Shown here: positions 1 through 51,717 of the stretch, in pieces | Layout: the number at the start of each line of letters is the position of its first letter | How positions within the stretch are numbered: position 1 is the first letter of the stretch | DNA from: an uncultured Carboxylicivirga sp. | GTDB lineage: Bacteria > Bacteroidota > Bacteroidia > Bacteroidales > Marinilabiliaceae | DNA length: 51,717 nt | NCBI GenBank assembly: GCA_947491945.1 | Contig: CANLLN010000032.1 | Location: 1-51,717 of the forward strand | Direction: 5' to 3' | The notes under the pieces: generated by a model | What the model was told of the DNA's origin: nothing | Database searches by the model: none | The model's input: only the letters and a program-made list of their open reading frames with translations | Made by a program: the position numbers and the translations under genes

Positions 1-86
1 GGGGTTTTGTTATACTTTTAAGATAGTAATAATTATCTAGATATCAAAGATATAAGTCAACTTATGAATATCCCTACTTCAATAAG

Positions 87-1463
87 TTGATGGATTTTGG
101 TGACCTGCCTTGGTATGATGAGGTACTGGAGACCGGAAGTTCAGAATTGTATAATGGGCGTGATTCACGTGAGATTGTAGTAACTAATATAATTCGTGAT
201 TTAGATACGGCAATTGAAGCCCTACCCAAAAAGCAGATTGTTTCAAGGGTGAGTAAAGATGCTGCTTTGGCTCTTAAAGCGCGCGTATGTTTGTTTGAAG
301 CAAGCTGGCGGCGTTATCATGGTGGCGGCGATGCAGAAAAGTATTTCACACTGGCCAAAAATGCGGCTGCGGAATTGATGAAGCCGGAATATGGTTACTC
401 GCTTTTTAAAGGTAGCAAGCCCGAAAAGAGCTATTACGAACTATTTATCCAAACGAGTTATAATGGTAACTCCGAGGTGATCTTGTCAAAAGAGTACGAC
501 CCTGCGCAAGCGAAGGCAAATAATGTCTCACGTCAAATGGCAACTGGAGAAATTCCTTTTGGTATATCAAAAAGTTTGGCCGATGACTATCTGTCAATTG
601 ATGGTCTACCGCTTGCCAGCAGCCCGCTGCATACTCCCGGTGAAGGTTTAATTGCCGAATTGGAGAATCGTGACCCCAGGATGCTGCAAACAATTGCAAC
701 CCCGGCCGATGGAGAGTTTACTTATTTTCTGGAAGGCAAACGTGTGGCAATAGCTAACCTTTTTAATTCTCTTAATGAGATTACGGTCAATAATGAAAAA
801 ATTGATCTGACAAAATCAGAAAATAGTAAATATAAGTGGGCAGATAAAGGCGCCTCTTCAACCGGATATCCTGTTGTTAAATTTTACAACCCCGATGAAG
901 ATCAATCAGCTCACCATCAGGGAAGTATTGATGCTCCTATATTTAGGTTTGCTGAAATCCTGCTTATTTATGCCGAAGCTTGTGCAGAGTTAGGAGATGA
1001 AGATATGCAGGCTGTTCTCGACGTAACGGTGAATAAATTAAGAGAGCGTGTGGGTTTTGATGTACCGCTTACAACAGCGCCTACTCCCGATCCGCGCCTT
1101 CAGGAAATGTATCCTAACATAGCCGGTGGCAACGCAGATCTTATTCGTGAAATTCGTCGCGAACGTAGGGTTGAAACTTTCGGAGAAGGACTTCGCTTTT
1201 ACGATATTCTGCGATGGAAAATAGGACATGTATTAAATAAAAAACGAGCTGGTTTTGTGCCGGATCCATCACTCTATTCTCCTGAAGAAATTGAGAAGCT
1301 TGAAAGTGGTCTTGGTATATTACCCAATGGTTCATTTGATGTTTATGGACAAAGAGTTACTGCTGCTCCTGACTTTACGGAGAAGAATTACCTCTTGTCA
1401 TTACCCATTAATGAAATGGCTTTGAACCCTAATTTGAGACCCAATAATCCAGGCTGGGATTAA
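87..1463 (+). CDS. SusD/RagB-family outer-membrane glycan-binding protein, N-terminus missing
   Basis: SusD-family proteins are surface lipoproteins that pair with a SusC TonB-dependent porin to capture oligosaccharides. The visible protein starts inside the family's early conserved segment (FGDLPWYD, about residues 4-11). It keeps the later SusD hallmarks: PIFRFAEILLIYAEA near the middle, IRRERRVETFGEGLRFYDILRWK, and a C-terminus of NPNLRPNNPGWD. No signal peptide or lipobox cysteine is present, and roughly the first 100-150 residues of a normal SusD are absent. The frame stays open only back to a TAA at 30-32, and all three frames carry stops in the first 50 bases. The TTG at 87 and ATG at 90 are therefore only the first possible starts, not a believable native one. 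Either the gene is broken here or the window begins at an assembly edge. Family call is confident; functionality is doubtful. Confidence 0.85.
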   Translation: MMDFGDLPWYDEVLETGSSELYNGRDSREIVVTNIIRDLDTAIEALPKKQIVSRVSKDAALALKARVCLFEASWRRYHGGGDAEKYFTLAKNAAAELMKPEYGYSLFKGSKPEKSYYELFIQTSYNGNSEVILSKEYDPAQAKANNVSRQMATGEIPFGISKSLADDYLSIDGLPLASSPLHTPGEGLIAELENRDPRMLQTIATPADGEFTYFLEGKRVAIANLFNSLNEITVNNEKIDLTKSENSKYKWADKGASSTGYPVVKFYNPDEDQSAHHQGSIDAPIFRFAEILLIYAEACAELGDEDMQAVLDVTVNKLRERVGFDVPLTTAPTPDPRLQEMYPNIAGGNADLIREIRRERRVETFGEGLRFYDILRWKIGHVLNKKRAGFVPDPSLYSPEEIEKLESGLGILPNGSFDVYGQRVTAAPDFTEKNYLLSLPINEMALNPNLRPNNPGWD

Positions 1464-1482
1464 TTGCTAACACACATATTAT

Positions 1483-1518
1483 AAAAAAGGCTCCGTCATC
1501 TGCGACGGAGCCTTTTTT
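1483..1518 (+). terminator. Rho-independent terminator after the susD-like gene
   Basis: A perfect 9-bp stem GGCTCCGTC/GACGGAGCC (1489-1497 and 1504-1512) with a 6-base loop is preceded by an A run and followed by TTTTTT. It could act in both directions. The remaining bases up to the sulfatase gene show no gene. Confidence 0.9.
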
Positions 1519-1763
1519 CATTGCAACTATTTCTGTGATATTGCGCTTTCATCGATATTTATTATGGTTTTTGAGCGGTTATTACACCGAATAGAGTTAG
1601 CCAATAAGCTGAGGTTTGAATGTGGAATAATTCAGAAATAAAAACAATCGGATTAAAAACTTCATATTAACTTAGGGGCCGGAAAGAAAACAACCAATTT
1701 TATTAACAGAAAGATGTGGTGCATTAGGCACACATCCATAATTAACCATTAAAATAATTAGTA

Positions 1764-3341
1764 ATGAAAAACAGGCTTATTCAGGCGCTGTTGGTTTTGA
1801 TGGCAGTAACGTCGTGTCAATCACCTAAGAAGGAAGTGGTAAAGAAGCCCAATATCCTTTTTATCATGACCGATGATCATGCTTATCAAACACTTAGTGC
1901 TTACGACGACCGCTTTATTAACACCCCAAACCTCGATCGTTTGGCCGACGATGGTATAACTTTTACCAATAGTTTTGTGGCCAATAGCATTTGTGGTCCT
2001 AGCCGTGCGGTGATGCTTACGGGTAAGCACAGTCATGCCAATGGCTTTGCTACTAACTCCGGTGTTTTTAACGGTCAGCAACAGACTTTCCCTAAGCTGC
2101 TGCAAAAGGATGGTTACCAAACAGCTATAATTGGTAAATGGCACCTGGGAGGAACGCCTACCGGATTTGATTATTGGAATATTCTGCCTGGGCAGGGAAG
2201 TTATTATAATCCGGATTTTATTGATATGGGCGAAAAAGTGCAGCATCAGGGTTATGTAACCGATTTGATTACTGACTTCAGTATGGACTGGATGGATAAG
2301 CGCGACAAGGACAAACCTTTCTGTCTGCTGGTACATCACAAGGCGGTTCACCGCGTATGGATGCCTGATACGGCCCATCTGGATGAGTTTAAAGATAAAT
2401 CGTATCCATTACCTGAGACTTTCTATGATGATTACAAAGGGCGTCAGGCAGCAGCTGAGCAGCACCTGAGCATTCGTAGCGATGACATGGATGTGGTTTA
2501 TGACCTGAAGATGGCCGATAAAGAGGATGAGATTAAAACCCGTTATGGAGGTTGGTACCGTACCGGTGCTCTTGCCCGTCTCGATGAGCAACAGCGTGCC
2601 CGTTGGGATGAGCACTACGATCCGATTATTGAGGATTTTAAGAAGGCTGAACTGGAAGGTAATGATCTTTACGAATGGAAGTATCAGCGTTATATGCGCG
2701 ATTATCTGGCCTGTGTGCGATCGCTGGATAACAACGTAGGACGTTTAATTGATTACATGGAGAAAGAGGGTTTGATGGATAACACACTGATTGTTTATAC
2801 ATCGGATCAAGGTTTCTACATGGGTGAGCACGGTTGGTTCGACAAGCGCTTCATCTACGAGGAGTCTCTGCGTACCCCGCTGTTGATGCACCTACCCAAG
2901 GGATACGAGCGCAATGGTAAGGTAGCCGAGATGGTACAAAATATTGACTATGCACCAACCTTTTTGGAGCTGACCGGTAACGACGTGCCTGCCGATATGC
3001 ATGGACGTTCGCTGGTGCCGCTGTTCAAGAACGAAAGCAAGGGTAAATGGCGCGATGCTATTTATTACCACTACTATGAGTTCCCCAACGAACACATGGT
3101 GAAGCGTCATTTTGGTATTCGTACAAAGCGTTATAAGCTGGTGCATTTCTACTATGACATTAGCAAATGGGAGCTATATGACCTGCAGGAAGATCCTAAC
3201 GAGATGAATAATCTCTATGATAATCCGGAGTATGCTGATAAGATTGACGAGCTTAAAGGTGGCCTGAAAACCCTGATGGAACAGTATAAGGACGAGAGAG
3301 CTTTAAAAATCCTGTCGGGTGAGTTGGTGGTCACCGAATAA
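1764..3341 (+). CDS. Sulfatase lipoprotein (S1 family, probable N-acetylglucosamine-6-sulfatase-like)
   Basis: A 525-residue type I sulfatase, which hydrolyses sulfate esters on glycans. The N-terminus is a lipoprotein signal with lipobox VTSC (Cys18), so the enzyme should be membrane-anchored and periplasmic or surface exposed. Metal-binding DD (37-38) follows NILFIMT. The formylglycine motif is CGPSR (Cys77-Arg81), so an anaerobic or aerobic maturase encoded elsewhere must convert Cys77. GKWHLGG and the C-terminal SDQGFYMGEHGWFDKR segment supply further active-site residues, and the protein ends with the usual YDLQEDPNEMNNLY. Wording around the active site resembles family S1_11 (GlcNAc-6-O-sulfatases), but substrate is inference. 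It lies 300 bp after the susD-like gene, separated by a terminator, which suggests part of a sulfated-glycan locus. Confidence 0.93.
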   Translation: MKNRLIQALLVLMAVTSCQSPKKEVVKKPNILFIMTDDHAYQTLSAYDDRFINTPNLDRLADDGITFTNSFVANSICGPSRAVMLTGKHSHANGFATNSGVFNGQQQTFPKLLQKDGYQTAIIGKWHLGGTPTGFDYWNILPGQGSYYNPDFIDMGEKVQHQGYVTDLITDFSMDWMDKRDKDKPFCLLVHHKAVHRVWMPDTAHLDEFKDKSYPLPETFYDDYKGRQAAAEQHLSIRSDDMDVVYDLKMADKEDEIKTRYGGWYRTGALARLDEQQRARWDEHYDPIIEDFKKAELEGNDLYEWKYQRYMRDYLACVRSLDNNVGRLIDYMEKEGLMDNTLIVYTSDQGFYMGEHGWFDKRFIYEESLRTPLLMHLPKGYERNGKVAEMVQNIDYAPTFLELTGNDVPADMHGRSLVPLFKNESKGKWRDAIYYHYYEFPNEHMVKRHFGIRTKRYKLVHFYYDISKWELYDLQEDPNEMNNLYDNPEYADKIDELKGGLKTLMEQYKDERALKILSGELVVTE

Positions 3342-3389
3342 CACAAAATGTGTATAGGTATCAAAGCAAATGCTTAAAAGATAGAAGAA

Positions 3390-3417
3390 GGAATGTCAAT
3401 ATTGGCATTCCTTTTTT
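3390..3417 (+). terminator. Rho-independent terminator after the sulfatase
   Basis: GGAATGTCAAT and ATTGGCATTCC (3390-3411) form a nearly perfect hairpin with one G-T pair, followed by TTTTTT at 3412-3417. Confidence 0.88.
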
Positions 3418-3438
3418 GTTTAAAATTAAGTTGTTTAT

Positions 3439-3631
3439 CAACCCTGGAGGGATGTCACAGTTAAGAGCTGACGGGGGAAATCAGCTGTAGGATAACCCAC
3501 TGAATCACGAGTGTCCATAAGTATGTTTTTTGGGGGAAGTGGTTTTAAGCCCGGAGGGCTTAAATGTTTATAGCCATGGGTTACACCCATGGCATTTATT
3601 CATCATATTACCGCAACCCCGGAGTGGGTTG
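3439..3631. repeat. Multi-hairpin REP-like intergenic repeat block (~193 bp)
   Basis: This gene-free stretch between the sulfatase and frr holds several palindromes in series. They are TTTAAGCCC-gga-GGGCTTAAA (3544-3564), GCCATGGG-ttaca-CCCATGGC (3573-3593) and CAACCC-cggagt-GGGTTG (3614-3631). A related CAACCC-tgga-GGG start lies at 3439, so the block opens with CAACCC and closes with GGGTTG. No protein-coding potential is visible. The composition resembles short palindromic intergenic elements scattered in Bacteroidota genomes. Copy number elsewhere is unknown from this window. Confidence 0.6.
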
Positions 3632-3687
3632 AATGTAAAAAGCGAACCATATAATTCCGCGAATTCCATAGGTTGAATTGCCAACAT

Positions 3688-3720
3688 AAAAAAGAGCTGC
3701 CCCAGAAAGGAACAGCTCTC
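3688..3720 (-). terminator. Rho-independent terminator of frr
   Basis: Read on the minus strand, GAGAGCTGTTCC pairs with GGGGCAGCTC and is followed by TTTTTT (complement of 3688-3693). It lies 23 bp past the frr stop codon. Confidence 0.85.
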
Positions 3721-3742
3721 GAATATTTTCAATGTGTGATTT

Positions 3743-4306
3743 TTAAACCGTCAGGATGTCTTTTTCTTTGACGATAAACATTTCATCTACCTTCTTTACA
3801 AAACCATCGGTAATTTGTTGTACTTCTGCCTCAGCATCTTTTTCCAGGTCTTCCGAGAGACCGTCTTTTTTCAGCTTCTTGAGTTCTTCATTACAATCGC
3901 GGCGTGTAGTACGGAAGCTTACTTTAGTATCTTCACAAACCGATTTGGCCTGTTTTACCAGATCTTTACGGCGTTCTTCGGTTAATGGTGGAATATTAAT
4001 GCGGATGATGTCACCGTTATTATCCGGATTTAAGCCTAGGTTAGCTGCTAAAATAGCTTTTTCGATGGCGCCAATCAACTGCTTCTCCCAGGGTTGAATG
4101 GCAATGGTGCGTGGATCCGGGGTGCTTAAGTTAGCTACTTGACTTAAGGGTGACATGCTGCCGTAGTAATCTACCAACACACCCTCTAACATTTTGGGGT
4201 TGGCCTTACCGGCGCGTATCTTACCCAGTTCGTTATCAAGGTGTTCGATGGCTTTTGTCATTCGCTCTTTGGCATCGTCCAGTATTAAATCTATCTCTTC
4301 TTGCAT
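3743..4306 (-). CDS. frr: Ribosome recycling factor
   Basis: A 187-residue protein of normal RRF length that, with EF-G, splits the post-termination ribosome in the cytoplasm. Diagnostic stretches are the N-terminal MTKAIEHLDNELGKIRAGKA, then PLSQVANLSTPDPRTIAIQPW, then DIIRINIPPLTEERRKDLVK, and the C-terminal helix LKKLKKDGLSEDLEKDAE. The gene stands alone on the minus strand here, with its own promoter-like element upstream and a terminator downstream. The usual neighbour pyrH is not in the window. Confidence 0.98.
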   Translation of the reverse strand: MQEEIDLILDDAKERMTKAIEHLDNELGKIRAGKANPKMLEGVLVDYYGSMSPLSQVANLSTPDPRTIAIQPWEKQLIGAIEKAILAANLGLNPDNNGDIIRINIPPLTEERRKDLVKQAKSVCEDTKVSFRTTRRDCNEELKKLKKDGLSEDLEKDAEAEVQQITDGFVKKVDEMFIVKEKDILTV

Positions 4307-4344
4307 GGTCAGAATATATGATTGCGTTAATCTATTCGTTTACA

Positions 4345-4374
4345 CAAAAATAGAAAACTTTACAATAAATCAAA
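4345..4374 (-). promoter_or_regulatory. Putative Bacteroides-type promoter of frr
   Basis: On the minus strand a TATTTTTG (complement of 4345-4352) matches the -7 consensus TAnnTTTG. A TTTG (complement of 4371-4374) sits 18 bp upstream as the -33 element. This would give a leader of about 30 nt before the frr start at 4306. Confidence 0.5.
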
Positions 4375-4629
4375 AACCATCTGAGCAACAGGGTGTAGGG
4401 CACGTCTAGGATGCCTTTTGTGTTGTGCTTTTATTTTTTGATTACCGGCTAAGAATGGGTTAAATTAGTTGCTTGGTTTAAGGAAGTGAAGAAAATGCTG
4501 AGGCTTTGTGAGAAATGTAAATTTTACCTAAAGTATGATAATAAGTATTAAAAATGATGTAAGTGTAATTCGTTTAAAGTAGCGGTTAATTAGAATTGAT
4601 ATAAATATAGAATTAATTCTCTAATATTA

Positions 4630-4661
4630 TTTGCCCAACGGCGCTTTCAGGCATACATTTG
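4630..4661 (+). promoter_or_regulatory. Bacteroides-type promoter of the sdh/frd operon
   Basis: TTTG at 4630-4633 and TACATTTG at 4654-4661 are separated by 20 bp, matching the primary sigma factor consensus of Bacteroidota (TTTG at -33, TAnnTTTG at -7). Transcription should start near 4668, giving a ~50-nt leader to sdhC. The rest of the 4307-4717 divergent gap is AT-rich, and I see no gene or other clear structure in it. Confidence 0.75.
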
Positions 4662-4717
4662 CAGCCTTATAGAACAAATTAGTTTTTCATATTTAAATAA
4701 TTAAAAAAGGGATTCCT

Positions 4718-5395
4718 ATGAGTACTATTTTTGGTTCCTCAATTGGAAGAAAGTTACTGATGAGCTTATCAGGACTTTTTTTGGTGGTGTTCTTAATCAT
4801 CCACCTTTCCATTAACTTACTGTTGCTTGTGCCTGATGGTGGTGAGGCGTTTAACATTGCAGCCAACTTTATGGCCATGCCATTGATCAAGTATGGATTG
4901 CAGCCTGTGTTATTTGCCGGTTTTATCGTGCATATTATTTATGCAGCCATTCTTACGGCACAAAACAACAAAGCGCGCGGTTCGGCCAAATATGCATCGG
5001 GTAACAAAACCCAGGATGTAATGTGGGCTTCGAAAAACATGTTCGTGTTAGGATTGACGGTATCAGCCTTCCTAATCGTTCACCTAATTGATTACTGGGT
5101 GCCATTGCAAATTACGCATGCCGCTCAAAAAGTAACCATTGGTGGTGTTGAAATGCACGATACTTATGCTTTGGTAAATGTGGCATTCGATGATCTATGG
5201 CGTGTGATCCTTTACGTAGTTGGTTCTTTGGGCTTAACCATTCACCTGACTCATGGTTTCTGGTCAGCTTTTCAAACGCTGGGATTAAGCAATAACATTT
5301 GGCGTAAGCGTTGGACGGTTGCCGGCATTGCATTTGCCTGGATCGTAGGGCTTGGTTTCGTTACCATTGCCGTTGTTCAGCATGTTGTTTATTAA
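4718..5395 (+). CDS. sdhC: Succinate dehydrogenase/fumarate reductase cytochrome b subunit
   Basis: A 225-residue integral membrane protein with five predicted helices (first about residues 12-38, last about 200-222) and histidines placed to ligate b-type haem, as in the single-subunit, di-haem cytochrome b558 anchors of Bacteroidota and Epsilonproteobacteria. It passes electrons between the quinone pool and the flavoprotein/iron-sulfur pair encoded directly downstream. Order C-A-B and the lack of a separate D subunit are typical of this group. Whether it works mainly as fumarate reductase or succinate dehydrogenase cannot be decided from sequence; frdC is an equally valid name. Confidence 0.93.
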
Positions 5396-5421
5396 TCGTA
5401 ACGTCTAAAAACATCATTGAT

Positions 5422-7359
5422 ATGAAATTAGATTCAAAAATACCACAAGGCCCTGTGGCCGAGAAGTGGTCCAATTATAAGGCTAACCAAAAACTGGTTA
5501 ACCCCGCTAATAAGCGTAAGTTAGATATTATTGTAGTAGGAACCGGATTAGCAGGTGCTTCGGCGGCTGCTTCATTTGGTGAAATGGGTTTCAATGTAAA
5601 GAACTTCACCATTCAGGATTCACCACGTCGTGCGCACTCCATTGCTGCACAGGGTGGTATCAATGCTGCAAAAAACTACCCAAACGATGGTGATTCAATT
5701 CACCGTTTATTCTACGATACTGTAAAGGGTGGTGACTACCGCGCTCGTGAAGCCAACGTACACCGTTTGGCTGAAGTAAGTAACGACATTATTGACCAGT
5801 GTGTGGCGCAAGGTGTACCTTTTGCCCGTGAATATGGGGGTTTGCTGGATAACCGTTCATTCGGTGGAGCTCAGGTGAGCCGTACGTTCTACGCTAAAGG
5901 TCAGACCGGTCAGCAGCTGTTGATTGGTGCTTACCAGGCGTTGATGCGTCAGGTAAATGCCGGTACTGTTGATTTATATACTCGTACCGAGATTGTTGAC
6001 ATTGTTATGGTCGAAGGTAAGGCACGTGGTGTTATTGCCCGCGATCTGGTTACCGGAGAATTCCAGCGTCACTTTGGTCACGCAGTTGTTCTAGCTACAG
6101 GTGGTTACGGAAACGCTTTCTTCCTGTCAACCAACGCGATGGGTTCAAACGGTTCTGCCGCTATCAAAGCTTACCAGAAAGGTGCTGCTTTTGCCAACCC
6201 ATGTTTCGCCCAGATTCACCCAACTTGTATTCCTGTTCACGGTGAGTTTCAGTCGAAACTGACTTTGATGTCAGAGTCATTGCGTAATGATGGACGTATT
6301 TGGGTGCCTAAAAAGAAAGAAGATGCTGAAGCCATCCGTGCCGGTAAATTAAAACCAACACAGATTGCCGAAGAAGATCGCGATTATTATCTGGAGCGTC
6401 GTTACCCTGCCTTCGGTAACCTGGTGCCGCGTGACGTGGCGTCACGTGCTGCTAAGGAGCGTTGTGATGCCGGCTTTGGTGTGGGTAATACTGGCTTGGC
6501 AGTTTATCTTGACTTTAAATCGGCCATTGAGCGTTTAGGTGAGGATGCTATCCGTGCCCGTTACGGAAACTTATTCCAGATGTACGAAAAGATTGTTGAT
6601 GATAATCCGTATGAAACACCTATGATGATTTATCCGGCTATTCACTACACAATGGGTGGTATCTGGGTTGATTATGAATTGCAAACAACCGTTCCTGGTT
6701 TATTTGCTGCAGGTGAGGCTAACTTCTCCGACCACGGCGCTAACCGTCTAGGTGCTTCTGCTTTGATGCAGGGATTAGCTGATGGATATTTCGTTCTTCC
6801 ATATACTATTCAGAATTACTTGGCCGATGATATTTCAACACCGCGTATGACGGGTGATGAAAAAGAATTTGTTGAAGCAGAAAAGGCTGCCAAAGATAAA
6901 TTTGAGAAGCTATTGTCCATTAAAGGAAATCGTTCCGTTGACAGCATCCACAAAGAGCTGGGTCTGGTAATGTGGGATTTCGTAGGTATGGCACGTAACA
7001 AAGAAGGCTTGGAGAAGGCTATTGAGAAAATTGCGGCCATCAAAAAAGAATTCTACAGCAACTTGCGTATTCCAGGATCTGGCGAAGGCATGAATGTGGA
7101 GTTGGAGAAAGCTTCTCGTTTGGCTGATTTCATCGAGATTGGTGATTTGATGGCGCGTGATGCCTTGCACCGCGAAGAGTCTTGTGGTGGTCACTTCCGC
7201 GAAGAATATCAGACGGAAGAAGGTGAAGCACAACGTCAGGATGATAAGTTTGCTTACGCAGGATGTTGGGAGTATCAGGGTGAAGACAAAGCACCTGTTA
7301 TGCATAAAGAAGAACTGACTTTTGAAGTTGTAAAAGTTGCTCAACGTAACTACAAATAA
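5422..7359 (+). CDS. sdhA: Succinate dehydrogenase/fumarate reductase flavoprotein subunit
   Basis: A 645-residue catalytic subunit that interconverts succinate and fumarate. The FAD-binding GTGLAG lies at about residues 40-45 and the covalent-flavin histidine in [11 protein letters not shown] (His72). The substrate-binding [11 protein letters not shown] and the [19 protein letters not shown]-like segment that carries the catalytic arginine are present, as is [16 protein letters not shown]. The open frame extends upstream into sdhC, but the start at 5422 ([11 protein letters not shown]) is chosen: it lies 26 bp after the sdhC stop, and the upstream 37 codons are the sdhC tail in another frame. 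The C-terminal part contains the short capping region with [13 protein letters not shown]. Confidence 0.97.
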
Positions 7360-7399
7360 TCTCGTAGGTCATTATTGTTCATAAGTTAAACAGAGAAAA

Positions 7400-8155
7400 A
7401 TGGAAAAAAATATAAGTTTGACTCTAAAGGTTTGGCGTCAGAACGGACCGAAAGAGAAAGGTCGTTTTGAAACTTACAAGTTAGAGGAAGTATCTACCGG
7501 TAGCTCGTTCCTTGAGATGATGGACATCCTGAATGAGCAGTTGATCAACGAAGGTAACGAGCCGGTTGCTTTCGATCATGATTGTCGCGAGGGTATCTGT
7601 GGTATGTGTTCGTTATACATCAACGGTCGTCCGCACGGGCCCGATGATGATGTGACCACTTGTCAGCTGCATATGCGTAAATTCAAAGATGGTGAAACCA
7701 TCACCATTGAGCCATGGCGCTCAGCTGGTTTCCCGGTAATCAAAGATTTGATTGTAAACCGTAACGCCTTTGATAGTATTATTGCCGCTGGTGGCTATAC
7801 ATCTGTAAGTACAGGTGGTGTGCCGGATGCCAATGCCATTCCAATTTCAAAGATTGATGCGGATGAGGCTATGGATGCCGCTTCTTGTATTGGTTGTGGT
7901 GCTTGTGTGGCAACGTGTAAAAATGGTTCGGCCATGTTATTTGTATCGGCTAAGGTAAGTCACCTTGCCCTGTTACCACAGGGTAAGGTAGAAGCCGCCC
8001 GTCGTGCTAAAAATATGGTGGCAAAAATGGATGAGCTGGGTTTTGGTAACTGTACCAACACTGGTGCTTGCGAGGTAGAGTGTCCTAAGGGTATATCTAT
8101 TTCGAACATCGCCCGTCTGAACCGTGAGTTCTTAAAGGCAAAACTACAGGACTAA
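7400..8155 (+). CDS. sdhB: Succinate dehydrogenase/fumarate reductase iron-sulfur subunit
   Basis: A 251-residue electron-transfer subunit. The N-terminal plant-type ferredoxin domain has [2Fe-2S] ligands in [10 protein letters not shown] (Cys62, Cys67, Cys70) and Cys88. The C-terminal domain has [11 protein letters not shown] and [14 protein letters not shown] for the other two clusters. It is the third gene of the operon, 40 bp after sdhA, and is followed by a strong terminator. Confidence 0.97.
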
Positions 8156-8182
8156 TACACCCTGGTTAGGGATATATTTGAA

Positions 8183-8213
8183 AAGAGCTGTTCTTTGGAG
8201 CAGCTCTTTTTTT
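8183..8213 (+). terminator. Rho-independent terminator of the sdh/frd operon
   Basis: AAGAGCTG (8183-8190) and CAGCTCTT (8201-8208) form the stem around TTCTTTGGAG, and a run of seven T follows (8207-8213). The stem core GAGCTG is the same as in the frr terminator. Confidence 0.9.
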
Positions 8214-8431
8214 ATGCTTCCGGTTTTTGATTATAAGAAAATAGTAACCTTTATTTAAAAAATACGTTTTTACAAACATGTGCTTCGTTATGACGAACAT
8301 CTTTGTTTCAATGACGAATCTTTTGGATAATAAAAATACTTTATAAACGTGATTACATTTAAGATGTTTGTTGGTGGTCTATATTTTTTCTATTTTTAAG
8401 TGCCAACATCACTTTTTCAACCGGAAACAAC

Positions 8432-9130
8432 ATGCCATACCGTCGTTTACCAAATACCGATCAGGCTCGTCTGCGAGCTTTAAAAGCAGCCTTGGGTAAG
8501 GGTATGCAGCTGACACCTTTTGATTTGGCCTATAGTTACAAGTTGTTTCTGGAGCTTCAGTCTTTCTTACCACAGTACGAACAAGCTATAGCGCAATATA
8601 ATTACAGCAAGGATCGACAGGCAAAATTTGGCAAGCTTTTGGGAGATCAGTTTAAAGTTACACGTTTATATGTTTCACATTTTATTCAGGTACTAAATTT
8701 TTGCATTGCCCGGGGCGAGATGAAACCTGAGGTACGGAAATATTATGGGTTTGATGTGGATGATAAGGCCGTTCCTGAATTGGGTACTGAGCAGCAATTG
8801 TTGCAAGTTGGAAAACGCGTGGTGGAAGGAGAGGAGAAGCGCAGTATGACGGGTGGTTCACGTATTTATAACCCATCGATTGCCATGGTGCGCGTCAAGT
8901 ATGAAAAGTTTTTAGAGTATTTTAACAATCATAAAAACCTGCTGGTAACCACGCAAAAGATGCACGAAAAGGTTACAGAACTTCGAGGTGTGGCTGATCG
9001 TCTTGTGCTCAATATCTGGAATGAGGTGGAAGCGCATTTCGATACTATTGAAGGTGACGATAAACGGCTGAAATGTGCCGACTATGGTATTGTTTACCTC
9101 TTGCGCAAACACGAGAAGGAACTTACCTAA
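8432..9130 (+). CDS. Conserved Bacteroidota protein of unknown function
   Basis: A 232-residue soluble protein with no signal peptide or membrane segment; I do not recognise a named domain. It begins MPYRRLPNTDQARLRALKAAL, and most of it looks alpha-helical and charged. Several helices alternate hydrophobic and basic residues (for example KFGKLLGDQFKVTRLYVSHFIQVLNF), and the tail ends KCADYGIVYLLRKHEKEL. The gene stands alone, 275 bp after sdhB with a terminator between, and runs convergent with the glycosyltransferase gene only 10 bp away. The composition matches the housekeeping neighbours rather than the AT-rich cassette to its right. Confidence 0.8.
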   Translation: MPYRRLPNTDQARLRALKAALGKGMQLTPFDLAYSYKLFLELQSFLPQYEQAIAQYNYSKDRQAKFGKLLGDQFKVTRLYVSHFIQVLNFCIARGEMKPEVRKYYGFDVDDKAVPELGTEQQLLQVGKRVVEGEEKRSMTGGSRIYNPSIAMVRVKYEKFLEYFNNHKNLLVTTQKMHEKVTELRGVADRLVLNIWNEVEAHFDTIEGDDKRLKCADYGIVYLLRKHEKELT

Positions 9131-9140
9131 GTAATCTTTA

Positions 9141-10313
9141 TTAATTCATTGTTTTTAGCGCCTTCAGAAGAGGTGCCGTTTCATTCTCCCAATTGACATT
9201 TAATTTAGCCTTAAGCGCGTTGTTTCGCCACTGCTTCAGCGGCTCGGGCTGATCAATCAGCTTATTAATGGCCTTGGCTATTTCCTCGGGTGCAACACTG
9301 TCGATGGTAATTCCAAAGCTGTGTTCTTCAATAAAACCTTTTATCTCCGGAAAATTAATGCCCAGCATGGGAAGTCCGGCATGTAGGGCATCGAAAAGGC
9401 GATTGGGCAAGGCATAGTAGTTGTTTAGCCCCATATTATTGAGCAAAGCCACGCCCAGATCGGCCTGGCTTGTGTAATAATTTAGCTCGTTAAAAGGTAC
9501 TTTGCCCCGCATTATTACCTTATTGCCCAGTGGCGCTGCCAGTGCACGTAACTCCTCAAAAATATCACCATCACCGATTATTACCAACTGTCCTCGTTCG
9601 ATTTGATGCATGGCCTGTACCAGCTCGCGTAGCGCCCTACCTTCATTCACTGCCCCCTGGTAAAGAATAGTGAACTTACTGTTATCGGCCGCATTTACTT
9701 GTTTTGATGTTTGGGTTTGTTTCTGCGGGGCATTGCGTATCACCAGAAAGCTTTTACCGTATTTTTTTTGGAAAATTTCGGCAATGGGTTGACACACGGT
9801 GACGCCAATATCAACTAGGGGAATGAAGATTTTTTGTGCCAACAGCCAGGTGTTTTTTATAAGGGGCTTAGCACTGATTTCAGGCGATTCGGGGAAATAT
9901 TCATGACTGTCGAACAGTAGCTTACTACTCTTAAGAAGTTTGGCCATGCCACAGCCTACCAAAGTGTCCAGGTCAATGGATACGATTAAATCCGTTTTAT
10001 GGAAAAGCAGGTGCAGGAAAATGCGCAGGTTGTACATCAAATAGAAGAGGGGGCTTCTTTGCCAAAGGGTATTTAAGGTCCGTACCGGATACTTGCCATG
10101 GTAGGGTAAGTGACCGTTTTTTATGCGGCATACAAACTCACACTCATAGCCTGCCTGCTGTAAGGTGCCAGCCAGCTTGTGCAGTCGATGGTCTGTGGCC
10201 AGCTCACTGGTGGTTATTATGGTGGCTTTTTTTATTTTTTTTTGTGTGCTCAAGGCTTGTTTTTGTATAGGGAAACGTTTAAAAGAAAGTATTATTTTCT
10301 TACAGTAGTGCAT
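9141..10313 (-). CDS. Glycosyltransferase family 4
   Basis: A GT-B fold enzyme that transfers a sugar from a nucleotide donor during surface glycan assembly. The N-terminal Rossmann half starts at ATIITTSELATDHRLHKLAGTL and contains LLFDSHEYFPESPE, common in Bacteroidota GT4 enzymes. The C-terminal half contains ILYQGAVNEGRALRELVQAM, VIIGDGD and the donor-binding YALPNRLFDALHAGLPMLGI. The longest frame begins at 10328 and would overlap the divergent deacetylase frame by 13 bp; the ATG at 10313 removes the overlap. A TTG near 10253, close to the first conserved strand, is another option. Start uncertain, family confident. It lies at the edge of the glycan cassette but points away from it. Confidence 0.9.
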   Translation of the reverse strand: MHYCKKIILSFKRFPIQKQALSTQKKIKKATIITTSELATDHRLHKLAGTLQQAGYECEFVCRIKNGHLPYHGKYPVRTLNTLWQRSPLFYLMYNLRIFLHLLFHKTDLIVSIDLDTLVGCGMAKLLKSSKLLFDSHEYFPESPEISAKPLIKNTWLLAQKIFIPLVDIGVTVCQPIAEIFQKKYGKSFLVIRNAPQKQTQTSKQVNAADNSKFTILYQGAVNEGRALRELVQAMHQIERGQLVIIGDGDIFEELRALAAPLGNKVIMRGKVPFNELNYYTSQADLGVALLNNMGLNNYYALPNRLFDALHAGLPMLGINFPEIKGFIEEHSFGITIDSVAPEEIAKAINKLIDQPEPLKQWRNNALKAKLNVNWENETAPLLKALKTMN

Positions 10314-10315
10314 TC

Positions 10316-11284
10316 TTGCCTTTAACAATATTCAGGCATATTAGTCGTTATTTAGTTATAATCGAAAAAATTGAGGTTTTGTTTCAATCACTACCATATA
10401 TTTTGCCTTTTTACCATGTAGTTAGTGATGATGAATTACCGCATGTAAAAAGCTTGTTCTATGTAAAGACAGTAAGTGAGTTTATTTCTGATATTGAGTA
10501 TATTGGAGAGCAATATGATTATGTGGATTTAGATGAGTTTTACAGTCTTTCATTGAGGTCGTTTTCTGGTTTGACCAAGCCTGTTGTTCATTTAAGCTTT
10601 GATGATGGACTGCGGCAGTGCTATGATATTATTGCTCCAATTTTGCTTAAGAAGGGAATTCCTGCTACTTTTTTTATTAATACAGCTTTTGTAGATAATA
10701 AAAGAATGCTTTTTCGTTTCAAGGCTTCGCTAATAAATGAGCACCTTAAGGGTAGTGGTATACATAGTGCTGTAGTTGAAGAGGAATTAATGAAAGTGTC
10801 TTATGGAGAAGAAGGCTTACTTGATCAATTTGCAATTGATTATGACTTAGATTTTCAGAACTTTTTAGAGGAAGAAAAACCTTATATGTCCTGGAGGCAA
10901 ATTGAAATATTGCAGAAGCAGGGTTTTTCTCTAGGCGCACATAGTGTAGATCACCCCTTGCTTAAAGATGTTGATAGTTTACAGGCGACCCGTCAGGTAG
11001 CAGATTGCTTCGAGGAAATTGATATGCGATGTAAGCTGCAGTGCAAGGCATTTGCCTTTCCGTTTACCGACGATGGTATTTCGGTCGATCTATTTAATAG
11101 CTTTCGTGATAATAACTTGTTCGATATTAGTTTTGGTACGGCAGGTATTAAACAGGATGTGTTGCCCATGAACTTTCAAAGAATACCAATGGAGTGGAAT
11201 TATTCAGCGAAGAAGATTTTGTTTTTTTATAAGTTAAAAGCGGCAGCCAGGAAATACTTAGGCGTAAATGTAATTAGAAGGTAA
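10316..11284 (+). CDS. Polysaccharide deacetylase (NodB/CE4 family)
   Basis: A CE4-type enzyme that removes N- or O-acetyl groups from polysaccharide using a divalent metal. Motif 1 is SFDDG with catalytic and metal Asp96-Asp97, and motif 2 is HSVDH (His209, His213), followed by AFAFPFTDDG. The N-terminus LPYILPFYHVVSDDELPHV is typical of the Bacteroidota subgroup. There is no signal peptide, which suggests a cytoplasmic or membrane-associated role in glycan precursor modification. No ATG precedes the conserved region; TTG at 10316 is the only standard alternative start upstream, so the true start is unsure. Its stop overlaps the next start (TAATG), so translation is probably coupled. It opens the AT-rich cassette. 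Confidence 0.88.
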   Translation: MPLTIFRHISRYLVIIEKIEVLFQSLPYILPFYHVVSDDELPHVKSLFYVKTVSEFISDIEYIGEQYDYVDLDEFYSLSLRSFSGLTKPVVHLSFDDGLRQCYDIIAPILLKKGIPATFFINTAFVDNKRMLFRFKASLINEHLKGSGIHSAVVEEELMKVSYGEEGLLDQFAIDYDLDFQNFLEEEKPYMSWRQIEILQKQGFSLGAHSVDHPLLKDVDSLQATRQVADCFEEIDMRCKLQCKAFAFPFTDDGISVDLFNSFRDNNLFDISFGTAGIKQDVLPMNFQRIPMEWNYSAKKILFFYKLKAAARKYLGVNVIRR

Positions 11285-12267
11285 TGATAAAAATTAATGT
11301 TGAAGGATATGAGTTAAGCTTATTAAGTCGTAGTGCGATAAGTGATGAGAAATGGGATTGTTGTGTGCAGAATTCAGGAAATGAAAGCCCGATGGCCTAT
11401 ACATGGGTATTAGATATTATTCATCCTGAATGGGTGGGGATTGTTGTGGAGGATTATAAAGGAGTGATGCCATTAACTTCTACAAATGTGATGGGAAGTA
11501 AGCATCTTCAAATGCCTTATGATATTCAAAACTATGGTATTTTTAGTAGTAGTACCCCCATTGTGCTGCTGTTTGAGAAAGTATGTAAAGAACTTACTAA
11601 ATATTATAAATTGATTGCTTATAGTAGTGTTGCGATAAGTAACTTTGATTTTAATAGCTCATTCTGCAAAAGGCGATGTACTTATTTACTTTCATTGAAT
11701 AAGGATTATTCAGATCTTCGAGCGGCGTATTCGCATGGGCATAAACGAAATGTAAATCGATTCAATCGCTTTGATTTAGAAGTGTTAATCAATGAAGATC
11801 CTAATCAATTGTTGAGACTGAAAGAGGAAATGTGGCAAGGGCGTGAATTTTTGCGAGTACCCCGAAAACATCATATTCGTCTGAGTAGGCTGATTCATTC
11901 ATCCATCAGCCGTTCTTGTGGTGAGCTTTATACAGCAACTCATGAAGGAGAGCCAGTGTCATCAGCTTTTTTCTTATCTGGGAAGAAGCGCTCCGTTATC
12001 ATCCATGCATCTAATGATACTGGTAAGAAATATAAGTGTTCGTTTGGGCTGGTTGACTTGTTTATTAAAAGTCATAGTGGTGAGGACAAATTTTTAGATT
12101 TTGCCGGGTCTGATGTAAAGGGGATAGCAGAGTTTAATGGGGGATTTGGTGCAACAGCTAATTACTATCCTATGTTTGAGCACCAGGAGTTATCAAGATT
12201 ATTAAAGATGCTGAAGAATTGGCGTCTCAAGCATAGATTTCAATATTTATTTAATTTACAGCGTTAA
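11284..12267 (+). CDS. FemAB/GNAT-like acyltransferase of the glycan cassette
   Basis: A 327-residue protein with the look of the FemAB/BioF2-like GNAT family found in polysaccharide clusters. An N-terminal half carries PMAYTWVLDIIHPEW and GVMPLT. A central helix-rich SHGHKRNVNRFNRF precedes a second GNAT-like half with GELYTATHEGEPVSSAFFLSGKKRSVIIHASND, and it ends with FLDFAGSDVKGIAEFNGGFGA. Such proteins transfer an acyl or amino-acyl group to a sugar or lipid carrier; the substrate here cannot be read. It starts within the preceding stop codon and ends directly against the next gene. Confidence 0.75.
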   Translation: MIKINVEGYELSLLSRSAISDEKWDCCVQNSGNESPMAYTWVLDIIHPEWVGIVVEDYKGVMPLTSTNVMGSKHLQMPYDIQNYGIFSSSTPIVLLFEKVCKELTKYYKLIAYSSVAISNFDFNSSFCKRRCTYLLSLNKDYSDLRAAYSHGHKRNVNRFNRFDLEVLINEDPNQLLRLKEEMWQGREFLRVPRKHHIRLSRLIHSSISRSCGELYTATHEGEPVSSAFFLSGKKRSVIIHASNDTGKKYKCSFGLVDLFIKSHSGEDKFLDFAGSDVKGIAEFNGGFGATANYYPMFEHQELSRLLKMLKNWRLKHRFQYLFNLQR

Positions 12268-13005
12268 GTGGTACGAAAGATTATTCGATGGTTATTGAGG
12301 GAATCCAAGAGTAGGCAGTTTGCTGATATTGTTCGGTATAATGGGTTGGTATTGGATTATAAGCAAAATAAACCATATTTAAATCTCATGAAGGAGGTGT
12401 TTGTCGATAGAGAGTATTCAGATTATTTTCCGTTTTATGAAGATGCGGTAGTAATTGATATAGGTGCCAACGTTGGATATTTTTCTATTTTTGCAGCTAA
12501 TAATATTGGGTCTAAAGGAAAAGTAATTGCTATAGAGCCGGAAGCTAATAATTATTCACTATTGGTTTCTAACACTCGTTACGTACGGAATAAAGTTAGT
12601 ATAGAAAACTCAGCAATTAGTCATGAAGTTGGCCAGTCGTATCTGTATTTATCAGAATCCTTAAATCATACTTTGGTTTCCTGCAGGGAATCACCAAAAG
12701 TGCCGATTCAAACACAAACATTAGAAAACCTTCTGTCATGTTACAATTTAGATCATGTTGATTTTTTAAAGATGGACTGTGAGGGGGCTGAATATGAAAT
12801 ACTGAAGTATATGCCGTCAGATGTATTTGCAAAGATCAGTGTGATCTCAATGGAGTTTCATGACAATAAAGATCAACGATTAAATGGTAAATGGATTGCA
12901 GATATCCTAGAAGATCATGGATTTGTCGTTAAAAAATTTTGTTACTCAAGTAGTAACTTTGGACTAAATTTTGGAAAAATTATAGGAGTAAGAAAATATG
13001 ATTAA
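12268..13005 (+). CDS. FkbM-family SAM-dependent methyltransferase
   Basis: A 245-residue Rossmann methyltransferase. Motif I is VVIDIGANVGYFSIF (about residues 61-75), followed by an acidic ribose-binding end in KVIAIEPEANNYSLL. Motif HVDFLKMDCEGAEYEIL, near residues 165-182, is the FkbM signature. Members O-methylate sugars in glycans or lipids. It starts with GTG immediately after the stop of the preceding gene and overlaps the next gene by 8 bp, consistent with one operon. Confidence 0.9.
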   Translation: MVRKIIRWLLRESKSRQFADIVRYNGLVLDYKQNKPYLNLMKEVFVDREYSDYFPFYEDAVVIDIGANVGYFSIFAANNIGSKGKVIAIEPEANNYSLLVSNTRYVRNKVSIENSAISHEVGQSYLYLSESLNHTLVSCRESPKVPIQTQTLENLLSCYNLDHVDFLKMDCEGAEYEILKYMPSDVFAKISVISMEFHDNKDQRLNGKWIADILEDHGFVVKKFCYSSSNFGLNFGKIIGVRKYD

Positions 13006-13747
13006 AGAAATATATAAAGAAATGATTTCTGAGCGCGCGCGCCTTACTATTAGAAGGGAGCTAACTAGAATTAATCGTTTTTTTCTTCGAGGTGGCAAAT
13101 ATGAGTGTAATGTGTGCAGAAGAAGTTATCGTAAGTTCTTGTCACATGGGCATATTATTCGCCAAAATGCTAAGTGTCCCTATTGTTTATCTTTGGAACG
13201 GACTCGGGTATTATGGCATTACCTTGTGGAGGAAGAATGCGTTAGAGAACGGAACTTGTCTGTTCTTCATTTTGCTCCTGAAAGGGGGATTGAGCAAAAT
13301 TTGAAGAAGCTATCAAATATTAAGTATTACTCAGCTGATTTGAATCCTAATTTGGCTGATCATTTGGTAGATATTACTAGCATCCCTTTTGAGAGTGATA
13401 CCTTTGATCTTGTAATATGTTCACATGTATTAGTCGAAGTTACTGATGAGGAACTGGCTTTATCAGAAATTCATAGGGTGTTAAAAAAAGGGGGTAGGGC
13501 GATAATCATTACGGCTATATTAGATCGAGAAGTGACGCAGGAGGTAAGCTTAAGTAGCAAAGAGCGTATGAAGCGGTATGGTGCTGATATCTGTCGACTT
13601 CGTGGTGAGGACTTCTATGAGCATCTTCAGAATGTAGGTTTTGAAGTATATGAATTCAATTATCACAAGGAATATTCACCTCAAAGGATTTCTATTAATT
13701 CGCTTGGTAGTGGGAATACTGAACGAGTGTTTATCGGTGAGAAGTGA
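12998..13747 (+). CDS. Zinc-ribbon plus SAM-dependent methyltransferase
   Basis: A 249-residue two-part protein. Residues 37-63 hold a four-cysteine zinc-ribbon-like unit (CNVC at 37-40, CPYC at 60-63, then LERTR). It is followed by a class I methyltransferase domain with VLHFAPERGIEQNLKK, an acidic strand end in YYSADLNP, and FDLVICSHVLVEVTDEELALSEIHRVLKKGG as in Methyltransf_11. Proteins of this shape occur in polysaccharide clusters, where they may methylate a sugar or cap a chain; that is inference. Its stop overlaps the GTG start of the flippase gene. Confidence 0.85.
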   Translation: MIKEIYKEMISERARLTIRRELTRINRFFLRGGKYECNVCRRSYRKFLSHGHIIRQNAKCPYCLSLERTRVLWHYLVEEECVRERNLSVLHFAPERGIEQNLKKLSNIKYYSADLNPNLADHLVDITSIPFESDTFDLVICSHVLVEVTDEELALSEIHRVLKKGGRAIIITAILDREVTQEVSLSSKERMKRYGADICRLRGEDFYEHLQNVGFEVYEFNYHKEYSPQRISINSLGSGNTERVFIGEK

Positions 13748-15015
13748 TTACAAAAGTTTTTAATACCGTTTTTAGTAGGGGAGTTGTAGTTGCCTTAAAT
13801 CTGTGTATTGCACTGTTGTATACGAATATAGGAGCCCATCTTTATGGTCAGGTAGTTTTTCTTAATTTAATAATTTACTTTAGTGCTTTGCCATGTGGCG
13901 TTCTAACAGGAAATAGTACTGTTTATTATGCTGGTAAAGTTAAGGCTAAATATCTTTTAAGTCTTGCCTTTGCAATTGTATTGGGTAGTTCTTTAGTTGT
14001 GCTTCTGTTGCTTTTTTTGTTGCAGGCAAATATTAATGTCCTCAGATCTTTTGATGATGAAGTGTTATTTGCTATCCCTGTATTGGTTTTTTTAAGTGCC
14101 GCTCTGGCGTTTTTTCAGAATTACAACCTAGGAGTAGGTTTTGTGAAGAGTTATAATTTTTTTACGGTAACTCTGATTCTTATACAATCACTTTCAGCCT
14201 ACTTCTATAGTAAAATATGGCAGGATGTCACCATTCATATTTTATCGCTTATTACGGCCTATGGTTTTTCTGTTTTTATAGCCTTAATTCATTTTGTCAA
14301 ACATCATTTTAAAAGAGGTGGTAATAACAATAGTTTTCATGAAATACTGCGTTTTGGGTTTCGTGCACAATTAAATCAGGTCTTACAAATCTCTTACGAG
14401 CGGGGGAATTATTTTATTTTGTTGAAATTTTTGTCGATGGCAGAATTAGGTATTTTTAGTCTTGGGTTACAGTTTGTTGAACTAGTCAAAAATTTAGCTA
14501 ATAGTATTTCCACAGTTCTTTTGTCAAAAGCAGTGTCAGTTAGGAGCAATAATGAATATAAGGCAACAATTTTCTTCATGAAATTTACAATGACCTTAAC
14601 TATTGTTGTTCTCTGTTTTTTAATGATGGTACCCTCCTCCATATGGAATTGGGCGTTAGGAGATGACTTTGAAGGGCTTCGCTGGATTTTACTGTCCCTA
14701 TTTGTTTATTCAGTATCTGAAACTGGGACTATATTTATTAGAACATTTTATATAGGAACAGGTAATCAAAAGGCAATAACACACTCAATTTTAATCGCTT
14801 TAGCCGGTGTTTTTACTTTATCAATTTTACTTGTAAACTATTTTGGATTAGTGGGAGCTGGAATAAGTTCTTCAGTTGTTAGCTTCGTCGTATTAGTATA
14901 TCTGCTCAAAAGGTTCTTAGAAAGTAATTCTTCTTCAATGGGCTGTTTAAGGATCAGTAAAAAAGAACTTCATTTAATAAGAAAAGTCACTAAATCCTAT
15001 TTTGTAAATGATTAA
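13744..15015 (+). CDS. Wzx-like polysaccharide flippase (MATE/MOP superfamily)
   Basis: A 423-residue, very hydrophobic protein with about 12 predicted membrane helices, the architecture of O-antigen and exopolysaccharide flippases that move lipid-linked oligosaccharides across the inner membrane. The opening pattern VVVALNLCIALLYTNIGAHLYGQVVFL is typical of the family. GTG start at 13744 overlaps the preceding TGA. No polymerase (Wzy) or initiating sugar-phosphate transferase is present in the cassette, so it must work with genes elsewhere or serve a single-unit glycan. Confidence 0.85.
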   Translation: MITKVFNTVFSRGVVVALNLCIALLYTNIGAHLYGQVVFLNLIIYFSALPCGVLTGNSTVYYAGKVKAKYLLSLAFAIVLGSSLVVLLLLFLLQANINVLRSFDDEVLFAIPVLVFLSAALAFFQNYNLGVGFVKSYNFFTVTLILIQSLSAYFYSKIWQDVTIHILSLITAYGFSVFIALIHFVKHHFKRGGNNNSFHEILRFGFRAQLNQVLQISYERGNYFILLKFLSMAELGIFSLGLQFVELVKNLANSISTVLLSKAVSVRSNNEYKATIFFMKFTMTLTIVVLCFLMMVPSSIWNWALGDDFEGLRWILLSLFVYSVSETGTIFIRTFYIGTGNQKAITHSILIALAGVFTLSILLVNYFGLVGAGISSSVVSFVVLVYLLKRFLESNSSSMGCLRISKKELHLIRKVTKSYFVND

Positions 15016-15593
15016 AGAAATACTTAATAGATTCGATTTATTGTTATTTCGTCCTATAGTGAAGGTTATTTACCCTCAGTATAAGCGTCCGATTAACGGT
15101 TATATAACCCATTATCAAGTTTTGTGGCGCTTTTTCTTTATGCAAAAAATTGTTGGGTTTAATCGAAAGGTACCATGGCCTGTCGACTTTAGAAGTAAAA
15201 TTCTGGGCTGGGAATTTATTGAGAAAGGAATTATGACAGATCCGGGTGATAATTTGGGAACCTATTATTAATGCATACGGAGGTTTAAAAATCGGTGATA
15301 ATGTGGAGTTTGGGCCGAATATTACCATTGTTACCACCAACCACGATAAATACGATGGAAGAAAAATATCAGCTAAAAGGGGAGTAATTATTGGTAATAA
15401 TGTGTGGATTGGAGCAAATTGCGTAATTTTGCCGGGATGCAAAATCGGGGACGAGGTGACCATTGGTGCAGGCTGTGTCATTGATTGTGAGGTGCCATCA
15501 AAATCAACTGTCACAAGAGGTGTCGGCCACATTCAAGTTAAGCCTAAGTCTCGCGATTATGAGTGGGATATATACAAGGAAGAACTTACATAA
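15008..15593 (+). pseudogene. Hexapeptide-repeat acetyltransferase split by a one-base frameshift
   Basis: Two adjacent frames together make one left-handed beta-helix O-acetyltransferase of about 194 residues. The first frame (15008-15271) ends ILGWEFIEKGIMTDPGDNLGTYY-stop. The second supplies INAYGGLKIGDNVEFGPNITIV, IIGNNVWIGANCVILPGC and IGDEVTIGAGCVID, the hexapeptide coils. Dropping one T near 15266 joins them as ...GTYINAYGG..., the expected family sequence. It overlaps the flippase end by 8 bp and ends 5 bp before upp, so it was the last gene of the cassette. A real mutation and a sequencing or assembly indel both fit; no slippery heptamer supports programmed shifting. Confidence 0.85.
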
Positions 15594-15598
15594 CAATT

Positions 15599-16252
15599 AT
15601 GCAAACAATAATTTTCAATCAACAGCAAAGTATTTTCAACCGTTTTATTGCCGAGATTCGGGATACATCCATTCAGACCGACCCTATGCGTTTTCGTCGT
15701 AATATAGAGCGCATGGGAGAGATTCTGGCTTATGAGATCAGTAAAATACTTCCGCACGAGGTGAAAGATGTGACCACACCGTTGGGGGTAGCCAAGGAGA
15801 ATGTGATGTGTGAAGAACCGGTAATTGCTTCTATCCTGCGGGCTGGATTACCATTGCATCAGGGTTTACTAAACTATTTCGACCGTGCTGAGAATGCTTT
15901 TGTATCGGCCTATCGCAAGTATAACGAAAAGGGAGATTTTGATATTCATATTGAATATATTTCTTCACCCTCGCTGGATGATAAAGTGGTGTTGCTGAGC
16001 GATCCCATGTTGGCTACGGGTACATCCATTGAAATGGCCTATAAGGCTTTGCGGGTAAAGGGAAGACCACGCCACGTTCATATTGTCTCTTTAATAGCAA
16101 GCCAGGATGGTGTTGATTATGTGCAGGATGTGTTTAAGAACGAACCTGTAACCTTGTGGTTGGGGGCTGTTGATGCCGAACTTAACTCCAAGGCTTATAT
16201 TATACCTGGTATTGGCGATGCCGGTGATCTGGCCTATGGCAGTAAAATTTAA
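15599..16252 (+). CDS. upp: Uracil phosphoribosyltransferase
   Basis: A 217-residue pyrimidine salvage enzyme converting uracil and PRPP to UMP. It has the substrate segment PVIASILRAGLPLHQGLL, the PRPP-binding loop VLLSDPMLATGTSI, and the uracil-binding C-terminus IPGIGDAGDLAYGSK. The frame extends upstream into the acetyltransferase gene, but the ATG at 15599 gives the expected N-terminus. Composition returns to the GC level of the core genome at about this point, marking the right border of the AT-rich cassette. Its 3' end overlaps the convergent folK gene by 4 bp. Confidence 0.96.
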   Translation: MQTIIFNQQQSIFNRFIAEIRDTSIQTDPMRFRRNIERMGEILAYEISKILPHEVKDVTTPLGVAKENVMCEEPVIASILRAGLPLHQGLLNYFDRAENAFVSAYRKYNEKGDFDIHIEYISSPSLDDKVVLLSDPMLATGTSIEMAYKALRVKGRPRHVHIVSLIASQDGVDYVQDVFKNEPVTLWLGAVDAELNSKAYIIPGIGDAGDLAYGSKI

Positions 16253-16737
16253 TCAAGCCGCCTTACAAGGCCCTTATCATCGCATGCGATAAGCAATTCC
16301 TGCACTGTTTTATTCAGCACGGGGTGCCGCCATTTCTTCCAATGCTCGGTAAGCGGTAGTAAGGTAAACATGCGTTCATGAAGCCGCGGATGAGGCACTG
16401 TCAGCCGGGGTAGTTGAATGTGTTGGTCGTCAATAAATAATATATCTATATCAATGGGCCGGGATGCATAATGCGTTCCGGTTTTTGTTTTTCGCCCCAG
16501 TCTTTTCTCTATCATCTGGGTAAAGTTCAATATTTCAATTGCATCTACGTGTGAGTGAAAGGCTACCACCTGGTTGATAAAATTCTGTGATGCCTTAAAA
16601 CCCCAGGGTTCACTTTCATAATAGTGGGAGCTGGCCAGGGGTTTTCCAAGTCGTTCTGCCAATAGCTGAACCGCCTCTTTGATGGATGCGATCACATCAC
16701 CTTCATTTCCACCTAACAATAAGATAATCGTATTCAT
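16249..16737 (-). CDS. folK: 2-amino-4-hydroxy-6-hydroxymethyldihydropteridine pyrophosphokinase
   Basis: A 162-residue folate-pathway enzyme that transfers pyrophosphate from ATP to hydroxymethyl-dihydropterin. Signature elements are LLGGNEGDVIASI at the N-terminus, YYESEPWGF, FINQVVAF, the HPPK motif RPIDIDILF, and PHPRLHERMFTLLPL. Length is normal. It is convergent with upp and divergent from sppA. Confidence 0.97.
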   Translation of the reverse strand: MNTIILLLGGNEGDVIASIKEAVQLLAERLGKPLASSHYYESEPWGFKASQNFINQVVAFHSHVDAIEILNFTQMIEKRLGRKTKTGTHYASRPIDIDILFIDDQHIQLPRLTVPHPRLHERMFTLLPLTEHWKKWRHPVLNKTVQELLIACDDKGLVRRLD

Positions 16738-16831
16738 ATTAAAATTTAATGCATTAGAAGTTAAAACCGACCAAATGGTTCACTATATTTGTATCGTTGA
16801 GATTGACTGTAACTATAAGTGATTTTTTTAA

Positions 16832-16839
16832 TACTTTTG
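16832..16839 (+). promoter_or_regulatory. Putative -7 element upstream of sppA
   Basis: TACTTTTG matches TAnnTTTG and would place a start site about 45 nt before sppA. A second match, TATATTTG, lies at 16784-16791. Neither has a well-spaced TTTG -33 partner, so which one is used is open. Confidence 0.35.
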
Positions 16840-16888
16840 TTTAGATGCTGTTGAACGACTCAACGCGCTTAAACCCAATTTTATCATT

Positions 16889-18649
16889 ATGGTTAAATTT
16901 TTTAAATATCTACTAGCCACTTTTGCCGGCGGAATTGTGGCCGCCTTTGTCTTGCTAATTATGCTTGTTGGCATGTTCTCGGCCATGGCTGCCCTTGGCG
17001 ATAAGGAAACAAAGATAAGTGAAAATACGATTCTGCTGCTCGATCTAAACGGTCCCATCGTGGATCGTGTCACAGAAGATCCGTTTGCCGATGCCATGGC
17101 ATCAGTTACCGGCAAACCAGTACCAGAAGGTCTGAACCGATTGCTCAAAAACATTGAGAAAGCCAAGCGCGACGAAAATATTTCTGGTATTGTGCTCGAG
17201 TCGGGAATGGTGCAGGCCGGATATGCTACTATTGAAGAGATACGTAATGCCCTTATTGATTTTAAAACATCGGGTAAATTCATCTACAGTTTTTCACCCA
17301 TTTACACGCAGAAAGCTTATTACCTGGCATCGGTTGCTGATAAAGTATACCTGAATCCATCGGGTATGCTGGAACTAAAAGGTATGTATGCCGAGCGCAC
17401 TTTCTTTAAGAAAACCTTAGAGAAGATTGGTGTGGAGATGCAGGTTTTTAAGCACGGTAAGTTTAAGTCGGCCGTTGAGCCCTTCTTGCTTGATGAGATG
17501 AGTGAGCCGGCGCGTTTACAAACTGAAGTTTATCTGCATTCCATGTGGGATCACCTGAAATCGGGAATTGCAGAGGCACGTGGTCTTACGCCTGAGCAGG
17601 TATCTAACCTGGCCGATCAAATGCCTATGTTTCGTTCCGGTGAAATGCTGCTGGAAGCCGGTTTGATTGATGGATTAAAATATAAGGACGAGGTGATTGG
17701 TGAGTTGAAAGAACTTATTGATGTGGATGAAGAAGATGATCTGTCGGCTGTTAAGAACAGTAAATATGCAAAGGTATATGTGTCCGATGGCAAAGGCTTT
17801 GTTAAAGATAAGATCGCTGTTATCTACGCCGAAGGTGATATTGATGGTACCTCCACAGAAGGCATTAAGTCGGATAAGCTCTCTAAAACCATCCGTAAGG
17901 CACGCCGCGATAGTTCGATCAAGGCCATTGTGTTCCGGGTTAATTCACCGGGAGGATCAGCGCTAGGTTCCGAAATAATATGGCGCGAAGTGCAGTTGGC
18001 GCAGGAAACAAAGCCTGTTATTGTATCCATGGGTAACTATGCCGCCTCGGGTGGTTATTATATCTCTTGTGTAGCCGATAAGATTGTGGCTAATCCTACT
18101 ACCTTAACAGGTTCCATTGGTATATTCGGTATGATACCCAATGCCGAGGAGTTAACAAAAAAGGTAGGGCTTAGTTTTGATGGTGTTAAAACCAATGAGT
18201 TTGCCGATATGCCTAGCCTGACGCGTCCTTTCCGTAAGGAGGAAAAAGCTTTGCTCCAGGCCTATATTGTTAAGGGTTACGATACTTTTATTGGTCGTTG
18301 CGCAGATGGGCGTAATACTACCAAGGAAGCCATTGATGAGATTGGCCAGGGGCGTGTATGGAGCGGCCTTAATGCTCTCGATATTAATCTTGTAGATGAA
18401 ATAGGGGGTTTGAATAAAGCCCTTGAATTGGCTAAGGAGGCGAGCGCCCTTGAAGAATACCGCGTGGTGGAACTGCCCAAGGCGGAGGATCCTGTTGAGC
18501 AGTTTGTTAAAGAACTAACTGGTGAGGCACGCCTGTTTGTGGGTAAGTCTTTGCTGGGCGATGAATATAAATATTTGCTTACGCTGGAGAATCTGAAAAA
18601 CGCTTATCAGATACAGGCACGCATACCCTATCACTTAGAAATAAAATAA
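16889..18649 (+). CDS. sppA: Signal peptide peptidase SppA, 67K type
   Basis: A 586-residue membrane-anchored serine protease that degrades cleaved signal peptides. One N-terminal membrane helix (about residues 8-32) is followed by two tandem ClpP-like domains, as in the long E. coli-type enzyme. The catalytic dyad is visible: Lys193 in KHGKFKSAVEPF of the first domain and Ser387 in NYAASGGYYIS of the second, with NSPGGSALGSEIIWRE before it. It leads a plausible operon sppA-lpxK-punA. Confidence 0.96.
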   Translation: MVKFFKYLLATFAGGIVAAFVLLIMLVGMFSAMAALGDKETKISENTILLLDLNGPIVDRVTEDPFADAMASVTGKPVPEGLNRLLKNIEKAKRDENISGIVLESGMVQAGYATIEEIRNALIDFKTSGKFIYSFSPIYTQKAYYLASVADKVYLNPSGMLELKGMYAERTFFKKTLEKIGVEMQVFKHGKFKSAVEPFLLDEMSEPARLQTEVYLHSMWDHLKSGIAEARGLTPEQVSNLADQMPMFRSGEMLLEAGLIDGLKYKDEVIGELKELIDVDEEDDLSAVKNSKYAKVYVSDGKGFVKDKIAVIYAEGDIDGTSTEGIKSDKLSKTIRKARRDSSIKAIVFRVNSPGGSALGSEIIWREVQLAQETKPVIVSMGNYAASGGYYISCVADKIVANPTTLTGSIGIFGMIPNAEELTKKVGLSFDGVKTNEFADMPSLTRPFRKEEKALLQAYIVKGYDTFIGRCADGRNTTKEAIDEIGQGRVWSGLNALDINLVDEIGGLNKALELAKEASALEEYRVVELPKAEDPVEQFVKELTGEARLFVGKSLLGDEYKYLLTLENLKNAYQIQARIPYHLEIK

Positions 18650-18718
18650 GAGTTAAGGAAAATGGCAGGCAGTGACCCGGTGATCTGCCTGCTACTCTAT
18701 AGAAAATCGATAATGCGA

Positions 18719-19762
18719 ATGAAACTACGCAAATTATTATATCCTTTTAGCATGCTATATGGCGGGATTACCACGCTTCGAAATCTTTGTTTCGATCGCG
18801 GTGTTTTGCGTTCACAAACTTACTCGCTGCCGATTATTTCGGTGGGTAATATTACCGTTGGCGGTACCGGTAAAACACCCTTGAGCGAGTACATCATTCG
18901 CCTGCTTACCGACGATTTTAAATTGTGCCTCCTTAGTCGTGGTTACAAGCGTCGTACACAAGGTGCCCTGTTGGCCGATGCCGGCAGTACTGCACATACC
19001 ATCGGTGATGAGCCATTTCAGGTAAAGCAAAAGTTTCCGGGCATTGATGTGGTAGTTGCCGAAAAGCGTGTTGAAGGAATGGCGCTTATTCAAAAATATA
19101 CGCAGGCTCAGGTGGTGCTTATGGACGATGCCTATCAGCATCGTTATGTAAAGCCCGGCCTGTCCATATTGGTGATTGATTATAACCGACCGATGTGGGA
19201 TGACTGTGTTTTTCCGGCAGGTCGACTGAGGGAGACTGCACGGGGACAGGCGCGAGCCCACCTGATTGTGGTTAATAAATGTCCGGCTACACTTACCGAA
19301 GAGCAGCGTGCTCAATGGATATCAAAGCTAAGCCCGCGCGATGATCAACAGGTGTTTTTCACTAGTATTGTATATGGTTCACCACAGTCATTGGGGGCAT
19401 CCGGTAAATTAGCATCCGGCACTCGTGTACTAGCATTGGCCGGTATTGCCCGTCCTGCACCTTTCTTTGAATATGTATCAAAGCATTACAAGGTGGAGGA
19501 CACCCTAATCTACCCTGATCATCATGATTTTAGTTCTGGTGATGAAGAGCAGATTGCATCAAGTCTTGAGAACTGCGGCGTTGACACCCTGTTGACAACC
19601 GAAAAGGATGCGGTACGCATGGTGCATATGCCTGAAGAGATTCAGGAGAAGTGTTGGTACGTACCCATTGGTCTTAAGGTGCTTTTTGACGAGGAGAGAC
19701 AATTTAAAAATAAAATATACGACTATGTTAGAACAAATGAAAGTAACCGCCGATTACCTTAA
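18719..19762 (+). CDS. lpxK: Tetraacyldisaccharide 4'-kinase
   Basis: About 347 residues; phosphorylates the lipid A precursor at the inner membrane. It has the P-loop VGNITVGGTGKTPLSEYI close to the N-terminus, LLSRGYKRRTQGALLA, IGDEPFQVKQKFP, LMDDAYQHRYVKP and the late TTEKDAVRM motif. The frame opens at 18662 behind an AAGGA-like site, but the conserved N-terminus (MKLRKLLYPFSMLYGGI) begins at 18719; 18713 is also possible. Its 3' end overlaps punA by 38 bp. Confidence 0.94.
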   Translation: MKLRKLLYPFSMLYGGITTLRNLCFDRGVLRSQTYSLPIISVGNITVGGTGKTPLSEYIIRLLTDDFKLCLLSRGYKRRTQGALLADAGSTAHTIGDEPFQVKQKFPGIDVVVAEKRVEGMALIQKYTQAQVVLMDDAYQHRYVKPGLSILVIDYNRPMWDDCVFPAGRLRETARGQARAHLIVVNKCPATLTEEQRAQWISKLSPRDDQQVFFTSIVYGSPQSLGASGKLASGTRVLALAGIARPAPFFEYVSKHYKVEDTLIYPDHHDFSSGDEEQIASSLENCGVDTLLTTEKDAVRMVHMPEEIQEKCWYVPIGLKVLFDEERQFKNKIYDYVRTNESNRRLP

Positions 19763-20540
19763 GGCTCAAAGTAATCTGAAACCTGTCGTTGGTATTATTT
19801 TAGGTACCGGACTTGGGGGGCTTGTAAAGGAAATTAATATTGAAAAGTCCATTCCTTACGAGGAGATTCCTAATTTTCCAGTGTCAACAGTTGAAGGGCA
19901 TAGTGGCCGTTTAATCTTTGGTACCATTAATGAGGTGCCCATTTTGGCCATGCAGGGCCGTTTCCATTTTTACGAGGGTTATGACATGAAGCAGGTGACC
20001 TTTCCGGTGCGTGTGATGAAACAAATGGGTATTAACAATCTTTTTGTGTCCAATGCCAGTGGCGGTCTTAATCCTGATTATGCCGTGGGCGATATCATGG
20101 TGATTGATGACCATATAAACATGTTTGGTTTCAACCCTCTAATTGGCAAGAATGAAAATAAACTGGGGCCTCGTTTTCCGGATATGAGTGAACCTTACAG
20201 CCGGGACTTAATTGCCAAAGCTATGGCCATTGGTGCCGAGAATAATATTGAACTGAAGCAAGGTGTGTATGTGGGTACTACTGGTCCTACCTTTGAAACG
20301 CCAGCAGAATACAAGATGTTCCGTGTGTTGGGAGCCGATGCCGTAGGTATGTCAACCGTGCCCGAAGTGATTGTGGCGCGTCACATGGATATGCAATGTT
20401 TTGGTATTTCAATTATTACGGACTCCGGCGTACCTGGTCAAATTGTTGAGGTATCGCACGAGGAGGTGCAGGAAGTGGCCGCTGCTGCCGAGCCTAAAAT
20501 GACCAAGGTGATTAAAGAATTGGTGAGCAGCATTAAGTAG
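19725..20540 (+). CDS. punA: Purine-nucleoside phosphorylase (class I, trimeric type)
   Basis: A 271-residue salvage enzyme that phosphorolyses (deoxy)inosine and (deoxy)guanosine. Phosphate-site motifs LGTGLGGL and EGHSGRL are present, then QGRFHFYEGYD, VSNASGGLNPDY, TGPTFETPAEYKM and the base-binding GMSTVPEVIVARH. The start at 19725 lies inside the end of lpxK, so translation may be coupled; the open frame before it is the lpxK tail in another frame. A strong terminator follows. Confidence 0.96.
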   Translation: MLEQMKVTADYLKAQSNLKPVVGIILGTGLGGLVKEINIEKSIPYEEIPNFPVSTVEGHSGRLIFGTINEVPILAMQGRFHFYEGYDMKQVTFPVRVMKQMGINNLFVSNASGGLNPDYAVGDIMVIDDHINMFGFNPLIGKNENKLGPRFPDMSEPYSRDLIAKAMAIGAENNIELKQGVYVGTTGPTFETPAEYKMFRVLGADAVGMSTVPEVIVARHMDMQCFGISIITDSGVPGQIVEVSHEEVQEVAAAAEPKMTKVIKELVSSIK

Positions 20541-20565
20541 TTCAGTCAATAAATAATATTGTACT

Positions 20566-20616
20566 TATCGGATGACTATGCACTTGCTTGTGCATACAGT
20601 CATCCGATATTTTTTT
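20566..20616 (+). terminator. Rho-independent terminator of the sppA-lpxK-punA operon
   Basis: TATCGGATGACT (20566-20577) and AGTCATCCGATA (20598-20609) form a perfect 12-bp stem, with an inner GCAC/GTGC pair and a T run at 20610-20616. The T run reaches into the last codons of the convergent dehydrogenase gene. Confidence 0.95.
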
Positions 20617-21613
20617 ATTGCCTAAACATACGCACATTCTCCAGAGTATCTTCCATAGAGTAGTATGCAATGGGCATTGTTGCAATTAATTTTTCTGTTG
20701 AATAGAGAGCGCGATTCTGACTGCTACGTGCTGTTTCTTTGGTCATTTTGGGCGCTTTTCGCCACAGCATGTATTGCAGGCGTTCAATGCGCCAGGCTAT
20801 GCCGGTAAGCAGTCTGTTGGCTTTTATGGAAGGTGCTTTCACCTGAAAAATGCGGGCAGCAATATTCATTAGCTCATGGTAGCTCAGGTTATGGCCATTA
20901 ACGATGAAGCGTTCATTATGGGCATCAGATGCAGTTAGCCCAATCATGGCTTCAACTACGTTGCGCACATCAACAAAGCCGGTTCCACCGCCGGTATAAA
21001 AAAGCATGTTTTTACTCAAAGTGTTCAGCAGTTGGCCCGAGCTTTTTTCATCCAGGCAAGGCCCCAGTATTACTGAAGGGTTAACAATGATGGCATTCAG
21101 ACCTTCTTTGGTGCCGCGCCATACTTCCATCTCAGCCCTGAATTTACTCTGTGAATAAACTGAATGATTATCATCGTTTTGCCAAAAACTACGTTCGTCG
21201 ATTGGATGTCCGTTGGAGGACTTACCCAGCGTGGCGATAGAGCTGACATGGCAGAAGCGTGCAACGCCTGCATCAATAGCGGCATTCACCAGGTTGGCCG
21301 TTCCCTCTACATTGGCCGTAAACATGGTTTGGCGGTCGGCCGGTTTAAAGGATACCATGGCTGCGCAGTGGTATACTGTATCCACGCCTTCCAGCGCCTG
21401 ACGCAAGGAGAAGTAATCCAGCAAATCACCCTTCACCCATTGGACGGATGCGAAATGGTCATTGTTATAATGTTTAAACAGTTGCTTAACGTAGTGTAAG
21501 GATTTTTTAGAGCGGTAAAGTGCTCTTACATTTTCACCCTTATCGATCAGTGTATGCAATAAATGTGCGCCAACCAGGCCTGTACCTCCGGTAACAAGTA
21601 TCTTAGGGTGCAT
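20615..21613 (-). CDS. NAD(P)-dependent epimerase/dehydratase (extended SDR)
   Basis: A 332-residue short-chain dehydrogenase of the extended type, similar to dihydroflavonol-4-reductase and sterol dehydrogenase-like proteins. The nucleotide-binding TGGTGLVGAHLL is at residues 8-19, VYHCAAMVSF follows the fourth strand, and the catalytic pair is in SVYSQSKF (YxxxK). The substrate is not predictable. Its ATG directly follows the stop codon of the OsmC-family gene with no gap, so the two genes should be co-transcribed. Confidence 0.92.
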   Translation of the reverse strand: MHPKILVTGGTGLVGAHLLHTLIDKGENVRALYRSKKSLHYVKQLFKHYNNDHFASVQWVKGDLLDYFSLRQALEGVDTVYHCAAMVSFKPADRQTMFTANVEGTANLVNAAIDAGVARFCHVSSIATLGKSSNGHPIDERSFWQNDDNHSVYSQSKFRAEMEVWRGTKEGLNAIIVNPSVILGPCLDEKSSGQLLNTLSKNMLFYTGGGTGFVDVRNVVEAMIGLTASDAHNERFIVNGHNLSYHELMNIAARIFQVKAPSIKANRLLTGIAWRIERLQYMLWRKAPKMTKETARSSQNRALYSTEKLIATMPIAYYSMEDTLENVRMFRQ

Positions 21614-22018
21614 TTACCAGATAAATTTGATGTTTTGCTTTAAATCGGGATGAACGCTTAGGGGCACAGGACTCGTGCCGGCTACACTCTCAATTATCTT
21701 TTTCTGTTCATCGCTGTATCCCTTGTTGGGGAATGTAAATACCATGATCACCTCGTCAACACGGCGTGGGTTTTCTGCCATTACCTTGGTGATGTCAAGC
21801 TGTGTACCTTCAATATCAATGTGGTTGTCCATGGCTTTAATACCCATGATGGTTAATATGCAATTGCCCAGGGCAGTAGCTAACATGTCGGTGGGCGAGA
21901 AAGACTGTCCCTTGCCCCGGTTATCGCAGGGGGCATCGGTAATAATTTTGGCTCCCGATTGCACATGGATATTTTCGGTGCGGAGCTCTCCCAGGTATTT
22001 TGTCTTAACGGTTGTCAT
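21614..22018 (-). CDS. OsmC-family peroxide/redox protein
   Basis: A 134-residue protein of the OsmC/Ohr fold, many of which reduce organic hydroperoxides. SFSPTDMLATALGNCILTIMGIKA carries the conserved family Cys, and the strand-turn region VSVHPDLKQNIKF is kept near the end as PLSVHPDLKQNI. The frame opens at 22042, but the ATG at 22018 (MTTVKTKYLGEL) matches the usual family start. It heads a two-gene unit with the dehydrogenase. Confidence 0.9.
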   Translation of the reverse strand: MTTVKTKYLGELRTENIHVQSGAKIITDAPCDNRGKGQSFSPTDMLATALGNCILTIMGIKAMDNHIDIEGTQLDITKVMAENPRRVDEVIMVFTFPNKGYSDEQKKIIESVAGTSPVPLSVHPDLKQNIKFIW

Positions 22019-22206
22019 GGTTTTAACTTTTGTGTGATGCAAAAAAAGCCAGTCAGCTAATTAAGGGGACAAAATACAAATAATATCATGGCCTTAAAAC
22101 AATAAATGCATGCTTTAATGAGGCTCTATTCATTACAGGTTTAAATTATTTGGTAATTTAGCGCTTCGTAATCGTTACTTAGGTTGTAATTAAAAGAGCT
22201 TTAAAT

Positions 22207-22815
22207 ATGTTTTCAGGTATTGTAGAAGAGGCTGCTGTAGTAGTTGGCTTAGAACAAGACAAAGGAAATCTTCATTTGACTTTGGAGTGCTCATTCACCG
22301 ATGAGTTAAAAATTGATCAGAGCATTGCTCATAACGGCGTTTGCCTTACGGTAGTTAAGAAAGAGGGTAAGACCTATACGGTAACAGCCATTAAGGAAAC
22401 TTTGGAGAAGTCTAACCTGGGCTTATTAAAAATTGGCGATAAGGTAAACCTGGAGCGCAGCATGATTATGAATGGCCGTCTTGATGGTCATATTGTGCAG
22501 GGACACGTTGATCAGACGGCTCGTTGTATTAATGTGAAAGAGGCCGATGGCAGCTGGTACTTCACCTTTCAGTACGTAGTTGACAAGGAAAAGGCTGCTG
22601 AAGGTTATTTGACTGTTGAAAAGGGTTCGGTAACCGTGAATGGTGTGAGCCTTACGGTGGTGGATAGCAAGGATGATCAGTTCTCGGTAGCCATCATACC
22701 TTATACCTATGAGTTTACCAATTTCCACCAGATTGAAGTGGGGTCAACCATCAACATCGAATTTGATATACTTGGTAAATACATCAGCCGAATTATGGCA
22801 ATTCAGAATAAGTAA
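22207..22815 (+). CDS. ribE: Riboflavin synthase alpha chain
   Basis: A 202-residue enzyme that dismutates two 6,7-dimethyl-8-ribityllumazine molecules to riboflavin. Two lumazine-binding repeats are seen. The first begins MFSGIVEE and contains SIAHNGVCLTV; the second contains LDGHIVQGHVDQ and SVTVNGVSLTV. Length is normal. It stands alone, and no FMN riboswitch structure is evident in the 160 bp before it. Confidence 0.97.
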   Translation: MFSGIVEEAAVVVGLEQDKGNLHLTLECSFTDELKIDQSIAHNGVCLTVVKKEGKTYTVTAIKETLEKSNLGLLKIGDKVNLERSMIMNGRLDGHIVQGHVDQTARCINVKEADGSWYFTFQYVVDKEKAAEGYLTVEKGSVTVNGVSLTVVDSKDDQFSVAIIPYTYEFTNFHQIEVGSTINIEFDILGKYISRIMAIQNK

Positions 22816-22821
22816 ATGATC

Positions 22822-22860
22822 GTAAACGGAAGCGCGTAATATAACGCATTTCCGTTTTAC
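22822..22860. terminator. Hairpin between ribE and the following convergent gene
   Basis: GTAAACGGAA (22822-22831) pairs with TTCCGTTTTAC (22850-22860) around an inner GCG/CGC pair, six bases past the ribE stop. T tracts are short, so terminator function is moderately supported. It could serve both converging genes. Confidence 0.5.
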
Positions 22861-22930
22861 CCTATTATTAGCTGCTTCCCTTGCTCTGTGGGGCTAAGGG
22901 AAGGGCTTATTTAAGATTTTGGCCGGGTGT

Positions 22931-23617
22931 TTATTCAAACACAAGCAGCGGCCGCAGATGCTCTTGAACAATTATTTTCATTAAAGCTGCCGGCAGCTGA
23001 GTATAAGTTGCCAAATGTGCATCAATCGCGCCCTGCCAGGCAATCCTTCCGTCGCGCCGCTCCATAAAAATATCAAAGGCCTGGTAACCCACATCTTTCA
23101 GCGCAGTACCAAACCAGCGGTAGAAAGCATGGTACGATGCCGGGCGTAGCTTTGTAATATTTACTTCGTCATACCAGCCATCCAGCGCATCTGTTGTAAG
23201 TGCATTTTCGTTATCACCATTCTTTTGTATGTAGTCGATAATTTGTTTCCATTGTGGCTGAGTGAGGTCTTCGTTGGCAAAGAATGATTGCTGTATGGTC
23301 TTAAAGCTAGTATCAGGCTTGATGCTACACAGGTAAAGTAGCAGGGGAAGCGTCTGTATGCAGTAGTCGGTCCACACGATACAGCCTTTGGTTTGAGGCT
23401 GCTGCCCGTTTTTAATCGGATAGTCTTTGGACAATAGAATACGCTGGTGCCAGCGGAGGGTGCGGTTGGGTAGGCTTCTTTTTACTTCTGTTATCAAATG
23501 TGGGGATTTCCGACGGAGATGTTCCACCGTGTTAATACGCTCCTGCGTTGAGCGTGGCGATGGGGCTTGCGCTTCTTCTTTCGGCCATATCAGGTAATGT
23601 TTCTTGTTCTGAACCAC
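22931..23617 (-). CDS. Protein of unknown function
   Basis: A 228-residue protein I do not recognise. It opens with a basic, proline-containing segment (KKHYLIWPKEEAQAPSPRS). The middle is helical with Trp- and Tyr-rich stretches (GCIVWTDYCIQTLPLLLYLCSI), and the end is SYHAFYRWFGTALKDVGYQAFDIFMERRDGRIAWQGAIDAHL. No signal peptide or clear membrane helix is seen. Codon use and composition look like the neighbouring core genes. It lies divergently from the S41 protease gene, 80 bp away. Confidence 0.65.
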   Translation of the reverse strand: MVQNKKHYLIWPKEEAQAPSPRSTQERINTVEHLRRKSPHLITEVKRSLPNRTLRWHQRILLSKDYPIKNGQQPQTKGCIVWTDYCIQTLPLLLYLCSIKPDTSFKTIQQSFFANEDLTQPQWKQIIDYIQKNGDNENALTTDALDGWYDEVNITKLRPASYHAFYRWFGTALKDVGYQAFDIFMERRDGRIAWQGAIDAHLATYTQLPAALMKIIVQEHLRPLLVFE

Positions 23618-23697
23618 AGCTTTAGTTTAAATGTTAGCGTAATATGATTGTAATTTATTAATTTTAGTCATTGCAAATTTAACATCAAACCCCTGCC

Positions 23698-25098
23698 ATG
23701 AAAAAACTGTCCTTTCAGCTTTGTCTTCTTTTGGGCTTAACGCTGCTGTTTAGTTCAGCTTGCGACGACGATACCGGTAATTCACCTATTAATCCGGTGC
23801 CTAAAGAGGTACAAAACATAAATGGTTTTGTTTACCAAAATATGCGAGCCTATTATTTTTGGGAGCACCTTATTCCTGAGCTTGATTACCGACGTGAAGA
23901 AAATACCTTCGACTTGTTTGAGAAATGCACTTATCGCAAGGTAGATCGCTGGTCGTTTATTACCGACGATTATCAGGGCTTGAAAGAAATGCTTTCCGGT
24001 GTTAGTAAATCAGCCGGCTATGGCGTGCGTCTTTATTATCGCGATCATAACCATAGCAATGAAGTGATTGGTTTTATTGAGTATGTCGAGCCCGGATCGC
24101 CGGGTGATATAGCCGGGTTGAAACGTGGCGATGTGATCTGGCAAATTGATAATACGGTGCTTGATGATGAGAATTATCTGGATTTATTATACCGCGATAC
24201 TTACACGCTTACCTTGGGTACGCTTTATGCTGATCGGTCCATTTCAGCTCAATTACCTGCTCTTAATATCAAGACTGTGCAGTTGCAAAGTAACCCTATT
24301 TTGGAAGCGAAGGTTATTTCCTACGAAGGATTTAAGGTGGGCTACCTGGCATATACATCCTTTTTAGATGAATACAATAAGGATCTTGAGGCGGTATTTG
24401 CCGATTTCAAGGCCAATAACGTCGATCATCTGGTTGTTGATTTACGATATAACAGTGGAGGTGATGTATCATCAGCTATTTTGCTCAGTAATATGATTGC
24501 ACCGGCCAACAAAGAAGGCGAAGTGCTGCTGCGCACAAGTTATAACCCGGCCCTGAGTGAGTATCTGGAGTTGGAACTGGGAAGTGAGTTTAATCTTGAT
24601 TACCTGGCTGCACACACTAGTAACCTTAACCTGGAACGCCTGTATGTGCTCACCACCTACAAAACGGCCTCGGCCAGCGAGATGTTGATTTATGGCTTGG
24701 CACCCCATATGGAGGTGGTTCAGATTGGGGAAAAGACCCATGGTAAGTACTACGGTTCAATCACCATCAGCGACCCGGAAGAGAAGCATAACTGGGCTAT
24801 GCAGCCCATTGTGTTGCGTGCCGAGAATAAAGATAATTCCATCGATTATAACGATGGCCTGCCAGCTGACATAGAAAAGCAGGATTTTGATATTGCCTTT
24901 GACGAACATACCATTTACCCCTTGGGTGATCCGCGTGAAGATTTTTTGGCGACAGCCTTACAGCATATTGTTGGTGCGATCCCTCAGGCAGTATCGGCAA
25001 AAGATATGCATGCTCAGCCTAACGTGCCGCTGAACACCGAGGCGCAGCTTGTTCATCCGCTTAGATATGATATGCAGTACGATCTGCCTTTACGATAA
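23698..25098 (+). CDS. S41-family protease lipoprotein with PDZ domain (C-terminal-processing-protease-like)
   Basis: A 466-residue envelope protein. The N-terminus is a lipoprotein signal with SSAC lipobox (Cys22). A short helical domain follows, then a PDZ-like domain near residues 100-170 (VEPGSPGDIAGLKRGDVIWQI), and an S41 catalytic domain with VDLRYNSGGDVSSAILL. The serine is in YKTASASEMLIYGL, and the lysine is likely in IGEKTHGKYYGS. Such proteins cleave misfolded or signal-tagged envelope proteins; the true substrate is unknown. Its end is only 11 bp from the convergent mlaF gene. Confidence 0.9.
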   Translation: MKKLSFQLCLLLGLTLLFSSACDDDTGNSPINPVPKEVQNINGFVYQNMRAYYFWEHLIPELDYRREENTFDLFEKCTYRKVDRWSFITDDYQGLKEMLSGVSKSAGYGVRLYYRDHNHSNEVIGFIEYVEPGSPGDIAGLKRGDVIWQIDNTVLDDENYLDLLYRDTYTLTLGTLYADRSISAQLPALNIKTVQLQSNPILEAKVISYEGFKVGYLAYTSFLDEYNKDLEAVFADFKANNVDHLVVDLRYNSGGDVSSAILLSNMIAPANKEGEVLLRTSYNPALSEYLELELGSEFNLDYLAAHTSNLNLERLYVLTTYKTASASEMLIYGLAPHMEVVQIGEKTHGKYYGSITISDPEEKHNWAMQPIVLRAENKDNSIDYNDGLPADIEKQDFDIAFDEHTIYPLGDPREDFLATALQHIVGAIPQAVSAKDMHAQPNVPLNTEAQLVHPLRYDMQYDLPLR

Positions 25099-25109
25099 TT
25101 GAAAATCTA

Positions 25110-25865
25110 CTAAATATTGTTATCCCTAATCTTTTTAAAGAGTTTGGAGGCGAATATAAAGTCTTCAAGCTCTTTGTTTTGAACGTGGAAGATGTCGTCT
25201 TTGGTGCCTTCCCACAGTTTGTGGCCTTGATAGATAAAGATAATTTTTTCGCCGATGCCCATCACTGAGTTCATATCATGGGTATTCACAATGGTGGTCA
25301 TGTCGAATTCCTTTGTAATCTCCTGAATAAGCTCATCAATGATGATAGCGGTGCGAGGGTCGAGTCCTGAATTGGGCTCATCGCAAAACAGGTATTTGGG
25401 GTTGAGGGAAATGGCGCGGGCAATGGCAACACGTTTTTGCATACCCCCACTAATCTCCGATGGAAATTTGTTATTGGCATTTTCCAGCTTCACCCGGTCG
25501 ATGCAGAAATTAGCTCTCTCCCGTTTCTTCTCCAGCGACCAGTTTGTAAACATATCCAGTGGAAAGCGAATATTCTCTTCCACCGTGAGGGAATCAAACA
25601 GAGCCGATCCTTGAAACAGCATGCCAATATCTTGGCGCAGTCGTTTTTTCGCCGTATTGTCCAGCTCTAAAAAACTATGGCCATCGTAGCGAATGTCGCC
25701 CGAGGTAATATCATGAAGCCCTACCAAAGACTTAAGGAGTACTGTTTTTCCCGATCCACTTTGGCCAATAATCAGGTTGGTCTTGCCTTTTTCAAAACCG
25801 GCTGATATGCCTTTTAATATTTCTTTGTCGTCGAATGACTTATGTATGTCAATTGCTTCTATCAT
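25110..25865 (-). CDS. mlaF: Mla-type ABC transporter ATPase
   Basis: A 251-residue ATPase for phospholipid trafficking between the two membranes. Walker A GQSGSGKT at 34-41, signature ISGGMQKRVAIARA, Walker B YLFCDEPNSGLDP and switch histidine NTHD are all present. The SGGMQ signature and EPNSGLDP wording are typical of MlaF. Its ATG overlaps the stop of the upstream permease by 4 bp, which is usual for this pair. No MCE-domain (MlaD) gene follows. Confidence 0.92.
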   Translation of the reverse strand: MIEAIDIHKSFDDKEILKGISAGFEKGKTNLIIGQSGSGKTVLLKSLVGLHDITSGDIRYDGHSFLELDNTAKKRLRQDIGMLFQGSALFDSLTVEENIRFPLDMFTNWSLEKKRERANFCIDRVKLENANNKFPSEISGGMQKRVAIARAISLNPKYLFCDEPNSGLDPRTAIIIDELIQEITKEFDMTTIVNTHDMNSVMGIGEKIIFIYQGHKLWEGTKDDIFHVQNKELEDFIFASKLFKKIRDNNI

Positions 25866-26602
25866 GCCAGCAATAGTTGAGTGAGGATTAAGTTGAAAAG
25901 AAGAATTTGAACACTGCTGGCCACTACAGCCTGTGTACTGGCTTTGCCCACTTCAAGGGCGCCGCCCTGTACGTAATAGCCCCAATAGGCCGATATGGTA
26001 GAAATGATAAAGGCAAACACCACGGCTTTGCTAAGGGCATAAACAATGTAAAAGGGCTGAAAGGCATACTGGATACCATAAATATACTCAGGACCCGGTA
26101 CTTCGCCGGTTATAGATCCAGCCAGGTAACCACCGCCAATGCCCACGGCCATGCTAATGGTAACCAGTGCAGGTATGATAAACACGAAAGCCACCACTTT
26201 GGGCAGTACCAGATAGCCGGCCGGGTTAATACCCATGATTTCCAGGGCATCAATTTGCTCGGTTACACGCATGGTGCCTATTTCTGAGGCTATGTTAGAA
26301 CCTACCTTTCCGGCTAGGATAAGACCCACGATAGTCGATGAAAACTCAAGCAGTATGGAGTCGCGCGCAGCTAGTCCCACTGTGTACTTGGGTATGATAG
26401 GAAGGTCGATATTATACGCCGTTTGAAGGGTGATAACGGCACCCATAAATACCGAAATAATTATAACAATGCCCAGTGAGTCGATACCCAGTTTATCAAC
26501 TTCGCGCACAATCTGTTTTATGAAGACAGAATGTTTCTCTGGCTTGCCAAACACTTTCTTTAAAAATAGGCAGTAACGCCCGAGGTGAAAAAATATTCTC
26601 AT
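25862..26602 (-). CDS. mlaE: Mla-type ABC transporter permease
   Basis: A 246-residue MlaE-family permease with about five membrane helices and the family's conserved glycine-rich turns: ILAGKVGSNIASEIGTMRVTEQIDALEIMGINP, then LVLPKVVAF. It works with MlaF to move phospholipids. It begins a two-gene operon divergent from the GDP-mannose pyrophosphorylase gene. Confidence 0.93.
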   Translation of the reverse strand: MRIFFHLGRYCLFLKKVFGKPEKHSVFIKQIVREVDKLGIDSLGIVIIISVFMGAVITLQTAYNIDLPIIPKYTVGLAARDSILLEFSSTIVGLILAGKVGSNIASEIGTMRVTEQIDALEIMGINPAGYLVLPKVVAFVFIIPALVTISMAVGIGGGYLAGSITGEVPGPEYIYGIQYAFQPFYIVYALSKAVVFAFIISTISAYWGYYVQGGALEVGKASTQAVVASSVQILLFNLILTQLLLA

Positions 26603-26670
26603 TGTGATATGGAAAATAGTGCGTATTTTAGTGTAATAAAAGTAATAATATTCCGCTTACAGAAACAAAA

Positions 26671-26689
26671 TACAAATTTAGTATTTGTA
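26671..26689. promoter_or_regulatory. Palindrome and putative promoter between mlaE and the GMP gene
   Basis: TACAAAT-ttagt-ATTTGTA is an inverted repeat in a 100-bp divergent gap. On the minus strand it contains TAAATTTG, a match to the -7 element TAnnTTTG for mlaE. A well-placed -33 is not obvious. Confidence 0.35.
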
Positions 26690-26702
26690 AACGAACATAT
26701 CC

Positions 26703-27785
26703 ATGAGCAATAATATTTACTGCGTTATTATGGCCGGTGGGGTAGGGCGACGTTTTTGGCCCCTGAGCACTACTCATACGCCCAAGCAGTTTCTAGATAT
26801 TTTGGGCACCGGCAAATCGTTGATTCAACAAACCTTTGATCGCTTCAAGCCCCTTTGTCCTCTTTCCAATATACTGGTGGTGACCAATAAGGATCATAAA
26901 GCCCTTGTGCTAGAACAGTTACCCGAGCTGCAAGCAGAACAGGTACTGACGGAGCCCTTGCGGCGCAGCACGGCACCTTGCATTGCCTATGCCAATGCGG
27001 TGATTAAAAGGAAGAATCCCAATGCAAAAATTATTGTTACGCCATCGGATCACCTGATACTTGATGAAGCTACCTTTAGAACTACGATCGGTAATGGCCT
27101 CAGTTTTGTTGATGGAAAAGATACCCTACTTACACTAGGTATTAAGCCCAGTCGTCCTGAAACAGCATACGGCTACATACAAGCAGTGGAGCAGGAGGGG
27201 CTTCCTCCCGGCTTTAATAAAGTAAAAACATTTATCGAGAAGCCCGATTTGGAGATGGCACGTGTGTTGTTGGAAAGTGGTGAGTTTTTTTGGAACTCGG
27301 GTATTTTTATTTGGTCGCTCAAGAGCATTGAGGCGGCCTTTCATAAGCATCTGCGCGAAGTGGCTACCTTATTTGATGATTTAATACCGTTGCTGGGTAC
27401 TCCTAATCATGATAAGGCTTTGCAAGAGACCTATGTGGATTGTCGAAAGATATCCATTGATTATGGTGTAATGGAAAAGGCCAATAATGTATTTGTGCAA
27501 ATAGTGGACTTCGGGTGGTCTGATCTGGGTACCTGGACATCACTGCACGACAGTGCTGAGTGTAATAGCGAAAACAATGCCGTACTGAGCGGTCAGGTGC
27601 TTATGTACGATACGGAAGATAGTATTGTGCATCTGCCGAAAGGTAAGTCCGGGGTTATTCAGGGGCTTAAGAATTATATTGTGGTCCAGTCTGATGATTC
27701 GCTGCTTATTTGTCCTAAGGATAATGAAAAGCAAATACGGCAGTTTACTGCTGACTTAACAGCCGAGTTTGGCGGTGATGACTGA
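26703..27785 (+). CDS. manC: Mannose-1-phosphate guanylyltransferase
   Basis: A 360-residue nucleotidyltransferase making GDP-mannose from GTP and mannose-1-phosphate, a precursor for surface glycans. Its N-terminus MAGGVGRRFWPLSTTHTPKQFLDI holds the nucleotide loop. It continues with VTPSDHLI, FIEKPD, FFWNSGIFIWS and the late SIDYGVMEKANNV and DFGWSDLGTWTS segments. It is the short form: the C-terminal phosphomannose-isomerase domain of bifunctional enzymes is absent. It stands alone, divergent from mlaE. Confidence 0.95.
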   Translation: MSNNIYCVIMAGGVGRRFWPLSTTHTPKQFLDILGTGKSLIQQTFDRFKPLCPLSNILVVTNKDHKALVLEQLPELQAEQVLTEPLRRSTAPCIAYANAVIKRKNPNAKIIVTPSDHLILDEATFRTTIGNGLSFVDGKDTLLTLGIKPSRPETAYGYIQAVEQEGLPPGFNKVKTFIEKPDLEMARVLLESGEFFWNSGIFIWSLKSIEAAFHKHLREVATLFDDLIPLLGTPNHDKALQETYVDCRKISIDYGVMEKANNVFVQIVDFGWSDLGTWTSLHDSAECNSENNAVLSGQVLMYDTEDSIVHLPKGKSGVIQGLKNYIVVQSDDSLLICPKDNEKQIRQFTADLTAEFGGDD

Positions 27786-27802
27786 TTTTAATGGTTTCAG
27801 GT

Positions 27803-27843
27803 GTGAGCCGTGAGGTTTGTTTGCAGCACGGTCACATCCTTTT
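27803..27843 (+). terminator. Possible terminator after the GMP gene
   Basis: GTGAgCCGTG (27803-27812) can pair with CACGGTCAC (27827-27835) with one bulge, followed by CCTTTTG. It is the only hairpin found in the 66-bp convergent gap. Confidence 0.35.
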
Positions 27844-27851
27844 GTTTGGGT

Positions 27852-30248
27852 TTATTTTTTCTTGAAGATATTTTTCATTTTTTCCAGAAGACTTTTGTGA
27901 TCTGTCTCTTTTCTTTCCTCTTTGCGCGCTTGTCGCTCCATCTTTCTTTTTGCCCTTATGGAGTCGGGACGCCTTAGGCCGTCAAAGAGATCTTCGAAAA
28001 AGTCTTTTTCCGGATTTTCCAATGAATAGTCATCACACAGCAAGTTTTTTTGCAGGCGTTGTGGTACAACGTAAAAAGAGCCTTTATGGTATTGGTAGCG
28101 GCTGCGGTCTTTTTCAAGACGCTGCATAAAACGGGCAAAAATAGGCAAGGCAGTATGGCCGCCACTTCCCAGTGCTGTGGTACGAAAGCGGATGGTAGGT
28201 TGATCGTTACCCACCCAGGCACCTGCCACTAGGTTGGGGGTGTAGGCTATGAACCAGCCATCGGAATTATCCTGGGTCGTACCTGTTTTACCGGCCAGTT
28301 CGCTTTTCAGATTAAATACGCTACGAAGGGACTGAGCCGTGCCACGCTCCACCACCCCGCGCATCATCTCCACCATATAGAAGGACACATCATCGTCATA
28401 AACTTCATCCCTGGGAGTTACCGCCTCATGCTCGTACAAAGTGTTGCCTTCGCTGTCTTCGATGCGTAGCAGCATTACCGGTTCTACGGGCCGCCCGTAG
28501 TTGGGGAAAGTGGTGTAGGCCGCTACCATATCCAGCAAGGAAAGCTCGGCGGTACCCAGCGCAATGGATGGGTATTCCGGTATATCCTCTTCAATGCCCA
28601 TGTCCTCGGCCAGCCGGACTACTTTTTTCACACCGGTTTCGGTAATCAGTTTAGCACTGACGGTATTCACTGAGTTGGCCAGTCCGCCTTTTACCGAGTA
28701 GTAGCCTTCGTGCTGTCCATTGCTGTTGGCGGGCGACCAGTCGTCATAGTCTTCGTAAACAACCTGTTCGTTGGATATAAAGTCGCAGGGCGATACGCCA
28801 TCCTGCAGAGCAGCCGCATATACAATGGGTTTAAAGGTTGAGCCTACAGGGCGGCGCGATGTAACATGGTCGTACTGATAGCTTTTATGATCGATGCCGC
28901 CTACCCAGGCCAGCACATGCCCGTTGCGCGGGTTCATGGCCACAAAGCCGGTGTTTAAAAGCATCAGATAATGTTTTACCGAGTCGGCGGGGCTCATCTG
29001 CACCTTTTTTTCACCGGCATGGGTAAAGATGGTCATGGGTACTTTTTTTTCCATGGCCTTGAATATGTCCTGATCCGTTTTTCCGGCTTCCTTCATTTTT
29101 TGATAGCGGCGTGACTGACGCAGTGCCTTGGTGTACACTTGCGGGTGTTTGGCCCAGGCGGAGCGTCCCTTCCAATGGCGGTCAAACTCATCCTGCAGGC
29201 GCTTCATCTGCTGCGCCACAGCCTGCTCAGCATAATTCTGCATGCCGGCATCAATAGTAGTTATGATCTTAAGTCCATCGGAGTAAATATCATATTGATC
29301 GCCGTATTTCTCATTGAGTATGGCCTGTGCTTTAGCCCTGATCTTTTCTCTGAAGTAGGGAGCGATACCCGTGTTATGGTCGATGCGTCGGTAATTGAGT
29401 GCCAACTGGCTTTGTTGCCATTTCAGGCATTCATTTTCAGAGATGACACCATGTTCATGCATGCGTTTGAGCACTACATTGCGTCGCTCCATACTGTTTT
29501 CGGGATTCAAGCGAGGGTTAAAAGCTGTGTTGGCCGCCAGCATACCTACCAGGGTTGCTGATTCTGCGGGGTTTAAGTATTGTGATTTTTTTCCAAAAAA
29601 GCGCTGTGATGCCATCTCAATACCATAGATATCCTCACCAAAAGGCACGGTGTTGAGGTAGAGTGTCAGTATCTCTTCTTTGGTATAGATGCTTTCGAGC
29701 CGTGCGGCTGTGAAAATCTCTTTTGTTTTGCCCACTGGAAGGCTCAAAAAGCCCAGTCGCATGCGGGGATACAGGTTTTTAGCCAGCTGCTGGCTGATGG
29801 TGCTGCCGCCACCCTGTGCTTTATCGCCAAAGATGATGGTACGCACCATTACACGCCCCAGGCTAATAAAATCCAATCCGTTATGTTCGAAGAAACGGCT
29901 GTCCTCTGTAGCCACGAGGGCTTCTTTTACATAGGGCGATATTTGATCATTGTCGATGGTTAAGCGATGTTCCACATAGTAGCGTCCCATTAGCTTTTCG
30001 TCGATCGAATATACTTCCGAGGCAGAATGGTTTTGTATTTTGGACAGTTCGGCAAGGGTCGGTAAGGCGCCAAAAAGTCCCAAATAAACAAACAGGCAGA
30101 AGATAAACAATGCCGTAATTCCCAGTCCGGCTGCTTTAAAACCCAAAATAATCAGGCGCTTTTTAAAGCTTCTCTTTTGTTTTTTGCCAGTTTTATTATT
30201 CTTTTTTTGTGAACCTGTTTTTGTCTTCGTAGTCTTCTTTTTTGCCAT
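27852..30248 (-). CDS. Penicillin-binding protein 1A (bifunctional transglycosylase/transpeptidase)
   Basis: A 798-residue class A PBP that polymerises and crosslinks peptidoglycan. A lysine-rich cytoplasmic tail leads to one membrane helix (about residues 33-55). The GT51 domain has EDSRFFEHNGLDF and GGGSTISQQLAKNLYP. The transpeptidase domain has RRPVGSTFKP (active serine in STFK), SVNTVSAKL (SxN) and KTGTTQDNSDGWF (KTG). The frame is open to 30314, but the ATG at 30248 (MAKKKTTKTKT) gives the usual basic tail. The end is a charged helical extension rich in Lys and Glu. Confidence 0.96.
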   Translation of the reverse strand: MAKKKTTKTKTGSQKKNNKTGKKQKRSFKKRLIILGFKAAGLGITALFIFCLFVYLGLFGALPTLAELSKIQNHSASEVYSIDEKLMGRYYVEHRLTIDNDQISPYVKEALVATEDSRFFEHNGLDFISLGRVMVRTIIFGDKAQGGGSTISQQLAKNLYPRMRLGFLSLPVGKTKEIFTAARLESIYTKEEILTLYLNTVPFGEDIYGIEMASQRFFGKKSQYLNPAESATLVGMLAANTAFNPRLNPENSMERRNVVLKRMHEHGVISENECLKWQQSQLALNYRRIDHNTGIAPYFREKIRAKAQAILNEKYGDQYDIYSDGLKIITTIDAGMQNYAEQAVAQQMKRLQDEFDRHWKGRSAWAKHPQVYTKALRQSRRYQKMKEAGKTDQDIFKAMEKKVPMTIFTHAGEKKVQMSPADSVKHYLMLLNTGFVAMNPRNGHVLAWVGGIDHKSYQYDHVTSRRPVGSTFKPIVYAAALQDGVSPCDFISNEQVVYEDYDDWSPANSNGQHEGYYSVKGGLANSVNTVSAKLITETGVKKVVRLAEDMGIEEDIPEYPSIALGTAELSLLDMVAAYTTFPNYGRPVEPVMLLRIEDSEGNTLYEHEAVTPRDEVYDDDVSFYMVEMMRGVVERGTAQSLRSVFNLKSELAGKTGTTQDNSDGWFIAYTPNLVAGAWVGNDQPTIRFRTTALGSGGHTALPIFARFMQRLEKDRSRYQYHKGSFYVVPQRLQKNLLCDDYSLENPEKDFFEDLFDGLRRPDSIRAKRKMERQARKEERKETDHKSLLEKMKNIFKKK

Positions 30249-30397
30249 TCTGTAATCGCCGTTATTTAACAGGGTGAAATTAGTTAATAAAAGGAAGGGT
30301 TTTATGTCTTTCAATCAAAATAATTGGAGTTAATTGGTTGATTGTTCTGATCGCTCGTGTCTTTTTAAGGCTACCACTGCGTAGTTATATCGTTATC

Positions 30398-31048
30398 CTA
30401 TAATGATTTGTCGCCCCATTCTTTAAAAAATTGGTTTAAATAGCTTTCCATAAAAGTATGACGATCGGTCGCCATCTTCCTTCCCGTCTGCGTATTCATT
30501 TTGTCTTTCAGTAACAGCAACTTCTCATAGAAGTGATTGATGGTGGGGCTGTTGTTATTACGGTAGGCCGTGGCAGTGGTGTAAGCTTGTGGCGTAATGG
30601 CGGGGTTGTATAAGTCGCGCCCCTTGTGGCCACCATAGCTGAAGGTACGGGCAATACCAATGGCGCCCATGGCATCCAGGCGATCGGCGTCCTGCACAAT
30701 CATCAGTTCGTTAGAGCTAAATTGACTATCGCTCCATTCTTTGGCGAATGAGATGTTTTGAATGATTTTGATAACATGGTCCAACGTATTGGAAGCAATG
30801 TTGAGCATCATCAGCTTTTCTTCAATCAGCATTAAAGCCTCCACTTCATCAAAGAATTTTGTGTCGGCAACATCGTGTAATAACACGGCCAGATGAATGA
30901 CATCCCAGTCACCGCCCTCTTGTTGATGTATTTTTTTTGCGTTGTTCAAAACGCGTACGATGTGCCACCAGTCATGCCCGGCATCGCATTTAGCCAGTTG
31001 CTTTTGTGTCCATTCCTTCAGTTCTTTTAGTGTTTTATCGCTTAACAT
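30398..31048 (-). CDS. HD-domain phosphohydrolase
   Basis: A 216-residue HD-superfamily enzyme similar to YedJ-type proteins. Metal ligands are in GHDWWHIVRV and in HLAVLLHDVADTKF (HD), with a later IVQDADRLDAMGAIGIARTFSYGG, the conserved QDADRLDA-IGA motif. Members hydrolyse phosphate esters of small nucleotides; the substrate is not known. It is the first of two minus-strand genes with the PBP1A gene 150 bp away. Confidence 0.92.
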   Translation of the reverse strand: MLSDKTLKELKEWTQKQLAKCDAGHDWWHIVRVLNNAKKIHQQEGGDWDVIHLAVLLHDVADTKFFDEVEALMLIEEKLMMLNIASNTLDHVIKIIQNISFAKEWSDSQFSSNELMIVQDADRLDAMGAIGIARTFSYGGHKGRDLYNPAITPQAYTTATAYRNNNSPTINHFYEKLLLLKDKMNTQTGRKMATDRHTFMESYLNQFFKEWGDKSL

Positions 31049-31235
31049 ATTACTTTCGTGTGTGCTTACTAAAATATAAAAAGTAGGATGAATAAAAAAG
31101 CATAAGGGTACAATGCAAAGGAATAGCTCAATGTGAAGTAGTGCGATAAAACCAAAAAGAGCTAAACTTTCGATGTGTAAAAGTTCAACTCATAGTTCTG
31201 TGTCTTTGTGATTTAGTGAAAATCTGAAGATTATG

Positions 31236-31322
31236 CGGAGAGAGGGAGATTCGAACTCCCGGATCCCTTTCGAGATCACACGCTTTCCAGGCGTGCACAA
31301 TCGGCCACTCTGTCACCTCTCC
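31236..31322 (-). tRNA. tRNA-Ser(GGA)
   Basis: An 87-nt class II tRNA on the minus strand. The acceptor is GGAGAGG/TCTCTCC with one G-U pair. The anticodon stem-loop is ACGCCTGGAAAGCGT with anticodon GGA. A long variable arm (GATC..GGATC) is typical of serine, the T arm is CGGGAG-TTCGAAT-CTCCC, and the discriminator is G. CCA is not encoded. Confidence 0.96.
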
Positions 31323-31367
31323 ATGATGTGCTCCAAATATATGAACTTATTTTAACAGTTCATGGGC

Positions 31368-31399
31368 AAAAAATAAAAATCCCGACCGAAGTCAGGATT
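31368..31399 (-). terminator. Rho-independent terminator after tRNA-Trp
   Basis: Read on the minus strand, AATCCTGAC-TTCG-GTCGGGATT is a stem with a stable UUCG loop, followed by a T-rich run. It lies 5 bp past the tRNA-Trp end, so the tRNA-Ser beyond it needs its own promoter or read-through. Confidence 0.85.
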
Positions 31400-31403
31400 G
31401 TAG

Positions 31404-31476
31404 CACGGGAGGAGCGACTCGAACGCCCGACACCTGGTTTTGGAGACCAGTGCTCTACCAACTGAGCTACACCCGT
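31404..31476 (-). tRNA. tRNA-Trp(CCA)
   Basis: A 73-nt tRNA on the minus strand with D arm GTAGCTCAGTTGGTAGAGC, anticodon stem CTGGT/ACCAG around CTCCAAA (anticodon CCA), T loop TTCGAGT and discriminator G. The acceptor stem ACGGGTG/CTCCCGT has a T-T mismatch at pair 6. CCA is not encoded. Confidence 0.95.
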
Positions 31477-31623
31477 ATTTTATTGTTTTAAAACATTGCC
31501 TTTGTCAATGCGAATGCAAAAATAGGAGAATAATTAGTAATTCAAATGTTTTAAAGCGAAAAAATATGCTAAAATTGTTGTTGTGCCTGGCTTATAGTTA
31601 GTTTAATATTCAAAAAAAATATT

Positions 31624-32952
31624 TCAGAAATGAAGGTTTACCGTGGTTCCTTTTCCGTGTTCAGAGTGAATCTTAAGCTGCCCGCCATGCAGGCGCATCA
31701 CCTGCTGCGACAAGGCCAAGCCAATTCCACTTCCGCCGGGGCGGGTAGTGTAAAAAGGTATGCATACTTTGTCAAGCTCTTCCTTGGGAATGCCTTTACC
31801 ATTATCACAGATTGTTATTTGCAGCTTATTAGCTTTTTTATGGGCGTCAATGGAGATTAGTGCGGGATTTTTGTTTAGTGCTTCTATGCTGTTTTTTATC
31901 AGATTAATAAGTGCTTGCTCCAGCAACTTTTCATCGATTAAGTGGCTGATATTTTTGTTACAATTGATCGTTAGTGCAAACTTGTTTCCATTGCCCGTGT
32001 AAAGGGTGTGAATGCGCATCAATAAATCATGAATATTGCAGGGCGTTGTTTGCACACTTTTTAGGCGGGCCATGCTTCGGTAGCTCTCAACAAAGTTGGT
32101 AAGCCCTTTACTGCGTGTATGGATGGCATTCAAGCCCTCTATTAGTTCTGACCGTTCTTCATCGTCGATAACGACGGGTGTTTCAGATGCCAGGAAGCGT
32201 TCTCTTAATCCGGCCGATAGGATATTAATGGGGCTTAGTGAATTGATGACTTCATGCGTTAATACTCGAATGAGTTTTTGCCATGATTCCAGCTCTTTCT
32301 GTTCTATCTCGCTGCGAATATCCTGAAAAGCCAGTAAGCGAAGTGTCTTTCCTTCCTTCTTCATCAGCACAGCCGTGAGGGCTACTTGAAGCATGCGGTT
32401 GTCAACGATTAATTCGATGAGTATTTGCTGGTTGGGTTGTAGTTGCATCAGCTCATTGGCAAGGCCCGGCTTTAGCTTATCCAGCTTATCAAGGCGGTGC
32501 AGGTATTTGATATTTAGTAATCGTAACAAGGCATCGTTAGTCATGGTTACATTACCATGCTCATTAACCACAATAATGGCAACGCCTATCTGCTTCAGTG
32601 CCGTTTCAAAAAACAGGTATTCCTTTTCCTTATCGATTTTTAGTTGCCGGAAGGCTTTCACCACCTGGTTGAAGGCCTTGAATAATTCCTGAAAGGAAGT
32701 ATCCTTATCACGTGTATGAAAATGTATGGTGGTATCGCCAAAACCAAAGGATTCTATAAAACGGGCCAGTTCACGATTTGTCTTACGCACCGAGTAGATG
32801 AGACGTCCCACCTGAAAGAAGTAAGTTATCCCTAACAGATAAAGTAGTATATGTTGGTTTTTGAGGTGCCATACAAGTAGCATCAAAACAGGCGTTGTTG
32901 CCAATAAGGTTGCTTGCAGGATAATACCGAAGGAGAAGTGCTTATAGGTCAT
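31624..32952 (-). CDS. Sensor histidine kinase of the sigma-54 transporter locus
   Basis: A 442-residue membrane kinase. Two helices near residues 7-28 and 34-48 have almost no periplasmic loop between them, so the sensor probably reads a membrane or intracellular signal. A linker and a PAS-like domain (GVAIIVVNEHGNVTMTNDALLRLLN) follow, then the NtrB-like transmitter with phospho-acceptor His233 in RVLTHEVINSLSPI. ATP-binding boxes are NLIKNSIEAL (N), DNGKGIPKEEL (G1) and GSGIGLAL (G2). Its start overlaps the end of the regulator gene by 11 bp, making a regulator-kinase operon. The divergent sigma-54 promoter of the transporter operon makes that operon the probable target. Confidence 0.93.
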   Translation of the reverse strand: MTYKHFSFGIILQATLLATTPVLMLLVWHLKNQHILLYLLGITYFFQVGRLIYSVRKTNRELARFIESFGFGDTTIHFHTRDKDTSFQELFKAFNQVVKAFRQLKIDKEKEYLFFETALKQIGVAIIVVNEHGNVTMTNDALLRLLNIKYLHRLDKLDKLKPGLANELMQLQPNQQILIELIVDNRMLQVALTAVLMKKEGKTLRLLAFQDIRSEIEQKELESWQKLIRVLTHEVINSLSPINILSAGLRERFLASETPVVIDDEERSELIEGLNAIHTRSKGLTNFVESYRSMARLKSVQTTPCNIHDLLMRIHTLYTGNGNKFALTINCNKNISHLIDEKLLEQALINLIKNSIEALNKNPALISIDAHKKANKLQITICDNGKGIPKEELDKVCIPFYTTRPGGSGIGLALSQQVMRLHGGQLKIHSEHGKGTTVNLHF

Positions 32953-34309
32953 ACTTCTTGATTTTGTCGTAAAGGGTCGAACGGTTGATACCTAGTTTTT
33001 GCGCTGCCTTACTCATGTTACCTTTGCAGTTGGCAATGGCTTTTTCAATCAGCGCTCGCTCGTGCTCTGTTAAGTTAAAGCAGTTGGTGTCTGGTATTTT
33101 AGTATGGCACTTACTAAGGAAGAGATCCCTACTGTTGATCATTGATCCTTCTGACAGGATCACTGCCTTTTCGATAGCATGTTGCAACTCGCGGATGTTG
33201 CCCGGCCACGATTGCTCCTGTAAGGTCTCAATGGCCTGACGGGTTAGACTTAAGGACCCTTTGTTGTATTTATCGGCTTGTTTTTGGATGAAGTAGCTGG
33301 CTAATCCGCCAATGTCTTCCCTGCGATTACGAAGCGCCGGCAGCTCCATGGTGATGGTGTTGATGCGATAAAGCAGGTCTTCGCGAAACGTTCCTTCAGC
33401 TACCATTTGCTGCAGCGGCATGTTGGTGGCACATAACAGCCGGATGTCGACCTTAATGGGTCGGGTACCCCCCACGGGTGTGATTTCCCTGTTTTGCAGT
33501 GCTGCCAGAAGCTTTGCCTGGGCAGCCAACGACAGGTTGCCTATCTCATCCAGAAACAGGGTGCCTCCTGAGGCCACTTCAAATCGGCCGGTCCGGTCTG
33601 TTTTCGCATCGGTAAAAGCGCCCTTCTTATGGCCGAACAGTTCACTTTCAAACAGGTTCTCATGGATAGCGCCTAAATCAACGGCAACAAACATCTCTTC
33701 TTTCCGGGCTGAAAGGTGGTGGATGGTGCGGGCCATCACTTCCTTTCCGGTGCCGTTCTCGCCTAAGATAAGCACATTCACATCGGTTGGAGCTACCTTA
33801 TCAACCATGTTCATTATTTGTTGCATGGCTTCGGAGCGGCCAATAAACAGGTCCGTTTGATTGGCAATGGTTTCTTTGAGGTGCTTGTGTTTTTTCTTCA
33901 AGCGGTTGATGTCTCGCTTCGATTTCTGGAGTTCATACACAGCCCTAAGGGTTGAAAGGATTTTCTGTTCGTCCCACGATTTCTCAATAAAATCGGCGGC
34001 CCCATTTTTAATGGCCTTAACAGCCAGGGGCACATCGCTGTAGGCGGTAATGAGTACCACGGCCAGTTCAGGGTCGTACTTGTGAACCTCCTGCATCCAA
34101 AACAGCCCCTCATTGCCCGTGTTGATGCCTGCTTTGAAATTCATATCGAGCATTACAATGTCAAAAGCATTTTTGTTTAGGTGCTCAATAATTCGGTTCG
34201 GGTTATGCTCCGTAACTACCGTATTAAAATGCGGGTTGAGGTAGAGCTTGAGTGCAACCAGCAGCTCTTTATTGTCATCAACGATCAGTATTTGTCCTTC
34301 TTTGGGCAT
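32942..34309 (-). CDS. NtrC-family sigma-54-dependent response regulator
   Basis: A 455-residue activator with three domains. The receiver (residues 1-125) has ILIVDDN and phospho-acceptor Asp55. The AAA+ sigma-54 interaction domain (about 155-390) has Walker A GENGTGKEV, Walker B GGTLFLDEIG, the sigma-54 contact loop GAFTDA (a variant of GAFTGA) and the arginine-finger region REDLLYRI. The C-terminal Fis-type helix-turn-helix has KAAQKLGINRSTLYDKIKKYDL. Activators of this class bind upstream palindromes as oligomers and hydrolyse ATP to open sigma-54 promoters. The regulator and kinase genes form one minus-strand unit, facing away from the transporter operon. Confidence 0.95.
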   Translation of the reverse strand: MPKEGQILIVDDNKELLVALKLYLNPHFNTVVTEHNPNRIIEHLNKNAFDIVMLDMNFKAGINTGNEGLFWMQEVHKYDPELAVVLITAYSDVPLAVKAIKNGAADFIEKSWDEQKILSTLRAVYELQKSKRDINRLKKKHKHLKETIANQTDLFIGRSEAMQQIMNMVDKVAPTDVNVLILGENGTGKEVMARTIHHLSARKEEMFVAVDLGAIHENLFESELFGHKKGAFTDAKTDRTGRFEVASGGTLFLDEIGNLSLAAQAKLLAALQNREITPVGGTRPIKVDIRLLCATNMPLQQMVAEGTFREDLLYRINTITMELPALRNRREDIGGLASYFIQKQADKYNKGSLSLTRQAIETLQEQSWPGNIRELQHAIEKAVILSEGSMINSRDLFLSKCHTKIPDTNCFNLTEHERALIEKAIANCKGNMSKAAQKLGINRSTLYDKIKKYDL

Positions 34310-34350
34310 AGTGATTAAGGTTAGTTAATTTGTTGGATCGGGGGTAATAG

Positions 34351-34565
34351 CAATCCCCCTAATTCGTTCATATTAATGGTTTTTTTCATATTGCTCCCCC
34401 TTCTCCAAGAGGAAAATCGTTTTGTCTATTATTCTGTGTTCCCCTTTTTCATAGGAGAGATTTCTATTGTAATTGCTTTTGGTGTTTATTCTTTTAGGTT
34501 TTCCCCCCTTGGCGAAGGGGGCAGTATTTCTATGTTTTATCCGGTTTGTTAGTTCCGGGGGATTG
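34351..34565. repeat. Left copy of a palindromic repeat flanking the DUF559 gene
   Basis: Begins CAATCCCCCTAAT and ends CGGGGGATTGG, so its ends are inverted copies. Inside are CTTCTCCAAG..GG and CCCCCTTGGCGAAGGGGG, which can fold. It aligns in the same order and orientation with the block at 35036-35229. It starts 42 bp before the regulator start codon, so the regulator promoter must lie within or very near it. Together with a further GCAAGGGGGAA near 34618 it fills the 322-bp gap; no gene is seen in the gap. Confidence 0.75.
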
Positions 34566-34631
34566 GCGCATAATCGTTTCTTTTCTGTTAATAATATCCA
34601 GTACATCACTCCTTCTGCAAGGGGGAAGACT

Positions 34632-35003
34632 TTATAGATTCTCTTCTAGTTCTTCAATTGTTGCTGCTATAACGCGAATAACATTATTTAGGTTCTTTTT
34701 AATTTCGTATTCATCAATTCTTAATACATGATAACCCAGCGTATTTAATGTTCTATCTCTTAACTTATCTTTTTCAGTTTTGAATTGATGCGAATAGCCA
34801 TCTACTTCAATAATAAGTTTTAGTTTTCGACAAATAAAGTCAACGATGTATTTATCAATTGCGAATTGCCTGTTGAATTGATAACCATACATCTGTCGTG
34901 CCCTTAACACCTCTTTCCAAAGAATGATTTCACCATCAGTAGAGTTATTTCTTAGCTCTCTGGCAAAATGTTTAAACTTCTTATTGTAATGTGATTCGGG
35001 CAT
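34632..35003 (-). CDS. DUF559 (Vsr-like endonuclease-fold) protein
   Basis: A 123-residue protein of the DUF559 family, related to very-short-patch-repair endonucleases. It shows LRNNSTDGEIILWKEVLRARQ, YQFNRQF, then a PD-(D/E)xK-like core with Asp55 in YIVDFIC and Glu67-Val-Asp69 in LIIEVDGYSHQ, and ends with LGYHVLRIDEYEI. A single-strand or nicking activity is plausible by fold; the true function is not established for the family. It is tightly bracketed by two direct copies of a ~200-bp palindromic repeat and lies between a regulator and its likely target promoter, which suggests a mobile unit. Confidence 0.9.
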   Translation of the reverse strand: MPESHYNKKFKHFARELRNNSTDGEIILWKEVLRARQMYGYQFNRQFAIDKYIVDFICRKLKLIIEVDGYSHQFKTEKDKLRDRTLNTLGYHVLRIDEYEIKKNLNNVIRVIAATIEELEENL

Positions 35004-35035
35004 TTTTATTGTTTAAGGATTTGTTATACTTCAGG

Positions 35036-35229
35036 TCAATCCCCCTAATGCGTTTATATTATTAATCTTCTCCAAGGGGGAACTCATTTTTTATTAATCT
35101 TATTGTTCGAGCTTCTTTAAAATAAAATCCCCTGTTAGTTAAATAGTATTTCATTTTTAAAACAATTTCCCCCTTGGCGAAGGGGGCTGGGTTATCAGAT
35201 TGGTTAGCTTTATTCAATTGGGGGATTGA
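35036..35229. repeat. Right copy of the palindromic repeat flanking the DUF559 gene
   Basis: A 194-bp element with perfect 10-bp inverted ends, TCAATCCCCC (35036-35045) and GGGGGATTGA (35220-35229). An inner pair CCAAGGGGGAA near 35072 and TTCCCCCTTGG near 35167 also complements, and the latter is part of a tight local hairpin CCCCCTTGGCGAAGGGGG. It matches the left copy in order of motifs. The rest of the 402-bp gap up to 35405 holds the operator-like sites and sigma-54 promoter described separately. Confidence 0.8.
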
Positions 35230-35267
35230 AAAAAATATCTAATTCCATCTACAAAATACTTCTTTAT

Positions 35268-35305
35268 TGTTGGAAATCCATACAGAGGTGTTGGAAAATC
35301 CGACA
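35268..35305 (+). promoter_or_regulatory. Tandem operator/UAS for the NtrC-type regulator
   Basis: Two similar palindromic sites: TGTTGGAAATCCATACA (35268-35284) and TGTTGGAAAATCCGACA (35289-35305). The second is TGTTGGA-aaa-TCCGACA with one mismatch between arms. Centres are 21 bp apart, two helical turns, and the pair lies about 55-90 bp upstream of the -24 element, the usual place for an enhancer bound by an NtrC-family activator. Confidence 0.6.
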
Positions 35306-35359
35306 CTGTTATAATGGTTGAAATTATTAAAACGCTGCAATTCAATATCTAATAGCTAA

Positions 35360-35373
35360 GGCACGACTTTGGC
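35360..35373 (+). promoter_or_regulatory. Sigma-54 (-24/-12) promoter of the transporter operon
   Basis: AGGCACGACTTTGGCA contains GG at 35360-35361 and GC at 35372-35373 with exactly 10 bp between, close to the consensus TGGCACG-N4-TTGC. Transcription would start near 35385, about 20 nt before the HlyD-type gene. The nearby NtrC-type gene strengthens the call. Confidence 0.8.
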
Positions 35374-35405
35374 ATAAGGCTCTAACCGAAGTCAAAGCAT
35401 ACAAT

Positions 35406-36656
35406 ATGGATAAGCAACTAAAAAAGAAACCCTGGTGGAAGAAGCATTTGAAATGGCTCATTGGTGGCGGCGTGTTCCTTTGCTGGAGCATTTACTTTAT
35501 TGCGTTTGCCGATCACCGGAGCCAGGTCAGGATAGATGCAAGCCGGGTGACTATTTCAAAGGTGGAACTCGATAATTTTCAGGATTACATTAGTGTAACC
35601 GCGACTGTTGAGCCCATCAAAACCATTTTTCTCGATGCCATCGAAGGGGGTCGGGTGGAAGGCATCTTACTGGAGGAAGGCAGCCTGGTGAAAGAGGGCG
35701 ATGCCATTGCTCAGCTTAGTAACACCAACCTGATTTTAGAGATTTCGAATAACGAGGCCAATGTGGCCCGCGCCATTAACGAACTGCGCACGGCTCGTTT
35801 GCAAATGGAAATGAATGCCATGACGATACAGAATCAGATTGTTCAGCTGGAGGGCGATTTGTTTATCCAGAAGCGAAAATACGACAATGCAACCGCTTTT
35901 TATAAGGAAGGCTTAATAGCGGAAGATGAATATTTACGTGATAAAACCAGCTACGAGGCATCGCAACGACAAATGAATCTGTTGCGGGAGAGTTTTAAGC
36001 GCGATTCCATTTATCGGGGCATCCAGATTCAGACGCTGGAGAATTCGGCAAAGCGCATGGAGCAGAACCAAGGCATCATTCGCCAGCGCCTGGATAACCT
36101 CACCATTAAAGCGCCGGTAACCGGTCAACTCGCAGCTCTTAACCTCGAGGAAGGGCAGGTCATTTCATATGGGACACGCATTGGAAAAGTGAATATACTC
36201 GATGAGTTTAAGCTCAAAGCTGAGGTGGATGAACATTATATCTCACGCACCCGGAAAGGTTTGAAGGCAAGGTGCCAGTTCCCCAACAGAACGATTGATG
36301 CGGAGGTGAGTAAAATCTATGCGGAAGTGAAGGATGGAAAATTTACGGTGGACCTGGAGTTTGATAATAGCAAGCGGCAGAATCTGCGTATTGGGCAAAC
36401 CAGCCATGTGAAACTGGAGTTGGGCAACTCTTCTAAAGCACTCTTATTGCCGCGTGGCAGCTTCTTTCAAAGCACAGGTGGACAATGGGTGTTTGTACTT
36501 AGTAAAGATGGGGCCACCGCCTATAAACGGCAGGTAAGCATTGGTCGTCAAAACCCGCGCTATTTTGAAGTGCTGGACGGCCTGGAGGTTGGAGAGGAAG
36601 TGATAACTTCGGGTTATGAGATTTTTGGTGATAACGAATTGGTAATTTTAAACTAG
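35406..36656 (+). CDS. HlyD/MacA-type periplasmic adaptor (membrane fusion protein)
   Basis: A 416-residue adaptor that links an inner-membrane ABC transporter to the outer membrane or substrate. One N-terminal anchor helix (about 14-33) is followed by a beta-barrel/lipoyl half (VEGILLEEGSLVKEGDAIAQL). A long coiled-coil hairpin spans about residues 110-230, and the second lipoyl half has TIKAPVTGQLAALNLEEGQVI. The C-terminal barrel includes GDNELVILN. It is the first gene of the sigma-54 operon and ends 6 bp before the first permease gene. A matching TolC-type outer-membrane factor is not in the window. Confidence 0.93.
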   Translation: MDKQLKKKPWWKKHLKWLIGGGVFLCWSIYFIAFADHRSQVRIDASRVTISKVELDNFQDYISVTATVEPIKTIFLDAIEGGRVEGILLEEGSLVKEGDAIAQLSNTNLILEISNNEANVARAINELRTARLQMEMNAMTIQNQIVQLEGDLFIQKRKYDNATAFYKEGLIAEDEYLRDKTSYEASQRQMNLLRESFKRDSIYRGIQIQTLENSAKRMEQNQGIIRQRLDNLTIKAPVTGQLAALNLEEGQVISYGTRIGKVNILDEFKLKAEVDEHYISRTRKGLKARCQFPNRTIDAEVSKIYAEVKDGKFTVDLEFDNSKRQNLRIGQTSHVKLELGNSSKALLLPRGSFFQSTGGQWVFVLSKDGATAYKRQVSIGRQNPRYFEVLDGLEVGEEVITSGYEIFGDNELVILN

Positions 36657-36662
36657 TAAAAG

Positions 36663-38957
36663 ATGACCAGATACCTAATCAAATCGGCTTTTCGCCATAT
36701 TATTCATCGCAAATACTTTAGCTTGCTTAATGTGCTTGGGTTTGCGATGGCCTTTGCTACCTCATTAATCATCTTCTTTTATGTCATTTACGAATACAGT
36801 TTCGACAATCATCACGAAAAGGCTGCCACGGTTTATCGTGTGGAAGTGGGCGACCAGGTGATTTATAAAGGGACAACCGCACAACTATTAAAGGACAAGA
36901 TTCCTGAGGTTAAGAATGCCAGTATACTATCGCCATATGCCGGTCGGGTGCTTGTGCATCCCACACAGCCGGACAATATGTATGCGGGTTCAGTCTTTCA
37001 GGCTGATTCGGCTATTACCGAGTTACTTACGTTTGATGTGCTGATTGGGGATTTGAATGCAGCATTTCTTGACAAAAGTAAAATAGCCATTGCTTCTGAA
37101 GCAGCCGTGCAACTCTTTGGCAGTACAAATGTGATTGGCGAAAGGATACTGGTTAACTATGGCAGGGAGCTGGAGGTATGTGCTGTTTACAAGTCGTTTC
37201 CTTCAAGCAGCACGTTTAGTCCGGTTGGGTTCATGAGTATCAAGCAAAACCCCACACGTTTTGACAGATCGGAGAGTAGTTTCCTCACCTTTTTAGAGAT
37301 TGAGCCCCAATTGGTAACCGATGAGCTAAGCCAGCGGATGGCCAATATTATCAATGAAGAATTTGATGATGAAGTAAGTATTCATTTGCGTGCGTTAAAG
37401 GACGTACATTTCGCCGAACAGGTAAATTATGAATATGCAGAAGTAACCAAACGCTCCACGGTTGACTTATTTTTATCAGTGGCTTTTCTCATACTAATTA
37501 TCAGTGTTATCAATTACTATAATTTTAAGTGTGGCATTATGCCTACCCGTGAAAAGAGCTTCTTTGTACAGGAGGTGAATGGGGCGCAACTAAAGCACAT
37601 TCGACTCACATTACTAATTGAAGGACTTATTATATGCACAGTGGCCGCGGCTTTAGCCTATTTATTAATTGAGTTATTTGATAGCTCAAGGCTATCAGAA
37701 TTGGTGCCTTTCAACTTAAAGGATTTCTCGTTAAGCATGCGGCTGCTGATGTTAGGCTGTATTGGAGTAGGAGCCGCAATTGTATCGGTTTTATTACCAA
37801 CAGGGTTCCGATTTGCCGACACCCTGATTGATAAATATAGCCGCTCATCTACTAAGCCGTTTATGAGCATGCGCGCTGTGCTGATGACCTTTCAGTTTGT
37901 GGCTTCACTGGTTTTAATTATTAGTTCGATAGTTATTTATCAGCAAAAGCAGTTTTTACTTAATTACAATACCGGCATTGTGAGTAATAATATCCTCACA
38001 TTTCCTCTGAGTGGAAAAATTAAGAATAACCTGGATGGTTTTACTTCAGAATTAAAGAGCGCGGCTCACATTACTGATGTGACGTATGCCGCTCATGGTC
38101 CTGCCAACGACATGATGGGTTGGGGAAGAACCATTGATGGGGTGCAGGCCTCGTTTTTTGTGTGGCCGGTAGCTGAGAATTTTCTGAGTTTTTTCGATGT
38201 AGACATTTTTAAAGGACGCGATTATTCCACCAACCTGATGGATAACAATAAGTTCATCTTTAATCAGGCGGCGATGAGCAAATATAACTGGGAACATAAG
38301 CTTAACAAGCCTTTCCCAACATTTGACGGAGCAGCAGATTTGATTGGCTTTTGCGAGAATTTTCATTACGCCTCCTTACACCATTCGGTTGATCCAATGG
38401 GTTTTTGGCTCAATCGGAAGAGATGCAACGTGGCATTTGTAAAGTACTCCGGAAGTCTGCCGCTTGTTTTAGAGCATATCGAGAGAAGTTTCAAAGCTAT
38501 TTCGCCCTATCACAGGTTTGATTATGGTTTTGTAGATGATACTTACCAAGCGTATTACAAGAGCGAGATGCGGCTGTTTAAACTCATTACTTTCTTCAGC
38601 TTTATTGCACTGCTAATTACGGCCATTGGCATTACGGGCTTGGTAACAATTATTACTCAACGGCATGTGAAGGAGATTGGAATTCGTAAAGTTAACGGGG
38701 CCCGTATTTATGATATTATACGGTTACTCAATCGGAAAATCACCTATACCATTGTCATTGCCTTTGTGCTTTCAGCCCCCTTGGTGTGGTACCTGATGGA
38801 ACTATGGATGAGCAATTTTACTGTACATGCCGCCATTAGATGGTATTACTTTTTGTTGGGTGGATTGGGTGTGTGGTTATTGGCAATGTTGATTACCCTT
38901 CGCCAGACCTGGAAGGCAGCATCTCAAAACCCCATAAAAGCACTGAGATATGAATAA
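36663..38957 (+). CDS. FtsX/MacB-type ABC permease, paralogue 1
   Basis: A 764-residue permease with two FtsX halves. There is an N-terminal membrane helix (about 20-42), a periplasmic MacB-like domain, three helices (about 280-375), another helix near 415, a second periplasmic domain, and a final three-helix bundle. Family signatures are VKEIGIRKVNGARIYDII before the last bundle and the end NPIKALRYE. The equivalent motif in the first half is weak (MPTREKSFFVQEVNGAQLKHIR). Transporters of this type mechanically drive lipoproteins, peptides or other substrates through the periplasm rather than importing solutes. It is translated right after the adaptor gene. Confidence 0.92.
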   Translation: MTRYLIKSAFRHIIHRKYFSLLNVLGFAMAFATSLIIFFYVIYEYSFDNHHEKAATVYRVEVGDQVIYKGTTAQLLKDKIPEVKNASILSPYAGRVLVHPTQPDNMYAGSVFQADSAITELLTFDVLIGDLNAAFLDKSKIAIASEAAVQLFGSTNVIGERILVNYGRELEVCAVYKSFPSSSTFSPVGFMSIKQNPTRFDRSESSFLTFLEIEPQLVTDELSQRMANIINEEFDDEVSIHLRALKDVHFAEQVNYEYAEVTKRSTVDLFLSVAFLILIISVINYYNFKCGIMPTREKSFFVQEVNGAQLKHIRLTLLIEGLIICTVAAALAYLLIELFDSSRLSELVPFNLKDFSLSMRLLMLGCIGVGAAIVSVLLPTGFRFADTLIDKYSRSSTKPFMSMRAVLMTFQFVASLVLIISSIVIYQQKQFLLNYNTGIVSNNILTFPLSGKIKNNLDGFTSELKSAAHITDVTYAAHGPANDMMGWGRTIDGVQASFFVWPVAENFLSFFDVDIFKGRDYSTNLMDNNKFIFNQAAMSKYNWEHKLNKPFPTFDGAADLIGFCENFHYASLHHSVDPMGFWLNRKRCNVAFVKYSGSLPLVLEHIERSFKAISPYHRFDYGFVDDTYQAYYKSEMRLFKLITFFSFIALLITAIGITGLVTIITQRHVKEIGIRKVNGARIYDIIRLLNRKITYTIVIAFVLSAPLVWYLMELWMSNFTVHAAIRWYYFLLGGLGVWLLAMLITLRQTWKAASQNPIKALRYE

Positions 38958-39032
38958 AGCTGGCTGATAGCCCTCAGCCATTAGCTGTTTACAATACAAA
39001 CTATTTAACTAATTATATAAGCACTAAATGCT

Positions 39033-39734
39033 ATGCTAAGAACAAATAACCTACAAAAAATCTTCCGCACCGAGGAAGTGGAAACAACCGCTCTGAATAA
39101 TGTGAACATCCACGTTCAAAAGGGCGAGTTTGTGGCCATCATGGGCCCTTCGGGCTGTGGTAAATCAACGCTATTAAATATCATTGGGCTGCTGGATAAC
39201 CCGACCGATGGTGAATTGTATTTCGACGGGCTGGAGATTGCCGCTTATAAAGAGCGTCAGCGTACCAACCTGCGCAAAGGCAATATTGGTTTTGTATTTC
39301 AGAGTTTTAACCTGATTGATGAACTCAATGTTTTTGAGAACATCGAAATGCCACTGGTTTATCTGAAAATGTCTGCCAGGGAGCGACGCGAGCGCGTGCA
39401 GAAGGTCATGGAGCGCATGCAGATTGCGCATCGGGCCAAGCATTTTCCGCAGCAATTGTCAGGAGGCCAACAACAACGTGTAGCCATCGCCCGTGCGGTG
39501 GTCGCTAATCCCAAGTTGATATTGGCAGATGAGCCCACCGGTAACCTCGACTCGCGCAATGGCGCCGAAGTGATGAACCTGCTACGCCAGCTTAACGAAG
39601 AAGGCACCACCATCGTGATGGTGACCCACTCGGCTGAACATGCCGAATATGCGCACCGTGTCATTAACCTGTTTGATGGGCATGTGGTGACGGAGAAAAT
39701 ACATCAAGAGATGAAAGTTGATAGTGTTGTTTAG
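39033..39734 (+). CDS. MacB/LolD-type ABC transporter ATPase
   Basis: A 233-residue ATPase: Walker A GPSGCGKST (38-46), LVFL-type Q loop region GFVFQSFNLIDELNV, signature LSGGQQQRVAIARAVVANP, Walker B LILADEPTGNLDS and H loop VTHSAEHAEYAH. EPTGNLD wording is characteristic of the MacB/LolD/FtsE group, which pairs with FtsX-type permeases. It is the only ATPase gene in an operon with five permease genes, so it probably serves several or all of them. Confidence 0.95.
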   Translation: MLRTNNLQKIFRTEEVETTALNNVNIHVQKGEFVAIMGPSGCGKSTLLNIIGLLDNPTDGELYFDGLEIAAYKERQRTNLRKGNIGFVFQSFNLIDELNVFENIEMPLVYLKMSARERRERVQKVMERMQIAHRAKHFPQQLSGGQQQRVAIARAVVANPKLILADEPTGNLDSRNGAEVMNLLRQLNEEGTTIVMVTHSAEHAEYAHRVINLFDGHVVTEKIHQEMKVDSVV

Positions 39735-39792
39735 TTATAAGCAGAGTGCTCTTAAGCCATATTAATCGTCTTCAACCCTATACTTGTTTATT

Positions 39793-42156
39793 ATGGATAG
39801 TAATTACTTAAGTGCTTCGCTGAGGTTTTTCAAACGGAATCGACTATTTACCGGCATCAATATTTTGGGACTGTCTATTGCGCTGTCTGTTTCATTCTTA
39901 ATCCTTTTATATGTTATCAATGCGTATAGTTATAACAGGATTTTTGAAAATAAGAACCGGATTTATCGGGTACTAAACTATCATGAGGCTTTTGAATTTC
40001 AGGGAGCAGCAACGCCTTTTGTATTGGCCGATTACCTTCGGAACGATTTTACACAGTTTGAATCCATTGCGCGTACCAGAACCATCAGAAATTTTAAGCT
40101 TCAGAAGCATGGAGAGTGGGTGGATATCAACCGGGCAGTAGGAAGCGAATCGGCTATTTTCAGTATTTTTAGTATCGGAGTGGCGGGGAGCGTTGAGCAA
40201 GTGCTGGCAGATAAGCAGGCAATTGTGATATCAGAGCAGTTGGCCAGCCGGTTTTTTCCTGGTGAAGATCCCTTAGGCAAACTGCTTAAAAGTAAAATCA
40301 ATGGAGAGCAAGTAGCTTTTCAGGTAAAGGCTGTTTTCGAGGATCTGCCTGAGAATAGTACTTTTAAAGCCGATTGTTTTGTCAGCTCCCAATGGGCACT
40401 TAATGAGCTTAATAAGGCCTTTGGAGTCAATAATGCACATGAAGATTGGTCTTTTGATTTTTGGAATACCTGGTGTTTATTGCATGAGCATGGCGATACT
40501 TTAGCCGTAAACCGTTCTTTTAAAGAGTTGGAGGCAAAAGTGTTCAGCGATGAGAACAGATCAAACTTTTCGTTGCAGCATCTGACAGATATTTATCTTA
40601 ATTCGCCCCATGTAACAAATAATGGGATTGAAGGTAATGCAGCAACGATTCGCATCTTCCTCGCAATAGGCATGCTTGTAATAATTGTAGCTGCCTTTAA
40701 TTATATTATTCTATCTACTGCCATATTTAGCAACCGAGCTAAAGAAATTGGTGTCCGAAAAGCCAATGGAGCCAGCCAGCATGCAATCAGGCATCAGTTA
40801 CTACTTGAATCTGTTACCCTATCTTTTATGGTGTTACCGATGGCCATGCTTTTTGCATTGGTTGGAAAACCATATGCCGAACAGTTGTTTAGCTCAAATC
40901 TGTCTATTATACCAGGGAATGTGATCTACTATTGTCTATTGTACTTTTTATTGGTTTTAGCTATAGGGCTGGCCTCAGGCTTATATACAGCTGCCTATTT
41001 GTCTGGTTTGGAACCATTAAAGGTGCTTAATCGGTCTGTTAAAACCGGTTCTAAAAAGTACACCCTGCAAATGGTCTTGTTGTTGGTGCAATTGGTTATT
41101 TTCTGTGTGTTAATAACTGGCGCTATTGTTATCCGAGCTCAATACCAGTTTGCACTCAATAAAAACTTGGGATACAGTACTGACCAATTGCTTCAGATTC
41201 ATCTCGGAAGGGATTTCGACAAGTATGAGGTATTTATGCAAAGTATTCGTTCGATGCCTGAAGTCTTGTCGGCCGGAGGTTCTATGCATCCATTACCTAC
41301 TCAGCGTGTTAGTTCCTATTTATGGGAACACACGAAAAATAAGAACAAAAAAATAAAGATGGAAAGTCTGGCGGTTGATTATGACTTTATTGAAACCATG
41401 GGCTTAACAATGAACCAAGGAAGAAGTTTCTCGCGAGCGTTTGCGCAAGATAAAAAAGGAATGATACTGAATGAAACGGCTGTTCGCGAATTGGGTATGG
41501 AAAGACCTATAGGCTATGAGCACGAGTGTTACACAGTAATTGGCGTGGTTAAAGATTTTGATTTTTACTCCATCCATAAAGAGATTCCGCCTTTATCATT
41601 GGAGATGTTTGATAACTACTATTTCTATGCGACGGTAAAATATTTGCCAGGTTCACTTAATAAGCTTATACCATCTATTAAAGGGCTTTGGAATGAATTG
41701 TCACCCGATAGGCCACTCGATTGGCGTACCAATGACGAATACCTCGAACAAGTATACAGCGAAGAAAACAACTTAAGCACGATTGTTTCGGTTGCGGCGC
41801 TTTTGGCCATGCTCATCGCCGTTATGGGCTTAGTTGGGCTCACGATATTTATTACGCAGGCGCAAACAAAAGATATTGGGGTTAAGAAAGTATTTGGCTG
41901 TTCAAACCGGTCTGTTATCACAATGAATTTCCGCAAGTACCTGTTGTTAACCATCGTGTCCTTGTTTATTTCCATCCCTATCGTTATGCACGTCATGGGG
42001 CAGTGGCTTGAGGGCTTTGTTTATAAAATTGAGTTTCAATGGTGGATGTTTGGTTTATCGGGGTTAATAGCCTCCGTTATAACGCTGGCAGCCATAAGCT
42101 GGCAGAGCTGGCGGGCGGCAACCAGAAATCCGGTTGAAGCATTACGCTATGAATAA
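39793..42156 (+). CDS. FtsX/MacB-type ABC permease, paralogue 2
   Basis: About 787 residues with the same two-half layout. The N-terminal helix is NRLFTGINILGLSIALSVSFLILLYV. The first-half signature is AKEIGVRKANGASQHAIRHQ, the second-half signature TKDIGVKKVFGCSNRSV, and the end NPVEALRYE. The first periplasmic domain has the family's QAIVISEQLASRFFPGEDPLGK. The ATG at 39793 is preferred over the TTG three codons upstream. It lies 58 bp after the ATPase gene. Confidence 0.92.
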   Translation: MDSNYLSASLRFFKRNRLFTGINILGLSIALSVSFLILLYVINAYSYNRIFENKNRIYRVLNYHEAFEFQGAATPFVLADYLRNDFTQFESIARTRTIRNFKLQKHGEWVDINRAVGSESAIFSIFSIGVAGSVEQVLADKQAIVISEQLASRFFPGEDPLGKLLKSKINGEQVAFQVKAVFEDLPENSTFKADCFVSSQWALNELNKAFGVNNAHEDWSFDFWNTWCLLHEHGDTLAVNRSFKELEAKVFSDENRSNFSLQHLTDIYLNSPHVTNNGIEGNAATIRIFLAIGMLVIIVAAFNYIILSTAIFSNRAKEIGVRKANGASQHAIRHQLLLESVTLSFMVLPMAMLFALVGKPYAEQLFSSNLSIIPGNVIYYCLLYFLLVLAIGLASGLYTAAYLSGLEPLKVLNRSVKTGSKKYTLQMVLLLVQLVIFCVLITGAIVIRAQYQFALNKNLGYSTDQLLQIHLGRDFDKYEVFMQSIRSMPEVLSAGGSMHPLPTQRVSSYLWEHTKNKNKKIKMESLAVDYDFIETMGLTMNQGRSFSRAFAQDKKGMILNETAVRELGMERPIGYEHECYTVIGVVKDFDFYSIHKEIPPLSLEMFDNYYFYATVKYLPGSLNKLIPSIKGLWNELSPDRPLDWRTNDEYLEQVYSEENNLSTIVSVAALLAMLIAVMGLVGLTIFITQAQTKDIGVKKVFGCSNRSVITMNFRKYLLLTIVSLFISIPIVMHVMGQWLEGFVYKIEFQWWMFGLSGLIASVITLAAISWQSWRAATRNPVEALRYE

Positions 42157-42183
42157 ATATTGACAAGTAAAACCTGCCTAATT

Positions 42184-44523
42184 ATGTTTTATCATTATTT
42201 CCTAATCGCCTGGCGAAACCTGAAAAGAAAAAAAACCTTGTCATTTATTCACGTTTTATGCTTGTCTGTTGGTTTGTCTGGCTTTTTGTTGGTGGCTAAA
42301 TATGTGCAATACGAAACGAACTTTGATAAGTTTAATGTCAATTATCAGCATATCTATCGGGCCCAGACTTATGGAGAAGGCGACCGGACGGATGATTGGA
42401 ATCAGCTGCCCATTCCAGTAGCACAGTATCTTAAAGATAACATTCCGGAGCTTAAGGAAGCGTTTGTCTTGAGTCCGATTTGGGCTGAGTTTTTGTCGCC
42501 AGATACGCAAACGGTGTTTAAAGAGCTTGACGGCTGCTGGGCGCCTTCTGCTCTATTCGACATGTTTTCGTTTGAGCTTTTGCAGGGGGAGCCGCTTACG
42601 GTTTTGGAGGCTCCCAATGCCATCGTGTTAAGCGAGACCATGGCTGAAAAGTATTTTCCTGGCGAAAATGCGATGGGAAAAACAATTTACGATGGCCAAC
42701 AGAATGAATTGATGGTTACCGGCATTATGCGGGATTTGCCTGAACAGTCGCATATTAAAGCCGATTATTTTCGTTCTAATGTGTCAATCACTAGGGATTA
42801 TGGCGAAAACTGGTACAATTCATCATTTACTGTTTATGTGCAGCTGAACCCCCAAGCATCAGTCAGTTATATCAACCAGAAGATTGCAGATGTCATTACT
42901 CAACACGACGCTAATTCCAAACGTGTTTTGTACCTCAACCCATTAAGCACCTTGCACCTGAAAGAGAATCCTCGCGATGATCGGGGAGCAGTGGTATACA
43001 TGTTTTCAGGTTTGGGATTGATGATTCTGCTGCTGGCATGTGTGAGTTTCATGAACCTCACCACCGCTTTTTCGTCGTTGCGACAGGTAGAAATAGGCTT
43101 ACGAAAAAGCATTGGCAGCAGTCGAAAGAGCATAGCCATTCAGTTTTTAAGTGAAACCATGTTTATTGCGTTGGTGTCTTTTGTTTTGGCAGTGTTTATT
43201 GCCCATTTGGTTTTACCGGTTTTTAACTCAGTTGTGGATCGTCACATCGAGCTGGAGTTACTTACCGATTATGGTTTTACGTTATTTTTGCTTGGTGTGG
43301 TGTTCATCACCGGGGTATTGGCAGGAGCCTATCCGGCTTTTGTGGTATCTAACTATAAGCCGGTGCTTGTTCTGAAACGCAGCAATTGGGTTAAAAAGAA
43401 TCGCTTCAGTGCTTTGCAAGGCCTGGTTTATTTTCAGTTCGTTTTGTCGGTTATGTTAATTACCATCAGCCTTTGGATTTACAGGCAGGTGAACTATCTT
43501 ACTAGTAAAGATCTGGGATTTGATCAAACACAGCTTCTGCATTGTTCCCTGCCCGCACAAAAGAGTACTGTTTCGTATGCTGCTCTGCGCGATGAATTAC
43601 TGGCGCACCCCGGTATCGATAATATGACTATGTCCATCAATTCGCCCTTGCATTCCAACCGGGGTTCTCAAGTCATCCCCGAAGGCTGGTCAAAGGAAAA
43701 CTCTGTGTTTATGCGGTGGAATGCGGCTTGCTCCAACTACATCAACACCATGAATATGCAGTTAGTTGAAGGGCGTAATCTTTCGGACCAATTGGCCAAC
43801 GACCAGCAAGCTTGTCTGATAAACGAAACTGCCGCTCGTGCTTTTGGCTGGAAGCAGCCTATTGGCAAAAAGCTTGAAAAGGAAGGTATCTACACCGTTG
43901 TTGGAGTTATTAAAGACTTTCATATCGACGATGTACATAATCCAATAAAGCCTTATATGCTATTGTTAATTGAACAGGATCTATCTCAGGCTGTGGATTT
44001 AACGTTTAATATTCATCCTCAAACAACACAAAGCAGCCTTAATCACATTAACCAGGTATTGAAAAGGTACTTTACAGATCGTTTGTTTGCAGTTAACCAC
44101 TACGATGCCAATGTAAAACGTGTGGAGCTGCAAATATGGAGCAGTGCTAAAAATACGATCCTGTTTTTTACCGTTATGGCAGTTATTATTGCCGCAATGG
44201 GACTGTTTGGCCTCATCTACTATGCCGCACAAAGGCGGGTAAAAGAGATTGGTGTTCGAAAAGTGCAAGGGGCGAAAGGCTATCAGATATTCCCGCTGAT
44301 TACCCAAAAGTATATGCTAATGGCCTTGTCGGCGAATATCATTGTCTATCCTATAGCAATGCTTCTGAAGAATGCTATGCCCGGACAATTCAAGTATCAG
44401 TTTTCATTGCTTGATGTATGTATTGTTCTCTTTATATCTATTCTGATCACCTTAATATCCAGTGGCTACCAGGTAATAAGGGCAAGCCGCCTCAATCCGG
44501 TAGAAGCGTTGAGGTATGAGTAA
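42184..44523 (+). CDS. FtsX/MacB-type ABC permease, paralogue 3
   Basis: A 779-residue permease from the ATG at 42184 (MFYHYFLIAWRNLKRKK, the usual family start; the frame opens eight codons earlier with TTG). First-half signature QVEIGLRKSIGSSRKSIA, second-half VKEIGVRKVQGAKGYQIF, end NPVEALRYE. The first periplasmic domain has NAIVLSETMAEKYFPGENAMGK. It lies 27 bp after paralogue 2. Confidence 0.92.
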   Translation: MFYHYFLIAWRNLKRKKTLSFIHVLCLSVGLSGFLLVAKYVQYETNFDKFNVNYQHIYRAQTYGEGDRTDDWNQLPIPVAQYLKDNIPELKEAFVLSPIWAEFLSPDTQTVFKELDGCWAPSALFDMFSFELLQGEPLTVLEAPNAIVLSETMAEKYFPGENAMGKTIYDGQQNELMVTGIMRDLPEQSHIKADYFRSNVSITRDYGENWYNSSFTVYVQLNPQASVSYINQKIADVITQHDANSKRVLYLNPLSTLHLKENPRDDRGAVVYMFSGLGLMILLLACVSFMNLTTAFSSLRQVEIGLRKSIGSSRKSIAIQFLSETMFIALVSFVLAVFIAHLVLPVFNSVVDRHIELELLTDYGFTLFLLGVVFITGVLAGAYPAFVVSNYKPVLVLKRSNWVKKNRFSALQGLVYFQFVLSVMLITISLWIYRQVNYLTSKDLGFDQTQLLHCSLPAQKSTVSYAALRDELLAHPGIDNMTMSINSPLHSNRGSQVIPEGWSKENSVFMRWNAACSNYINTMNMQLVEGRNLSDQLANDQQACLINETAARAFGWKQPIGKKLEKEGIYTVVGVIKDFHIDDVHNPIKPYMLLLIEQDLSQAVDLTFNIHPQTTQSSLNHINQVLKRYFTDRLFAVNHYDANVKRVELQIWSSAKNTILFFTVMAVIIAAMGLFGLIYYAAQRRVKEIGVRKVQGAKGYQIFPLITQKYMLMALSANIIVYPIAMLLKNAMPGQFKYQFSLLDVCIVLFISILITLISSGYQVIRASRLNPVEALRYE

Positions 44524-44684
44524 GGATATAATAGATGACCATAATATGCTTCAGTGATGCAAGTTTAATGCTATAAGTTTGAAAATTATCCTAGGGTAAG
44601 TGGTTACAAAACGAATGACAAACACCGATTTGGAAAATGCGAAGGTTTAAATGCTTCATTTGAAATCGAAAATAATAGACTTAT

Positions 44685-47024
44685 ATGAATCATCTTTTTC
44701 TTTTTATACGGAAGTTTCTACAACAAAAAACCACAGCTTTCTTGAGCATAGGAAGTTTGTCATTAGGGTTAGCAGTTGCTTTATTGACTGGCTTATGGTG
44801 CATTAACGAATTCTCTTTCGATACTTTTCATCATCAGCCAGAAAATACTTATCGCATTATACGAAAAGGTTTTATTAATAATGAGTCCATTTCGATAGGA
44901 GCAGTTGGTGGACGCATGGGGTTAGAGATTATTGACAAAACCACCTCAATAGGTGAGATAACTCGAATCTATTCTACCTCAGATATTTTAACGGTTGGTC
45001 AGCATTGCGAGCAGGTAAATAATGTGTATGCCGCCGATAGTAATTATTACCGGATTCTTAATTTTCCCTTGAAAACAGGTGATTTTGCCAGTTTTGCCCA
45101 AAAACCAAATGCGATAATAATCAGCGAAGCATGGGCATTAAAGTATTTTCCAAACATTTCTCCCATTGGTGAAATTCTCAGTTATAAAGGAGAGCGCGAG
45201 GTGGTAGGCGTTATGAAGAATATGCCGGTCAACTCCTCGCTTAATATAGAAGCCATAGTTCGTATCGACGGCATCGATTATCTTAGAGATAATCAGTGGG
45301 GAGGGAACGATAAATTCATCACTTTTCTGACCCTTCAAAAGGGTGCCAATACTGCAGAGCTTGAAAAACTGATGACCAAGCATGCTTGTGAAATGTTCGA
45401 GCCTTATAAGGCTTTTGAACTTACTTTTCACCTTCAACCTATATTAGATATGCACTTAGGAGATCGCTTTCGTTTCGACTTTGTTCTTAGTCGCAGTAAA
45501 AATCAGGTGCTATCGTTTGGTTTGATGGCCATACTTGTACTTATAATAGCTTGTATCAATTTTGTTAATTTATTTATCTCTAGTTCAATTCTGAGCGCCA
45601 AAGCTGTAGGTATCAAAAAGACGCACGGAGCTAGTAAGTTTAGCCTTATGATGGAGTTTTTTGTTGAAACCTTAATTTATACCAGTATAGCTTCTATCAT
45701 TGCTATTCTTGCAGTTGAGCTGATATTACCTGGTTTTAGTAGCATCATTGGGTATAAATTAAGTTTACCATTGTCGTCCATTGATTTTTACATCTCCATC
45801 ATTGGGTTGATTCTAGTTGTTACCTTAATTGCCGGCTCTTTTCCGGCTATATATATGACACATTTTAATCCGCTTTTAACGCTTAAGGACCAGTTTAAAG
45901 GAAATAAAGTGTCGTTTATTCAAAAGAGTCTGGTGATATTTCAGGTAGGTGCTTCTATAGTTCTGTTAATTAGTTCTATTTCCATAAAGAAACAGATATC
46001 ATTTTTACAAAATATGGATTTGGGTTTTAATAAGGAAAATGTGCTGTATGTTCATATGGACCGATCTATGGGTACTAATTTTCAGCGGGTTTCTGATGAG
46101 TTGCTCTCACATCCTGACATCATTAGTGTGTCAGGAAAAAACTCCACGCCTCTGGAATGGCAATCCGGAACAACAGTGAGGCTTATGAATGCTCCCGAAA
46201 CTAAGTGTCTGATGGAGGTATGTGATGTGAAGCCCAATTATATAGACATGATGGAAATGCCTTTGATTGCTGGTAACAATCCGTTTGAGATCATTAATGA
46301 TTCGCTTAATTATTGTCTCATTAATGAGGAAGCTGCCAAGGTATTGGGGAAGCAAAATTTACTGGAACAGCGGCTAGATATTAAGTTTCATGGCACTTAC
46401 ATTGTTAAAGGGATTGTGCGAAATGCATATACAAAATCACTCCACCAAAATGTGGATCCGCAGGTGTATAAGCTTATGACTGAAGACCAGTATGGCGTTA
46501 TGCTGGTTAAGGTGAGCGGCAATCCGCGTAATGCGATACAACAAATTGGACAAATATGGAGGCGTGAAATACCAGACAAACCTTTTGAATATCATTTTTT
46601 AGATGATGACTATAACAGGTTGTACCGAGATGAAGAGGTTGCTGGACAAATTGCTACCTGGCTGATGCTAATTTCTTTTTTTATTACAATAGCCGGCTTG
46701 TTTGGGCTTGCAAGTTATGTAATTAGTCGGCGCACTAAGGAAGTTGGTTTAAGAAAAGTGAATGGAGCTACCGTTTTGGCAATTGTAACTAATCTTAATA
46801 GTAGGTTTATAAAATGGGTAGTCATTGCTTTTGTTATTGCGTGCCCTATTGCCTGGTATGCTATGGACAAATGGCTCGAAAACTTTGCCTATAAAACGAA
46901 CCTTAGCTGGGGGTTATTTGCTTTGGCGGGCGTGTTGGCTCTGATAATTGCTCTCATAACTGTTTCGGTTCAATCGTGGAAAGCTGCCAGTCGCAATCCG
47001 ATTGAAAGTTTGAGGTATGAGTAA
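44685..47024 (+). CDS. FtsX/MacB-type ABC permease, paralogue 4
   Basis: A 779-residue permease with the same layout. First-half signature AKAVGIKKTHGASKFSLM, second-half TKEVGLRKVNGATVLAIV, end NPIESLRYE. It follows the longest internal gap in the operon (161 bp), which contains TAAGTTTG at 44574-44581, a match to the -7 element, so an internal promoter is possible. Its last codons are nearly identical at DNA level to those of paralogue 5. Confidence 0.92.
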   Translation: MNHLFLFIRKFLQQKTTAFLSIGSLSLGLAVALLTGLWCINEFSFDTFHHQPENTYRIIRKGFINNESISIGAVGGRMGLEIIDKTTSIGEITRIYSTSDILTVGQHCEQVNNVYAADSNYYRILNFPLKTGDFASFAQKPNAIIISEAWALKYFPNISPIGEILSYKGEREVVGVMKNMPVNSSLNIEAIVRIDGIDYLRDNQWGGNDKFITFLTLQKGANTAELEKLMTKHACEMFEPYKAFELTFHLQPILDMHLGDRFRFDFVLSRSKNQVLSFGLMAILVLIIACINFVNLFISSSILSAKAVGIKKTHGASKFSLMMEFFVETLIYTSIASIIAILAVELILPGFSSIIGYKLSLPLSSIDFYISIIGLILVVTLIAGSFPAIYMTHFNPLLTLKDQFKGNKVSFIQKSLVIFQVGASIVLLISSISIKKQISFLQNMDLGFNKENVLYVHMDRSMGTNFQRVSDELLSHPDIISVSGKNSTPLEWQSGTTVRLMNAPETKCLMEVCDVKPNYIDMMEMPLIAGNNPFEIINDSLNYCLINEEAAKVLGKQNLLEQRLDIKFHGTYIVKGIVRNAYTKSLHQNVDPQVYKLMTEDQYGVMLVKVSGNPRNAIQQIGQIWRREIPDKPFEYHFLDDDYNRLYRDEEVAGQIATWLMLISFFITIAGLFGLASYVISRRTKEVGLRKVNGATVLAIVTNLNSRFIKWVVIAFVIACPIAWYAMDKWLENFAYKTNLSWGLFALAGVLALIIALITVSVQSWKAASRNPIESLRYE

Positions 47025-47050
47025 ACGTTTAACAATGATAATAATACGAT

Positions 47051-49411
47051 ATGGTTCGTTATAAAATTATTTTGCGTCAATTGTTACGTCATCCATCGAA
47101 TACGCTAATCCGCGTTGTATCGTTGGTAATAGGCTTAAGTGTTTCGCTACTTATATTTTTACAAATCGCCCACCAATTGAATTTCGATGATTTTCATCCG
47201 GATAAAGATCGCATGCATCGCATTGCGGTTGTGTGGAATAATAAAGGTGAAATTGATGATGGGCCGGTCATTATTGCCCCTTTGGCGCAGGCATTAGAGG
47301 AGAATATACCTGAAGTGGAAGAGTATGCTCTGATTCGGAAAGGATGGAACACCAGCTTTTATACCGAGGAAAAGAAGGCGATTAATGCGAAAGCCTTATA
47401 TGCAGATTCAACTTTTTTTTCCTTTTTCCATTTCCCCATTATTCAGCGTACCACCAATAACGAATTAACAAAGCCTTACCGGTTACTGATTTCGCAATCT
47501 ACTGCCAATAAGTTTTTTGGCGAAACTGATGCTTTAGGAAAAGTTATTTATGATACCAACCAGAAGCCTTTTCAGGTGGAAGGTATTTTTCAGGATGTGC
47601 CCGCCAACAGTCACCTTGATTTTGATATTGTTGTGTCTTTTGAAACCATTCGTGCCGAAGGTAAAATGTACACCGGTTGGGGAGGGGGCGACAGTTTTAA
47701 CGGCTACGTGAAACTGATTCCCGGAGCGAATGTTGCGTCTGTAGAAGAGCAAATACCTGATGTTATCGCAAAATATTACGATGCTACCGAAGATATCAAA
47801 GCAGGGCAAACCGAAACATTTTACTTACAACAGCTCAACGCAATTACAACAGCTCACGATACCTACAATACATTGGTCTTAAGTATTATGGGTGTTATTG
47901 GGATAATTATACTGCTGGTGTCCGTTTTAAACTATGTTTTACTCACACTAAGCTCTTTTCAAAAGCAGGTTTATAATCTAGGTATTCAACAATTCAGTGG
48001 GGCATCTAAAGCCGATATCGTAAAGATAATTATTAGAGAGCAGGTGCTAATGGTTATGGTTTCATCGGCTATTGTAGCGCTTATGATTAAGCCCATGCTG
48101 GTCATCTCTGCTGATGTTTGGGGGTGGTGCAGTTCCATTCTTTATAATCGGTATTCAATTGTTTTTACAATATTCATTTTAGGGTTTGTTTTACTATTGG
48201 CCATTGGCTTGCCATTGATCAGGCTTCAAAGAAAGCAATTCAGATTGGCCTTAGTCAAAAAAGGCTTTTCCAGAATGGAAGCATTAAGCAAGCGCATTTT
48301 GCTTGTTGGACAAATGGTGGGAGCCACCGTTTTGATGATTATTTTGTTTATGCTGATGAAGCAATTGCACTACATCGAAAGGATGCAGCTGGGATACACT
48401 ACCGCCAACCGGCTGTATGTGCAAGTGAGGGGCGTTCAGAATCATTTGAAGGCGCCAGTTTTGTTAGATCAATTACAAAAACTATCGTTTGTAGAGTCAG
48501 CTTCGGCATCGTCGCAACTATTAATGGGAGGCCTGAGTGGGAATAGTTTTAAACTTCCGGGCAATGAGGAGGATTATTGGATCAGTCGTTTCATGTTTGT
48601 GGATAAGCATTTTCATTCAACCATGGGAGTAAAATTGGTGAATGGGGAATACTTATCGGCATTTGACGATACGGAACCCAACGTGGTCATTATTAATCAG
48701 GCCCTGGCCCGGATGATGAATTGGGACCATCCGGTGGGGCAGGAGATTCAAAGTAATTTTTCAAATCAGACCTTTCGAATTGTAGGTGTAGTTGAAGATT
48801 GTGTCAAATCGGCGCATGTGCGCAAACAGCCAGCCATTTTTTATAAAATACCGCCCCAATCCCTCACTGATTATGCCAACTATATTTCTATCTGTTTGCA
48901 GCCGGGTACTTCAGCAGCTCAAATCAATCAAATTAAAGATTTATTGAAGACGGAAAGCAGTATGGTACCTATGCAGCTTCAATTTTACGATACTAAAGTG
49001 GCTAATTACTACCGTACCGAGCGACGGCTTAAAAGGGCTATTATGGTATTTGCGGGCTTGGCCATGTTTTTAGCCCTCATTGGTTTGGCTGGTTTTGTGT
49101 TGAACGAGGTGCAATATCGAACTAAGGAAATTGGCATTCGAAAAGTTAATGGGGCCACTATTTCAGAAGTTTTGATAATGCTAAATCAGGATTTTACCCG
49201 GTGGGTTGTTCTGGCAATTCTCATCGCCTGTCCTTTGGGGTATTTTATGGTTGAACAGGCATTTCGGTTTTATGCCTACAAAACCGAACTCAGCTGGTGG
49301 ATTTTTGTCTTGGCGGGAATGGTATCCTTAGGCATGGCTCTGCTCACTGTTTCGGTTCAATCGTGGAAAGCCGCCAGACGAAATCCGGTTGAGTCGCTTA
49401 GGTATGAGTAG
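47051..49411 (+). CDS. FtsX/MacB-type ABC permease, paralogue 5
   Basis: A 786-residue permease and the last gene of the operon. The first-half signature is degenerate (VYNLGIQQFSGASKADIV, missing the usual acidic and basic pair). The second half is intact (TKEIGIRKVNGATISEVL), and the end is NPVESLRYE. The first periplasmic domain keeps YRLLISQSTANKFFGETDALGK. It follows paralogue 4 by 26 bp. No clear terminator is seen downstream, where the palindromic repeat block begins. Confidence 0.92.
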   Translation: MVRYKIILRQLLRHPSNTLIRVVSLVIGLSVSLLIFLQIAHQLNFDDFHPDKDRMHRIAVVWNNKGEIDDGPVIIAPLAQALEENIPEVEEYALIRKGWNTSFYTEEKKAINAKALYADSTFFSFFHFPIIQRTTNNELTKPYRLLISQSTANKFFGETDALGKVIYDTNQKPFQVEGIFQDVPANSHLDFDIVVSFETIRAEGKMYTGWGGGDSFNGYVKLIPGANVASVEEQIPDVIAKYYDATEDIKAGQTETFYLQQLNAITTAHDTYNTLVLSIMGVIGIIILLVSVLNYVLLTLSSFQKQVYNLGIQQFSGASKADIVKIIIREQVLMVMVSSAIVALMIKPMLVISADVWGWCSSILYNRYSIVFTIFILGFVLLLAIGLPLIRLQRKQFRLALVKKGFSRMEALSKRILLVGQMVGATVLMIILFMLMKQLHYIERMQLGYTTANRLYVQVRGVQNHLKAPVLLDQLQKLSFVESASASSQLLMGGLSGNSFKLPGNEEDYWISRFMFVDKHFHSTMGVKLVNGEYLSAFDDTEPNVVIINQALARMMNWDHPVGQEIQSNFSNQTFRIVGVVEDCVKSAHVRKQPAIFYKIPPQSLTDYANYISICLQPGTSAAQINQIKDLLKTESSMVPMQLQFYDTKVANYYRTERRLKRAIMVFAGLAMFLALIGLAGFVLNEVQYRTKEIGIRKVNGATISEVLIMLNQDFTRWVVLAILIACPLGYFMVEQAFRFYAYKTELSWWIFVLAGMVSLGMALLTVSVQSWKAARRNPVESLRYE

Positions 49412-49465
49412 AATAGAACATTGATCCGTAATGATGACTTCTTTGTTATAAATAACTGTTCAAAA

Positions 49466-49658
49466 CACCATCCCTACGGGATTATAAAAATATGAGCTTA
49501 TCTGTTTTTACTAATACATCGAGCCTCTGGCTCTACCAGGATAATTTGCCAATGGCGCTTATTAATTGTTTAATTTTTTTGCCTGTCTAAAAGTTGCATC
49601 GCGACGGTGTTCTGGTAGATTGAATCACGATAATCCAACAAATCGTATTGCGATGGTG
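49466..49658. repeat. Left palindromic repeat block of the Y1 transposase unit
   Basis: 193 bp beginning CACCATC and ending GATGGTG. It contains ATCCC-tac-GGGAT (49470-49482), GAGCC-tct-GGCTC (49521-49533), GCC-aat-GGC (49548-49556) and AATCGTATTGCGATGGTGTT (49641-49660). It aligns, in the same orientation, with the block after the transposase gene. The 357-bp gap 49412-49768 holds nothing else recognisable. Confidence 0.75.
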
Positions 49659-49768
49659 TTTTGTAATAAATTGATAATGATGGTATATTGAGGAAATTGA
49701 TGCAAAGGTAACCGCATTAATCCTCAGTGGCAATAAAATGACAAACAGAAATTTAAAGCGAAATCATC

Positions 49769-50230
49769 ATGGCCAACACATATACCCAAATGAATATACA
49801 TGCAGTTTTTGCCGTACGAGGAAGAGTTAATTGTATAACCCAAGTATGGCGCGACGAACTCCATAAATATATAGCGGGAACCTTGAGGGAAACCAATAAT
49901 TATTCCCTGGCCGTTGGAGGGTACAGCGACCACGTGCATATATTCTTTGAGTTACACCCAACATCGTCTGTTTCAGAAGTATTGAGGAATGTAAAGGCAA
50001 AATCATCAAAATGGATAAACACCAGAGGTTTTGTGTCTGGTACATTTGAATGGCAAGCCGGTTATGGTGCCTTTTCTTATTCCAGGTCACAACGCAGTAA
50101 TGTAATCAAATACATCATGAACCAAGAGGAGCATCATGGTAAAAAGAGTTTTAAAGATGAATACCTTGCGTTATTACAAACCTTCGAAATCGATTATAAC
50201 GATGTCTATTTGTTTGATTTTTATGATTAA
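49769..50230 (+). CDS. Y1 (HUH) transposase, IS200/REP-associated type
   Basis: A 153-residue single-domain transposase of the IS200/RAYT superfamily that cleaves single-stranded DNA at hairpins. The HUH motif is HVHIF (His55, His57) and the catalytic tyrosine is most likely Tyr115 in NVIKYIMNQEEHH. WQAGYGAFSYSRSQ and SFKDEYLALL are typical of the family. It has no accessory TnpB gene. Palindromic blocks on both sides, with the stop codon TAA touching the right block, fit a REP-associated tyrosine transposase that acts on such palindromes. Confidence 0.93.
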   Translation: MANTYTQMNIHAVFAVRGRVNCITQVWRDELHKYIAGTLRETNNYSLAVGGYSDHVHIFFELHPTSSVSEVLRNVKAKSSKWINTRGFVSGTFEWQAGYGAFSYSRSQRSNVIKYIMNQEEHHGKKSFKDEYLALLQTFEIDYNDVYLFDFYD

Positions 50231-50427
50231 CACCATCCCTCCAGGATTATTAAAGGATTAGTAATGCCGGTTTTTACCATAACATCGAGCCGCTGGCTCT
50301 GCCGTAACATTGTGCTGCTGGCACAAATTAATAGGATTATCGTTTATTACCTGATATAAGGTCCCGTAGGGACAATGTTATGGTAAAAATGTATCACGTC
50401 AATCCGATAAATCGCGTAGCGATGGTG
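50231..50427. repeat. Right palindromic repeat block of the Y1 transposase unit
   Basis: 197 bp beginning CACCATC and ending GATGGTG. It contains GAGCC-gct-GGCTC near 50287, GTGC-tgctg-GCAC near 50311, GTCCC-gta-GGGAC (50361-50373) and AATCGCGTAGCGATGGTGTT (50410-50429). Its first 80 and last 45 bp align with those of the left block. No gene is seen between it and the serine hydrolase gene. Confidence 0.75.
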
Positions 50428-50527
50428 TTATTGTAAAAATGAAAGTTTCATTAAAACGATGTTCTAACAGCTGTTTAAAAGTGTATTTTTATAAGTGGCA
50501 AAAGTTATTAACAACTAATCAAACCTT

Positions 50528-51700
50528 ATGAAACGATTCATACCACTCGCATTCATTCCGATTTTCATTACATCCTGCACCACCCTGTACCGGGGAGCAC
50601 GCTATTGGGATGCAGATATTACCGATCATCAAATTTTTCCGTTTACGGAAATTAATCCGGGCGATTCTGTGTTTCACTTTGCTGAAGGTAATACGAGTAT
50701 TTTTGATACCCTTAAAATCTCCTATCGCACAGATACAGCTAAGCTGTTAAATCAAATTATTGAACCATCGAGTACCCACGCCTTCATCGTTATTCGTAAC
50801 GATAGTATTTTATTTGAGAATTATTACGAAGGTTATCAGCGCTCTGACATATCTACTTTGTTCTCGGTGTCAAAATCAGTGACCTCTTTACTGATGGGCA
50901 TTGCCATTGATGAAGGTTATATTGAGAGCGTTGATGATCCGATAACTAAATACATTCCGGAGTTAAAAGGGAAAGACCCGAATTTCGAAAAGCTGACTTT
51001 GCAACACCTGTTAGATATGCGGTCAGGCACCAATTACAACGATGGTTCATCCAATCCCTTTTCGCATATCGCCAAATTGTATTATGGGACTAATCAGCTT
51101 GCTAAACTGAAGCGCCTGAAGTTTGAGCATGAACCCGGTGAGGTTCATAACTACCAGAGTTCAAGCACTGCATTATTGGGTATTGCCATTGAAAAGGCGA
51201 CCGGCAAAGAGTTGGGAAAGTATCTTGAGGAGAAAGTGTGGCTGCCCATGGGTATGGAGTACCGTGCCACCTGGAGTGTGGATGACCGGCGGCATCGTTC
51301 TGCAAAGGCCTATTGTGGTCTTAATGCCACAGCTATTGACCTAGCCAAAATTGGTCGCTTGTACCTCAATAAAGGGGTATGGAATGGGAAACAGATTGTA
51401 TCGAAAGAGTGGATCAAAAGAGCCGAAACACCAATTGTTGAAAATGATGGATACCGGAATCAGTGGTGGAGTATTGATGCCAATGCAACGGATAGCCTTG
51501 GCAGCTATTATTTCCCCGATTCATTATCAGCTGTTCGGAACATGACTGAGCTTTATAAGAATAAATACAAGCATTATTTGGTGTGGAAAGATGAACAGGC
51601 ACCAGATGCAACCAAACCGTGGCGCATTGTGGTTTATACCGGCACTTTCAGAAGTGATACTTATGAAGAACAATATATGAGGTTAATCTTTGTTGATTAG
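50528..51700 (+). CDS. Serine hydrolase lipoprotein, beta-lactamase/class C fold
   Basis: A 390-residue envelope protein. Its lipoprotein signal ends in ITSC (Cys17). The beta-lactamase-type domain has the nucleophile motif SVSK (Ser113-Lys116) in STLFSVSKSVTSLLMGIAIDEGYI, then DPITKYIPEL and LTLQHLLDMRSGTNY. The second motif is HNYQSSSTALLGIAIEKATGK with a Tyr in the YxN position. Members include esterases, D-aminopeptidases and beta-lactamases; the substrate is not predictable. The end, MRLIFVD, lies 17 bp before the window edge. Confidence 0.9.
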   Translation: MKRFIPLAFIPIFITSCTTLYRGARYWDADITDHQIFPFTEINPGDSVFHFAEGNTSIFDTLKISYRTDTAKLLNQIIEPSSTHAFIVIRNDSILFENYYEGYQRSDISTLFSVSKSVTSLLMGIAIDEGYIESVDDPITKYIPELKGKDPNFEKLTLQHLLDMRSGTNYNDGSSNPFSHIAKLYYGTNQLAKLKRLKFEHEPGEVHNYQSSSTALLGIAIEKATGKELGKYLEEKVWLPMGMEYRATWSVDDRRHRSAKAYCGLNATAIDLAKIGRLYLNKGVWNGKQIVSKEWIKRAETPIVENDGYRNQWWSIDANATDSLGSYYFPDSLSAVRNMTELYKNKYKHYLVWKDEQAPDATKPWRIVVYTGTFRSDTYEEQYMRLIFVD

Positions 51701-51717
51701 CCTTTTTGTTTTTCATA

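Follow-up and report, generated by a model that had tools for sequence, protein, structure and literature searches.

A probable shared-engine exporter array of double FtsX permeases under kinase control in Carboxylicivirga

The window considered here is a stretch of 51,717 nucleotides from an uncultured Carboxylicivirga sp. (assembly GCA_947491945.1, contig CANLLN010000032.1). Between positions 31624 and 49411 it carries a kinase/NtrC-type regulator pair divergent from a run of genes encoding, in order, an adaptor, permease 1, an ATPase, and permeases 2-5 (Table 1). Every gene that the first-pass annotation had named in this layout is present with an open frame, and the gene content agrees with its description of one adaptor and one ATPase beside five permeases. 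A DUF559 gene absent from that description is placed between regulator and promoter; it is probably an insertion, outside the system. The TTG starts given for permeases 2 and 3 follow from choosing the longest open reading frame, with in-frame ATGs 3 and 8 codons downstream, respectively. No TolC gene was found inside the array; a TolC-like gene adjoins the adaptor in many relatives, and the three tested were all confirmed as OEP.

Table 1. Features of the array, in window coordinates
Feature	Position	Strand	Basis or remark
Sensor histidine kinase	31624..32952	-	HATPase_c 2e-23 (Pfam)
NtrC-type response regulator (receiver, AAA+ sigma-54 activator, Fis HTH)	32942..34309	-	Pfam
DUF559 gene	34632..35003	-	Pfam DUF559 5.6e-33; flanking repeats
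Putative first operator, imperfect palindrome TGTTGGAAATCCATACA	35268..35284	+	Recurs in genus arrays
Putative second operator, palindrome TGTTGGAAAATCCGACA	35289..35305	+	Recurs in genus arrays
Putative sigma-54 type -24/-12 promoter AGGCACGACTTTGGCA	35359..35374	+	10/12 consensus positions; conserved
HlyD/MacA-like periplasmic adaptor	35406..36656	+	HlyD_3 1.3e-15
Double FtsX permease 1, orthologue group C	36663..38957	+	
ATPase type 1, DarD/LolD/MacB-like, proposed shared engine	39033..39734	+	DarD model match
Double FtsX permease 2, orthologue group G	39784..42156	+	
Double FtsX permease 3, orthologue group A	42160..44523	+	
Double FtsX permease 4, orthologue group D; structure modelled	44685..47024	+	
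Predicted C-terminal coupling module of permease 4, residues 684-779	46734..47021	+	Model and tail identity
Double FtsX permease 5	47051..49411	+	No orthologue at >=45% among genus permeases compared
Predicted C-terminal coupling module of permease 5	49121..49408	+	Tail comparison

All five permeases are fused doubles in which one chain contains two MacB/FtsX halves, and a Pfam search found no ATPase domain inside any of them, the ATPase being a separate gene. Pairwise they are 24-29% identical over 739-761 aligned residues. The model of permease 4 is YbbP/MacB-like, with eight transmembrane helices and two external domains, and BceB is among its closest folds. Since each permease already contains both halves of a MacB-type dimer, as judged from sequence, the permease 4 model, and fold comparison, pairing between permeases is unnecessary, and we set aside the earlier suggestion of hetero-dimer combinations. 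The modelled tail of permease 4 comprises helices at residues 684-692, 697-731, 742-768, and 772-778, in the order major coupling helix, TM7, TM8, minor coupling helix. The coupling helices of the C-terminal half, contained in the final ~96 codons, should be where the ATPase docks.

For all five permeases the best NCBIfam model is that of the acidobacterial duplicated orphan permeases (ADOP, TIGR03434), at up to 294.9 bits; this lies below the curated cut-off of 622.3, which was exceeded in none of 296 Bacteroidia genomes. DarB comes second (at most 109.7 bits; cut-off 700), while the adaptor and the ATPase find their best NCBIfam matches in DarC (196.6 bits; cut-off 450) and DarD (293.7 bits; cut-off 375); the ATPase also scores 228.7 bits on the LolD model (cut-off 307.75). 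The array thus resembles DarBCD in its separate ATPase, DarB-like permeases, and HlyD adaptor, and differs from it in that all scores fall under the equivalog cut-offs. As in the first-pass annotation, which knew of none, no defined substrate was found, the nearest named proteins being these parts of the darobactin exporter. That exporter has one permease and goes with a biosynthetic cluster. The matches to DarB, DarC, and DarD might be taken to mean that the array exports a natural product of the darobactin kind, a peptide made by the cell itself, but besides the low scores, the five flanking proteins scanned in the window (PBP, HD, nucleotidyltransferase, Y1 transposase, and beta-lactamase fold) include no recognised peptide-maturing enzyme, and we consider such a role very unlikely.

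The regulator has Response_reg, Sigma54_activat, and HTH_8 domains, all above their Pfam cut-offs. Its loop reads GAFTDA at residue 230, not the canonical GAFTGA; among 89 family regulators (four loci are known duplicates) there are 71 GAFTDA, 15 GSFTDA, one GSFTGA, one GSFTNA, and one without a match. GAFTDA is therefore a variant conserved across the family and, alone, no argument against sigma-54. The sigma-54 site and both operator palindromes recur in every one of the 11 genus arrays, with the first operator 21 nt upstream of the second every time; the -12 part is TTGGAT in one of these promoters (G003), and the spacer is longer by one base in two (G001 and G002). The pattern was unmatched in the twelfth locus tried, which is from another genus (G022). 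Family-wide, 36 of 107 upstream regions score at least 9/12 of the sigma-54 consensus, against 2.4 expected, and the genome that contains the window has one rpoN match. Together, the regulator domains and the conserved DNA point to a single two-component sigma-54 circuit, as the first-pass annotation had proposed; the conserved promoter and operators argue against the refuting case it had named, an operon not dependent on sigma-54. A connection between sigma-54 and FtsX-type permeases has already been published (PMC12316311). No wider regulon was seen in this genome: at one mismatch or fewer the second operator has one match in the genome, no more than its reversed control pattern.

The kinase begins with two hydrophobic stretches separated by a very short gap (hydropathy peaks at 10-26 and 35-51), followed by an H-box near residue 233, an N-box at 350, and a G-box at 383; a PAS match is weak (5.9e-4, below the Pfam cut-off). 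In one group of gut relatives, hydropathy indicates one hydrophobic stretch instead of two. BceS is likewise a short-loop membrane kinase, and in this respect, by hydropathy only, the locus resembles BceRS-BceAB, in which such a kinase adjoins an FtsX-type transporter. It departs from that system in its NtrC-type regulator with sigma-54 and in the eight helices and two external domains of the permease 4 model, as against the ten helices and single large external domain described for BceB (PMC5985334). A kinase with a pair of membrane stretches and a minimal external part, adjoining FtsX-type permeases whose modelled fold is close to BceB, could use some of them as detectors, as BceS uses BceB, besides or instead of pumping. 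The kinase, however, stays while the permeases change between species; we find this detector role improbable, although it is partly compatible with a shared engine.

The layout recurs among relatives in other Bacteroidota, as had been expected, and these include the gut genera Odoribacter and Phocaeicola. Ten arrays of the genus hold 3, 4, 4, 4, 5, 5, 5, 5, 10, and 10 permeases and one to three ATPases, each with a single adaptor, kinase, and regulator. Relative to the window copies, the adaptor is 76-93% and the kinase 55-77% identical within the genus, and type-1 ATPases (13 compared) are 86-98% identical to each other. Four of the ten arrays also encode an ATPase of a second type (44-51% identity to type 1), and one array carries three type-1 copies. 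The 55 permeases of these arrays fall into 28 groups at 45% identity. Comparison of the arrays shows that permease cassettes are swapped in and out, whereas the engine and its regulation persist. In G010, relative to G012, one permease is gone and about its last 92 bp (some 30 codons) remain; the only other remnant among the loci searched, nine residues long, is at L121, and none was found in the gaps of the window. Of the 35 complete loci where permeases and ATPases both occur, 14 have them in equal number and one has more ATPases than permeases. Seven complete loci have an adaptor with neither permease nor ATPase nearby, and three have a permease without a nearby ATPase.

One fold and one circuit common to all members, freely gained and lost, is also what ordinary tandem expansion would look like, in which near-redundant MacAB/Dar-type pumps are kept for dosage with no division of substrates. 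Recent dosage copies would not be expected to look like permeases that mostly share 21-29% identity within an array (the maxima are 77% in G004, 45% in G002, and 40% in G001), and the fast turnover seems to resemble changing substrates; we therefore regard simple dosage as unlikely.

The tails behave differently from the bodies. Permeases 4 and 5 of the window are 57% identical in the tail against 21% in the body (amino acids), the tails of the other nine pairs being weakly alike (30-44%), and in some arrays the final ~96 codons are nearly identical between permeases that share about a quarter of their body residues. For non-orthologous pairs, tail amino acid identity is 52% in the same array versus 44% between arrays, with the body at 21% in both; none of 300 label shuffles reached this tail excess, and body codon identity within arrays likewise lay above all 300, by 0.014. 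DNA identity falls sharply about 90-98 codons before the stop, and at identical residues the codons of permeases 3 and 4 of G002 agree in 74 of 88 cases in the tail and in 56 of 133 in the body. Because of these sharp borders and the synonymous-site identity, we infer that near-identical tails were made by recombination, which may keep the permeases compatible with one engine. Strongly homogenised pairs occur in only 7 of 66 arrays. Sharing of an ATPase needs no identical tails: permeases of groups A, B, and C each have a tail of their own and sit with one ATPase (G010), and the dispersed permeases of G053, described below, have diverse ones. The idea that tail class follows ATPase type was rejected, a common tail occurring both in G002 (types 1 and 2) and in G004 (type 1 only).

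In the 296 Bacteroidia genomes, counted one by one with shared ancestry ignored, a double-permease match is present in 54 of 54 genomes with the array adaptor and in 7 of 242 without it. Five of the seven are half-size genes; another, in G196, has its own ATPase, and the last, in G079, stands alone on a contig of 7.3 kb. G108 and G194 had been candidates for broken permeases, and their DNA shows adjacent half-size genes instead. The arrangement is dispersed in G053, where 21 full-length double permeases lie in 15 stretches, none with an ATPase match, and the adaptor-ATPase locus has no permease within the 20 kb read. This genome has seven LolD/MacB-type ATPases at E<=1e-40, so some sharing is needed if all 21 permeases are ATP-driven. 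Another kinase-regulator pair sits directly beside three of them (L216); some permeases thus need not answer to the array circuit.

These ATPases raise the possibility that array permeases are driven in trans by other LolD/MacB-type ATPases and that the array merely co-regulates them. The genome of the window has four further ATPases scoring above 190 bits on the same model as the array ATPase. The ATPases at C21:78778 and C4:201242, however, adjoin half-size permeases, and that at C21:31651 adjoins the only double permease of this genome outside the array, the sixth. The excess of double permeases over such ATPases in G053 and the near-perfect association with the adaptor tell in the same direction, and we think driving in trans distinctly unlikely. 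The earlier reservation that each permease might have its own ATPase elsewhere is likewise disfavoured, one of six double permeases having one, even with the four additional ATPases in the genome.

The gene content, co-occurrence, and sequences together suggest that one ATPase is common to several permeases, and we believe the array is probably a tripartite exporter with a shared engine and swappable permeases, best read as a new variant of the type VII ABC tripartite exporters. It resembles MacAB-TolC in its FtsX/MacB periplasmic core and transmembrane fold and its MacA-like adaptor, and operons of relatives encode TolC as well. In MacB, ATPase and permease form one chain, and the protein functions as a homodimer (PMC5985334), whereas here there are a separate ATPase gene, a fused double permease, and several permeases per chassis. 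LolCDE pairs two different half-size permeases with one LolD, in place of double permeases. E. coli YbbAP-TesA, in which YbbP has ten membrane helices with a linker pair and TesA is the partner, differs from the eight modelled helices without linkers, the adaptor gene, and the several permeases of the array. ADOPs, to go by the family name, are double permeases lacking an ATPase of their own, a feature that fits both the window five with their one ATPase and the permeases of G053; copies of unknown function number 28 and 33 in two Dyadobacter genomes (PMC11573002). What the array adds is an adaptor-ATPase-kinase chassis, which we propose as the missing partner. We found no description of the array or its tail in titles and abstract openings of the open-access literature searched.

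In the mechanism we propose, the kinase, embedded in the membrane with hardly any external portion, would phosphorylate the NtrC-type regulator, which, to judge from the conserved DNA, would bind two operators about 55-90 bp upstream of the sigma-54 promoter and activate adaptor, ATPase, and permeases together. Fold and gene content suggest that each permease is a self-contained pseudo-dimer whose coupling helices dock two copies of the single ATPase, and that the common adaptor and an outer-membrane TolC protein complete the conduit. Permease cassettes would be swapped against a constant engine and regulation, each permease covering different substrates. There is about an even chance that the job is to expel envelope-active compounds such as antimicrobial peptides.

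In a larger context, this may be a Bacteroidota export platform, in which a kinase-controlled adaptor-ATPase engine powers a pool of interchangeable double permeases, arrayed or scattered, with some lineages copying one docking tail; we put this broader reading at slightly below an even chance. Group II ECF transporters, with one energising module common to many interchangeable membrane subunits, are importers, and the platform would be their export counterpart in logic only, the proteins being unrelated, as well as an engine for orphan duplicated permeases. Some Bacteroidota have dozens of annotated double FtsX permeases with no known ATPase, signal, or substrate. That such permeases almost always occur together with one adaptor family, at whose locus there is an ATPase and in most cases also a kinase-regulator pair, gives them a concrete partner. 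In the near-identical docking tail, concerted evolution would, unusually, have been restricted to a single functional module of a membrane protein. If our reading is correct, one deletion would disable many exporters simultaneously, and the permease content of each species would be a readable record of the compounds it has had to expel. Since gut genera are among the relatives, the system may also matter for how gut bacteria tolerate peptides and drugs.

Five permeases accompany one ATPase in the window array. On the minus strand, at its left end, lie the kinase and an NtrC-type regulator with receiver, AAA+ and Fis domains, followed by a small DUF559 gene; the plus strand carries, in order, the HlyD adaptor, permease 1, the ATPase and permeases 2–5, and the open reading frames of all array genes are intact. 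The adaptor of Carboxylicivirga sp. A043 (L082) is 82% identical. Among 40 genomes, the source genome included, the adaptor family is sharply set off, with 28 matches at 32% identity or more (E ≤3e-81) and the next match at 7e-20, and it was found in 10 of 13 other members of the genus. Ten genus arrays were read up to the next unrelated gene or far past it, and an eleventh (genome G013) is cut by its contig. Each of the ten has a single adaptor, between one and three ATPases, and 3–10 permeases. The type-1 ATPase, which is DarD/LolD/MacB-like, is present in every one of the genus arrays and is 86–98% identical, and the 55 genus permeases fall into 28 groups whose content and order are reshuffled between arrays. 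Genomes G001 and G002 share ~96% identity across kinase, regulator, adaptor and first permease; G001 has 5 permeases and G002 has 10, with three groups common to both. Relative to G012, G010 is missing one permease and retains ~92 bp of its end. We suspect, as the first-pass annotation proposed, that one ATPase is common to several permeases.

The permeases of an array resemble one another most in their tails, from the coupling helix of the C-terminal half through the stop codon. Of the 66 arrays holding at least two permeases, 65 have a higher mean identity in the tail than in the body. For non-orthologous permeases of the ten genus arrays, tail identity is 52% within an array (150 pairs) versus 44% between arrays (1282 pairs), and body identity for the same pairs is 21% in both comparisons. 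Near-identical tails occur in p3–p6 of G002 (p7 and p8 are close) and p3–p8 of G004. DNA identity drops ~90–98 codons from the stop in nine profiled pairs, abruptly in those of G002 and G004; of eight genes whose sequence past the stop was compared, six differ there, and G004 p3 and p5 continue alike. Synonymous positions also agree in the homogenized tails, which suggests that recombination, and not selection alone, made them similar. Tail DNA identity of at least 70% with body identity below 35% is found in 7 of 66 arrays, including those of Labilibaculum (L126) and Puteibacter (L120); P4 and P5 are the only window pair leaning in this direction (57% amino-acid identity in the tail). The single permease on contig C21 of the source genome, which has its own ATPase, lacks the similarity (15–26%), and in G004, where a second adaptor locus has one permease, the tail of that permease is 35–54% identical to those of the genome's main array. 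The tail could be where the ATPase docks.

Every genus array (11/11) carries an operator pair, its copies 21 nt apart, 5′ of a −24/−12 site. The operator/promoter expressions gave no match at a twelfth locus, in G022, which belongs to another genus. With up to one mismatch the operator pattern occurs once in the source genome, at the array promoter, and this rarity proves little because a reversed control pattern also occurs once. Fifteen exact matches were found in 11 of 14 genomes, 14 of them either at genes of an array or on a short contig that carries permeases. The remaining one (G004, contig C32) adjoins none of the modelled genes. The three adaptor-less genomes of the 14 have no exact match, and one-mismatch counts show no clear excess over control in most of the 14. 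The long arrays of G001, G002 and G004, read by eye, repeat the operator pair and a −24/−12-like sequence internally. Among 107 upstream regions family-wide (four loci are known to be counted twice), 36 match at least 9 of 12 sigma-54 consensus positions versus 2.4 expected from shuffled sequence, 15 match at least 10 versus 0.3 expected, and 71 fall below 9. The link between sigma-54 and such permeases is not new, since an earlier computational survey (PMC12316311) already reported that COG0577 permeases of Bacteroidia are enriched for sigma-54. The activator's sigma-54 contact loop is GAFTDA in the window regulator and in 71 of 89 family regulators; 86 of the 89 have GAFTDA or GSFTDA in place of GAFTGA. 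By eye, intergenic regions from other genera (L053, L055, L059, L061) have upstream repeats of the TGTAAA/TTTACA kind, not TGTTGGA/TCCAACA, and the regulator's site may therefore have changed between clades.

Some features lie beside or within the arrays (see table). The hairpin CCCCCTTGGCGAAGGGGG flanks the DUF559 gene as direct copies, with three further exact copies on contig C24 of the source genome; situated between regulator and operators, the gene with its hairpins looks like a mobile DUF559 element. Directly 3′ of the array are two further genes, where the contig ends. Some arrays hold extra genes between permeases, for DUF4933, a PD40 beta-propeller or an S41 peptidase.

Positions of features in the window and related loci
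Feature	Sequence	Positions
Permease tail	P4 (residues)	684–779
DUF559 gene with flanking hairpins	window	34504–35186
Hairpin, first copy	window	34504–34521
Hairpin, second copy	window	35169–35186
IS200-like Y1 transposase and beta-lactamase-fold genes	window	49769–51700
Adaptor-less set	L066 (contig C21)	4542–10759
Adaptor-less set	L245 (G196)	
Regulator, kinase and three double permeases	L216 (G053)	1569–12100
Half-size permease array	L247	787–10830
Half-size permease array	L246	
Extra gene between permeases	L044	14245–15750
Extra gene between permeases	L045	4469–5695
Extra gene between permeases	L046	9707–11077

Beyond the genus, adaptor and double permease travel together. The class was sampled with 296 Bacteroidia genomes of at least 90% completeness, taken as one sample for both scans. 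The adaptor (E ≤1e-40) occurs in 54 of them, the source genome included, and a double-permease match (E ≤1e-45) in 61, among them all 54 (Fisher's test, 6e-52, a statistic that ignores shared ancestry). The seven permease matches without adaptor comprise half-size frames (G208, G221, G243), adjacent half-size genes (G108, G194), a double permease accompanied by a kinase, a regulator and an ATPase of its own (G196) and a lone double permease on a short contig (G079). We collected 144 adaptor loci, some organisms perhaps entered under both name and handle. Among the 61 fully readable, 35 have both ATPase and permease, with permeases outnumbering ATPases in 20, equal in 14 and fewer in 1; 16 have an ATPase but no adjoining permease, 3 a permease but no ATPase, and 7 neither. 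The family regulator is present in 116 and the kinase in 110 of the 144, many of which are cut by contig ends.

Permeases may also be dispersed. G053 has an adaptor–ATPase locus without a permease (L185) and 21 full-length double permeases, plus two split ones, across 15 fetched stretches (two overlap); none of these stretches has an ATPase match, and the genome holds seven ATPases at E ≤1e-40. In one of the stretches (L216) another NtrC-type regulator and kinase stand directly 5′ of three double permeases, with no ATPase or adaptor, so some of the pool may answer to a circuit of its own. Two Dyadobacter genomes are reported to carry 28 and 33 orphan permeases, their function given as unknown (PMC11573002). 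The source genome has a second set of kinase, NtrC-type regulator, ATPase and one double permease, without adaptor, and G196 a similar one; these may represent a simpler relative or else a form used for sensing. L246 and L247 have several half-permeases per ATPase, along with a TolC-like gene and an NtrC-type regulator (L247 also has an adaptor), and are perhaps an unfused form of the same design.

Most family kinases lack an external domain and have two hydrophobic stretches a short distance apart, a topology like that of the kinase BceS; in one group of gut loci and a small number of others, a single stretch is seen. The likeness suggests that the kinase senses within the membrane or via a partner, and it would be the component that reads the signal. 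The substrate is the weakest part of our reading; kinship with MacAB and BceAB, the inducible circuit and fast permease turnover lead us to favor efflux of envelope-active compounds. We read the array as a probable type VII ABC tripartite exporter with exchangeable permeases, its fixed engine being made up of the regulator, the adaptor and the ATPase.
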